Shown here in pieces: positions 1-64,000 of a stretch of 64,000 nt of DNA. The position numbers were made by a program, and so were the translations under genes. Location of the stretch: positions 6,262,001 to 6,326,000 of the forward strand of contig OX485809.1 in the NCBI GenBank assembly GCA_950295325.1, in the 5' to 3' direction. Source of the stretch: Polytrichum commune (taxonomy: Eukaryota > Streptophyta > Polytrichopsida > Polytrichales > Polytrichaceae). Every line of letters begins with the position of its first letter. The stretch's first letter is position 1. Under the pieces are notes generated by a model, which had not been told where the DNA came from, did not search any database, and saw only the letters and a list, made by a program, of their open reading frames with translations.

Positions 1-1297
1 CAGCTTTCTTTTTCAGCATCCTTAGTGAGGTTAGAGGTTAGAGCTGGGGGCAGAAATGTGAGGTTATTCTCTGATTTTTGGTGGCTTCCTAGGGTGGTTG
101 GATGGTCCTTAGTGAGGTTAGAAGTTAGAGCTAAGGGCACTGTCGGATCCGACAGACCCCTAGGGGCAGATATGGACACCTCGCTTTTGATTTTCGGGAG
201 GTTTAAGGTGAGAGCTGGGGCAGAAATGTGAGGTTATTCTCTGATTTTTGATGGCTTTCTAGGGTGGTTGGATGGTCCTTAGTGAGGTTAGAAGTTAGAG
301 CTAGGGGCACTGTCGGATCCGACAGACCCCTAGGGGCAGATATGGACACCTCGCTTTTGATTTTCGGGAGGTTCAAGGTGAGAGCTGGGGGCAGAAATGC
401 GAGGTTATTATCTGATTTTTGGTGGTTTCCTAGTGTGGCTGGGTAGTCTTTAGTGAGGTTAGAAGTTAGAGCTAGGGCACTGTTGGATCCGACAGACCCC
501 TAGGGGCAGATATGGGCATCTCGCTTTTGATTTTCGGGAGGTTAGAGGTGAGAGCTAGGGGCAGAAATGCGAGGTTATTATCTGATTTTTGATGGTTTTC
601 TAGGGTGGTTGGATGGTCCTTAGTGAGGTTAGAAGTTAGAGCTAGGGGCACTGTCGGATCCGACAGACCCCTAGGGACAGATACGAGCACCTCGATTTTG
701 ATTTTCAAGAGGGTGAAGGTGAGAGCTGGGGCAGAAATGTGAGGTTATTATCTGATTTTTGGTGGCAGCCTAGTGCGGTTGGATGGTCCTTAGTGAGGTT
801 AGAAGTTAGAGCTAGGGGCACTGTCGGATCCGATAGACCCCTAGGGGCAGATATGGGCACCTCGCTTTTGATTTTCGGGAGGGTCAAGGTGAGAGCTGCG
901 AGAAGAAATGTAAGGTTATTATCTGATTTTTGGTGGCAGCCTAGTGTGGTTGGATGGTCCTTAGTGAGGTTAGAAGTTAGAGCTAGGGGCACTGTCGGAT
1001 CCGACAGACCCTTAGGGACTGATATGAGCACCTCGGTTTTGATTTTCGTGAGGGTGAAGGTGAGAGCTGGGACAGAAATGTAAGGTTATTATCTGATTTT
1101 TGGTGGCAGCCTAGTGTGGCTGGATGGTCCTTAGTGAGGTTAGAAGTTAGAGCTAGGGGCACTGTCGGATCCGACAGACCCCTAGGGGCAGATATGGGCA
1201 CCTCGTTTTTTAATTTTCGGGAGGTTAGAGGTGAGAGCTGGGGGCAGAAATGTAAGGTTATTATCTGATTTTTGGTGGCTTCCTAGGGTGGCTAGAT
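1..1297. repeat. 170-bp satellite array with palindromic core
   Basis: Seven head-to-tail copies of a unit of 170-171 bp. Each unit carries a 16-bp palindrome, CTGTCGGATCCGACAG, at 140, 310, 480, 651, 821, 992 and 1162. The copies at 480 and 821 have single changes. Flanking words such as TTAGTGAGGTTAGAAGTTAG and CTGATTTTTGGTGG recur in each unit. The apparent open frames across this array simply follow the repeat. The array runs off the left edge of the window. Confidence 0.95.
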
Positions 1298-2200
1298 TGT
1301 CGCAACCCTTGCTAGTCCCCTTAAAAATCTTGCCAATTCGCATTTCTAGCATAGGTTACGAGTACTAACCCTTTGCATACCGCCAAGCTAATGGTTAGCT
1401 CTTCCTACCCCGGACCATATAGTTCATAGGAGGGGAACCAACCTTCCTACTTTGCTTTCGGGACTCACCCCTTAATCGGTAACCCATTCCTAAATGTGGA
1501 CTTCCATCGATGGAAGTCCAATCCCATGTTGATCATCGCGTTGCCGGAGCAACACTACAACAACCCGAACCATACTAGGCAACTATGGCCTCACAATGGG
1601 CCAAAGCCCAATGAGGCCGTGCCGTTCGGCCTCGGGTGGGTGAGGCCACACCACCTCAGCCATATAAGCCTCTAGGACTCTACGAGGGGCCCCTACCCCA
1701 CCGTCAACCAACCTCTTGTCTCTCTACCAAGAGTTGGGGCCAAGTAGACATTTTCCTTTAGCTGCTGGGCCTAGAAGCCCCCAACAGCTTCAGACCACCA
1801 TAACTTTCTTGTATGATTTTTTATTCCAACAACCAACCACTCCATCTTCATCTACGCTTCACGTAGATGCCGATGGACCCCTCACTTGACCCATTCATGC
1901 AAGTATTGACGACGTTATGCCTGTTTGAACCTTGGCAGTCCCAGGAATGACTCCCAGGCAATGCTCGACCAGGGCGCTGTCCCGCGACAGCGCCCCACTC
2001 AAATGGCCATAACTCCTAGCTCACACCTCCGATTGAGGTGTTCTTCAGCTTTCTAGAATCACCACGCCATGAGCTACGCATAGCTCATGGCCTTAGTCTT
2101 GTGCCTCCTAGTCTCCGAGGGTGAGCGGCGTCTGTAGGCTGCGAAGTCTGTGTGAGCGGAGCGGCGAAGTATGTGAGCGGCGAACCCATAACCCTTGCTT
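1298..2200. other. Non-satellite insert, possibly a solo LTR
   Basis: This block breaks the 170-bp satellite and has no convincing reading frame. It begins TGTCGCAACCC immediately after satellite sequence and has a TATA-like stretch (CATATAAGCC) near 1661, so a promoter-bearing LTR remnant is possible. I found no matching CA end or target-site duplication, so the class stays open. Confidence 0.3.
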
Positions 2201-2220
2201 CAAACCCACTAGGCATCCTT

Positions 2221-2300
2221 AAAGAAAGAAAAAGACGTAGGGGAAGGAGAAGGAGAAGGAGAGAAGGAGAAAGAGAAGGAGAAGGAGAAGGTGAAGGTGC
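2221..2300. repeat. Purine-rich (GGAGAA) microsatellite
   Basis: Imperfect GGAGAA/GGAGAAG repeats. They yield a spurious Arg/Glu-rich frame, which is not called as a gene. Confidence 0.85.
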
Positions 2301-2329
2301 GTTTCTTCTGCTTTCTTTTTCATCGTCCT

Positions 2330-3200
2330 TAGTAAGGTTAGAGGTGAGCGTTAGGGGCACTGTCGGATCCGACAAACCCCTACTCCTATTGGCAGATATG
2401 GGCACCTCGCTTTTGATTTTCGGGATGTTTAGGGTGAGAGCTGGGGGTGGAGGTTTAGGGTGGCTGGATGGTCCTTGTGAGGTTAGAGGTGAGAGCTAGG
2501 GGCACTGTCGGATCCGACAGTCCCCTTGGGGCAGAAATGTGCATCCGAATTTTTTATTTTTGTTGGACTTTTTGGTAGGCCAGATGCTCATTTGGACAGG
2601 TATTAGTTGGGGGTTAATGCACGTTAGTGAGGGTTTAGTCATGTTTAGATGCTCTTAGTGTGGTTCGAATTGATAGCTAGGGGGGGGATTTAGAGGTGCT
2701 CTATAATCTGTTTGGCCTTTAAGGGTTTGGGATGCTCTTAATGTGGTTCGATTTGATAGCTAGGAGGGGCACAAACTAGAGGTCAGATTATAGTGGAGAG
2801 AAACAGGGCAGATTTGCTAGCATATTATGTGAATTTTGGTAGATTATGTGGGTGGCCGAAAACTCCCAATGAGGCTAAGGTTAGAGGTAGGGGTCTGAAA
2901 TGTATTTGTTAGCACCTGAATATTTGTGGCTGGCTTTAGCTTGTGAGGTATGATATGGAAGCCTAGGGGCACTGTCGGATCCGACAGTCCCCTAGGGGCA
3001 GAAATGTGCACCCAAAATTTGATTTTTGTTGGACTTTTTGGTAGGCCAGATGCTCATTCGGGCAGGTATTTAGTGGGGGATTGTGCACGTTAGTGATGGT
3101 TTAGTCATGTTTAGATGCTCTTAGTGTGGTTCGAATTGATAGCTAGGGGGGGATTTAGAGGTCAGATTATATTTGAAAGAAACAGGGCATATTTGCTAGC
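2330..3200. repeat. Diverged continuation of the satellite with a 465-bp duplication
   Basis: Three more copies of the CTGTCGGATCCGACAG core lie at 2360 (imperfect), 2505 and 2972. The stretch 2505-2695 is repeated at about 2972-3160 (shared words GGCCAGATGCTCATT and TTAGATGCTCTTAGTGTGG), giving a longer period of about 465 bp. The remaining 3200-3428 is spacer with smaller repeats such as GGTGGCCGAAAGCTC. Confidence 0.8.
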
Positions 3201-3428
3201 ATATAATCTGATTTCGGGTAGATTTTGGGGGTAGCTGAAAGCTCACAAGAAGGCTAAGGTTAGAGGTAGGTGGATTTTGTGGGTGGCCGAAAGCTCCCAA
3301 TGAGGCTGAGGTGAGTTTGGTCGTATTATCATGTAAATATTGGGTGGCATTGTTCATCCTATTGGTTCTTATGTTGGCAAGTAATTGATTCTCACGAGAT
3401 TGTTGAGATGGTTGCGGATTGAGAGTCA

Positions 3429-6400
3429 TTGGATGTTGGGGTTCGCATTGGCGCTGGGTCATCCCTTAGTGTAGAGGAGCATATGGAGCAAGGGTCTCCG
3501 TTGTCATGTGCTGAACCTACTGGGCTTACACCTGGTAGTGGCGAACCGCAGACACCCGGGATGACACTCACCGGCTCACCACCAGAATCGGATGTGGGTG
3601 TTCGTGTAATGGAGTATCGGATTCGCCACAATTTAAAAAAAGATAGTTTTTCAGTTGTTGAGGGCATGAGGATACAACCGGTCGAAAAGTCCTCTATGAG
3701 AATCCCCCTCTGCAGGTTGATTCACATGCCATTGGTTCGGCCAACTCTCCGCAACGACGTTACAAAGCTCATGGCAGCATTTCAATTTGGATACCGAGCT
3801 GGGTCTGCCACTTTTTATGTGTCTACTGCAAATGAGAGTGGAGAGAATCGATTCATTTTTGCCAAAGACAAGTATGAATGGGGAGAGCTATGGAATGCAG
3901 AAAATGATAAGTTTGAATCTTTTTTGCGCTCGGATAAGGACTTGATGAGCCTTAGTGGATGCATGTTATTTGTGTATGATGGTAACCACCGCTTGCTAGC
4001 GTGGAAGGAGTGTATTGAAACAGATCACAAGGACAATACACTTTGGTACGAGAAGCATGGTTGCCCAGAATGTGTCATCCTCGACACAACGGGTGGGCGT
4101 GGAGACGTCCTTAATACAATGCACGACATAAACAAGTAAGTTTGTTATTTTTTTGAACATTTTTTCCTTCATTTTTTTATTTTCATCTAATGCCATTTAT
4201 CTCAACCGCAACAGGGCTAACTAGACTGCGCACGTTAAGACTATCCTTGTTCACACTCTACACCGCATCCAAAAATACAGTTCGTATGATCTTAGCTACT
4301 ACCAGCCATTGTTGACCGAGGAGCAATTCCAAGCGTGCAAGAGCAGAGGCCCCAAGAGCCCTTGGTACCCGCTGACCCAGGATCTTATGGTGTCCTTCAT
4401 TTTCGATGTAAGTCACTCCAAATTCATCAAGCTCCTACTTCACATTCATTACTTTTAGTCATGGTGTAACAATTTAGAATACATGTCCAGTAAGAGATAG
4501 CCGATGCGGTAGATGAGGCGGCCCAAATCTTCAAGGAGGAAGTGCCTCTAGATGAGCAGTCAGGGAAGGGGTTGAGTGATGTATTGGACGCTGTAATTAA
4601 GAAGACGTCTGAGGAACTTGGGCACAAGTTCAACAAACAACAGTCGATCGCAAACCCTGCCCTTGGAAAACAGTTCCTAGATGAGGTAATTTCTTTGTCA
4701 TCCAATTTGGAATTATGCTTTTCGTATTGCTTGCATTCTTTGCAGCATTTTTCAGTAAACATTCTAAAATTACTTGGCCTTCTATTTTGATTGCATTTAT
4801 TTCAGATTACTAGGCATTATAGCGCCCACCATTCTCAAAAGATTGAGATGACATTGGAGAAATTGCAACTCATTGCCACTGCCGCTGTCGAGCCAGAGTA
4901 TAAAGTCCGTTGGCTTAAGTGGTGGAACAGTGGAAGTTTCAATCGTGAAGCTTCCGGTTTCCCAAAAGTCCTGCAAGCGAGGACAACTTGAAATCTTGGC
5001 TCAATAAATCAGCGTTCTGGGCAGGGGTACGTCTATCCTATTTTCTTTGCTTACCTTTCAATTCTTCATTTTGTGCCAATTCTCATGTTCGCCTTGAATT
5101 CCTTCACAGCTAGAGGATGCTGCGGTCAAGGAGTTACCGGATATACTAAGTGCATTGGGTGGGCTTGACGGAGACGTGGAAGTTGATTCGTTGCCGGATT
5201 ACTTGGAGAAGTGGCGAATTTGCCTTTGGGATAAGGCGTTCATTGGTCACTTCTCAGGGTCAGATATCTATGGAAAGGGGACGTGGTGGAAGGATGTCAA
5301 AGGCGCTGACAACATTGTCAAGCGCTTAATTTTCCGGTAAGTTAGTTGGGCCATCTTTTGTTCTCATTTATATCAAACTAGTTGTTTTCTAAGTTGCTTA
5401 TTGGCCTCACTCCTTGGTTGTGAAGGTACATCAAGCACGAGCTTTTCAAGAAGAAGGCTTTGAAGAAGCTTCCTCCATTTCTGGATGCATGGTCGGATTC
5501 CTCTTCGCCCACCTTCATTTTTTCCCCGGCTCAAAAGCGCAACTTCTCCCTCCCGCATCTCCGCGAGTGTTGCTGGTACTTGGAGTGTAAGAGGACGTGG
5601 CAACCGGATGAGGAGGCGGCCTTGAAGATTCGGCTCTCCGATGGAGAGCCACCTTCTCAAAGCGATGAGGTTGTTCTTCTAGAGAGTCAGCTTCCGGAGG
5701 CGGATGAGGTTGTTGCGACTCTCGATGAGCCCAACACTCAGAAGTCCAAGAGGAGGAAGCGTGCGACTCAAGACGAGTCTTCACTAAAGAAGCGCGCGAG
5801 GAAGCTGAAGACTGTGGAGGATGATCCCCCTGCTTCACCTGAGGCGGCAGTTGCATCCACTGCAACTCTTAGTCAAGTTCCTACTCTTTCCAGGCCGCCT
5901 CCTCCGCCCGTTCTTTCATCTGCTAGGCGTCCTCCAGTTGTTTCAGATGCATCTTGAATGCCTCTATTCTTCATCAACGTCGTCATTTTCAGGATGTTTC
6001 CAACTTCATTCTTTCTCTTCCACCCTCCTATCCGCGGAGAGCTCTAGGCGTTGCGAGGTCAGATGTGGGCATGGCTGATCTTGTCATTGCTGACCTCCCG
6101 GAGAACCTGCCGGTACCCAATGTCTCCGATCCTTCCTATAGTGTGCCTTCCTAGAATGCATTGGATTCCAATTTTATTGGTGAACTCTTCGATTTCGCGG
6201 ACGAGATCCTGCATGACGATGGAGCTCTCCTCCTCTTTCATCCAGATGACAATGGTGATTTCAGGGAGAGCATTGAAGACCACTTCGCTGCTTTTGGGTT
6301 CACGATCTTCATGGAGTGGCTGGGAGTCAACCGTCTTCGCCTACATTCAGCTAAGCATAAGGACAAGACCACCAACCTCTTCCAAGTTGTACTACTTGTT

Positions 6401-7335
6401 CGTGCCACCAAAACAATTGGATCTGACCTTGATAAGCGGCCCCGGCACTCGTCATTTCGCCTTCGCGATGCCAATGAGCTCAAGGCTCTTGGCATTGAGC
6501 TCGACATGGATGATGCGATTATGAATTATACCGCAACTCCTCTCATGGACGGCTCCAAAGCTTGGCGTGGTCCCCGGGAGAAAGATATTTCTTTCATGTC
6601 CTCCTTGATCATGGCCACTACGGACATTGGACAGGTTGTGGTGGACGTTAATGCAGGCGTTGGTATGTCCTAATTCACTTGCCAACATATCCTAGTTTTC
6701 AATTTCTAAGTTTGTTTTTTTTTCCTTTGCTAACCTTTCCTCCGCAACAGGGACTTCTATCCATGCATGCAAGCAGCTTGGGCGCCATATCGTTGCTCTT
6801 GAGGAGGACGAGGACACCTTCAACCGTGTCCTTAAGCCACTTAAGAGTGTTCAGCCTACGGTGAAGGCTCCATCCATTGTTGTTGCTTCCACGCAGGCTT
6901 CACAAGGCACGCAGAAGAGGCCGCCGGCCTTGAAGCGATCGAGGCCAGAGCCCTCGCAGTAAGTGAGTATGATGACCTTCTTCGCTTATTTTCTTTGTCC
7001 ATTCAGCTTTTACACTTTCCATCCTCTTTCTTACATTTATCGTGTTTTTTTTCAGACTTGGCGTTGGAGCGGATGTGTTGGGTACTCCCACCATGGGATT
7101 CACATTGCCTATCTATGCCCATGATATGGCGATGGTACTAGCGGCACAACCTTCTCCTACCGAAGCTAGTTCCCCGTCTCCACGTTATGACCCCCGTGCC
7201 TTAGACTTCTTCGAGCATTCTGCGGAGGTGGATAATGAGTGCCATAGCTTAGATTCCACTTCAGATGAGGGCGGCCATAAGGGTAGTATCTTTGGAAGTA
7301 GGGAATCTAGTAGTGACGACCTCATGGTTGATTAA
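3429..7335 (+). pseudogene. Locus A: ParB-like / DNA methyltransferase-like fusion gene, decayed
   Basis: Nine exons fit GT/AG rules and phase: about 3429-4135, 4215-4407, 4491-4685, 4806-5026, 5110-5336, 5426 to about 5957, 5993-6662, 6751-6958 and 7056-7335 (TAA). The start is uncertain; the first in-frame ATG is at 3483. Exon 1 encodes a ParB/sulfiredoxin-like module with IPLCRLIHMPLVRP and the motif VYDGNHRLLAW (near 3973), then a VILD strand and an NTMHDIN helix. The end of the protein resembles a permuted beta-class DNA methyltransferase: ADLPENL (motif IV position, near 6085), GALLLFHPDD, and after an intron DVNAGVGTSI...GRHIVALEED (motif I). A proline-rich, Lys/Arg-rich linker (exon 6) and an acidic Ser-rich tail complete it. 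Lesions: TAG at 4222-4224, TAA at 4491-4493, a 1-bp deletion near 4960-4980 (exon 4 is 221 nt against 219 in locus B and needs +1), and TAG at 6152-6154 where locus B has Trp. The exon 6 to 7 junction is unclear. Methylation activity is not implied. Confidence 0.7.
3960..4010 (+). other. ParB/Srx-type DGNHR motif in locus A
   Basis: The translated motif FVYDGNHRLLAWK matches the hallmark [D/E]G[N/H/Q][H/R]R loop of ParB N-terminal/sulfiredoxin-fold domains. In bacterial ParB proteins this region is part of the nucleotide-binding pocket. Locus B has FVWEGNHRLTAW at the same exon position. Confidence 0.7.
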
Positions 7336-7712
7336 TTTTGGGTTTGATTGATTTGTTGGTTTGATTTATCGGTATTTGGATTTATAAAGTGTTGTGTGGA
7401 TTTCAATATTCCAATTATCTCATTGAATGCATCTTTTCGTTGTTCTCAAATCACGCTTCACTTGGTGGTCGTCATACTCCAAAGAGAATTTAGTCCACCA
7501 TCTTCTCACAATCTTAACCGCTAGTCACAAAACAATGTAGCATCCACCCACTCCAATAAAAAGTTGTTACCTCACACACCTCCTCCTTGTTTCCTTGAAT
7601 CATAAGTATTCAATAATACTTGTTGCACACCACCCAACACACTCCAATTCATACTACCCGCATTGCATTCTTCATTTTTGTTCACCATCTATAATGTTCG
7701 CCCTCAAATGTT

Positions 7713-8107
7713 CACCCTCTATAAATGTTAACCCTCGGGAGTGGATCGAACTTTACATGTATAAAGGTGTTAACATTTAACAATTATAAAATTACTTCTT
7801 TGAGCAATATACAAATCTTAACATGTCCTAACTATACGCAATTGTGAAGAGTAATTGTGAGAGAATATCATACACAAAATTGCAAACCCAATCAAAACTT
7901 TATTCAATATCAAGTTTACAAATCATGGGTGAATTATGAATGTATTTCAGTCGTTAACATTTATAGAGTCAAATTTACAAAGAAGGGAACACCGTTTTGT
8001 TAACAATTAACAGGTTTAACATTTATAGTGTGCAATATGTAGGGAGTAGAATAAAGTGAACGTTTGGAAATGGTTAACACTTATAGGTGTAACAGTAATA
8101 GAGGGTG
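7713..8107. mobile_element. Candidate MITE with CACCCTCTAT terminal inverted repeats
   Basis: The left end CACCCTCTATAAATGTTAAC is mirrored by the right end, whose reverse complement starts CACCCTCTATTACTGTTA. Most of about 20 terminal bases match. The 395-bp AT-rich interior has no reading frame. A degenerate copy of the left end sits just upstream (7683-7710). I could not define a target-site duplication, so boundaries are approximate. Confidence 0.45.
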
Positions 8108-8747
8108 GACTGTATGTGGAGAATTTTTTTCGCCAACCTCCTTCGTGTCACGTTCAAATAGTAAATATTATTTAATTTACCGTAATATAAAATATAGTAC
8201 ACCATTTTGGTAATTATAATTGTGACGTCATAGTGATGTAAGCCCTAATTTTGTATTTTATTTTAATATTTCTATGTTTCAAAAATCTATTAACTTTATG
8301 AATAGGGAAATGTTACTTTATTTCCACGGTAATAGAGTCCATAACTCTCCAAAGTTTCTAAAAATAGTTCAACATTTTTCCCTCAATCCCGCGGTTATAG
8401 GTGCAATTTATCTCTCATTTCATGTCTCAAATTGAGTTCTCTGCTCTTTGGTCTTCGCTCTCCGCTTTCCGCTCGCATACTAACTTTCCCCGACCACAAC
8501 AACATGGTCTAATGTTTGGGTCATCCTACCTAAACCATCTTGATATGAGTTCTTAATTGGGTTCTTGATATGAACGCCCACTTCAAAGTATTTGCATCTT
8601 ACAACATTCTCCAATATTTGTGTGATTTTATCCATGTTCTTCTACTTGAAACTGTCTCAAAATGAACAAAAAGTCCCAAATTAACGAATATAGTGATATT
8701 TATAGTTATGAAACCATTTAAGACAAGACCATAGTCTGGATTTAAAC

Positions 8748-8860
8748 ACGTGGTCAAAATGAATGTGGTCAAAACAGGTGACGAAGGGAATGTGGTCAAA
8801 ACATGTGACCAAGGGAATGTGATCAAAACACGTTTCCAATGTGGTCAAAACACGTTAGTT
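8748..8860. repeat. Short tandem repeat around GTGGTCAAAAC
   Basis: Four to five imperfect copies of a unit of about 20-28 bp built on GTGGTCAAAACATGTGACCA. They are followed by two copies of ACTATAGTGC (8872 and 8914). Confidence 0.75.
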
Positions 8861-9400
8861 TATGTGGTAAACTATAGTGCCCACATTCCCTTGGTCACTT
8901 TGGTTAGCCTGGTTACTATAGTGCACCCCGAAAGGGGTTAGTAGTCCTGCAGCACTGAGATTAATGTCCAGTGGACATAATACCAAGGGTGGGTTGAACA
9001 TGCATTTCAATCATGCGGATCCCACTAAGGTCAACGTTTCTTCTCTCTAAACATGCCACAACAAAATGAAAGTAAGACTTTATAACTCTCTTATTATAAA
9101 ATCCTAGTTGCTACCTGGGATCCACCAAACTTTCAAGCTCGAGCTCATTTTAAGCTCTTGTGTAAGGCATAATGAACAGAGAAAACCACTACTACACTGA
9201 TCATTCCAATTAGTGCATGTTACTATTCAGAGTTACTTAGTGCTATAACTATTTAATGAGAATCTAATATTTTATCAAGCCAAGTCATTTATGCTCTACC
9301 TATAATGTTTGAACAATATGTTCAACTTTCTTTATTAAAAATTGAACTCTTGAGTGAGATGTTATTGTACAATGTAACTTTGAATAATAGCATGCACTAT

Positions 9401-9798
9401 AGTAGAGGCGCCTATTCCCGATCAACACCCCAACGACAATCTATAGGGTACCCGAATTTCGATCAAGCTAGAACAAATTCTGATCAAGCTAGGATTGAAT
9501 TTTGATAAAGCCGGAACCAATAATGCCATGACACGTATCCTAGTTTTGAGTGCTAAGGTGAGGAGGAATGAATGGTCAAAATGAGCAATTATGGGACACT
9601 TTAAACATTGGTAATAAGTTTAGGCAAACTTTTGGCTGCAAAATTTCACAGTAATTGGAAACCTAAGGTATAAAATTACCGAAACATTTACAATTCTCTT
9701 GATTTCTATCTTCCTACATGGGAAAAATTAGCACCCCCTTATAGTTCTCCGGATTTGTCACAAAATCTCTTAAGTGATCAGTTATGAGCGCCTCTACT
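9401..9798. mobile_element. Candidate MITE with AGTAGAGGCGC terminal inverted repeats
   Basis: The left end AGTAGAGGCGC (9401-9411) is matched exactly by GCGCCTCTACT at 9788-9798. Partial inner symmetry follows (CCCGATCA against TGATCA). The interior of about 376 bp between them is AT-rich and non-coding. Flanks are CTAT and CTAA, so no clean target-site duplication is visible. Confidence 0.5.
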
Positions 9799-11699
9799 CT
9801 AATTGGGATAGTTAGTAACACTATATTCGTTAATCAGAGACTTTTGAAAGTCTCAAAATAAAATATGCCCATAGTTTGGGATGCCAATATTGTGGGCATA
9901 CAGAATATTGGGAACATCAAGAACATGACGATTTAAAAATTCGCACGTAAAGCATATTCTTATTACTAAAAATAGAGAATTTCAATTAAAATGAAAACAT
10001 GAGTTCCATGTGGAAAATAACAATCGACTCTAAAAAATAAATGGTTTATGTCAATATAGAGTTTGGGGTGCGCATCCCATAAGTAAGGCTCTTATGAATT
10101 TGGGTTGCACATCCCAAACGTATACCACAATGGAATGTGACAAGTCCACTAAGTCTATTAAAAACCAAGTCTACTAAGCGTCCATGTTTTTCGCCATTGA
10201 CTCCCACCTATGTTATGTTTAGGGATCTCCATCTTCCACTTCATATCCATTCTCGGCGTCATTTTCTGCCGCTGCAATACGTACCAAGTTGTCTTTGGCA
10301 AAATCTATATGTTTTTGGGGGATGGTCATTGTTTCAATTTTGGAACCTTTACGCGGCTTCCAAGCACAGAGTATAGTATTCGTGTTTATCCAAACCAGTG
10401 TGTACGCTGAGTCCATTGTCCACTTAAAATTCTTTTTGGTGTCCCAACCTAAATAAGTGTGTAGCACGTTTTGGTCTTTAGTGCTTGGACGACAATATTC
10501 CACCTCAATTTGACGAAAATTGGGGCTAGTTCGAACAAAATTGGGTGAAGACAATGCTTTCACCAACCAAATTGGCTTGGGATGTTCCTCATCCCCTGCT
10601 CGTACAAGGACCAAATAACCTTTATGGCAATCAACACCTACACGAAACGACGGTGCTGGTCGATTACGGGCAGGGCCAACGTAATGCTCGTCCATTGCGA
10701 ACTCTTCACGAACGTCTCCATTGCTAAAAAACATGGTGTCGGACTCGACAACCGTTAAACGACTTTGTGGCCAAAATCCTTGTGTTAAAGTTGTACGGGT
10801 GTCGCCACCAACTGTCATTAGGGCCGAGCGAATGCGATCCCAATACGCAATTAAAGGTTCATGAGTATCTCTAACACGTCTAGTGATGTCCTCCTCACAC
10901 AACTCTTTCCAATATTCAATGAATCCGGATATGCCTTTGATAATTTCCGGCCCATTCCTCATGGGGTCGGGTTTGCAAGGCTTTGGATCTCCATCCGGAA
11001 GCAAATATTTGCCATCATTGTCTTGACGCCATACGAGTATACCATCATCCAGGCCCCAATTAGGAGATGTGCACAAAAGCTTGAATTGCATGGCCGGGAG
11101 ACCATCGTTCCTTATATAGAATCGGAATTGTTGTGCTTTGGTATGCCCCACCAAACGATCCCCTCCCTTCAACATGTATGACTTGATGAAGGCCTGTGAG
11201 GCCAAACCCACCACCCTTAAGCGTCCTAGTCCGGATGATGGGTTTGTGAATCACATGTGTAGTATCAAATGTCAATGATATAATACGTATCCTTCATCTC
11301 AGTGAACCTTCTAGTTCTAAAGTTCATGATGTTTTATTAATACATGTTTCCTGAACAAATGAGGCCTTAGCCTTCTCCAAAGTCCATCCCTCGGCTTTGG
11401 CCACGCATCCTCGTAAAGACATCCCCCTAACACCATTAATCTTTACTTCCTTTGCCTTGCCATTGCTAGGATCAACCACCTTCCCCATTCTTGAACAAGT
11501 AACTTATTTTGACCAATAAGATGTAAGTGTTTAAAAACACTGTCCTTGATGATCCACCCCAAATCACATTCACTAGCAAGCCACGCCTCTCGCTAACTAG
11601 CCTAATAAACCTAACACTTACCTACGTGCTAGAATAATTCTAAGATGCATGATTTAACCTATGCTTAGTTTTAAGCCCTTAAGCTGCCCCAGTAGCCTA

Positions 11700-12110
11700 A
11701 TTCGGTTCGTCCCAACTGCGTAGTAGCCCTCCTTCAGTTCGTCCAGCTGCTTAGTAGCCCTCCTTCAGTTCGGCCCAGCTGCTTAGTAGCACTAACCAGT
11801 CGCCTCGGCTGCTCCAGCAGCCTGGTTCAGTTGTCCAGCTGCTTAGTAACACTAACCAGTCGCCTCGGCTGCTCCAGCAGCCTGGTTCAGTTGTCCAGCT
11901 GCTTAGTAGCACTAACCAGTCGCCTCGGCTGCTCCAGCATCCTGGTTCAGTTGTCCAGCTGCTTAGTAGCACTAACCAGTCGCCTGGTTCAGTTGTCCAG
12001 CTGCTTAGTAACACTAACCAGTCGCCTGGTTCAGTTGTCCAGCTGCTTAGTAGCACTAACCCAGTCGCCTCCGCTGCTCAGTAGCCCTCCTTCAGTTCGG
12101 ACCAGCTATG
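11700..12110. repeat. 60-bp tandem repeat
   Basis: The unit contains CAGCTGCTTAGTAGCACTAA and CCAGTCGCCTCGGCTGCTCC. It recurs at 60-bp spacing (11777, 11837, 11897, 11957) and then at 41-bp spacing after loss of a 19-bp piece (11998, 12039). It lies inside the 1612-bp insertion and creates false repetitive frames on both strands. Confidence 0.9.
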
Positions 12111-12265
12111 GTTGAACAAAAATTTAAGCAATCCTACAACCATTCTAAACTCCTAGTAGTTAATCTAATATTCCCCTAATCTATTAACTAATACTTAATC
12201 TATCCTACTAATTTCCTCAAGTTAACCCCCAATCACACGTGTCTATCTAGTAATTCTAAGGGGTC

Positions 12266-12460
12266 CCTCCACGTGAGAGAGATTGAGAGAGAGAGCTTAA
12301 CTAACTACCTTCACTACAACTACTAACCCACCTACGTGGTTCGAGCTCTTAAGAGCTTGCTCTCTTGAGAGCGCTTGATGGAGAGAGAGGAAAATGAGAG
12401 AGAAACCACCTTAAGTAGTAGAGAGGGAGAGAGGGAGAGAGGGAGAGAGAGGTGAGGATA
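12266..12460. repeat. GA-rich microsatellite
   Basis: Runs of GAGAGA and GAGGGA, within the same insertion. Confidence 0.9.
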
Positions 12461-14845
12461 GGGTGAGAGGATTAGCACCTCCAATCACAATCCCTTAACC
12501 TTCACCTCTAAAGTAGGGACTAATCCCCTTCCACCAAGCTTCCTTCTTCCTAAACTAACAAGGTGGATCCAAAAGTGGGCATTTAACCCGCGGAGCTCAC
12601 CTTACCCCCTACTTACATAATCAAGGCATTCTCCTATCAAAATCAAACCTTGAAATAATCACACAACACCACTTAATGCCTAAACTTAAATTCACACCAC
12701 ACTTCACTCTTTTTATGTTTTGTGAATAATCATAACACCTCCAAGTCAAACTAAAATTGGTTTCGAAGAGTCAATCACCACATGTGGGCACCATTTTGGG
12801 CTCACAAGGCCTTGAAATCTGGTACTTCCTCAATCAAGTGTGGAAATACTGGCATATGGTCCAAATCCATATACGATTTCATAAGAAGAGGTATGGTTGG
12901 AAAATCTTCTTCATGCAACTTCATGCTCCACCGTCCGAATGATGCATCAATGTCGTCGTATGTATGTCCCACCATCAAGAAAGATACAAACACCTCCTTA
13001 AAGATTCCTTTCGCCACGAGCAATGACCAAAAACCAAATATGTATCGACATTTGTTGTCCTTCGCACAATTATCAAGTTGAATGTGGAGAGTTGGAGGCA
13101 ATGATTTTCCACAAATGGGTTCTCCGGGTGGTTCTGGCAATGACGACATACAAACCTCCTTCCCCGTAAGCACTGCCTCATAAAGGGATGTGGTTCCACA
13201 ACCATCAAAAAGTGCACGGGAAGAATGTACCGGTGGCTTCTCAAGATCGCGCAAGAGTTTTGCAAATGAACCCACCGTGTGGTTAGCATCCCCAGGGTAA
13301 AAATCCAAACCATAATGGGCATACTTTACGTCCCCATGGCCGTGGGCAATCATACCTGGAAAAAACAAACGATGCGTGAACAAAATAATCAAATAACCAC
13401 TAAACGGATGTATGGAGTTGGAAATTTGCCAAACACACCCAAGAAAATTGGATAGACTATAAACATGTAGTTGTGATTTCATACAAACCTGTGACAGCTA
13501 CGGGCAACTTGAAGAGACCATCTGTGGCCTTTATTTTGCGTGCATAACAAGGGCAGGCGGTTTTGGCATGTTCCATTTTATCATGGATGACTGTTAGAAC
13601 CTCTGTGGGCCTCATTATGGATAGAGCACGATTCTTATAGTAGTCTTGACGGTGTGCCTCTTGATTGTTGACATGCTCAATATATTTTTTCTGGTGTCTG
13701 GAATGAGATTCAGTGCCTATGGGGTGGGCGTCTCGAACACCTTTGTATTTTTCACACGTCGTACACCTTGCGAACTTGTCCCCGGGTCTTTTCAGAATAT
13801 ATTCCGCAAACTGCTGGTTTTTAATCACACTCAACTTGGACAAAGAAATGGGCCCACATCCCGCTATGCGACCCACTTCATTGATGTCCGTTAAGATGTT
13901 CTTCCATTTTGTGCCCGTGGGCAACACCATTTGAACAACCTTCTCCCCTGACGACAATGTCCTCGTCTTGTGCGGCATTGCATCGGCCAATGGCACTATG
14001 ATGGTGGATAGTGTCGCGGATGCTTGCAGTGTAGCCTCCCTAGGTTTCTTTGTGCCCGAATTGCCATGAAATCGAGAGCGGCGACCCAACGATGAATACT
14101 TTTGAAACCTATAAAAGTCAGCCTTGGAGACGGCGTGGATGGTATATCACGCTGTACAACACACATCAACATTCTCAAGTGTCACCACCTTATGTCCATG
14201 GGTATCAAGGTGTAAATTTTTGTGGACCTCGAGTTTTTTAGCCGACCTCATACAAAAATCTGCAAGCCACATTTCTTGACGCAGAGACCTAATTTTCTCC
14301 CGCGGGAAAAATTGGCAACATTTCCTCGCGCAACAATCCTTGCCGGACACTAGACGGATAGATTCGTCCCCCAAAAGCCAATCCCGTCGACGCTCCTTAT
14401 CTCCGCGAGGCACACGGTTTGAATCATATCTACGGAGGCCTTTGCGAGGACGTGTTTTGGCCAACAAAACTAATTGTGTTTGCTTATGCCGCCGCTCATG
14501 ATCCTACAAATTCACTTCCTCATGTAGAACTTGATGAAGCGGCCATCGACGTAAGGAAAATCTCCATGTCACCGGGACCTCTAGCGGAAGCAAAGAGTTC
14601 AAGATGCACACGCCAACATCATCGAGACCTAGGGCGTTGGCATCGACACAATCACGATGATTGGAGTTTCTACATATGCCATCTGCCACCGGGACACCAA
14701 CCTCGTTGAGTAGAACGACATCAAGGCCAATCCATTGCTCCCTCCCGAAACCGGCACACAACGGAATGTCATCGTGGTCATCTCCGGAATGTAGAGATTG
14801 TTCGTGGACTTCCAAAGATTCATGGGAGGATGTATCCACAAACAC

Positions 14846-15418
14846 CCCCTCACGTTTGGCACACCATTACTATTTGCCGACGGGGAAGACAATTCACATT
14901 CAGCATCGGATGACGATGCATACGTCGACAACTCCAATGAACTATCTCCCACATGCAACGCCATACCACCTAGACCAACCACCAGGAAATGATCAACCCA
15001 ACCACCACCGCAATGCATATAAGAGAGGATAGAATATATGTGGAGATATATGGCCTAAAATTGACAAACAAATTTTGGTGCACCATTGGAGAACCTCACG
15101 CACAAAGACGAATACGCGTCCCAAAAAAACGTTTTAAGCATACGTCTAGGAGCCTCACTAATGCTATGGATGGAAGAAAACATAATCGACTGCACAAACC
15201 AATAATCTTATTGATAAAGGGAACGATAAAGAGAGCAGAAGAAGGTCAATAATTGAGGGTTGTGCGTACACCCCCACGTATGATTGATGACCGTATGTAA
15301 ACAATACATGGACAAAGAGGAGAACAATCGTTAGTCGTCCAGGAGGGCCCTGCTGTTCTGACCAGCGCCTGAGCCCATACAACCGACGATGAAATCACAA
15401 ATCCAAGAACGCCACATG
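14846..15418. other. Spacer upstream of locus D
   Basis: It may include remnants of the locus D N-terminal coding region: minus-strand translation is acidic and Ser-rich, with frame changes. I see no clear start codon or promoter. Confidence 0.35.
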
Positions 15419-15420
15419 CA

Positions 15421-16548
15421 TTTACGAACGTGCGTTCGTGACCTCACTAACTTCTCCATGTGTATCCGGCGGCCTTCGAGATCCCTCATCTGAGAGCACC
15501 CTCAGGAATATCGGTTTTGTAGGTCAAAGTACCATGTTCATTTAGGAACCTGCGCGATATACTATCACAAGAGAACACTTGTCCATACGCACAAAAGTAG
15601 TATATCTGAAGATGATGCCTGAATCCACTACAACAATATTTTGTACACTGAGCTCTTCATATTGAGATATTGATTCTGTTGACTTGTGCGTACCTATCCA
15701 TTCACGAACGGACGTTCGTAGATGGGTGCGACTCGTGTTCACATCCTTTACGGACGAGCGTCCGTTAATGATGACCATCGCCTTCCTTAGCAACGAACGC
15801 TCGTTCGTAAGTTTGCGATGAGCATATTTTTCTTGGTATTATGTGTTCGTATATAATTGCCATACTGATGTGTATGAATGAAGATGTGTTGCTGGATGCG
15901 TAGACAATAATGAGATGTATTTACAAACGCACGTTCGTAAATTACCGACCATTAGGTCCCAATAAATACGGGTAAAATAAGTATGTATGATCCTCGAAGG
16001 CATATTTACGAACGCACGTTCGTAAATGACTCATGAATTATGTGCATGTGACTAACCATATGAGTCGCTCAATCCAGAACATGCTCTCATGTGGGATTTA
16101 CGAACGCACGTTCGTAAATTACCGACCATCAGGTACCAATAGATACGGGTCAAATATATATGTATGATCCTCGAAGGCATATTTACGAACGCACGTTCGT
16201 AAATAATTGCCATGGATTATGTGCATGTGACTATCCAGGAGTAGGTCAATCCAAAACATGCTCTCATGTGGGATTTACGAACGCACGTTCGTAAATTATC
16301 GACCATCAGGTACCAATAGATACGGGTCAAATATGTCTGTATGGTCCTCGAAGGCATATTTACGAACGTGCGTTCGTAAATAACCGTCATGGATTACGTG
16401 CATGTGAATATCCATCTGAGTAGCTCAATCCAGAACATGCTCTCATGTGGGATTTACGAACGCACGTTCGTAAATCCTTGCCATGTTCAGGTCCGAATCA
16501 TTTGTCTAAACCTGAAGCTCCTCATCTTTACGAACGTGCGTTCGTAAA
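15421..16548. repeat. Cluster of 12 short palindromes, partly in a 177-bp tandem unit
   Basis: Palindromes with arm TTTACGAACG, a variable 2-bp centre and the mirrored arm occur near 15421, 15703, 15748, 15792, 15919, 16004, 16096, 16181, 16273, 16358, 16452 and 16527. From 15919 to 16475 they sit two per unit in a tandem repeat of about 177 bp (16004, 16181 and 16358; 16096, 16273 and 16452), with shared spacer words such as CATGCTCTCATGTGGGATTT and GATCCTCGAAGGCAT. Several are perfect over 22-24 bp. Confidence 0.95.
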
Positions 16549-16933
16549 GTTCCGATATTTACGGCGGTATATGCGGTAGGTACATCATGTACTCTACCTG
16601 GGTGATGTACTGTACCTGGGTGGTGTACTGTACCGAAATGGCTTGAGCGCGTTCGGTGTGGTCTGTAGAGCGCACACTTACATGTGCCGCTAAAAAGAGC
16701 TTTGTTGTGGGGGAAAGAGCTTTAAGTACTTCACCCCGCTGGTTCAAAATCCCTTGGATGCTCTTTAAAAAGCGGATTCCCGCTGCCTTCTTTGACCTAA
16801 CAATCTCCCATTCCATCCATGCGGAATTATATAAATAGCACTGTCATGTATGGAACATGCCTTGCATGCACGCCAACATATTGAAAATATATAAATCCGT
16901 TGCACACCTTAGTTGTGACCAAGGTCTCATCGA

Positions 16934-17148
16934 AATATATGTATATACATATATATATATATATACACACATAATGTCTAAATATGGAGGTGGTTAATAT
17001 TGAATATTTAATGATTTGCGACTAAGGTATGAAGTCCAAGTTAATTGACAATTGATGCCTAATAAAATTATGAATGTCGAAGTCATATATATATATATAT
17101 ATATATACATATATACACATATACACATATACACACACACACACAATG
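16934..17148. repeat. AT and CA dinucleotide microsatellites
   Basis: (AT)n runs at about 16940-16966 and 17084-17106, then (CA)n at about 17117-17146. Confidence 0.9.
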
Positions 17149-18125
17149 AGGTAAGAGTGGCTAAGAACATGTTGCGGACGCCCCTAAAATTATAGGTATC
17201 ATATGTTTCACATCAAAAAATGACCGTAATATGGTCACCAAGTGCATGAATACAACTAAAAAATTGGGTTAATCCATAATGGCTTGCACTAGGGTAGATT
17301 GAGGACATTATGAACTAATTATACCTAATAATATATGTAAGTTAGGTCTTCTTTCAAATGGTATCTAGGTGTGAAAATAAGGAATTAAAATGGCATGAGT
17401 AGGAAGGATTAATCAATTTGTAATGTTGCATAGTATGATAGCGTTATGATCATTGAGACTTGAAACCATAGCTACCGTAACGTTGAATCATAGTTACAAT
17501 TATTATGTGTTTGACGTTCTATTGGAAATTGAATTTTTCTCCACTTGTTGTAAGGGTACGGATACACATTGGTTAAACGTTTATTAGATCATTGGTGATA
17601 TTTATAGTTAAATGCATTGTTCGATAGTTAGTTTAAGTTGACACCTGATTAAATGAGTTGAGGTTCTATTGGAAATAGATTTTTAGGGTTTGGGGAAATG
17701 CAGCATTAATTCTGAAAGGTGCATACAATAGTATGTACTTACAATTAATATATGTTTTGCATCCTATGAGAAGGATGTGCATCATCATAACTTAAAGTGT
17801 TGATATAAATTGAAGTCTTAAGACATGCATGTTATTATAATAAGATCATGGACTGTGTGATGAAATTTCACTCAAAATTATTAAGGTGAAAGAGGGAATA
17901 TTTGAAATTTCACTTATCACCTAAACCAAAGTTTTATCTCAAATCTATTAATTTTGAATGTAAAAATGACAATTGGCATTATTATCAATTATTATAGTTG
18001 TTATGAACAGAATTAAGCATTCTCCATCCAACCAACATTGGTAGACCAATTTGACCTGGCCTCAGACAACAACATGGCCACATATAAGAAAGGTTAGTAA
18101 GATAAAGAGATGCAGGGATGTAGGA

Positions 18126-18190
18126 TTTAGGGTTTGCGGTTAGGGTTTACGGTTAGGGTTTGGGGGTAGGGTTTAGGGGTTTAGGGTTTG
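18126..18190. repeat. Interstitial telomere-like repeat
   Basis: Imperfect TTTAGGG-type repeats (TTTAGGGTTTGCGGTTAGGG and following). The Arabidopsis-type telomere motif is known from most land plants and supports a plant origin. Confidence 0.8.
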
Positions 18191-18720
18191 TGAAAGTTGT
18201 GTATGTGGTATTTGGGTTTAGGTTTTAGATTGTTACTAGGATACATTACACACACAAACAATATTGACTCCTGAAAAACCCTTATTGCACTAACTTTATT
18301 TATCGCAAGCTCGTAGTTGATGCTAGCAAAATAGTCGACCACACGGCTGAAATGCATTACTTCAAGCTAACACCTTTGGGAACTTGAATTGACATCCTAT
18401 CGTATAGCCACTCTCCGCAATCTCATATTATGAAGTCCTTTTTGCATGTAGTATTTATTCGAGGAACCATCAAACAAATTGGAAGATATCTCGTTCTTAC
18501 ATAAATTATATTTTAAAACACCATATACATATCTTTGGGGGTGGATTCTACATTGACAGCCTAGTAAATGACATGCATTGTTCAGTGCGAATTAACTAAG
18601 CATACTTTTCTAAAATATGTTTACAAGGAATCCTAATGTAGAGGTACTAAGGAAATAAAATGAGTAAAATTTATGTATTTGAACTAAGCTTTTCAAGTTA
18701 ATGCCCTAAACGCGTCCATT

Positions 18721-18900
18721 ACATATAAATATATCAAAGCATGAGTATAACATGAAGGGTTCCAATATACAACAATCTCCCATCTCCCATCGCATCCCAT
18801 CCCATCCCTTCCCATCACCTCCCATACCATTCCATCCCATCTCCCTCCCAGCCCTAGCCAGTGGAGTTGTGCCACGTGGCAGGTGCTGGGAAACCCTAGC
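18721..18900 (+). promoter_or_regulatory. Putative promoter of locus C
   Basis: A TATA-like box (ATATAAATATA, 18723-18733) is followed by a CCCATC-rich tract. A perfect palindromic G-box GCCACGTGGC lies at 18871-18880 and a telo-box AAACCCTAG at 18891-18899. G-box and telo-box are known plant promoter elements. Placement upstream of locus C suggests its promoter or 5' leader, but no start site can be assigned from sequence alone. Confidence 0.45.
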
Positions 18901-19029
18901 GGCGCACCTACCTCCCCGCGCCCCTTCCTCTTCTTCTCATTTGTCATTTCGAGGAGAAGAGGAGCGGAGCGCTTAGAGAGCGAAGCTCTTGCTTTTTTTA
19001 GTCTTGAAGTTTTAAATTAGTTTTGTTGC

Positions 19030-19340
19030 AAGTTTTGAGAGATTTCAGATTGAGAAGCTTGAGTGTGAAAGCTTGAGAATTTTACAAGCTTGAGAGTGTG
19101 AAAGCTTGTGAGTTTGTGAAAACTTTCAGTGTGAGAGTTTGTGAGTTTCAAAAGCTTGAGAGCTTGAGTAGCAAAGCTTCAGAGTTTCAGATTGAGAGCT
19201 TGAGGGTGATTTTTAGAAGCTTGAGAGTTTAAGGAAGTTTCAGAGTTGAAGCTTGAGAGTTTAGGGAAGCTTCAGAGGTGAAGCTTGAGAGTTTAGGGAA
19301 GCTTGAGAGTTAAGGGTTTGCTTAAGAGTTCAGAAGCTTG
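19030..19340. repeat. Degenerate AAGCTTGAGAGTTT repeat tract
   Basis: Many imperfect copies of GAAGCTTGAGAGTTT at 12-40 bp spacing, probably in the transcribed leader of locus C. Non-coding. Confidence 0.8.
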
Positions 19341-19790
19341 AGAGATACAAGCTTGTGAGTTTTGTGTACATGGGAGTATGCTAGGGTTTGTATATAAGTT
19401 GTGAAGGCTTGAGGTATGCATTAGAGAGTTAACTGAGTGTGCATTTGAAAGGCAATTGAGTGTGTAGTTGTGAGAATTTCTGGGATTTTCAGAAAGAGAA
19501 GAAGCATGGTTTGAAGTGTGCAGCATTTCAATGTAATTAGTTATCCTTTCCAACTCCTCTCACATTCTGAAAATGTTGCTTCTTGAATTCAATTTTGTTA
19601 CATGCAATGTAAATTATCACTTTCTTCTTCATGTTTCATTCTCAATCTCATTCTGCATCTCAATTGCGTTTTGATTCAAGATTTGCAGGCACGGCTGCAA
19701 GCAAAGTTGCTAATAAGAGAGTTATATACATATATATGTATATGTATATGTATTCGTATATGTACGGACAGGGGATCCCAAAACCATCAC

Positions 19791-20375
19791 ATTTACGAAC
19801 GCTCGTTCATAAATGGACATACACTGCATACCCAACCTCCATTTACGAACGTGCGTTCGTAAATACGCACTCCACGTTCTTTGGAATGCTCTATATTTAC
19901 GAACGCACGTTCGTAAATATACGCCAAATATCACTCAGATGGAACCTTTACTTTAATATGAACCTATCCGAATATCTAAAGAACAACTATAAATTTACGA
20001 ACACCAATAAAACAACTCACATGTACTTACGAAAACTAAATCAACCAAATGTCCGAAAAGATAGACCAAATGGACATACTTACGAACGCACGTTCGTAAA
20101 CAAAACCAAATCTAGAAAACCTATATCTTTTACGAACGATCATTCGTAAAAATAACCAAATATATTGCAAATACATTCATGACGAGTAGTCTCTTTGATC
20201 TTCATATCTTTTACGAACGCTCATTCGTAAACTCAATACTAAAATTTTATATTATCTTGCAACCCCTCATTTACGAACGAACGTTCATAAATATAATTAC
20301 ATCAATTGCAAAGATGCATTAACAATGCGCAGTATGTGGGATATGCATGTCATTTACGAACGTTCGTTCGTAAAG
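19791..20375. repeat. Cluster of eight short palindromes in the leader of locus C
   Basis: The same ACGAACG-NN-CGTTCGT palindrome occurs near 19791, 19841, 19894, 20080, 20128, 20210, 20269 and 20353. The last one ends 28 bp before the first coding exon. Several have one arm changed (CATTCGT, GTTCATA). Translation of these copies creates recurring IYERSFVN-like words in false frames. Confidence 0.95.
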
Positions 20376-21701
20376 TCACTAATTGTTTATATTCTGTTGC
20401 AGATGGCAAGATCAAACAGAAGCGCCATTGAGATGTTCGCGGTGAAGATCGATCGCCTCCCAGAGTCGGTGTTAGACGATAACGGCAACGACAACTATGT
20501 CCCCAAGGAAGACTTCATGGGGGAGTGGACGGCACTGCCAGAGAAGATCGGGGACGGCCTCTTCTGCATGCGCTTCACCTACGAGCTGGAGACCAGAGTG
20601 GACCAGCCTGAACAGTGGGTTCAAATGAAGACGTGGGAGATAGAGTCCATAGAGGCCCAGGGGGAGTATGTAATTCTTGACATGAAGAACAAGAAGGGTC
20701 ATATCAACCTCTTGTTGCATTTCCAGAAACATACCTTCTCCTACACATACGCCACCAATAACGTAGTGGAAGATGCCAAACACTTCGACCTGGACGCACT
20801 CTTCTCGAAGTATGCCTTGAGCCCATACTGGACGGCAAGGAAATTGACAGCCCTCGCCTTGAACATCTCGAAGTACAACAGTGTGGTCACCGAGGCCAAC
20901 AAGAAAAAGAAGAGCCCCAAGAAACCATCCACATCAGGGGCAGGAGGATCAAGAAGTGCACCCAAGCCTGTGCCTTCCGCGAGTAGGGCGACGGAGGGCC
21001 CTAGCAGACACTCCACGCCATCGAAGAGGACAAGGGAAGAGATGGAGAAATCGGTAGTAACAGATACCGCGGAGGTGAGCTCGCCTCCATTGATGCCTAC
21101 CCCCTTGAAAAAGGGCGAGAACCTGACGCTGTGAAGGCCACCAGAATCCTTCGAGACTTCAACAACTACTCGAAGGATTGCTGGCCCATGGGACGCCACT
21201 TCACATTCAACGTGGACTGCTTCAAGTGCGAGAAGTCCCCCAACAAGTGGGTGGTTTGGTCTCGCGAGAGCGGTGGTGTGAAGTGGCAGATCAACAATTT
21301 CATGAACAATGTAAAGTGGGATAGGCAGACCGTCTACATCATGCCGAAGGGGCTGACATCCCGTCCGTCGGAGAAGGACTGGCCACGGATCCAGGATGGA
21401 GAGTTCTGGATCATAGACGGCCAACACAGCTTGGAGGCGTCCCAGATAATCCTCAAGGACGACAACTTCCAGCACGAGCTGAAGGCAGATTTGCGCTACT
21501 AGAAGGCGTTCCTGGTGTGGTCGGACGACTGGGACAAGCTGCGGAAGATTTCCACCTTCCTCAACTCCGGCAACAAGATTAAAGCCTTCGAGGCATCCTG
21601 GGCAACCAACATCGTGGCTGCGAGAGACGTCTGGGTTGCTCACGGGTGTCCCCCAAAGGAGCGGGAGAACGCCAAGACCCCGTCTCCACAATGGAAGGTG
21701 A

Positions 21702-21779
21702 GTTTACGAAAGTTCGTTCGTAAAGGCCGGGTACATTTATCTTTTATTGACTTCCAAATTCACGAACTTGCGTTCGTAT
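21702..21779. repeat. Two palindromes in intron 1 of locus C
   Basis: One begins 4 bp after the donor (21702-21725, left arm altered to TTTACGAAAG). The second is at 21759-21779 (CACGAACTTGCGTTCGT). Both are diverged copies. Confidence 0.85.
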
Positions 21780-23157
21780 TTTGTGCATAATTGACATTTC
21801 ACTTTTACTACAGGCATTTTGCGACGCAATGGTGGACAAGTTCTCGTCCATCGACATGAAGTCCACAACAACCAAGTCTGTCTTGGAGCTCAAGGGTGAG
21901 CTCCGCCTCATCTGCTGCAACAGGGACACTTGGGACTTGTGGACCCAGTTTTTTGATGCACACAGCTCGGGGGATCTTGTCAACCCCGACACCGAGGAAA
22001 AGTATAGCGCGGAAAAGACCGGGGAGGCCCCTCCACTGCTAAGGGAGTTCTTTAGGTCCCTTCAAGGGTTGACGGAGTCCGAGTTGCAGAGGTGCGCGGT
22101 GCATCTTCTTGGGAACACAGTGGGTAGAACCATACCCTACCCCAAGATATTTTTGAAGAGGCCAAGGCACAAGCCCGGCACGTATTCCATAAAGGAATGG
22201 TGCGACCACCGCAAGATGAAGACGGCGGCAATGAGGGAATTGAGTGCCCTAATACCCGAGTACGTCCTCTTCCTGGCCGATGGGGACGTGAATTGGGCCA
22301 GTTGGAAGATGTTCAAGGTCGACTACAACATCTCCGGAGCCTCAATGCGTTGCCTTGTCAAGGAGCACGTCTCCATTTTGAAGCAGAAGGGGAACAAGAG
22401 GACAAAGAAAACTGAGACGGATCCCCAGGAGGTGGAGCAATACAAAAGGTTTTTGGCGCGGAAGAGGATGGCCACATTCGAGGGAGTGGCCCGATTTTGT
22501 GTGGTGACAACCGGCGTAGAGAGAACAACTTTCTCTAAGTGGGACGGCACCATCAGCAGGTCCGAGGTTAGGGAGGACCGACGGGGGTGCCCATTTGCCC
22601 TGATCGATTTCAGGGGGATCCCGGGTGCATCGAGGCAGGGGGGGAAGGACATGCCATTCTACAACCCCTTCATGACCAAGTTCAAGGAGCACAAGCCGCC
22701 GGACATGAGGAAACCTCACGTTTGGCTGTGGATAGTGGAGCAGGAGAAGCTCTCTGTTGTAGTCGACCTGTACGAGAAGACGATCAAATTCGAGTACAGC
22801 ATCTTCCACAACACTTACGTGCCTGCCAAGACGGAAGGGATTGTGGCCATCAACGAGGCCAGGGGGAACAAACAGGTGGGGGCGGTCAGCCTCGTCTTCT
22901 TGACGTACAACGCGCTTCGCAATGGGCGAGCCCCTGTCAGGGCGAATACTACGTTCAAGAAGATCTACAGCATCCCCCATCCACCTCCCAAGGATCTGCT
23001 GCAGGAGACCTTGTACACTGTCTTCCCGGCGCTGGAACTCAGGTTGGAGTTCTACGTCTCCGTGTTGCAAAGCATGGCAATAAGCGGAGAGACTATATAC
23101 AACGTCTGTGGAGGCAGCAAATTCATGTACACTGCAATGGTAAGCTCTCCAAGTAAT

Positions 23158-23258
23158 ATTTACGAACGCTCGTTCGTAAAGTTCACATCAACTTGCTTTG
23201 GTTTCATTAAAACTTGCATTGTTTCTCGTCGTTGATGTTTACGAACGCACGTTCGTAT
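23158..23258. repeat. Two palindromes in intron 2 of locus C
   Basis: 23158-23180 and 23238-23258, with centres CT and CA. The intron is 146 bp, so palindromes make up about a third of it. Confidence 0.9.
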
Positions 23259-24268
23259 ATTCTAACGTATTTGCTTGGATCTCAGATGCTGGGGTTGGTC
23301 GTCAACAACTTCGTTGACGCCGTGGACGAGGAGGACTTCCAGGTGCACAGGGCCAAGGCGTCCACGATGGACCTGGAGGACATGTCCCTCCCAAGGACGG
23401 ACATCAACATGCCCGTCGACGAAGGCATGCCCGCCATGGAGACGGACGACGACGAGCCCGTGCCCGCGCCCTCCTACAACGTCGAGGCGATCCTCCGATC
23501 CTTGGATGTCACTCCTCTGCGAATTTTGGGGCCGTCGGGAAACCCATCCGACGTGCAGGGGACTTTGGGTGGATACACGGGGTCGTCAGCGGGGACAACC
23601 CAAGATGTCCTCCCCGCGAGAACGTCTGGAGCGGAGGCATTCGGCACTCCCGGGGGATGCTCGACATCCGTGTCGCCCAGGCCAATCGTGGTTCCCAAGA
23701 TGGAGAACCTCGACCTTCTGGACCAACGGTCCCGACCGACGTTGGACCACTACTGCAACACGAGGCGGAGGATGAAGAAGACCCCCTACGTGGAGCTGCC
23801 TCCGGGGGCAATCATCGAGGTCTCCGATGAGGACGAGGGCGACATGGAGATCATGGTCGAGCTGGGGGTAGACTTTGACAAAAACAAGAGGGTCAAAGAG
23901 GAGGCGTTGTCCGTCGCCGAGCTTAACGCCAAGCTCAAGCAAAAGATGAAGGAGGACATGGCGAAGGCGGTAGAGGAGAACGCCAAGAAAATGTTCAAAA
24001 TTCGAGAGGAGCTGAGGCAGTCCAACGAGAAGACGGACGCCATCCTCGCCATGCTCCAGCGTATGCAGAGCTTCGCGGCGCCCCCCCAGGCGGCCTACCC
24101 CTTCCCTAGAGGATACCCCTCCCAATCCCCTCCACCAGGCATATTCACCGGAGGGCCTTCCCGCCAGTAGGCGCCCCACCCTACGCCTGTTGGCACTCCT
24201 CCGCCCCCAGAGGTTCCCTCGACCACCTCCCACGATGCTGTCGCGGCGGCCATCCAGGAGGACAAGGA

Positions 24269-24290
24269 TTTACGAACGCGCGTTCGTGAA
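24269..24290. repeat. Palindrome inside coding exon 3 of locus C
   Basis: A near-perfect copy with GC centre lies in frame and is translated as DLRTRVRE. The reading frame is open on both sides. Confidence 0.9.
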
Positions 24291-24645
24291 TCTTCAGGTC
24301 CTCTAGTCCTCACCCCTCCCCCTTCAAGGGTAGGACTGCCCTCAGACACCGATACGTCGTCTTTCACCGTCGTCCCCAGGGTAGTAGACAGACATGGCGA
24401 TGACTCTACGCGACACACTGACATGGTCATTGTGGAGGACACGCAGGGGAGCCCCAATGACGTACCAGGAGTGCATGGGATGGACGTGGAAGAAACCCAT
24501 GCGGCGTGGATGGAGGATGTCAAGATGGACGCGCTCGACCTGGGCGCCGAGGAAGAAGACGCGTTGCGCATCCAGGCGACACAGGCGTCTCAACCGGAGC
24601 GTGAGGCAGAGGCCATGGAGACAGAGGCGGCTACAGCTGTGGAGG

Positions 24646-24774
24646 TTACGAACGCGCGTTTGTTAATCGTTGAGGAGGGACCTGCTGCTCGGTCCAGCGC
24701 CGCTGCCCCTCCCCCCGATGACGAGGTAACTCTCCTCTGAGAATACCATTTTTTTACGAACGCGCGTTCGTAAC
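24646..24774. repeat. Palindromes at the end of exon 3 and in intron 3 of locus C
   Basis: A degenerate in-frame copy at 24646-24666 (TTACGAACGCGCGTTTGTTA) and a good copy in the last intron at 24753-24774. Both have GC-rich centres like the exonic copy at 24269. Confidence 0.85.
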
Positions 24775-24866
24775 CTCTCTAACATCGTGATGTTTTTCTC
24801 TTCATTGACATCCAGTGGCCCGCGAGATGTGGTACTTTTGGGCCACCCCCTTTCGAGGGAGCCTAA

Positions 24867-27800
24867 AAGTATCACACAAGCCCTTCGGTGAAGGTGGCCT
24901 GCATTTGCAGGCGCCCAAGCCGAACCCGGATGATAGGTGTATAACGTGAGTAGTTAGATTTTTAAGGGAGATTAAATATGCGTCGTAGTACCTCCGGAGG
25001 TTAGGCCTTAGTTTTTTACTAGTGTGGCTTTAAACTCCACTAACCAATTTCATATCTAGTTCTAACCTTAACCTACAACCTATTCTACGCGCAGACGCAC
25101 CAGCCTTGAAACCAAGGCAATCCTAATTTGTGAATTGGGATGGTTCTGATACACCCAACCGGGTGTGACTCATACCACCCTAACTCAACGAACGGAATAA
25201 CGACAATTTGATGGACCATTCAATTCTTCCTATTTCTTTATTTAGTTCTATTTAGTTTTCTAAGCGGGGGAACTTGGCCTAAGTCCCACCCTTCACACAA
25301 ATTCCTTCTTAATTACTTACTTTTGTTTGCACGTCCTAACTCACTACATTAACATATTAGGCATCACCCCTTACCTCGGGTCTCTTGCCAACAAGGGTTT
25401 ACGATTTATTTTGTATGTTTTGATTGTTAAATGTGTTTACACTGGATAGACCACGAAATACAACTCAATGGGACCAGGGTGACGGGCGACCTGTAGGTTC
25501 AACCTGTTGCGCAATCTTCATAAATTGGGGCCATTACTCCCAATCTATGGGGCCAACAACATAATAGTGGATTCGCGGGTCATTAACCCCACCTTTCCAC
25601 CAACAACATTCAGAGTGGTCGTGTCGGTGATTAATCCGACTTACCACACACGAAACTTGCTAATAAATGAAGCTACTACCACAAAACATACCAAGGGCCC
25701 CGAAAACAATGGAATTGGGTACTCCCTTGGCGGTCAAGTGGTCAAGCCACTTGACCTTACGAGATAGGTGAGTGGGTTTAGAGATGCGTACCTTAGCCGT
25801 GCTCCCTCCAATCCTAAATGGAAGGCTTAAGGTTAGTTAATTTACCTCAATTTTCCTCGGTTGATTTGGGCTTGATGTAGGCCGAGCCGCTACCTCCTTC
25901 CTTGCTCCACTTTCCGAGCGTCGACCTTGCCTCCTTCTTTGTAACTAGTTTGGTAGTAAGCGTACCTTAGTTAACAATTAAAATATAAAGTGTTATTCTG
26001 CCCTGTAATTTAATCCAAAGCATAATTTTTATACTTAGTGCACCAAATTATCTTTCCAATGATCTAAAAATCACTCTAATCGGATAAGAAATGCAAAAGT
26101 TATGAGGGTTGGAAGTGTGAGGTCGATTCAACCGACCCTTCCAACCCACCTATCTACCTTCTAACTTCAAAAATTCATAGCACATTCCTTACTACTTGGA
26201 TCTAGGCTTTCCTTATACCATTGGAAAGCTATGAACAAGCTCTAACTAGAAAAAATTATGACATCAGCAGGTTAAGCTAATAGAAATTCAGCGGACTCCT
26301 TGTAACACAGCAGTCAATCAAGAAGGCTTAAACTATGTATCTCGCCTTCAACAATTCATATCTAATTCAAATCTTAGTCAAATCAAACGTTCTATATGAC
26401 CCTGGAGAGATATTCAAAAGATGTATTTGATAAAAATATGTGATTAGAAAGGTAAGCCGAAGTGAACCCAGCAGGTCCTCTGTAATGCAGCAGTCAACCA
26501 AAAGTTCTCAAACTATGTGTCCCATCTTGCACAATTCATATCTAATTCAAATCATGCTCAAATCAAATGTTCTAAGCCATTTTGGAAAGCTACACAAAAG
26601 TTCTACTTGGGAAAAATATAATTTCTTGGAATTAAAATTCCTATTGGGCTCGCAGGTCTGATCCAGCAGCCGCTACCCACAAGACCACCCAGTTTTTCTA
26701 CTCCATCTTTGAAAATCCATAACTAATTGTCATCTCAACCAAATCACAAATGGGAAACGGCTATGGATAGCTATATGAAATCTCTCTAAGAGAAAAATGA
26801 TAAGTATCTTGTTCTAGCTTTTGAACTAAGCCTTCAGGGCATTGGCAGATGAGGTCTATAATGCCTCTACTCAAAACTCTACCATCCAACCTACCTCTAC
26901 AAAAGAAGGAATAATTTTGTTGGTGTGTTAATAAACACACAACCTAACTAGGAGAGAGAGAGTAGAGGAGGTTCTCAAGCCTTTCTTTTAGACCATTGAG
27001 AATACATGCTAAAGGATTTTTTCCTAACTACATTGAAGCAGGGCTTCGCCCAAAAACTAGAGAAAGAGAGAGAGCTACAAGGTGGAAGGAGGGGTTTTTA
27101 AACCCTCTCACAAAAGGGTTGGACCCCTCCTCCACCGGATCCATTTTTCAAACCCTTTCCCGAAATTTTGGCTCGGGGGTTTTCCCGGTTGAGGTTGCCA
27201 CCCTCTCGCCGAGGTGGCTCCGACAAAAAACCTTTAGAAATCTTTCTAATTTTTCCGCCATCGAGTTGGCAAGGGGGCAAGTGGGCAAGTATCCCCCTTG
27301 CTCTCTTTCTTTTTTGTCTTCAAAATTCTTCACGCCGATTTTATCTTCTTACGTAAAACACCTCCAATAGTCTTGTGTGCCTCACACTAACTAATAAACT
27401 AACACTTGCTTAGCTAGCATCTACTAACATTTGCTTAATAACTAGCATCTACTAATATTTGCTTAGCTAGTTGTTTTTACTAGCTAGCACATTTTTTCTA
27501 CTTTGCTATCTTCTAGCACTACTTAGTTTCATTTTGACCTTCCTTCTTCTAGGCTAAATGCTAAATGAACTAATTTTTCCTAAATTCCCTATCAATTCTA
27601 ACTTTTAATGCTAACATTCTAACTAAAAGTGATCCCGCAGAGTGGTGGACCACTCAAAGGGTTCACACGAGAGCCCTCTTCAGCGATCCCCCTTAGGGCC
27701 GAACAGTTTTGTAGGACACGGCATCATTTTGCCTTAGGAAAATGTGATAGACTATCACGTGAGAAATGTAAATATTCAACGGATTAATATATGAGCCTAT

Positions 27801-27890
27801 GTTATCTGCATCTTGTTGCTTCAAATTCTCTGCCCTCGACCCCTTCTCGTATATTGTATATGTTGATGCGATTATGTTCATTCTTGCATA
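24867..27890. other. Non-coding, LTR-like region between loci C and B
   Basis: No gene is supportable. A motif at about 24931 (CCGGATGATAGGTG) resembles one near the left end of the 1612-bp insertion (11232, CCGGATGATGGGTT), which suggests related LTR-type DNA. A repeat of about 180 bp (ACAATTCATATCTAATTCAA at 26343 and 26529) and the GGAAAGCTA words are typical of decayed retroelement LTRs. No ends or target-site duplication were defined. Confidence 0.4.
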
Positions 27891-27898
27891 CCCACCTC

Positions 27899-28006
27899 AT
27901 TCGCGAACGCTCGTTCGTGAAAGGCTGCGACCCACTGTCCACCTCATTCGCGAACGACCGCTCGTAAATGTACGTGTAGCCGCGCTCACGAACGAGCGCT
28001 CGTAAG
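27899..28006. repeat. Three palindromes upstream of locus B
   Basis: Copies near 27899, 27948 and 27986 with arms GCGAACG or ACGAACG and centres CT, AC and AG. The last two are degenerate. They lie 125-230 bp before the putative start codon of locus B. Confidence 0.85.
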
Positions 28007-28130
28007 TGATGCGCACCGCTGGACCAGATTTTGACTTTGTTGTGTATGCTTGAGTTAGCACTTAGATTCCAAGAGGTTAGGCAATCAAGGGTAATGTCTA
28101 ACTTTCCTTTTTGTATAGGAGTCTCAAGCT

Positions 28131-31100
28131 ATGGATCTCATTCTCTCCGAGGAGCCATCCACAGATGCCCATGTTCTTCAATTGGAGCCTGCCGAGGTGG
28201 AAGTTGATCCACTTGTCGATGTCCAACCGGGAAAGGTGTTCTCTATGTCAACTCTTCCTTTTGTTTCCAAGCACTTCCGGTACCTTGGCTTTCAATATAT
28301 TTTGGGCTTAATCTCATATCTTTGTTTCCACCCTTGTAGATTGATTCACCTCATCAATCCGACCTCGTGCGTCATCTTGATGAGTCTAATGCGGAGGAGA
28401 CTGAGCTCGAAATTCGGAGATCCCAAAAAGAAGACTCTATCGGTGTGATTCATAGGGTTCGCATCAAACCTCTTGCTAAGTCACGTTTCTCTATTCCATT
28501 GTGCCGCTTGCAATGTCTTCCTTTTGTTCGCCCCATCAGCGAGGTCGATGTTGCTCGGCTGCAAAACGAATTTGTCATGGGTTACCGTGACGGTGACCGT
28601 GCGATGTATGTCTCTCCCTACAACAACCTTGATGAGGTGCTTCTAGTTTCGGACGACATTCGAGCCTCCTGGAGTTCACTATGGCAGGAGTCTAGTGATG
28701 AGTTTGATTCCATGCTCGAGAAGGATTCCGACCTCTCTCAATTTGTTGGCAAGATGTTTTTCGTGTGGGAGGGGAATCATCGCTTGACGGCTTGGCTTAG
28801 ACACATTAACAAGCACCATTCCATGGACAAAGATTGGCACATCTCCGTGGACTGCATTGTTGTCGACCCGAGAAACTGTGCTGCCATCTTCCTTAATGCC
28901 ATGAATGACATCAACTGGTAAGTTTGTTTTTGTTTGGGTTCTCATTGTTTGTTTTCCATTCTCAAAAATTTTCATCTTTTGTTTCTCGCTTACTTATTCC
29001 TTGTAGGTCCACGGAGCACGACCATGTCAAGGACAACCTTCCCGCCAAGCTCCTCCGCATTCGAACATTTGGGAAGATGAAACTTGAGGAGTTCAAGGAC
29101 CTCATTTCTCCCCAAGACTACAAGACTTGCGAGGCCAAAATGCTAAAGACTCCAACTTGGTATCCTCTTACCTTGGACGTATTCGTCAAATTCTTGTATA
29201 AGGTGATTCTTCCTCCCCTTCCTTTTGCTTTGATAGCCCACAAGCATGTGTTCATACTTGCCATCTTACCCTCCAAATACAGTGACATATATAGGCTTAT
29301 GCCTTTCTCCTCTTTATTTATGTGATTCATTTTCATTAAGAGCCCACAAGCATGTGTTCATACTTGCCATCTTACCCTCCAAAAACAATGACATATATGG
29401 GATTATGCCTTTCTCCTCTTCATTTATGTGATTCATTTTCATTAAGAGCCTACAAACATGTGTTCATACTTGCCATCTTACCCTCCAAAAACAATGACAT
29501 ATATGGGATTATGCCTTTCTCCTCTTCATTTATGTGATTCATTTTCATTAAGAGCCTACAAGCATGTGTTCATATTTGCCATCTTACCCTCCAAAAACAA
29601 TGACATATATGGGCTTATGCCTTTCTCCTCTTCATTTCTGTCATTCATTTTCACTTCTCTTTGTGTGTTTTAGAGAGAGATCTCGAACGCAGCCGACACT
29701 GCAGCAAGGTTGTACCGGGAGAATACACCCGAATCCTGCAGGTCAGCTACCGAAATTTGGGATACTATGACCAAAGCGCAAGATAAACTCATCAAGAGTA
29801 TTCGGACTCGAAATTTCGAGAAGTTCATTTCCGTCGCCCACAAGGATAATGGCGAAGACTTCTTCTACAAGGTGCGCCTCCGATTTGTTTTACTTTTGGC
29901 TTTCAACTTCATCTTTCATCCATTCTAGTTTTATATTTTCTTACACTCTCATATGTTGCAGATTGACCGTCATTTTTCCACCTTCATGTACCCCGATATG
30001 ACGATAGAAAAACTTCAAAAGGTGGTAACCACCCATGTCGATGCCTGTTTCAAAGCCAAGTGGCTTCGGTGGTGGAATTCTCCCGCCAAGGTCAAAATGG
30101 AAAATCAATTCCCCTCTTCTCTTCCTCTCCGTGAGAAAGTCCTTGACGACTGGCTTAACAAAGCTTCTTTTTGGGCACATGTACATCTTCATCTTTTATG
30201 TCTTCTTGTTTGTTAGTTTCTCTCATTTCCATATCTAACTGTTGGTCTCTCTTTACATAGTTGGAGAAGGGCGTTGAGGCTGAGATTGCATCGTTTGAGA
30301 ACGAGTTGTCCGTGGACATTGATTGGAATTCCACGGAGATTTTAGACCCGTCCAATTATATTGAGCATTGGAGGCTCATTTTGTGGGACAAGGCTTTCCG
30401 GGTGTATTTTGAGGACAAGGCCGATTTAACATTTAGTAAAGGCCTTGACCTCTTCGAGTTCGACGAAGGCCCCATCGCCATCAAACGCGTTGCTTACCGG
30501 TACTCTTTTCCTTTCATTTTTTTCATCGCTTTCGTTTCCTTTCCACGGCCATTTTCTTACTCTATGTTTTCCATTTTCTAGGTACATTCACCGCGAGCTC
30601 TTTGTGAAGAATGCTTTGCCTCCTTTGTCTTTGCCCGCTTTCCTTTTGGAGTGGATCGATGTCCACTCCAATCTTTGTGTATATACGGCCATGCAAGTTG
30701 CAAAGTTTCCACCCTCGCACTTGAAGGAATGTGGTTGGTACTTGGATTGCTCTCGTGCATTCGTGCCCGATGAAGAAGAAGCCCTTTACGGCAGCCTTGT
30801 GAACTCCGGCCCCGACGTCATTGAATTGGATGAGGAGCCAGATGAACCTACTCCCACTCCTCCATCGATTGAGAAGGATGTTGCGCCCCTCAAGGGTAGA
30901 GGCAGAGGTAAGAAGGCTCTCGCCCATGCCTCTTCTCAAGTTTCCTCACGTTCTAATGCTAAGGCCTCCGTTCAACGCAATGTTCCTCCAGCCACCACCG
31001 TGGTTGGAAGTCCCACCGGCACTCCATCTGCCGCCCTCACCAATCCGGTAGTTGCTCCTTCTCATAGCGGTGTAACCATTCCATCTGTGCCTCGCAAGCG

Positions 31101-32685
31101 GAAGGTTGTTGCACCTGATACGTCGGCAACTTCCTCCGACATGTCATCTTGCCTTTCTTTGATTGAGAATGTGGACATGGGGGAGCTCATTGAGGATCTC
31201 ATGAAGACCAAAGTTCCACCTCCGGCCTACCGACGCATCCAAGACTTCCTAACAAAGGTTTGTGTGCATTGTTTTATTCTTTCATTCAATGTATTTCATC
31301 ATTTTCTTGTTTTTTGACTTTGTTTGCATTTTGGCATTTCAGGTTGGAGCGGGTCGTACTCGTCCAAACACCAAGCATAAGGTTCACACGGGCATTGATC
31401 TCCTGTTTGCAGATGTGCCCGAGAACCTACGTGTTCCGGGCATCACTGCCTCATCCTTGGATGTTCCTCACTGGAACATCCGCTCAACCACTTACTTTGA
31501 GGTTCTGTTTGCATTCGCGAATGCCAACCTTCATAACGATGGCGTCCTCGTCTTTGCGCATGTTGCCGATCCAGAGGTTTCGAGATCAATTCATAACTGG
31601 GCTTACACAGAGGATTTCTATGTTGCCGAGGACTAGTTCGGCATGAACAACCTCGATCTTCAATCTCCCTCTAATCCGTCTGAACTGGTACTTCTTCTTG
31701 GCCTTCATCCATTTTCATTCATAGTCTTTTTGTTTTGTTCTTGTTTTTCTAACTCTAGCTTTCACAATTTGTGTAGACTCGGAAATTTTGTCATCAAGGT
31801 ACTTGTGCGGAACCGGTCCGTTTTGAATGTCCGCACGTCGGACTTCATGGACATGGGCTACAATCTCAAACGAGATGGTTGGCTCAACAGCTTCACCGAT
31901 TTTAAAAACCAATCCGTGAGGGTCAACGGGGTGCCTTGGAGAGGCGCTCGTGAAAAGCGCCCGGAATTCTTTTCGATCTTTTTCTCCGCCCTCACAGGTA
32001 AAGACGACATTATATTGGATTGGCAATGTAGTGTTGGTTCGTTCTTCTTCTCTAGTTTTTCTCATTTCTTTCCTTTTGGATTTTTTGATTTCATTTGTAA
32101 TCGGTTCCTTATTCATTTCCCAATGCTAATCCCTTCGCATTTTGTTTGTTTAGGAGGTTTCATCATAGCATGCCGCTCCATTCAACGCCATATTGTGGCG
32201 CTTGAATCCGACATTGATGTCTTCAAGTCCATCATCCTCCCTCTTCGCGAGCCTGACCAAGAACAGATCTCTCAATCCGCTGCCCCTCAACGAGGCTCCG
32301 TTTTTGCTCCTCCTCCTTGAAAGATGGCCAAGCGCAATTTCGATTTGCTTTGTGAGTAAGTTCGTTCGTTGATTCTACCTTGTTTTCCTTTGTATCTTCA
32401 AGTGTTTGACATAGAAATATGTGCTCATGTTTCTCTTTCTTTTCATCTATGTGCAGAGTTCAAATTGAAAGCCCCATCCGCGTTCCTAATGCGGAGATTT
32501 TTGCAACGCCTTCGGCGACGTTCGAGCTCCCTTCTTATGCTTCAGAGCTTGCCCATCGTTTGGCCGAAACACCATCCCCACCTCCTAGTCGTATCCGGCC
32601 TTACAACAAACTAGTATTGGATTTCCTAGACATAGAGGCAGAGCAGGGCGAGGAAAGTGATAGACATAGTAGTCATAGTGGTTGA
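28131..32685 (+). pseudogene. Locus B: ParB-like / DNA methyltransferase-like fusion gene, decayed
   Basis: Eleven exons: 28131-28235, 28340-28917, 29007-29202, 29674-29871, 29962-30180, 30261-30499, 30582-31257, 31343 to about 31687, 31777-32036, 32154-32355 and 32457-32685 (TGA). Most boundaries and phases match locus A. Exon 2 encodes the ParB-like module (FSIPLCRLQCLPFVRP, FVWEGNHRLTAW, CIVVDPRN, FLNAMNDIN). Middle exons carry KAKWLRWWNSP and FPPSHLKECGWYLDC, both mirrored in locus A. The C-terminal part has LLFADVPENLRVPG (altered motif IV), GVLVFAHVADPE, VPWRGAREK, and DWQCSVGG then ACRSIQRHIVALESD (motif I region). Lesions: TAG at 31634-31636 where locus A has Trp, and TGA at 32318-32320, with homology to locus A continuing after both. 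The exon 8 donor is also off: the good GT at 31688 gives the wrong phase, and a weak GT at 31678 would fit. A 5' leader intron is likely (AG at 28118-28119). Confidence 0.72.
29235..29655. repeat. 106-bp tandem repeat in intron 3 of locus B
   Basis: Four copies begin at 29235, 29341, 29447 and 29553 with few differences. The unit includes ACAAGCATGTGTTCATACTT and GCCTTTCTCCTCTTCATTTA. It produces a periodic false frame. Confidence 0.95.
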
Positions 32686-32819
32686 CTACGATTCGTGCAT
32701 CTCTAACCTCCATCTCATATGTATTGCGTTTGCTAAAGTTTTTATAAAAGTGTTTTATGAATTTCAATTTTCCTTTTGCAATCCCATATATCTCCTTGGT
32801 CGTCTTATGTTGGTGTTTG
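32686..32819. other. 3' flank of locus B
   Basis: Short AT-rich sequence between the locus B stop and the tandem array. No signal was recognised. Confidence 0.4.
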
Positions 32820-34195
32820 AGGCTAGCCTCTCGGAATCTAAGTGCTAACTCAAACATTCAAAACAATGCGAAATCTGGTCCAAGACCCTTGAGTGCCTAA
32901 CCTCTCTGAATCTAAGTGCTACCTCAAGCATACAAAACAAAGTCAAAATCTGGTCCAACACCCTTGAGTGCCTAGCCTCTTGGAATCTAAGTGCTAACTC
33001 AAACATACAAAACAATGCGAAATCTGGTCCAAGACCCTTGAATGCCTAGCCTCTCGGAATCTAAGTGCTAACCCAAACATTCAAAACAATGCGAAATCTG
33101 GTCCAAGACCCTTGAGTGCCTAACCTCTCGGAATCTAAGTGCTACCTCAAGCATACAAAACAAAGTCAAAATCTGGTCCAACACCCTTGAGTGCCTAGCC
33201 TCTCGGAATCTAAGTGCTAACTCAAACATACAAAACAATGCGAAATCTGGTCCAAGACCCTTGAATGCCTAGCCTCTCGGAATCTAAGTGCTAACCCAAA
33301 CATTCAAAACAATTTGAAATCTGGTCCATTACCCTTCAAAGGCCTAGCCTCTCGGAATCTATGTGCTAACTCAAGCATACACAACAAAGTCAAAATCTGG
33401 TCCATTACCCTTGAAAGGCCTAGCCTATCGGAATCTAAGTGCTAACTCAAACATTCAAATCAATGCGAAATCTGGTCCATTACCCTTCAAAGGCCTAGCC
33501 TCTCGGAATCTAAGTGCTAACTCAAACATACAAAACAATGCGAAATCTGGTCCAAGACCCTTGAATGCCTAGCCTCTCGGAATCTAAGTGCTAACCCAAA
33601 CATTCAAAACAATTCGAAATCTGGTCCATTACCCTTCAAAGGCCTAGCCTCTCGGAATCTATGTGCTAACTCAAGCATACACAACAAAGTCAAAATCTGG
33701 TCCATTACCCTTGAAAGGCCTAGCCTATCGGAATCTAAGTGCTAACTCAAACATTCAAATCAATGCGAAATCTGGTCCATTACCCTTCAAAGGCCTAGCC
33801 TCTCGGAATCTAAGTGCTAACTCAAACATACAAATCAATGCGAAATCTGGTACATGACCCTTGAAAGGCCTAGCCTCTCGGAATCTAAGTGCTAACTCAA
33901 GCATACAAAACAATGCGAAATCTGGTCCATTACCCTTGAAAGGCCTAGCCTCTCGGAATCTAAGTGCTAACTCAAACATACAAAACAATGCGAAATCTGG
34001 TCCATGATCCTTGAAAGGCCTAGCCTCTCGGAATCTAAGTGCTAGCTCAAACATTCAAATCAATGCGAAATCTGGTCCATTACCCTTCAAAGGCCTAGCC
34101 TCTCGGAATCTAAGTGCTAACTCAAGCATACAAAACAATGCGAAATCTGGTCCATTACCCTTCAAAGGCCTAGAGTCTCGGAATCTAAGTGGCCA
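32820..34195. repeat. 75-bp tandem array
   Basis: About 18 copies of a 74-75-bp unit built on AGCCTCTCGGAATCTAAGTG and GCGAAATCTGGTCCA. Subfamilies alternate: copies with GACCCTTGAATG and copies with TTACCCTTCAAAGG form a higher-order pattern. Open frames here are repeat artefacts. Confidence 0.95.
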
Positions 34196-34235
34196 CATTT
34201 GGTATGAAGGGGGGAGGTTAGATTTTTTGTTGGGT

Positions 34236-35500
34236 AGGCTCTCGGCTCCGAGAGGGTAATCACTTGGGCTCTAGGACCAGATATTGTTTCAATGTGGGTG
34301 GTTACATGTTTGGTTGGGTAGGCTCTCGGCTAGTTAGTGTAGAGTCTTAGTTAGAGGGGCCAGATTTTGGATGAATGTGAAAGCCTTCAAGTTCTGTTAG
34401 TTTAGGCTCTCGGCTAGGTAGTCTAAGGTCTTAGTTAGAGGGGCCATATTTTGGATGAATGTGAAAGCCTTCAAGTTCTGTTAGTTTAGGCTCTCGGCTA
34501 GTTAGTGTAGAGTCTTAGTTAGAGGGGCCAGATTTTGGATGAATGTGAAAGCCTTCAAGTTCTGTTAGTTTAGGCTCTCGGCTAGGTAGTCTAAGGTCTT
34601 AGTTAGAGGGGCCATATTTTGGATGAATGTGAAAGCCTTCAAGTTCTGTTAGTTTAGGCTCTCGGCTAGTTAGTGTAGAGTCTTAGTTAGAGGGGCCAGA
34701 TTTTGGATGAATTTGAAAGCCTTCAAGTTCTGTTAGTTTAGGCTCTTGGCTAGTTAGTGTAGAGTCTTAGTTAGAGGGGCCAGATTTTGGATGAATGTGA
34801 AAGCCTTCAAGTTCTGTTAGTTTAGGCTCTCGGCTAGGTAGTCTAAGGTCTTAGTTAGAGGGGCCATATTTTGGATGAATGTGAAAGCCTTCAAGTTCTT
34901 TTAGTTTAGGCTCTCGGCTAGGTAGTCTAATGTCTTAGTGTAAGGGCTAGTTAGTGTAAGGTCTTAGTTAGAGGGGGCCATATTTTGGATGAATGTGAAA
35001 GCTTAGAGGTTATGTTTGTTTAGGCTCTCACCTAGTTAGTGCAGGTCTTAGTTATAGGGGGCCATATTTTGGATGAATGTGAATGCTTCAAGGTTATGTT
35101 TGTTTAGGCTCTCGGCTAGTTAGTTCAAGGTCTTAGTTATATGGGGCCATATTTTGGATGAATGTGAAAGCTTAGAGGTTATGTTTGTTTAGGCTCTCAC
35201 CTAGTTAGTGCAGGTCTTAGTTATAGGGGGCCATATTTTGGATGAATGTGAATGCTTCAAGGTTATGTTTGTTTAGGCTCTCGGCTAGTTAGTTCAAGGT
35301 CTTAGTTATATGGGGCCATATTTTGGATCAATGTGAAAGCTTAGAGGTCATGTTTGTTTAGGCTCCCGGCTAGTTAGTGAAGGTCTTAGTTATAGAGGGC
35401 CATATTTTGGATGAATGTGAAAGCTTCAAGGTTATGTTTGTTTAGGCTCTCGGCTAGTTAGTTCAAGGTCTTAGTTATAGGGGGCCATGTATTGGATGAG
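34236..35500. repeat. 84-bp tandem array
   Basis: About 14 copies of a unit with TTAGGCTCTCGGCTAGTTAG and GGATGAATGTGAAAGC. Period is 84 bp at 34320, 34404 and 34488. From about 34920 the units diverge in sequence and length (GGCCATATTTTGGATGAATG type). Confidence 0.92.
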
Positions 35501-35748
35501 GGGTTCATCATATGGTGGTCTAGCCCGGATCCTCTCATCGAGTTTTGATTCACCCCTTTAATACAAGGCAATCAAACCAAATATACTACCAATCATAGAC
35601 ACCTCACCTTTCTCCCTTTTCACATTAGCCCCTTAACAAATGCAATGAGTTGGGCAACTATATATCGGCCACAAATGGTTGCAAGCTCCAATTCATGCAA
35701 GCTTCACTAAAGGTGCGTCTCTCGGCCTCTCTTCATATTTTGTTTGCT

Positions 35749-35942
35749 CTTGAGTTGTATTTAGCTTGTGATTGTGAATTTGTTGGTTTCTACTTCAAAT
35801 ATGATCTTTTGAGGTTAGGCCAGATTTTCAACTTGTGAGGTTCAATGGCCTTGAGTTGTATTTGGCTTGTGATTGTGTATTTGTTGGTTTCTACTTCAAA
35901 TCTGATCTTTTGAGGTTAGGCCAGATTTTCAAGTTGTGAGGT
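35749..35942. repeat. 101-bp direct duplication
   Basis: Two copies (35749-35849 and 35850-35942) share TTGAGTTGTATTTAGCTTGT-like sequence and GATCTTTTGAGGTTAGGCCA. The remaining spacer 35501-36447 has no gene. It includes one palindrome copy at 36294-36315. Confidence 0.85.
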
Positions 35943-36293
35943 TATGGTGCGGAGAATATCTATGGCATGTTCTTTGGATCATTTTACCCATATTGGACAT
36001 GCCCGGCAGATAGGGTGTAGATGGCCTTAAACTATAGTATATAGCTACTTGAACTGACTACCCATTTTTGTAAGTCTTCAGGTTGGCTACATTTTGTTGA
36101 CTAATAAAATATTTTATGTATTTCGAACAATTTTTGGTTATTAAGTCCACGGGAATGGGGTGCCTTTCCAACATATTGAATTCAAACTATCTCTAATTCC
36201 ACGGAAATAGGCACTGCTTCTCCGAAAATTTCCCAATATAACCTAATTTTTTCGCTCTCCGCTCTCATACTTGAGTTTCCCCCGTAGCCTTCA

Positions 36294-36315
36294 CTCACGA
36301 ACGCTCGTTCGCAAG
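36294..36315. repeat. Isolated ACGAACG-type palindrome
   Basis: CTCACGAACGCTCGTTCGCAAG, imperfect in the outer arm. It is the rightmost copy of the family in this window. Confidence 0.8.
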
Positions 36316-36977
36316 TGTGCCCTTGAGCACATTTTCCTTGCGCTCTCCTTATTTCCTTGTCTTTCCCCATAATGCATCGTCTTCATTTTCTACGCAAAAT
36401 TTCATTATTGGATCATAGAATTAAACTAGTCGAGTTGTTCATCACAGGACCCCCCGGAGATAGGTCGCAACCCCTCGACCAGTGGACCTCCCACCCGGCA
36501 CAAACCTTTCATCGTTTTTGACCTCAACGGGGTGTTGTGTCACACCCAACACATCCCAAGGGTCCCCACGCGTCCCTTCCGTCACCCCGACGAAAGGGAC
36601 TACGACGGCGAGCTCGACACCCTCATTAACCGCAAGGCTGTCCGCGCCCGTCCCGGCTTGCGTGACTTCCTTCGCGAGGTGGTCGAGTTCGCTCACGTCA
36701 TTGTGTGGAGCTCCATGGTCATTGTCGCGGCCCACCTTTTCTTAAAGCCTTAAGAAACCTTGTTTTAAGATTAAGGAATAGATTTGAGCGAGGAAAACAT
36801 AGTAAGTAGAGTACTTTATTGCTAGATAGTTAGGTAGGCTAGTTAGGATTGAGGAGAAAAACTAAAATCATTAAAGTAGTTAAAAATACCGAATTGAGTT
36901 AGTGTTAGGAATTCCGTTTCGACTCGGAAACCTTAGGGCAGAGCGGACCGCACCGGTGACGGCGGGCCGCAACCACT

Positions 36978-38952
36978 ATGGCCACCCAATCACGGAAGCG
37001 GATCGCGGACAAGCCGCTAGCCCTCCGTAAGGTGCACGTGGTCACCCCCACTGGTAGAGAGGAGAACGATGAGTTGGAGGCGGACTTGAGGCGCATGGGC
37101 TGCCTCGGGTTATGGGAAAAATCGTGGAGAGTACGCTCTGAGGGGATGGTGAGGGAGTTAGTCACGGGAGAGGTGGACCACGTTTACGCTTCCACCATCC
37201 GGGGCCGACCGGATAGGTGGAATGCGGAATTGTGGAGTCGGGTTTACGGCTTCGAGCAAGGAGGGGAAGGTATGGCCACTAAGCGAGAGGATTGTATGAG
37301 GGACAAATTCTCCTAGAGGCTAGACCCCAAGTATGGATATAGGTGGAATGCGGAATTGTGGAGTCGGGTTTACGGCTTCGAACAAGGAGGGGAAGGTATG
37401 GCCACTAAGCGAGAGGATTGTACGAGGGACAAATTCTCCCAGAGGCTAGACCCCAAGTATGGATATTTTGTGAAAGATTGTAAAGATGAGAGGGAAAGGA
37501 GGATGTTAGCTTTTCTAGTGCATATCTTTAGCCCGGAAAAGCCTTATAACATCACTCTTACACTTGCCACCACCTTACTTCTTGCATACTCCGAGAAGAA
37601 GGTGGTGGATTGGGGGAGCATCATTGGAGAGTTGGTGCACAAGTTGGCAACCAACACTAAGCGCGGCCTACCTTCCTACATAGGCCTTTCCTCTTCCACC
37701 TTTACGCACACGAAAAGTTGAAAACCTACTCACGGACGAAGATGACACCCTATGGTCATCGCATCAGTTTATGCGGGAGCTCCAGACTACCGACTCGGAG
37801 CCGGAGATGGGTCATGAGGATTCGAAGGAGAAAGACGTAGTGAAGATGAGTAACGAAAAGCGGCCCGTGACCAAGAAGTGGAAACTAATGTTGGGGAATC
37901 GTGCGACGCGGACCAAATCCACCACCAAGCCGGTAGGAGGTGGAACCTCCACCTTGTCCTTGGAGGACAATCCGGTGGACTCCATTATCCGCGACTTGGA
38001 GGGAGTACGGTCCCGGATTGTGGACTATGAGCTACAAATGCACCAAGTAGGGGAATTGGTGGGCAACCCGCCGCGGGAGAGTTTGGTTGCCGCAATAAAG
38101 GAGGCCATCCAAGATCCGCGTCGGCTGCGGGAGCTGGAGCGGAAAGTGGATCACCTTACTGTAGAAAAGCGGAAGACCGCGGAGCGAGTGCGGAAGTTGG
38201 AAGTGGAGCGAGAGAAACTCCTTAAGCAGGTAAAGGATACCATTCTCACGGTACAAAAGTTGAGTGATATGTTGGAAATCCCGGGGAACGTGTAGTGAAA
38301 AGCCAAGATGTTCGACGCGGAATTGAAGAACGTGGGCCACGTTTCCGGGTCGAAGATGGTTACCTTCATTATGGATCAAGGGAGTAAGATGGACGCGTCC
38401 TTGAGAGCAATGAAGGCCCTCATTACTAGTTGCACGGAGTTGTTTCCCGTGGTAGTTGAGTCATCGGAGGAGAGGGAGTCTTCATCCGACTACTCCGACT
38501 TGACCCCTCATGACATGGTGGAAATTCAAGGTGCCGCGGTGGAGGACATCACGGCGATCACGGCCCTCCCGGTTTCCACCACTGAGGTGTTAGTTCCCAA
38601 GGCCACCCCAGTTTCCGCCGCAGTTGGTGAGGAAACCTTGGATGATCGCCACGTGGCCGAGGTCTCAACTCCAACCCTTGCCACGGACTTCCAAGTGGTT
38701 GTCCGGGATCCGCCGCCACTTGCCATTCTTGCTCTGGAATTTCCGCCGGACGACCAACTATCCGCCCCACTGGCACCGGACGTTGCGGAAACGGTGGACC
38801 GCGTGGGAATGAGTTCCGCGCCGAATGCTCACGATGTGCAAGTGGCGCCACCACGTGCTCCATTTTTGGCAACGGACAGCGCGGACCGCCGCGAGGAGCG
38901 GAAGCAGAATAAAAAAGAAGCCAAGTTGAAGAAGCGGAAGGATAAGGAGTAG
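36978..38952 (+). pseudogene. Element-encoded coiled-coil protein gene, broken
   Basis: A long coding region inside the 3915-bp element starts MATQSRKRIADKPLALRKVH. It includes RRMGCLGLWEKSWRVRSEGM, ERRMLAFLVHIFSPEKPYNI and KKVVDWGSIIGELVHKLA. A charged coiled coil follows (LRELERKVDHLTVEKRKT), then a Pro/Val-rich part and a Lys-rich tail. Breaks: TAG at 37314-37316 within a tandem duplication, a frame change near 37690-37770, and TAG TGA at 38293-38298. The family is not certain; it resembles capsid-like or plant-mobile-domain-like proteins of plant transposons. No protease, RT or transposase motifs were seen. Confidence 0.5.
37215..37466. repeat. 126-bp in-frame tandem duplication
   Basis: Copies 37215-37340 and 37341-37466 differ at only a few sites, all C/T or G/A transitions. 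One change makes CAG (second copy) into TAG (first copy). Confidence 0.9.
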
Positions 38953-40637
38953 ATTTTAGTTAGGATTCCATTTTGGTTTGTTTTGGGCAAGTAGTTAGGT
39001 GGCCCCGGTTTGTGCGCCTCGTCATTTTCTTTGTTTAGGTTTTGACCTCTCCATGAGGTGGATTGTCGCCATGTGGCCCGCGATTTCCGGCATAGAAACC
39101 ATGGCATGTGGGTGTTAGTTTGGTTTTTAAAGGGAGAACACTTCGGTGTTTCTCTCATCATTTTGCAATACAAGTGTTCTTTTGTTCAATTCGGACCGTA
39201 TGCTTTACTTCACCTTCGGTTTGAGTTGAATCTTGAGTACATGTGTAATGCAAGTGGTCCCTCTTTTCCGTACTTGAGGTTTCTGAGTTTTCCGCCATTC
39301 CCTATCATTGTGTAGGTTAGTTAGGTTAGTATTCCGTGATAGGACAGGGGGTCAGTAATACCCCGAGGTGCGTGTGGTTAAAACGCCCCTGTGTGAGCAG
39401 GTGATGGGTGGAGGAATCTTAAGCGCGGAAAGGAGGAAAGGATTGGCCGAGCAAGGGGAAATAACCCCACCGTGGGGTGGTTGGGCAAGGGAAGTTCCAC
39501 ACACACGGTAGGTTCTTCTCCACTTACTCCGTCCAACTAGGGACCGACAATGAGCAGCATTGGATAGACCTGTCCAATAGTAGGGGGAGAGTTCTGGTTT
39601 ACGCCTTCCGCTTGCCGTAACCTGGAGGTGGATCACACCGATCAGCAGTAACGGAATTGTCTAGAACACTCATGCACCTGCCGCGACTGGCGCTTGGTTC
39701 CCACCGCGGATGGTAGGCGTGGTAGCCCCATCCCTATGTTAGCCCCGCCGTCACGGAAATCAACAAACCTTAGGTCCTATCTTGTGTGACCTATGGAACA
39801 GCACAAGCTACCCATTGTGAGGATAGGAGCGAAGATGTTGTGTTTCCACCTTTCTCAAGGGAGGATTCGGTTTCCGCGTGTGGTATAGTGGAAACTGTGC
39901 CATCACGGAAAGCGGATCAGGCTGGTTTTGTAGACCCAAAACTTCCTCCATCTTTCCCCCCGTCAAAGGGGGGTGGCACGCGTCGGATACTTGAGCGGGA
40001 CACCTTCTCGAGGGAGGGCTGCCCCCATCAAAGCACTAGTCTAAGGGAGTAGTAGTTAGAAAGAGGAAGTGGGGATAGGGAGACAACCCTAAGAAATCAA
40101 CTCAAAGGGTGAAATCCTGATGAACAACTACCAAGTCTCTCTGAGCATTCTAGCCCAAAATACTAGAATTATGGTCCTTGTGACACGGTCGAAAATCTAG
40201 TGGATAGTGGAAATACAGGTCATATCCGCTACCTCTATCGTGGAAACCTTATCCCGGAAGTCATGACCCGTAATAAAGAATCTTAGAATGGAGTGTATAT
40301 AGTGGTTATACTATGGATTCGAGACGCTGAGTCTATTGTTGTTACTACTCTAGGGTGGGAGCTTGTCCATACTTTGTGTTGTGTTCCCTACCTCGGTCCA
40401 CTACCGGGAAGGCGGAAATTTCCGTCCTATAATTTCCGTAATATCCCGGATTTCTTAATCCGATTTGTGTTAACTTAGTCTCTGGTGTTTCTTGTGTGTG
40501 TGTGTGAGTGAAAGTTTTCCCCCCTTCTGTGTTGTGAACGACCGCAGGTTCTTCGTGGGAACGAACTCGGCGCGGTTTTGACGTTTTACGCGTTAATTAG
40601 GTTAATTAACTGAATACGTTACCACCTTGCTACGACA
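38953..40637. other. Non-coding 3' part of the 3915-bp element
   Basis: About 1.7 kb without a convincing frame. Scattered GGA/CGG-rich words and a TG microsatellite (about 40493-40507) are present. It probably belongs to the 3' end of the element. Confidence 0.45.
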
Positions 40638-41805
40638 GTCATGGAGAACACGGAGCCCATCGTCAACTTCTTGTTCCGCGATCTCCCGAGCCCTTGCCTC
40701 GTCCTCGGCCAAGAGGACTGCGACGAGCTGCTCGACGAGAAAGGTCAACCGGTGCCCAAGTTTGGTGGTCGGGGCGGAGGACAACAGTTCCTCAAGGTCC
40801 TCCGCTCGAGACTCTGGCGAGGCGTGCCCCGACTGCAGGGGACGCCGCACGGGTGGTGGCCGACTCCAGAGAACACCGTCCTCATCGACGACAGCCCCAC
40901 CAAGAGCGTCTTGAACCCCCCGGGCAACGTCATCTTCCCAGACACTTGGACCGGCGATAGGCAAGACACATTTTTGGTCGATAGGCTAGCCCCCTACCTT
41001 AGAAGGCTCGTGCTCCACGCCGGTAGCATCCCATTTTTTGTTAGGTCCAACCCCTTCGGCAATGCGGCACTAAGCCCCCGCGATAATGTATTCAAGAGTA
41101 CTCTAAGGACGACGGCGTCACTCGTCGCGGGCCGAGCCGGCGTCTCCGCATGGAAGGCCCCCGTTGCCACACCTCCCCCGCCGACTCCGTTCCTCCCCCC
41201 GCAACATCCTCCGCGATCGTGGGCCCTCCACGCCTCGACTCCCCCCCGCCACTCACCAATGCAATAGTTCCATCGGCTCCGGATGCTCCCGTCGACGCCC
41301 CCCTCGTTCCCACCGTTCCCCGCATGGACGTCCCCAAAGCCAAGGTGCCCTCCTCAACCCTAAACCCCTTTCCCGCTTTTGCTTTCCTTGTCTTCCGTTT
41401 GCGTGCCGTTCTCTTTACGAGCGCCCATCCCAAACCGCCCTCATTATTTTCCCCACTCCATTCCTATTCTTATCTTCCTATGACGTTGTTTCGCAGGTGG
41501 CTACCCGCTCGCTTGGTGCCCGGCCCTCCTCCACGTCCTCCTTGGATAGGCACGCCCTCAAGGCCGCATCATCAGAGTCCGATCGTTGTTTGGCCCTCCG
41601 CCGTAGCACAAGACATTCCCTCTCGCAAACGCACTCGTATTCCACTCACAATACCACTCCCCACAATTCGGGAGCGCGTCCGGAAATTTGGAAGAACGGA
41701 AGTTATTCCGGGTCCGTCAACAAAAACGGTTATAGCCGCGGGCCGGAGATTTTCAGGGCCATGGAGGTTGCCAAAAACAAGGACAAGGCCGCGGAAAAAA
41801 AATAG

Positions 41806-43281
41806 TGGGTCGGACTAGTGTGACTAGAAGCGTACTAGTGGGACGGACTCCCTAAATGGGCTTAGGTGTAGAACATATTTAAGTGCTTACTTTCTATGCT
41901 ATTCCAAGTTACTCAAGACATTGATGGTATTTCCATTATAACTGTATTTCAATCCCAATTAATTCATTCAACTTCCATTCATTCTTCGCATCTTCCCTTC
42001 CATTCATAACGAGTTGTCATTTCATACGCAATTATTTTCATGTATGCCTCACATTTTTGTTCACTTTCATGCCTTTATGTATAATAATAGTAGCATACCA
42101 TTATACATATGGGATTTTTAGTCGTCATTACTGGTCCAATTTTGAAAAGTGCATCCTTATATAGTCTCATAATCAACAAAAAGTCTCTAATTACCGAATA
42201 TAGTGTTTAGTGTAGTTACACACATCAACCAATTCGGTTTCTCCCATTACCAAGTCAAAATCAACACTCTAGAAAATGAACCGCATAACCATATTCTCAA
42301 AAATTTCCTATTGTGGGTAAAAAGACAACCGGAGTATTGCAATGAATAACCAATTAATAATAAAGAAATAATAGTGACCAAGTTGGCTCAAATTTCTCCC
42401 TGTTCACTTACTAAGTATGGCCCTGCAACCCCGCGAGTATCTTACACATCCCAAATTGTTGCCTATTATTGGGTTGATTCTAAATTTCGAGTGTTCAAAA
42501 TGATCTTAAACAGAATGAAGTGGTTGGTGGTTTGATTCCCGACCGTGAAATCGTCCCTCTACTTGACGGAAAACTAGGCCGAATCCACAAATGTGGCAAA
42601 ATACAGGGATGACTTGTAGCTAGGGGCTGAAGGCCTACCAAACTTGGTCCCCCCCCCCCCCCCCCACAAACAGACAGACAGATAAACACATAAATCAATA
42701 ATATAAAAATATAACGTCTAAATTTTGAGAACTATTAACTTAGTTGATGCATCTTTGTTGAAGAAATTCTCAGCATAACACGGCTTAAATGCTTGCTTGA
42801 TTATCGGAATCAGTTTTGGGAGCTCAATTTGGTTTCCTGGCAGACACTTGTTGATCCACATTTACAGTTTGGCAAACTTACACACTCATCACTCACGGAG
42901 CTCTCACCGATCAGCTTGCCAAATTGCAAATCGGTTGCTCGGTTTGAGCGGAGTAGGATAGGATACAGTAAGTTGACGCAGCGATTCCAAACTTAGAGAA
43001 ACCGTGCTGCCAGGATAGAAAGAGTTGCTAGCTGAAGGGATTCATCACAAGACATCGGACACAGATCCTCCAATTAGGAAGGTCATTTCGCTCAGACGAC
43101 CAAGACGTCGGTGTTGAAGTGGAAATCAACTTGTCGATCGGATTGGAGTAGTCATCTGGGATAAAATCTGTGGAGGTGTGGAAGCGAGGTCCAATCCTGT
43201 GCATTTTGAGTTGTGCAGATCACAGGAACAAGCTGGGGTGTCCACGAGTCTACCTTCACTTCGTTCGGAGCAACTGTTGTG
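41806..43281. other. Spacer upstream of the O-methyltransferase gene
   Basis: No gene. It holds a 17-bp poly-C run (42649-42665) and a dispersed repeat piece at about 42172-42204 that matches 8658-8690. The promoter of the downstream gene should lie at the right end, but no clear TATA box was identified. Confidence 0.5.
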
Positions 43282-46200
43282 ATGGCTGAAATAAATTTGG
43301 TGCAAGAAAAGCTCCAGCAGGTGACTCTGCTAGGGTCGGAGTCGAAGGAGGCAGCAGGATCTATTGCGGGGGGTGGATCGGATCCTGAAGAGGCCGCCAA
43401 GGCGAGGAACATATTGGTGGACATCTGCTCCGACTGGATCTTCCCAGCCGCGCTCCGCACCGTTGTGGAGCTGGATGTCGCTCACATTCTCGCTAGCCAT
43501 GCCACAACGTATGACATGGCTAGCATGACGGCCGAGGAGCTCGTGCAATACATGCCGGATGCGACGTGTCCTAGTCCACTTACACTCGAGCGCCTCCTTC
43601 GAATGCTCGTTACCAAGGGCATCTTCGCGGAGCACGTGGTCATGAATGACGTTGCGGATGGTGACCGCACCACTACTCGTGTGGTGCGCAGGTTCTCGTT
43701 GACAACGTTGTCGAGGTACCTTCTGCCAGGGACGCCGGGTACCTTGCGATACTGGGCCTTGTTGACGACTCTCAGCCCGGAGTATGCCGCTGCATTAGAG
43801 TTCCTCGGGTAATTTGCTACACTGCACAACCATTTGAAGATCCTGAGATCAATTTTGTTGTCAAGCATTTGGATCGGGTTGATGTTATCTCTCCCCTTAA
43901 ACAACCACACAGGAGTAAGAGACACTAATGACACAGAGTAACTCTGGAAGAGTGCAATTTCATACTAGAGTGAGATCAATTCCGTCAAGTATTGATTGAA
44001 TCGGAGACGTGTCACTATGTCTCTGTCCCCTTATAAAACCAGGTAGGAGGACGAGAGAATAAATCACAAAGAGAAACTCTCTGAAAACTAATCACAATTT
44101 CGTACTGGAGTAAGGTCAGTTTTATTGTCCAGTACTCACCATGTCTCTTTGGAACTCGGCCTTGTTGTTGACCCTGAACCCGGAGTTTGCCGCTGCATTG
44201 AAGTTCCTTGGGTAGCTTGCTACACTGCAGAACCATTTAATTTAAAGATCCAGTGATCAATTTATTTTGTCAAATACTTGGATCGGAACGATGTTATCGC
44301 CATGTCCATGTCCAGAGAGGAGGAAGGGAAACGTCAAAATACAAGTTTCGACTAGATTGAGATCATTTTTATTGTCAAGTATCTAATTGGGAGTCATGTC
44401 ACCATGTCTCTCTCCCCTTATACGATTCCACAAGGGCAAGGGAATCTAATCATAAATAGAAACTCAATACCAGTGCAATGTCAATTAGGCGATAATATAC
44501 TGCCCGTCCCTACCTTTCTCTGCTGCCCACAACATTACATTCATAATATACATGAATTAAAATGGAGAAGATATCATTAATTGTTTCTCTATAGGATAAG
44601 CCCCTTTAAGAGCTTCCCTTGCACGAGGGTGGAGCCCGAGTGCAGGAAGTGAGGATCAAGCAAATCTCAAGTAAATGTGATCTATCCTTCGCACAAACCT
44701 TTGGAATTTTCTTGAATCGAGACTACCATATCGGGATTAGGGCGACGAATGGAGAGAATCAACTGGTTACGGAGGCAATCCCTGTACAAAGCAACCGCTT
44801 TTGAGGGAAACCTCCGTAACCCCATTGAGATTGTTGTGCTGCATCTATAATGTCCCCCCAGATAACAAAGCAAAAAATCTCCGAGGTTTTCACGTGGTGT
44901 GCATCCAGGGACGCGGTGTTGAAGTCTGAGGAACCGTTCACCAAGGCGAACGGGAAGAATTTGTTCGACTGGATGAAATCACACCCCACCACTCGAAAAA
45001 ACTTCAAGGATGCGTTCATAAACAGCTCCATCCGATTCATCCCGGTCTTTCTGTCCGAGTACCATGGTTTCGAGAGCGTGCACAAGCTGATGGATGTGGG
45101 AGGGAGCTCCGGGATGATGTTGGCGGGCATCGTGGAGAAGTACCCGCACATCCAGGCCGTCAACTTCGACCTTCCCGAGGTCGTGGCCAACAATCCCAGC
45201 CTTCCTGGTAAGCAATTAGCTACAATGAGCTCGCACTTATAAATTCGGAGTCATTTATCAATGTCAGATATCATGCGGCCTTACATACTGTGGGCACTTC
45301 CAAGTTCACAGACTCTTTCGAGGGTTGGATTGGATCAGCAATTGTCTCATCCGCTTAGCAATAGCAAATGTTGAAGACGTGTCATTTGAAGTTTCAAAAT
45401 TAGAGTTGAGATGCAAAAGTTGTAAGAGATCAAAGCAAAGATTTTCTTTATCCTATATCAATCCCAACTGCATGTTACGTCATAATAAAGACAAAGACAC
45501 ATGGCCGCCACACTTACTCTCCTTATTTAACAACAAAATTTTCAAAGGCTAAAGAATTGCAAGACATAACGCTGCGACCCACCAACTCACCAACTTATTA
45601 AAAGCAAATGAACACAATAGACACTTAACACTTACCAACGCCGGCAAACAACATGGTAATCAACAAGACAACACCATCCCATCATAAATACTATGATGCA
45701 TGTGTAACAACACATGATGTGGATGGCTTGCAAAACTGTGACCTGACATTGCATACATACATGGTGCAACATACGAACAAAACGACCCCTTGATACCCAC
45801 ACCGGACCTAACCATACAAATCACAAAATCCACCTTCACACATGACAAATTTATTGAACAAGCCATACAAACAAAAGAAACCAAACACAACCCGCTTTTA
45901 AATGCAAGAAATGCACAAGGCTTGAAAACAAGACCCTTTATAACTATCACCGCAAGAGTAAGAGGTGCAATACACACAAGAAGTATAAAACTCCTAAAAA
46001 AGCTACAAATCCCAATGGCATTAATGAAAAGAACCATGAAAAATGTTCACCAAATTCCTATTAAATATCTAATATACCTAGTACTCAACAAGAGGAAAGT
46101 CGATAACAAACAAGAACTCATACCCCCGGGTACGCAACTCCCATATTATACGCAGGGGGCATCGTACTTAAAACGGCTTAGAGGACGGCTTTTGTAAAAA

Positions 46201-48033
46201 TTATATCAAATTATATCAAATTAAAATGATCAAAAAGTTGGGTGAAGACCAAATTAAATAAAATGAGATGAAAAAAAGTTGGGTAAAGACCAAATTAAAT
46301 AAAATGAGATGAAAAAAAAGTTGGATGAAAACCAAATTAAATAAATGAGATGAAAAAAAGTTGGGTTGTATATTTATTAAGCCTCCCATTAAAATTATAA
46401 GCCACGAATAGTTGCCTCCCATTAAAATTATAATTCATTCATAATGTTAAAATTTTATTAAAAAGTCCAAAAAGTTGGGTAGTTTGACCTATGGTACCTG
46501 TATTAAAAAAAATCATATAATTAGGTTTTTAATGCAATTATATGCTTCAAAATATATTCATTTCCTATATATAATTACATTTTTGGATTCCTTGTTAGAA
46601 GGGCTACAAGGGTTTCCTACATTAAAACAAATTGTATCACTCAATATTGGACTAAAACGCATTATAAGTGATTATAATCAGGACCATATAATACGGGAGT
46701 TGCGTACCCGGGCTCATACCCCCCCCTCCCCCCCCTTCCTCACATAACAAAAGGATAATAGGTAACACGGCCCCTACATACAAGGGACCACCTACCATAA
46801 GGTAGGCAATATACCCTATCATGCACCAAGGGAACTCTTGAGCATGATATAACCAATGAGATCAAATTCACATCGGAATGACTAACGTCAAATTTTCTTT
46901 TCTTTTCTAGCTGATTCACATAGGCATTCTCAATTATGTTCAATTTTAAACCTAATTTGGTGTCTATATATACAATATGGTTCACATAACATTCTTAATT
47001 TGTGAGGGAATCGTCACCACCAATATGGGCCGCTTGTCTTGCTTTTAGTGTGTATTCTATTGTCCTATTGTGTTTGTGTAAGTTGGGTTCATGAAATGTA
47101 ACAAGAGACCTTTCAAAATGATGAAACATGATAATATACATACGAAGCTTTGGTGCATGGTTACAGGTGTGGAGCATGTAGCTGGTGATATGTTTGAGAA
47201 AGTGCCAGGGGGATGTGATGCCATCGTCATGAAGGTGAAATTCAAACTTTATTTGGATGTAGATATGAACACATGCTCCAAGAGAAAAAAAACATGTTAA
47301 GACTATACTAAAGTGCCATGTTGGTGAATATTATAACCAAAGGCCACATTTATCAAGAAATGATTCGATTATCATTACAGATAAAATGAAATAAATGATC
47401 CACCTTCATAAGTACCTAGCTAAAATTACTCTCGTATCAATCTGGTTTAGAATTAATTGACTCAAATACTAACTCAATTGGATATACAACGATTCTCTCA
47501 CCTTGAGGTACCCACCAAGTATGAATATTTGACTGGTACTACAATTTAGTACTCCCTAGTAGGCTTTCTGATCTATCGTTGATGATGTTGATTATTGATA
47601 GTAACCAAGCATTCACCAAGTACTTTATACCGGTGTAACATCCACCCTAGTAAATGAGGCGATTTCTGATCGCTTTGTCACCGCTTATACACATTGTACA
47701 TGTGTGTGTACCCGGCAGTCGATATTGCATAACTGGAGCGACGAGCACGCCCTCAAAATCCTTAAGAATTGCTACGCGGCATTGCCAAGCCAGGGTCAGG
47801 GAGGGAAGGTGATCATTGTAGAAGAGCTCATGCCGGTGGAGTTTGCAGTCGAAAGCACCGACGGGATGAGGACTGTGCGGAAAGACATGCTCATGCTACT
47901 TATTTGTGGAGAAGGGAGAGAGAGATCGGCAAGTGAATACGATGGGCTCGCAAAACAAGCCGGGTTCACGAGCTTCCGAGTTGTTAGCAAAGTTAGAGAT
48001 TCTACGTTTTCAGTTATGGAGGCTCACAAATGA
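43282..48033 (+). CDS. Caffeate-type SAM-dependent O-methyltransferase, four exons
   Basis: Exons 43282-43808, 44909-45207, 47167-47234 and 47719-48033 (TGA) join in phase to 402 residues, slightly longer than the roughly 365 of COMT-type enzymes. These cytosolic dimers methylate phenolic hydroxyls with S-adenosylmethionine. Exon 1 gives the helical dimerisation part (ELDVAHILASH, PLTLERLLRMLVTKGIF). Exon 2 holds the SAM site LMDVGGSSGMMLAGIVEKYP and VNFDLPEVV. Exon 3 gives GVEHVAGDMFEKVPGG. Exon 4 begins with the catalytic His region SILHNWSDEHALKIL and ends GRERSASEYDGLAKQAGF. Another in-frame ATG at 43213 would add 23 residues; 43282 gives a more usual N terminus. Intron 1 contains duplicated exon sequence and intron 2 a MITE and a retroelement relic. 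The substrate cannot be told from sequence. Confidence 0.88.
43753..44420. repeat. Duplicated end of exon 1 within intron 1 of the O-methyltransferase gene
   Basis: The last 58 bp of exon 1 plus its donor and about 100 bp of intron (43751-43910) reappear at 44154-44300, diverged. It would encode ALLLTLNPEFAAALKFLG followed by GTAGC at the donor position. Further downstream pieces (around 43960-44035 and 44360-44430, ATGTCTCTCTCCCCTTATA) show that the intron grew by about four rounds of segmental duplication. Confidence 0.8.
45790..46117 (+). pseudogene. Retroelement-like protein fragment in intron 2
   Basis: An open stretch encodes DLTIQITKSTFTHDKFIEQA, RPFITITARVRGAIHTRSIK and IKYLIYLVLNKRKVDNKQ. 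It resembles the segment after the reverse transcriptase of some non-LTR elements as far as I recall, but I cannot name the family securely. It is cut on its right by the MITE that starts at 46125. Confidence 0.35.
46125..46712. mobile_element. MITE with 27-bp terminal inverted repeats and 8-bp TSD
   Basis: The left end CCCGGGTACGCAACTCCC is matched at the right end as its exact inverse, with only two mismatches over about 27 bp. The perfect direct repeat CTCATACC flanks it at 46117-46124 and 46713-46720. An 8-bp duplication fits the hAT superfamily. The 588-bp interior is AT-rich and non-coding. Confidence 0.85.
46236..46372. repeat. 47-bp tandem repeat inside the MITE
   Basis: Three imperfect copies of AAAAAGTTGGGTAAAGACC followed by AAATTAAATAAAATGAGATG. 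Confidence 0.85.
47478..47620. repeat. Dispersed intronic repeat shared with the ribokinase gene
   Basis: The sequence with GATTCTCTCACCTTGAG, AATATTT and TGTTGATTNTTGATA-like words recurs, diverged, at about 52672-52815 in intron 2 of the ribokinase gene. Probably a common transposon fragment. Confidence 0.65.
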
Positions 48034-50906
48034 TTCATTGGGTTACTACATCCTTCATGTAAGGATACTAGGTAACGTGATCGACAATTGGAGTTGGAAA
48101 TGAAATGAACTTGTTCATTGATGCGAATCAACACACGAGGAGAACCCACTGTAAGGCAAGGGCACATGATGCTTGAATTCGGGCCTTGCAATGCCAAAGT
48201 TTCTTGTTTTCCAGACGTAATCTGAACCTCATTATTTCTTGACTACGTAAGGTTGATGTATTCATAGCTGATAGAATAAGAAAGATTGCATCTGTTTCGG
48301 AGGAGTAATAGTGGGGAGTTGTTTTTCTTTCAAAGAGAAACAAATTCTAAGATGAATGTAACTTAAATTGATTTTTTTTAATGAATATGGAAATTCTTTC
48401 AAATTTTAAAACGGTAAAGTTAGGGTGAACACACAGTTAATGTTTAGGTTGACCCATAACCGCTCATCTAAATTCTAATGCTTGCCTACGATAGTTGTCA
48501 AAACTCTTATGAGGGTAATCAATCACAAGCTGCCATCACATAATCCTTAACTTTGTTTGCCTAAAAAAACATACTAGATCTCATCCATGTTGGCATTACA
48601 TGACCCTAGTGAGTGGTTAAATGGACCCGGTGGACTATGGATACCTAAACCTTAACTTATCATCATTTCAGAAAGTGAGCAAGGATGCTCTACTGAAGAA
48701 TGTTATGAACTTATGATCTTGTGCTACTTATTTCATACTTATCAAAAAAATCTTGAGTAAATGTAGACCATCAGATTTCAAATCACTTATACACTAATCC
48801 AAGACATTAATGCCATGTTAAATAAAAAGTTCAAGCTTCAATAAACACTGCATTCTGTGGAATTTTAAGAAATATGGGCCCATTGTTCACTTTAAAACGG
48901 AGACGTTGTGATGTGAAAACTAAGATGAGGCAATTGGAGCCAACACAGTCAATTGGGAACCTCATGTGCCTAAGGTAACTCAATACAAGTAAGTGTACCA
49001 GTGTCCAGGCCTGGGGGGTTTCTGGGCATAATAGGTCAAAATCCTAGTGTATGTGATTTATTATGTATCCTCTACAGAGTCCTCTGTATTGATTGGTAAT
49101 TTTTCTTGCAGTCTTGAACTTCAACCGGTTATTTCTTAAACTCAGCCGGTTCATCTGTAATTAGAGGTCGGTTCTCCCCATTTATTGAAGTGCACATCCA
49201 CATGTGGTGATGGTGTGAGTAAGGCATCCCCATTGGAATTAAGTATCCCTCTTAATTAAGATAGATTAGTCAAATTCTTTTGTGGACTAGGCTATCATAT
49301 TGGAACATCCAATGAGGAGCCACCATAAAATGAGCCTAATTTACAAACCACTCCCATGATTTTGGGAGTCTCATAAACGAGCCATAAATTACATGTTTCT
49401 TTTCCTTTTTCTTTTTGGTGGGGGATTTGGGGGGCGGGGTGGGTCAGGGGGGAGGTAGAGAACAAGGGGAAGAAACTAATGATTGTGGGTTAACAATGAT
49501 TCTACTTATGTTGAACAATCAAAACAGTAGAGTAGAGGTGCCCATAACCGATAACTTTGAAAATGAATTTAGATATTCATGTGCCAAGCTCCGAAAATGA
49601 TGAGGCAAATAACCATGGACACGATTTCGATTTGCGAGTCATCTCGCACAAATTGTGGTGTCTTTCATATCATATGAGAGAGAAGCATCCAAATTAACAC
49701 ACGTCTACCTTACAGTGAAGTTGTGGATGGGAACGGAGAATTGGAACGATGATCCCCAGTTTGTGCTAAGAGCGTTCGCATAGACAGGGAACGAAGAGAA
49801 CGAGTGACCGGTAAGTCGGGTGGCGGCCCTTTGCCTGTTCGTTAACTGTAACTACCAGTTTTCTCCAAAGGGTGGCTACTGCCAGCCTTCTTCTTCCTCC
49901 TCGCTTCTTTCTCTCTCTCTTTCTCTCTCGCCAACTCGCACGCACGCACAATAGAGCTTCTTGTTCCTTCCATCTATTGCACATCAGTTCATCGTTTCCA
50001 AGTTCAATTCTACAATGATCAAAATTAAATTTAGACCTGGTCATGAAATTCTTTGCTTCTGAACTATTTTTCCGGGCACGCATCTTTCTTGAGTAGATCG
50101 GACACTTGACTGATCGATCACTACTGTGTGTTTACAAATTTGGCACTGGAGTCTTGGAGTGGCCAAAAAGAGATTGTGGATTCTCTTACTATTTTCTGTG
50201 CTGTTTCTTTATTGGATTTTAAGCTCTTGGGAGACGTGGTTAGGGATTGATCGGTCGGAGGAGTAAGTTTCGAGTTGGCCGTATCTGTTTCACGGAGACT
50301 GTGTTGTCTCGAATTATAATTGCGGGACAGTATATAGTAGTGAGAATGTCGTGGTTCACTTAGGTAGTTTCGCTTATTAAGAGCAATGCGTGGATACTGT
50401 TGGAGTTTTATTATAGAGGAGGGGACTATGGCGGTGTTAGTCGAACTTCTTGGAGCTGTCGTTTGTCCAGGTTGTGGCAAATTTAGGCCTGGTCCTGAAG
50501 TCTACGCGCTCTGATCACTGGAAATTTAGTTCTGTAAAAATAATTCTGCTGCCGCAGTGGACTTGGTGTGCGGTCTGCGTTTCGTAATCCAGTGCTGTTT
50601 TTGTTTTCGTTTATTGAGGAAATTGTTTTCACACATTTATGTATATCTAGTCTGTATCACAAGTGTTCTCGAGTGCATTTGTCATCGCTGAGTAGGAAAC
50701 AAATTTAGAGCCTTAACTACAATCGCCTGTACAAGCCCGTTATCTTTCGTTTGGAAAACTGGCCTTAATTACGGCTGTGTGAATTGTTTTTATAATTGTG
50801 CAACACAGAAGTGAGGTGAGGTAAGGAGGTTAAGTTGCTTCGCCATTTATTTGAAGCTTCTACGTTCCTGTACATTCTCGTGCAGCGAGGAAGATTACTT
50901 CCCAAG
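48034..50906. other. Intergenic region between O-methyltransferase and ribokinase genes
   Basis: No gene is supported. A G-rich tract lies at 49418-49456 (four or more G-runs) and a CT-rich tract (TTTCTCTCTCTCTTTCTCTC) at about 49908-49929, a pyrimidine patch of the kind seen near plant transcription starts. 50100-50900 is probably 5' leader, with a possible leader-intron acceptor at CGTGCAG (ending 50886). Confidence 0.5.
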
Positions 50907-53900
50907 ATGACTATTACTGCACCCTTGGTAGTAGTTGGATCAATAAACGCAGACATCTACGTTGAGGTGGAGAGGCTTCCAAAAGAAGACGAGACGGTTG
51001 TTGCAAGAAGCGGCCACACGTTCGCAGGCGGAAAGGGAGCGAATCAGGCGTCCTGTGCTGCACGTCTTTTGTATCCGACTTACTTTGTCGGCCAGGTACT
51101 GAAATGAAATTACCTTGTACACAAAAATCGAAATGTAGAAAGAAATCTGAGAACCGAACCGAAATCCGTCCTTTCTATTCAAAAATGTAGCTGTAGGATT
51201 TCATCATAAAATTGAGGTTTTCTTGAGACAAGTTTGTATTAAGCTGAAGCAGAAAAATCAACTGCCAATCAATCTTGTTGATAGTCAAGAAATTTCGCTG
51301 AGGAATGACAAAGGCTTCATTCCTGCCGCCGATCTAGAATGACGTGAAGAACAATTTGAAGTAAAGTGAGTGCAATCAAAGTAGGAGTAGAGTTAGCCAG
51401 AGTCAGAAGATTGTGCAGACTCGCCATTTCGAACTGTTATTGCTACGTAGCAAATTGAAATCCAGAACATAAGTCCCGTTTACTTTGTATTCCTGAGCTA
51501 TATCTCTACATCTTTTTCTAGATTCAAACATGTTGACTTATGTTAATGATTACCAGTGAGGCTACTTAAGTCAAGTTCTAAACGTATTACTTGATGTTTT
51601 CATAAATCCTGACTTCAGTCCCCCTTGAAGTCTAATATTGCCATTGTCAGAAAATAACAACTCGAAGGGGATATGAGTGCTCAGCTGTTGAACAATGTGA
51701 TATTACATTTCAATGAGCACAAAATTTCTAGTCTTCGGTCTTACTGCGGCTCACGAGCTACAGATTGATCGCCACGAGGTAGTTAGTGTCAAGGTCTTTT
51801 CAGAATTTAGGTCAGAAATCCCTTGCGATACGAGCAACATTACCTAGATTGAACAAAGTTTTCAAGCAGCATGGAATATAGTAGTCTGATCCAGAGATTC
51901 AACTCACTTGCTGGAACTCCTTTAATATTTCTCTGAATGCTGAATCAGATCATCCAATTGTTTCATAGTTCCTGCTGTAATCACCATAAGAATTTGTATT
52001 TCTTGTACAGCAATATCGTTCATACATCTGAACGACATTATTCATCAGTTTAAAATGTTCAGAGTATTATCGTGCTTAGGTCTTCATTATCTCCTTTCAT
52101 TGCTTGCCAACTAATCTTACACATTACAAACCTTTCCAAATTTTCTGTAGATTGACACATAAAACAATGTGTTAAGTGTGTTAGGACGGGTGTAAGTTTG
52201 ATCATCCTTTCCTTTGCTTTTCAGGTAGGTAAAGACGGACATGCCAGTCTGGTGCGAGAGGCTCTTGCGACTGCCGGAGTTCGTCTCGACCATATGCACG
52301 CAGTGAAGGGACCTACAGGACATGCAGTAGTGATGTTGCAACCAGGAGGGAAAAACTCCATTGTTCTCGTGCAAGGAGCTAACATGTCATGGCCTCGATT
52401 AGAGGATGGCATTGGCCGACTGACGACAACGGTCCAACAATTAATCCGACGATCAGGTGCAGTCCTCTTGCAGCGAGAGGTTCCGGACAGTGTCAACCTA
52501 GAGGCTGCCAAGGTACCAATCGTTACAATTAGTGTTGAACTGGTATCGTCTTTATTTTTTATACCATTCGGGTGTCTATAATAAGGATTTCACCTTTTTT
52601 GATGCCAGTTGGGCATGTGTGGTTGAGGACATTTTTGTTTAATATACCTTGCAATAACCTTCATACCTAGGTAAAATATACAAAGATTCTCTCACCTTGA
52701 GATTGCCCCGGAATATCAATATTTAAGTAGTATTATAATTTTGATATGCATGGGTAGGTTCTTGGCTACTGTTATTGTGTTGATTGTTGATACCATGCAT
52801 TCACCTATACGAGTTGAACATTGGTTACAACCTGTACTTCAAAGTTGACCTTGGGATTATGCATCTTTATGCAGAGAGGTAATTATACATAAAAACTGAA
52901 ACCTCTTATAAGAGAATTCGGTATGTTTAGAAGTCGTTAAAATTATTGAAGTTGTAGCTCGCCTGTCATCCTTGGAGTACACCCACTATTGTTGTGAGTC
53001 TGGAACGTAATACTGCAGTGGTAAGGTCGTGACAGATACTACAGAACTAGGTAACTAAAAATACTAGAGACTGGAGAGGTTATATACATGGGGCATGAGA
53101 AATTTCTCGTTGAAAGCCAATTCAGCAGTTCACAGGAACAGGTGGACATGAACAATTTGGCCTAATCTTGCAGGATATGTTGTACAGATTGCTCGGAGTG
53201 CGAATGTTCCTGTGGTACTGGACATTGGTGGTGCTGATACTCCCATTCCACAAGAGCTTCTCAAGTGTGTTACAGTTCTAAGGGCCAACGAAGATGAACT
53301 TGCCCGTGTCACAGGGATGCCAACCAAGACACATGAGCAAGTCACTGAAGCTGCTGGAACACTACACCAACTGGTATGACCCATATCCAGTGTGCAACGG
53401 CTTTGAGACGTGCATCTTTTTTTATAAGTAGGATTGCACAACATTCTGGTATTTGCACTATTAACTGATATGAAATTTCCCTGTTTTGTAAAGGGTGTCA
53501 AGCAAGTTCTTGTGAGGCTTGGAGATCTAGCTGATGTCCTTCTGCTTCAGAAGGAGCACCCACCATTGCTACAGGCTGCCTTTCAGCCTCCAGTGGTAAT
53601 TGACAAATCAGGTGCTGATGACAGCTTTACAGCTGCCTATGCTGTGGCACTAATTGAGCGTCAAACCACACCTGAGGCCTTGAGATTTGCAGGTATCTTC
53701 TATTTGGTATTCTGTTTTCTTTAATAAGTACTTACAATAACTCTTTCAATTGGTGCGTTCTTAGTTTATCGTAAGATTTGGTCATAGCGCCATAGAATGT
53801 AGGGCTTCTGCTTGAAATAATATACACTACGATTTCAAGCAGATTAGGATGCTTTTGGGTTGATCAATGGACACAAATTTGATGAATGGATGCAAGCTTA

Positions 53901-54329
53901 TCACAGGGGAATAGAAAACAGTTAGTCTTACAGGAGTTTCCCAAGGACTTTGAAGAAAATCCACACAAGGAACATATTTGGACTTGTGCATAGGGGCTCA
54001 GAATCACAGACACACAATACTAAGAGGTCTTCTGCAATATTGAACCTATCTCATGTAGTCCTACGCTTGTGTATGCAGCTGCAGCAGAATCACTGTGTGT
54101 AAGAGCAAAGGGAACCATCCCCAGCATGCCAGAGAGAAAGGCCATTTTGCAGCTTCTGAAGGAGCATCCTGCCATTGAGAAAGAGGCCACCCTACCTGAT
54201 GAGGACGAGGTCTTGTCACGTCTGAAGGAGCACGCTCCATATTCCTTGGAAAATGAAAGCTCCTCGCCACGTGAGAAAAATATAAAGCAACTGGTGCCTG
54301 ACATCCAGCCTGAACCTGTGACTGCATAG
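50907..54329 (+). CDS. Ribokinase (PfkB family), five exons
   Basis: Exons 50907-51095, 52225-52512, 53188-53373, 53494-53692 and 54079-54329 (TAG) join in phase to 370 residues. Ribokinase phosphorylates D-ribose with ATP to ribose 5-phosphate. Exon 1 encodes VVVGSINADIYVEVERLP and the substrate-side signature FAGGKGANQASCAA. Exon 2 has VGKDGHASLVREALATAGV and GHAVVMLQPGGKNSIVLVQG. Exon 3 gives VVLDIGGADTPIPQELL and VLRANEDELARVTG. Exon 4 carries the catalytic motif as DKSGADDSFTAAYAVAL, where most ribokinases have GAGD; the catalytic Asp is kept. Exon 5 has AAAAESLCVRAKGTIPSMP and an extra charged tail of about 50 residues. The exon 3 start at 53188 (after TTGTACAG) gives the conserved AAKIA. 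No transit peptide follows the chosen start, so a cytosolic protein is suggested unless an upstream exon exists. Confidence 0.88.
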
Positions 54330-56764
54330 TCTGCCTTTTTGCATTAATGAGAAACATTCGTAATCTGCACTCGTTCAGGGACAGGCAGCGCTGTTTTGTT
54401 TAAACCAGCGATAGAGAGGGACATAAATACGCCCTTGGACAAGGAGATAGTTGTTTAACCATAGGAGGAAGCTTTGTGTGGAATTCAATCACGCGTTCAT
54501 GTACGCCATCAGGCCTTCCGGCCCCCTTTGGCTTTCACTGTCACGTCATACTTGCTAGTTAGCACTGCTGTTCCTGTTAGATACACATAAGGGCATGGGG
54601 GATGTAAATGGGTATTGCCCTGTACTCTTGTCTACAGATTCTGCTTTGTTAAAGGCAAAGTTTATGACATAAACCAGTAGTATTCGTGTTCACATCCCTC
54701 AGTTTGCTGATGTGCAACCTCGTTGTAAGATACGTTATTTTGCGGGTGCATAGTTCGTCACCTATGTCATTGTAAGATGCTCTGTATCTCGTTTTGACAC
54801 TCGATGGAGCTCAGAGCCAGATGAGATTACTAGGCTTAGCACAGAGCTGACGTCAGTAGATCAACGAATCGCACACAGGCTTAGTGCACATGTATACGCT
54901 AGACCTATTTTACCTGAAGGATTGTCAGAAGCTGTAACTTGTACCAAGGAATCTCCTTCCTTTCTCCACATTGTATTTGCTGCTGGCTTGTTTCTGATGT
55001 TCTTCATTCCTTGGTACCTCTTGCTCTATGTTCAAGATGCAATGATTGTGGTTCTTTGTTTGCAAGCTCCGAAGTAAACAGATGCTTGGTGCAAATTTGA
55101 GTTGCTGGAAACCAAGTGTCATGGAGGACTCTCCATTGGAATACCACATCAACCTGGCCTCAGATGTGACGTTGGGATTGGCTGCAGATTGTAACTAATG
55201 TTTACCACCTGATGTAGACAAGTTTAGGGTTTCTTCAGTCTGGGTGATGACACTGGAGATACCATTTTCCCCAGATCCATGACTTCAACCCTTCAAGATC
55301 TTCAAAGACTCTCATTTTCATTCAGCAATCTTGAGCAGGGAATCATAATATTACTCAGCTAATGAGCTGTACTCTCTTCAGATTTAGTCTGAAGCACTGG
55401 GATTTTGGCATCCAGAGGTTTTATTCTTGAATCAACTGCAAGATCCATAAACACAACTCATCAGCTGAGTAATGTTATGATTGTTTCAGGGGGTTCTTGA
55501 TAAGGACTAGGTTTAAGTATCTAAATTTCTATCACATTATACATTTTAATAAAAAATTGGAATGTTATATATAGTGGAGCCGATTGTGTAATCTTGACAT
55601 TTGTATGTATATTCTTGTTTTGCTTGTAATTATTTTCTAAGTTTTGGATTTATATATAGGAGTGTTTATTTGAGGGTGGCACACACACATTATTTTTCAT
55701 CCTAATGAAGAGTGCACAGCGAACAAAAAATTTATGATCCAAACATGATTCTTGGTGTTCCATGGCAATAGAGTTTTCCATAAATTAGAGAGCAATCTTA
55801 CCCTCTGTCAAGGCCCACAACCCCACTTTAGTTTGGTAAATTAAGGTTATCCGTTAATGTATTGAGTTTGAGTTGATTGACAGGGTAGAGGGTGGACCGC
55901 ACTAAATTGGGGACCATGCATGCATTGGTCACTAAGTGTGGACCCGCTCCTCACTTCATAGGCTTTGCCAGGCATGCCCCACTGACAGGCTTTTCCACAA
56001 CTTGCCAACCCACCAAAACCCTTGAGGCCCTTGTTCCCCGCCACGTTTCCAAGCTCCCAAGCGGAGTTCCCATGATCTACTCTGACTAAGCTACCTTATT
56101 GGTGCCAATTCGGCTCAATTGCCCTCATTGGTATTACTTTGGTTATCAATGCCTACCTTGGTAAACCCTTGATGGTTTTTATTTTGGAAGCCCATAATTG
56201 ATTGACTTAAAAAATCATAATCAACTTAAAAGGGCCCCCGTAAATAAATGAATCAAAAATTAAGTTGGCTCTTGAAATATTCTCAGATGTATACATATAA
56301 CCCATATCCAATAATGCATGATCCTCACTAATAATGCTAGCAATGTGTGTTGTCATGCAACATATCGATTATAATAAGAAACGCCAGCATGCTACATCCA
56401 TTCACCCTCTCCTAGTCATGTTCGCGTGAACATGGGGAAGAGGGGACTTAATGCCTATTTGGGTAGGTGGACTTCTATATATCAATCTAATAATCTGCTC
56501 ACTCTTATCCCTATAATTCAACAAATAATGCATATGCAGGTGACACTTCTAAACCAATTATAGAAGGTAGTGCACTTCTATGGCATGGTCTCTTTCATAA
56601 TCTTTGTGGTTTAAGGTCTTTGTGTTTAGGTCATTTCTCGTGTACCTTTCACTTACAGATTCTATACCTAGTATGTTCACAACATAAGTTTGTCGGATGG
56701 TGATCATGATAATGACTAGAGTGATGAGAGTCCACTCCCAAATGATAGCGCTAGTTGGGACGAT
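54330..56764. other. Intergenic region downstream of ribokinase
   Basis: 3' flank without a supportable gene. It contains the inverted repeat at 55341-55482. The rest is ordinary AT-rich sequence with short frames not supported by any motif. Confidence 0.5.
55341..55482. repeat. 26-bp inverted repeat foldback
   Basis: The arm at 55341-55366 (AATCATAATATTACTCAGCT...) is mirrored at 55457-55482 with two mismatches in 26, and a 90-bp loop separates them. Inside the loop is a second small hairpin, CTTCAGATTTAGTCTGAAG (about 55377-55395). Confidence 0.8.
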
Positions 56765-57660
56765 TTGGATAGCAATGAGAATGGATATTTTGGTGAATTG
56801 GATGAAGAATCGATAATTTTTCCACAAGTTGTTTTAGTTGCAACCCACGCAGAGAATTTCTTCAATGCCAACGAGTTGGAGGTTGGTGGTGAACCCTCCG
56901 TGAACCCTAGTTTAAGTGTTTGTGATAGATTAGCATCCAAGCGTGCTAACTTGTTAATGTTTAAAAACCTCACAAATTTTACCATTGAGGATTTTGAGGA
57001 CTTGTGCCTTGACGTGTGCCCTACTATTGATTGCCCTACATGTTAGAACTATTGGTGAGGAGATAACTCTTGCCATGCATCCTTGAAATGTACACCCGAC
57101 CAATGGTTACTCACTTTTTTGAGGCATTTGAATGGAATTGGAGTAAATCTGCTATGAATGACAACGATGTTTTCATAGCATCATGTATCAATCATACCAT
57201 GGCCCATGAAATTGAATGGCCAGATGCATATGAACATGAGTTCATGGGTGGTATGCTCCCTAGTCTGCAAGGGGTTATTGGACACGTGGATAGGACGCTA
57301 GTTAAGATTCATAAGCCCTATGAAGACCATGACCATAATAGATGGTTTACGGTCATAAGAAAATGTACAACATCAACAACATTCTTGTAGCTAACAACAA
57401 CCTTTTCATCTACATTGACCCAGGCTACCCAAGATCATTTCATGATGTCACATGTTTGCGCAGACCACCCTTGACTCCAAGTAGAGGGATTACTTCATCC
57501 ATACAAATGAATATTTTGAAATGGTACTTGGTGATGCAAGTACGTTGGTGTTGACAAATACATTCTTCGCTGAATGGGAAGGGGTGAAGTCCCCTCGGAT
57601 GTTGGCATCCTATCCACCCATAAATAGGGATAGGAGAGTTCAAAGGGAAACTTAAATGGT
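56765..57660 (+). pseudogene. PIF/Harbinger transposase relic (DDE_Tnp_4)
   Basis: Broken frames together give the Harbinger order: an acidic N-terminal part with NLTNFTIEDFEDLC, LPSLQGVIGHVDRTLVKIHK (first Asp region), then after a frame change KKMYNINNILVANNNLFIYI and DPGYPRSFHDVTCLRR (second Asp). NEYFEMVLGDA and YVGVDKYILR follow (third acidic region), with more frame changes and stops. Stops at 57044, 57388 and within the end show it cannot make an active protein. Terminal repeats of the parent element were not found. Confidence 0.72.
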
Positions 57661-58073
57661 TAATAAAAATATTTGATTCTACCTTACCTAAGTACACCCA
57701 TTTTTTTGCACCGGTTGTTTACTCACTAACTTCCTCCATATACTAAGGCTCAACTACACGATGTGGCTCTATGGTGAAGATAACTTTGTTGACATGGCAA
57801 GGTGGGACAGTGATTTTTTAGTTTTCATGTAGACATGTCTTCCAATAGTAAATACATATCATAACTACATGTTACCAAACACAAGCTTGTGTCTTTCCTT
57901 TGTGTGCATATGGTACTTGTATAAATAAAAACATTTGTAACATCCCATCATATGGGGAGTGTATTCAAGTATTCATGTATGCATATATGTATCCATGTAT
58001 GCATTTCATATGTCAAATGTATGTTTACATGTGTCAAGTAATGCATGAACGTCTGAGTGCGCATGTGATAGGT

Positions 58074-58634
58074 CACGGGTAGATCACTCTAAGGCATTTT
58101 TGTGCACCACGTGCGGCTGGGATTTTTTTGTTTTGGGGCTATTTACCTTCAAGGGCTGAATTAAAGCCTCCATATAATTACTTAAATTTCAAAAATGGCC
58201 CATTTGTTTGCACCCTTCCATTACTTATATTGTCCAAGTCACTGCAATTTTTTGTACTCTATATTCCTTTTAAGTAATAAAAGCTAATCTACTTCCAAAC
58301 GCAATTGACGAGTGTTGAGGGAAAGCATGGAATCAAAGAAGGGTGCAAACAGTAATACCATTGCAAACAAAGTTATGAAGAAAACACATAGGAGACCATA
58401 GCAAACATACTAAGCATACCTTCTAGGATCCTTATCTTCAGCCCCTATATTAATTATACAAAAAATAATGGCCCACGTTTTATGTCCATCTAACTTATTT
58501 ATAATAAGATTGTCTACATTTAATGGCCCCTTCATTATTTGGAATTCCTTTATAATTTTTATTTCAAATGATTTTAATCCACTCTATATTATGCCGCACG
58601 TCGTTTTTAAAATGCACTAAGTGATCTATCCGTG
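58074..58634. mobile_element. hAT-type MITE, copy 1
   Basis: Starts CACGGGTAGATCACT and ends AGTGATCTATCCGTG, near-perfect inverted ends. The perfect 8-bp direct repeat TGATAGGT flanks it at 58066-58073 and 58635-58642. Length 561 bp, no coding capacity. About 95% similar by eye to copy 2. Confidence 0.92.
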
Positions 58635-58734
58635 TGATAGGTGCATGCTAAGTACACATTCCGTATACCCTGTGTAATACTTTATAACAAAATTTATTGG
58701 AGTTAGATGTTGGCTTGTTGGAGAAGGTGGTTAC

Positions 58735-59640
58735 ATACACCATACAATGAAGTTGTTACACACACAAAACAAGAATCCAACATCAACTGCGAGTTGGTTT
58801 TTGTTAATAATACCCATAACATGCCACTCTAGAACGAACAACAAAAGAACATTAGCATGCTCACATGTATGAGGGTTTGTCTTTAAATGTGAAACAAGTC
58901 TCAATTCCAACAACTCAACACATTTCACCTTAGACACATATTCACTAATGATACCCAACTCCTTGGTCCAATCTAGGTTATGCATTACTTGAGCTATAAT
59001 CTTCTCGTTTGCAAACAATTGTTTGCTTTTTTGGACTCCTCCCGCCTTGACCGCAACTCAAGTCCCTTCGTTTCAACAAGCTCAGCTTTCCCTAGCACCC
59101 CTCCCGCCACATGTTTAGTCAAGGCACATATGGACTTACTTGTGTTGGCCAACATCTCCTCTTTAGTTAGGTTTTCCAATTGGTGAAGTGGTGTTGAACC
59201 CACCCGCTACAACCTTCTTATGTGAAGGCCCATGCATGGGGTCCGCTTCATTAGTTGTGTCCAAAACGGATTGAGTGGGTGAACATTTGTTTATAAGTGA
59301 TTGTCTACGCTTCAAGACATTATATGTGGCATGACCATCAATCGCCTTCAAGTGTGTTAAGACCTCATCAGATTGCAATGTGGCCATGTCATTATGCTCC
59401 TCATTGTTTGTACTAGTTTTTATCTCCTTCAACATGTCCCTCAACGTGTCCCTCAACCAATCCTTTAATGTATCCCCTGCAAAGGTGGAGTCTAGATTGC
59501 CTTCTAAATAATCCTTATATAAAGCTTTTGAAACTAGGTTAGGAATCAATTGGGTTATTTGTTTCCTCCCTCTAGAATACAACGCGAAATGTTTGCAGCA
59601 ACTTGCAAATAACACACTAAGGACCTCACTCTCAACTATG
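58735..59640 (-). other. Unrecognised minus-strand open frames
   Basis: Two frames, 59615-59163 and 59018-58731, encode NLVSKALYKDYLEGNLDSTF, LKDWLRDTLRDMLKEIKTS and a His/Leu-rich continuation. They might be remnants of the second, Myb-like ORF of the nearby Harbinger element, but I see no diagnostic motif. Treat as unknown. Confidence 0.25.
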
Positions 59641-59989
59641 CTATGTGAAACCTTGTCTTTCCTTAGGACCTTTGGTGGAAGTGGAGATTTAGCCCTCTAC
59701 CTACAGTTGCATGCTCTAGTCCCTATGATGGTGTTGAATGAGTGAGACAATCCATATTAGGTCTAACATGTATGCAAAAAAATGCAAACACACCAAAAAA
59801 AAAACAACAAACATAACAAAGGAAAGGAAAGTCATAAAGTTAAAAAACATAGAAGCCATGCACCATTGTAAGGTTGCGATGAAGGATGAAAGGACTCCAC
59901 CCCTTGAGATATGAAACATACATATGCACATACACTTGTAGTAAATGGTGTAATAATGATGTGTGCACATATACACATGAGCAAAATAC

Positions 59990-60790
59990 ACACCCAAGTG
60001 TCGAATGCTCATGCATCAAGGGCTAAACCCAAGTGTTGAATGCTCAAGCATAAAACATATTTCTCAGTGCTGAATGTTTAAGCAAAAAATTGGATTTCTA
60101 AGTCCTCTATGATTCCCTTGTTCATTCTTGTTAGGGTTCGCATTTGTGTTATAGGGCAAACTAGAGGCTCTTGGAGTCCTCATGGGCTCCCTTGAAATTT
60201 TCTCTTTGGATGGTCGCTAAGTTGTTGTGCTATTTTCATTGTTTGTTTGATGCAATTGTTGAGTTACATGCTATGTATGAAAAAATGTTCAATGACTTTC
60301 TCATTAGAAAGTGAACATTCAATTTACATTCAATGAAGGCACATTTAATTCGTTATTTATATATCGTATATGTAGTGGAGATATTTGTCACCTTAAATTT
60401 GAGAAACCTAGAATAAATACATGAGTTCGTTTTCTTAGCATGTCATTAGTATGTGTACATTTGATTTTCTTTATTAAGTTTTTGTACATAGAGGATTTAA
60501 TTTCATAGTGCATGCAGTCATTTAGGTTTCCAATGACGAGTCCACCCTTGGGTTTGTGCTAAATGCTCAAGCATCAAACCATATTTCTAAGTGCCGATCG
60601 CTCATGCATCAAGGGCTATACCCAAGTGTTGAATGGTCAAGCATCAGAGTAAGAATTGTTTGTGCGGAATGTTCATGCCTCAAGGGCTATACCCAAGTGC
60701 CAAATGCTCAGTCACGAAACCATATTTCTAAGTGCCGAATGCTCAAGCGTCAAACCATATCTTTAAATGCCAAATGCTCAATCTAAGTGG
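59990..60790. repeat. Dispersed repeat around AAGTGCCGAATGCTCAAGC
   Basis: About ten imperfect copies of CCCAAGTGTTGAATGCTCAA or ATATTTCTAAGTGCCGAATG at 59993-60090 and 60560-60785, in units of about 40-60 bp. Confidence 0.8.
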
Positions 60791-62190
60791 GTGGGGATCT
60801 ATAATTTAAAAAATGAAAAAAATGACCATCAATGCTTAAGTGCCTTTGACCTGCGATGTCTATTCACCAATCCTGATCCTTGCATGTTGTTAAGGTCCCT
60901 TTCAACCCTCAGCCTTAGACATTGTGCCCTATTGCTAATATAACCAGTTACATGAACATCACCCCTCTCGTCACCCCTATTGCAATTAGACTTCACATAC
61001 TTTAAATATCCTTGAAGGCATAATTATGCGTAATTGATTACAAGGGGTAAGATTTCCTCTTAGTTTAATGGGTTATCAAGTATTTTTGAATACTTCTAAG
61101 TATTAGGTGCTCAAGTATTTATAAGCTTATGTTCCCCCAAAACCTTAATGTCAAGGTTAAGTGTCTTTAGAGTAATGGAGAGCCTTCCATTTCTAGCACC
61201 GTTCTTAACATGTATTACTAATTGTAAGTATATTTATCCCCTTCGTGATAGAGAATCCTCAGTCAAACATTCTTCCTATTAAATGCTAACTTTGGTAAAT
61301 CATCTCAAACTTTAACCATTTTGATTTTGAGTGCTCATTTTGGTTTATGTGCCTTGCTTTAGAATTATCTTTTCTAACTTGGACAAGTATTGAAGTCATA
61401 TGTGCGTAGTCCCCCTATCAAATATAAGTTCTAAATGTGTGCAAAGTTTTTAAGTAATTCGCATGTCCTAAGTGTCTTAGTTCATCCAAAACTTTAACCC
61501 TTTGAGGTTCAAGTGTTTAAGTGATTCTAAGTACTTGAATCTATATTGTTCTAATTAACCTAAGTTATGGGTCTTCCAAATCTCACGAACAAGTAACTCC
61601 AATTTCCTAGTTTCCAAGTGTATTTAAAATCTAAGTATCCCAATAAGTTTACATGTTTTCCAATTTCTAAGTGATTTCCAAGCACCAAGTGAAAGTCTGC
61701 AAACCTTTAAAATTCTAAGTAATTTCTATGAGAAAGACTCAATTGGAGCTTCCGGATTTCCATGAAATTTATTGAGTATCCATGTGTTGAGTTTCAAGTG
61801 TCATTCTCAGTATCCACTTCTAATTTTGAAGTCCCAAGTTGTTTCCCACCTATATCGAGACCTTGGTGACACTTCATGTAAATTGTTCGGGGCCAAATGA
61901 AGTGTATTAGGGCCCTTAACTTGGCCTTCTTATATAGTGTTTAACGTCTAGATAATTTTCATACTTTGAAGAATGTTTATTGTGGCTTTAAAACAACATG
62001 TGCCTAATTATAGCTTGGATTTAAAAGCTTCATTTTAGTTTCCCAAATCTAAATTACTCAAGATATTCTTCTCATTTGCATACCTTTTGGTATCAAAATT
62101 CATCTAGTGGTGGGATTTTCATTCAAGGCTCGTTCATCCACCGATTCATCTAATTACATGTTCCTATAAATAAGGGCTCTCCGCCCTTGT
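60791..62190. other. AT-rich spacer
   Basis: No gene or clear element. There are many short words of the type TTAAGTGTTTAAGTG and ATTTCTAAGTG, perhaps a very old decay product of the neighbouring repeat. Confidence 0.5.
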
Positions 62191-62199
62191 TCCCGAGCC

Positions 62200-62960
62200 T
62201 TGGTGTGTTCCTAAGTCTTGTTCCTTGTTCCCATAACTTAATTGGCGTTCCCAAGTCTTGCTCCTTGTTCCCACAACCTAATCACGGGTAGGTCACTCTA
62301 AGGCATTTTTGTGCACCACGTGCGGCTGGGGTTTTTTTTTTGTTTTGGGGCTATTTACCTTCAAGGGCTGAATTAAAGCCTCCCTATAATTACTTAAATT
62401 TCAAAAATGGCCCATTTGTTTGCACCCTTCCATTACTTATATTGTCCAAGTCACTGCAATTTTTTGTACTCTATATTCCTTTTAAGTAATAAAAACTAAT
62501 CTACTTCCTAACGCATTGACGAGTGTTAAGGGAAACCATGGAAACAAAGAAGGGTGCAAACAGTAATATCATTGCAAACAAAGTTATGAAGAAAACACAT
62601 AGGAGACCATAGCAAACATACTAAACATACCTTCTAGGATCCTTATCTTCAGCCCCTATATTAATTTTACAAAAAAATAATGGCCCATGTTTTATGTCCA
62701 TCTAACTTACTTATAATGGGATTGTCTACATTTAATGGCCCCTTCATTATTTGGAATTCCTTTATAATTTTTATTTCAAATGATTTTAATCCTCTCTATA
62801 TTATGCCGCACGTCGTTTTTAAATTGCACTAAGTGACCTACCCGTGAACCTAATTGGCGTTCCCAAGTCTCGTTCCTCATTCTCACAACCTAATTGGCAT
62901 TCCTGAGTCTCACTCATCATTCCCTTAGCCTAAACGGTGTTCCCGAGGGGATGGGAACTT
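62200..62960. repeat. Tandem repeat of about 45-50 bp interrupted by a MITE
   Basis: Units with AATTGGCGTTCCCAAGTCT and GTTCCCACAACCTAATTGG lie on both sides (62200-62282 and 62855-62955) of MITE copy 2. Confidence 0.85.
62283..62846. mobile_element. hAT-type MITE, copy 2
   Basis: Starts CACGGGTAGGTCACT and ends AGTGACCTACCCGTG, a perfect 15-bp inverted repeat. The 8-bp direct repeat AACCTAAT flanks it at 62275-62282 and 62847-62854. Length 564 bp. Because its ends are perfect, this copy looks the younger or better preserved of the two. Confidence 0.93.
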
Positions 62961-64000
62961 CATCTCCCTTTCTCGGCTTTGGCCGCTCCCTTGTCTTTAG
63001 CTTCCTCACGCTCTCTGCTTGCTCTTGCCAAATATGAGAATGTTTGCTTGGTGAGTCTACATCCGCATGGGTGAGAGGTGCGGGAGTGGCTTAGTACCTA
63101 TAGTTAACATGTGGACCATTGGTAAGTAATAGTTTTTTTGGTTTTTCTTATGTTTTAATTTAGGAGGTGTAAGTTAGTAGAGATTAATCCAGAGGGACTA
63201 GTGGTTTCTTCTTCTTCTTCTTCTTTATTGAGAATGATATGTGTTAGAAATCTGATGGCTATTTGAGAGAAGGTCTCCATTAATTTATGAATATTATGGG
63301 AGGTTATGTGAAGGTCCTTGAGGCATTGAATGTTGTTGGTGTGGATGGTTCATCTAATGCCAGCAACAATGTTGATTGGCGGTAGGACTACCCACCTTTG
63401 TTCAATTAGGGGTGGTTGGAGCAAGGCATATTTGTCGAGTTTGCATGTTATTGCAATCGTAAGGAACTTGTCGTTGCACTAAGTGAATTCAAGTATTTGT
63501 ATTTTTAGATTGGGTTTGGAGTGAAGTAAGGTTTGGCCAAAGGTGGAGCTCCTAGCATGCATGGTATATATATCCAATCAGAGTTTGGTTGGGCATTAGC
63601 ATCGTGGGAGGAAGCATGTGCAAGGGAGGAGCCATGAGGGTATGGTGTTATCTAGGGTTCGGTCTTTATATCTGCTAGTGTTTATTAATGTGAAACAACG
63701 TGTCGTGGGGTTGCCAACAACTGTCTCCACCAAAAGCAAGCCTTTAGGTTCCCACATGATTGGTTGCAAATATCCGATTCACCTGAATCCTCCTTTATGA
63801 GCAAGATATATCATAAATGATATAATTCACCGAAAACTAAGTGCTAAGGAACATAACATTATTCAATAATCATTGCAAGTTGAGTAGGACCATGAATAAA
63901 TCAGATAAATATTCTAAATTATATACCTTGCTTATTCTCTCTTACCAACATATTCATCCTAATAAACATGGGTGAAACATTATTAATTTTATTATTAGAA
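62961..64000. other. Spacer at the right edge
   Basis: No gene is supported. A (TTC)n tract lies at about 63208-63225. The window ends in AT-rich sequence. Confidence 0.5.

Follow-up and report, generated by a model that had tools for sequence, protein, structure and literature searches.

Iterated family-specific motifs surround mobile genes with ParB-like and methyltransferase-like regions in Polytrichum commune

The closest described counterpart of the genes considered here is an accessory protein of 1,104 aa encoded by the Ectocarpus transposon Sola1-1_Ec32, which joins ParB to an N4C/N6A methyltransferase and whose relatives are said, in the passages that treat it, to occur in green and red algal transposons; Dinatale and colleagues suggested that these algal proteins bind and modify their own element (PMC12477816). 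In Arabidopsis, VANDAL transposons encode VANC, an anti-silencing protein with DUF1985 and DUF287 domains, for which the sections of PMC5735166 on these elements describe a demonstrated loss of methylation and target motifs that lie in tandem repeats, differ between related elements, and occur in introns as well. A genuine 4mC mark is reported for a eukaryotic N4C methyltransferase in the part of PMC8885841 that concerns this enzyme; the candidate described below would likewise be a bacterial-type N4C/N6A enzyme in a eukaryote, but is mobile and degenerate. Apart from PMC12477816, the titles and opening abstract lines of the best-ranked open-access literature name no such elements, and none for land plants.

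We analyzed a window of 64,000 nucleotides from Polytrichum commune (contig OX485809.1), in which three loci had been predicted to form an unusual multi-copy, intron-rich plant family combining ParB-like and permuted methyltransferase-like regions. This architecture is largely real, yet the genes belong to mobile elements: loci A (3429..7335), B (28131..32685), and C (20403..24866), all on the forward strand, are damaged members of intron-rich mobile gene families with very many copies. The multi-copy, intron-rich character of the family stands, but it is a mobile-element family, and such fusions have already been reported in algal transposons. Gene A is interrupted by in-frame stops and a break in its frame, gene B by in-frame stops and a frameshift, and gene C, which belongs to a second family, by a stop codon within the frame of its ParB-like exon; these broken states were judged partly by inspection. 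Stop codon reassignment for TAG in A, B, and C was considered and rejected, since intact relatives exist and other copies bear TGA and TAA too. A, B, and a young relative located elsewhere in the genome, Y, constitute one 11-exon gene family. In B, on the forward strand, exons 1-6 lie at 28131-28235, 28340-28917, 29007-29202, 29674-29871, 29962-30180, and 30261-30499, and exons 7-11 at 30582-31257, 31343-31687, 31777-32036, 32154-about 32355, and about 32457-32685, the last ends having been placed by inspection.

Both families are dispersed repeats. A search with a B exon returned 1,240 genome candidates for the A/B/Y family, and family C has 1,014; the 150 copies scored in each family are spread across all seven large contigs, those of A/B/Y at 66-100% identity. 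Over 6.0-7.2 kb, 10 of 11 Y copies compared with the Y copy L034 are 98-99% identical to it, and the eleventh, L050, is 97.6% identical. A single, defined 3' end is common to 12 Y copies and window B (L040 differs by one base), after which the flanks diverge; in the B element this terminus, CATACTTGAGTTTCCC, occupies 36266..36281 on the forward strand. The genome contains 96 exact copies of it and none of the reversed control. Among the 150 ParB-like exons listed, one lies within 40 kb of 72 of these 96 termini, always on the identical strand (72/72) and in four cases with the terminus on the opposite side of the exon, while the other 24 termini have no listed ParB-like exon nearby. A perfect terminal inverted repeat of CATACTTGAGTTTCCC was rejected, as none of the 72 paired termini has the opposite orientation. 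No target duplication was seen for window B, whose left side is truncated, and the element portions read revealed neither a transposase nor a 5' end nor a target-site duplication. Intact copies exist: 3 of the 12 Y copies checked retain a 1,087-codon reading with no stop, and the other nine are broken. The Y and B frames display coding constraint, with a dN/dS of about 0.11 over 797 codons (dS near saturation), a ratio that indicates purifying selection.

Profile matches and motif order support the assignment of the C-terminal part of A, B, and Y to relatives of the beta-order N6A/N4C methyltransferases. In gene A, the region at 6062..6830 (forward strand) includes DLPEN, GALLLF, WRGPREK, DVNAGVG, and HIVALEED and scores above the Pfam PF01555 cut-off (30.4 bits vs. 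26.7, E 4.9e-7, profile positions 31-215 of 221); in gene B, the corresponding exons (31343..32320, forward strand) include DVPEN, GVLVFA, WRGAREK, DWQCSVG, and HIVALESD. Identity to Y in this region is 63% for B and 38% for A. Y reads DIPEN at residue 773 and DWQCGVG at residue 942, placing motif IV before motif I, and A and B are identical in order. Methyltransferase homology also appears in a PHROG search (DNA methyltransferase, 4.1e-8), in NCBIfam (CcrM at 8.4e-8, though far below that model's own cut-off), and in a PDB profile search (adenine-specific methyltransferase, 2.2e-5; CcrM, 0.003), where 8s9m, which we take to be the rotifer N4C methyltransferase, gives a weak match (E 0.19). 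Y alone falls below the PF01555 cut-off (E 0.13, profile 175-215), a B piece has no PF01555 match, and a Pfam scan of the B protein (834 aa) with pieces of A and C gave no result; protein databases queried with either B (834 aa) or intact Y (1,087 aa) returned nothing at E <= 1e-3. When the methyltransferase alignment was compared by hhalign with 23 ParB-methyltransferase fusions, motif I fell in register at a probability of only 1.2%. The predicted methyltransferase assignment, with IV before I, is borne out for A and B, as well as Y. Gene C does contain VVDLYEK, the strand GAVSLVF, and the glycine loop NVCGGSK, but two Pfam scans of it found no match, and its methyltransferase part is not confirmed. 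The catalytic motif IV consensus of N6_N4_Mtase is [DNS]PP[YFW], from which DIPEN (Y), DVPEN (B), and DLPEN (A) all depart. Because this motif is degenerate (D[ILV]PEN), the methyltransferase may be inactive, that is, catalysis may have been lost in the methyltransferase-derived domain.

The ParB/sulfiredoxin signature is a G-x-x-R type motif that follows a hydrophobic strand. Motifs of this kind occur near their predicted places, as VYDGNHR in the ParB-like exon of A (3594..4135), VWEGNHR in that of B (28340..28917), both on the forward strand, and IIDGQHS in C. The A and B exons are 40% identical and homologous. V[WY][ED]GNHR is found in 20 of the 21 members of alignment A2 (the remaining one, L027, reads EGNHC), and the DGQHS of C lacks the arginine. 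From this GNHR-type motif and the layout, as judged by eye, we infer a ParB-like fold, although profile tests found no ParB: none of the 21 members has a Pfam match of any family, ParB is absent among the 38 rows of a PDB profile search (top rows glycine sarcosine methyltransferase at 0.03, the rest at chance level), and hhalign against the 23 fusions and a mixed ParB set yielded nothing. A PF02195 profile search of the genome, with 4 candidates scored, matched small contigs C12 and C23 only. The PHROG ParB match at the motif of A reaches only E 0.47; the C exon matches phrog_27051, a PHROG of unknown function, at 7.9e-4; and NCBIfam returns nothing for the ParB-like parts of A and Y and TruD at 0.17 for C. 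An AlphaFold2 model of the ParB-like exon, built with two sequences in the alignment, has a mean pLDDT of 45.4, too poor to judge the fold, and its best Foldseek matches (E 8.7e-3) are unrelated folds. Like bacterial and phage ParB-methyltransferase fusions, the protein would have ParB followed by an N6_N4 methyltransferase with IV before I, but here the ParB part has no detectable similarity, the gene has 11 exons, and there is an extra middle of ~500 residues.

Around each gene family lies a short iterated motif of its own, a feature that is new here; neither these motifs nor the brokenness of all three window copies formed part of the original prediction. Upstream of gene A, an array of 170-bp units (1..3200, interrupted by another repeat at 1298-2131) carries the palindrome CTGTCGGATCCGACAG. 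The palindrome of family Y, GAGGCCTCGGATCCGAGGCCTC, has 1,903 genome sites (reversed control 0). Of the 50 sites that head the listing, 49 have one of three Y 3' termini no more than 13 kb away, and 20 have a listed ParB-like exon at a distance of up to 10 kb. The Y palindrome is unchanged between arrays of 96-bp and 127-bp units whose spacers differ. In family C, the palindrome TTTACGAACGNNCGTTCGTAAA and variants with up to four mismatches extend over 15421..24774, lying upstream of gene C, near its 3' end, and in its inferred introns (21703, 21759, 23159, and 23238). This palindrome has 2,909 genome sites (control 0), and 13 of the 16 possible center dinucleotides occur among the first 86 sites listed, which are the first of one contig and not a random sample. 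Motif sites cluster at the genes: for 58 of these 86, one of the 29 C genes listed for the same contig is no more than 8 kb away, compared with 0.5 under even scatter, and the other 28 (a cluster of 26 and two singles) have no nearby C gene among those listed.

The B-family arrays (32821..35943) consist of 75-bp units (32823-34191), 84-bp units (34319-35499), and 101-bp units (35749-35943), and 30 iterons of the form GGRCCAKATTT fall within the 75-bp and 84-bp arrays (32871-35407). The sole iteron of this type 5' of gene B in the window copy is at 28021..28031 (forward strand), and five other B-family copies have a longer left array. All 31 window sites are located round gene B, where 0.23 would be expected for the window, the iteron having been chosen after the arrays were read. 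It is a direct repeat and not a palindrome; long dyads characterize the sites of the other three of the four families (A, C, and Y). Tandem units multiply by duplication, and motif site counts are thus not independent events.

The iterated motif looks like a tag by which an element recognizes itself. On balance, we lean toward transposon-encoded self-recognition, probably serving anti-silencing, by a VANC-like protein built from a ParB-methyltransferase fusion. In this reading, the loci are copies of large mobile elements whose intron-rich gene encodes a protein of about 1,090 aa, ParB-like towards the N terminus and, after a middle of ~500 residues, related to permuted N6A/N4C methyltransferases towards the C terminus. 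Its N-terminal region would recognize the short motif iterated round the gene and, in family C, also inside the inferred introns, so that the protein would load on its own element and no other. The methyltransferase-derived domain, probably non-catalytic now, would then maintain or alter the chromatin or methylation state of the element's DNA, most likely with the effect that host silencing is countered and the element is expressed and transposes. If protein and sites co-evolve, an own motif for each family is expected. A more tentative version, which we regard as possible but doubtful, is a eukaryotic ParB-parS counterpart in transposons, a family-specific code of self-recognition in which several abundant families would each match a DNA-binding protein, ParB-like and derived from a methyltransferase, to iterated sites of their own, the pairing serving to protect the elements from silencing or to partition them and the methyltransferase acting as a non-catalytic reader.

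The candidate motifs resemble those described for VANC in lying in tandem repeats of their own element and also, given the inferred introns of C, in introns; unlike the VANC targets in the sections of PMC5735166 noted above, the A, C, and Y sites are long dyads, and the protein domains differ, DUF1985 and DUF287 having no Pfam match in the protein pieces scanned. The Sola1-1_Ec32 protein, as described in PMC12477816, is likewise a eukaryotic transposon gene product of comparable length (1,087 aa here) with ParB-like and methyltransferase regions. It differs from the genes described here, which have a degenerate catalytic motif and a very high copy number and for which no transposase was found; the passages on Sola1-1_Ec32 mention no family-specific iterated motif. 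Candidate target sites are now proposed for transposon-borne ParB-methyltransferase proteins, and two of the motifs, with about two and about three thousand sites counted genome-wide, keep their arms while spacers and center bases drift. With concrete candidate sequences and intact young copies in hand, the binding hypothesis is directly testable; if true, sequence-specific transposon anti-silencing arose independently of VANC, from bacterial parts.

It is possible, though we think it unlikely, that the protein itself is the transposase or a subunit of it and that the iterated motifs are subterminal sites at which the ends are paired and cut. Consistent with this, no other long gene-like frame stands out among those listed for the Y locus L038 (10 kb), and the 75-bp array is inverted 5' of the gene in 5/5 B-family copies relative to the 3' array of the window; on the other hand, the detected domain is methyltransferase-like and not a known transposase nuclease, motifs are present in the inferred introns of gene C too, and a separate transposase could be encoded in the 5' part of the element, outside the sequence read.

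Quite unlikely, in our estimation, is an active methyltransferase that marks the A and Y palindromes at their GGATCC core with N6-methyladenine or N4-methylcytosine and thereby protects or labels the element, as the self-modification suggested for the algal proteins by Dinatale and colleagues (PMC12477816) would favor. The A and Y palindromes have the core TCGGATCCGA in common, all ten GGATCC sites of the array upstream of gene A lie within CTGTCGGATCCGACAG (seven perfect, three with one mismatch), 31 of 32 in L034 plus L050 fall within the palindrome or a close variant, and A keeps a near-canonical glycine loop; however, motif IV (DIPEN/DVPEN/DLPEN) lacks the aromatic residue, the B and C motifs lack GGATCC, and 13 further GGATCC occurrences lie outside the motif in the rest of the window.

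We give still less credence to the palindromes and arrays being structural, as hairpins or by-products of replication or recombination independent of the encoded protein. Tandem arrays are able to grow unaided, and protein binding is a prediction, but conserved arms with a variable center dinucleotide and variable spacers make a protein-site pattern, each family has its own motif beside its own gene, and the B motif forms no hairpin. A host multigene family with a chromosomal role, to which long intron-rich genes under coding constraint might point, is hardly credible given scored copies on every large contig, a common 3' end with flanks that differ between copies, and broken frames in most Y copies and all three window copies. 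The assembly also contains an example of the bacterial and phage ParB-methyltransferase fusions, a 443-aa protein on contig C12 (L001) in which, unlike in A, B, and Y, DPPY is intact.

The motifs on which the original prediction had based three ParB-like plus methyltransferase-like genes, at loci A (3429-7335), B (28131-32685) and C (20403-24866), are present in the DNA of each. A and B are copies of a single gene family, of which a young relative (Y) occurs elsewhere in the same genome (407.8-Mb assembly with seven chromosome-size contigs; the window is C7:6262001-6326000). Speculatively, a set of seven chromosomes might suit certain mosses. Gene B has 11 exons with GT-AG splice sites (last exon ends set by inspection), Y shares this exon plan, and the middle of the protein spans about 500 residues. 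All three window genes are broken, A by stops and a break of frame, B by stops and a frameshift, and C by one stop; intact relatives of these genes exist. The Y reading frame runs for 1,087 codons without a stop in 3 of the 12 copies checked (L035, L038 and L043), the remaining nine carrying stops or frameshifts. Comparison of Y with B over 797 codons yields a pS of 0.73, a pN of 0.25 and, with dS near saturation, a dN/dS of about 0.11; this low ratio indicates that the protein has been kept over long times, though many copies decay. For the ParB exon alone dS is saturated and hence gives no ratio, while exons 9-10 give 0.15 over 137 codons and the methyltransferase block of Y versus A about 0.37. 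Divergence among the Y copies is below 1%, so that their ratios (0.5-1.2) are uninformative.

The methyltransferase reading is upheld for A by its profile and fails at the catalytic motif of the family. In Pfam, the A copy exceeds the curated cut-off of PF01555 (E 4.9e-7); Y alone and B pieces alone fall below that cut-off. The same part retrieves a DNA methyltransferase from PHROGs (4.1e-8), CcrM from NCBIfam (8.4e-8; 31.5 bits, far under the equivalog cut-off of 830) and phage methyltransferases by tblastn (best E 4e-6 in the 30 records listed out of 95). Run against the PDB, a profile built from three rows (Y, B and A) recovers an adenine-specific methyltransferase (5hek, 5hfj) at 2.2e-5, CcrM at 0.003 and a DNA cytosine-N4 methyltransferase (8s9m) at 0.19, the next row being a ribosomal protein at 0.36; aligned by hhalign with 23 bacterial fusions, this profile places motif I in register but scores only 1.2%. 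Motif IV precedes motif I, as predicted. The canonical catalytic motif IV is [DNS]PP[YFW]; Y, B and A have DIPEN, DVPEN or DLPEN, in which Glu replaces the aromatic residue. The candidate motif IV in C is DLYE, and the likeness of its glycine loop to that of methyltransferases is suggestive only.

By eye, the N-terminal region displays a ParB-like layout of strand, Arg-Pro, helix, strand, V[WY][ED]GNHR and helix, interrupted by an insertion of roughly 45 residues. All in all, a ParB fold is somewhat more likely than not. The proposed membership in PF02195 was not borne out, the ParB profile check giving no Pfam match of any family in 21 members. A PDB profile search with this part returned no ParB among 38 rows, and hhalign found nothing against 23 ParB-methyltransferase fusions or a mixed ParB set of seven. 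The only AlphaFold model of this part has a pLDDT of 45, and its Foldseek matches are meaningless. PF02195 itself occurs in this genome only on two small, bacterial-looking contigs (3 matches, 4 candidates scored). The ParB genes there (L001 on contig C12, L002-L003 on contig C23) look bacterial or phage-derived and include a 443-aa ParB-methyltransferase fusion with DPPY intact; these contigs are probably contamination.

A genome search with the ParB-type exon of B gives 1,240 candidates, of which 150 were scored (identity 66-100%), and family C has 1,014 candidates, 150 of them scored. Among the scored C rows, 22 are alike in score (290.3 bits) and in having a 511-aa open frame, the mark of a recent spread. 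Over 6.0-7.2 kb, 10 of 11 Y copies are 98-99% identical to the copy L034 and the other, L050, is 97.6% identical. Twelve Y copies and window B share the end CATACTTGAGTTTCCC (L040 differs at one base), and the sequence beyond it differs among them; past the terminus, L034 and L036 both continue into another repeat, at different points. Genome-wide, 96 exact matches to this terminus exist (reversed control 0). For 72 of these, one of the 150 listed ParB-type exons lies within 40 kb, on the same strand in every case, with 65 termini 2.1-13.7 kb downstream of the exon, three farther and four on the other side; the remaining 24 have no exon among those listed within 40 kb. Since none of the 72 paired termini stands in the opposite orientation near a listed exon, the other element end appears to differ. 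No transposase was found in the parts of the element that were read.

Each gene is accompanied by short iterated motifs, which are absent from the original prediction. The window contains 19 palindromes with arms of at least 7 versus 4.1 expected (maximum 7), and 81 short-spacer inverted repeats (nested ones counted separately) versus 3-14 in ten Markov sequences. At gene A, positions 1-3400 hold 10 GGATCC, all within CTGTCGGATCCGACAG (7 perfect, 3 with one mismatch); the window outside holds GGATCC 13 times and CGGATCCG 0 times. The Y motif, GAGGCCTCGGATCCGAGGCCTC, has the core TCGGATCCGA in common with the A palindrome and different arms. Palindromes with the Y core number 6-17 per 10-kb locus (12 loci); in each of the 11 loci with a located start, all of them are upstream of the gene. 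The Y palindrome is identical in 96-bp and 127-bp arrays despite differing spacers. Genome-wide there are 1,903 Y sites (control 0); for this and the other motifs, site counts are not independent because tandem duplication multiplies sites. The first 50 sites listed include 49 that are no more than 13 kb from one or other of three Y termini, and 20 that have a listed exon at a distance of up to 10 kb; the terminus to which the other 29 of the 49 belong has no exon among those listed.

Several arrays have further neighbors. A repeat of ~836 bp is inserted in the A array (1298-2131) and recurs within or next to six further fetched copies, in either orientation. The Y copy L053 carries an outer palindrome array (C1:13981500-13983200), inverted relative to the inner one and some 7.5-9 kb upstream from the gene; additional CTCGGCCGAG stretches occur between the two arrays. 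Left of the array in L052 (C1:2251200-2252600), sequence with gene-like stretches matches no other fetched copy; it may be flanking DNA, a separate insertion or a portion of the element.

The C motif, the palindrome TTTACGAACGNNCGTTCGTAAA, has 2,909 genome sites (control 0), and 13 of 16 center dinucleotides occur among the first 86 listed. Of these 86, 58 are no more than 8 kb from one of the 29 C genes listed for the same contig, versus 0.5 expected from even scatter; of five site clusters, four have a listed gene nearby, and the fifth, with 26 sites, has none, nor do two isolated sites. Allowing up to 4 mismatches, a loose count without a control, the window has 31 C sites (11 exact) between 15421 and 27985 and another at 36294. 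They leave a gap of 3.27 kb, comparable to gaps of 3.0-3.4 kb in five other clusters; four sites fall within inferred introns of gene C. The B family has no palindrome. Its direct repeat GGRCCAKATTT, which was selected once the arrays had been read, has 31 occurrences in the window (0.23 expected); they all surround gene B and lie in arrays of 75 and 84 bp. Variant C-type palindromes flank the B element on both sides (27900-28006 and 36294), as if it were situated within an old C-type array.

The best account, toward which we lean slightly, is a transposon accessory protein that would use the iterated motif to recognize its own element and would counter the silencing of that element. The closest working parallel is VANC, the anti-silencing proteins of Arabidopsis VANDAL transposons, whose targets are described in PMC5735166 as often arranged in tandem repeats, differing from one related element to another and occurring in introns too; no VANC membership was found for the pieces of the present proteins that were scanned. 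By family, the nearest counterpart is a 1,104-aa protein of Ectocarpus Sola1-1 that combines ParB with a methyltransferase; the authors who describe it suggest that proteins of this kind may bind to and modify the transposon that carries them, and they cite relatives in green and red algae (PMC12477816). A limited check of the open-access literature found no report of such genes in land plants and none of motif arrays with them.

Elsewhere in the window, open frames of 343, 231 and 229 aa on the minus strand (10219-14146) look like the gene set of another transposon. Their LDNCAKDNKCRYIFGFWSLLV...VGHTYDDIDASFGRW stretch resembles DDE-type transposase-like domains; Pfam gave no match for two of the frames. 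A tract at 18121-18190 resembles TTTAGGG, and 58123-62846 holds a direct duplication, ~4.2 kb apart, in three pieces that are 95-98% identical.
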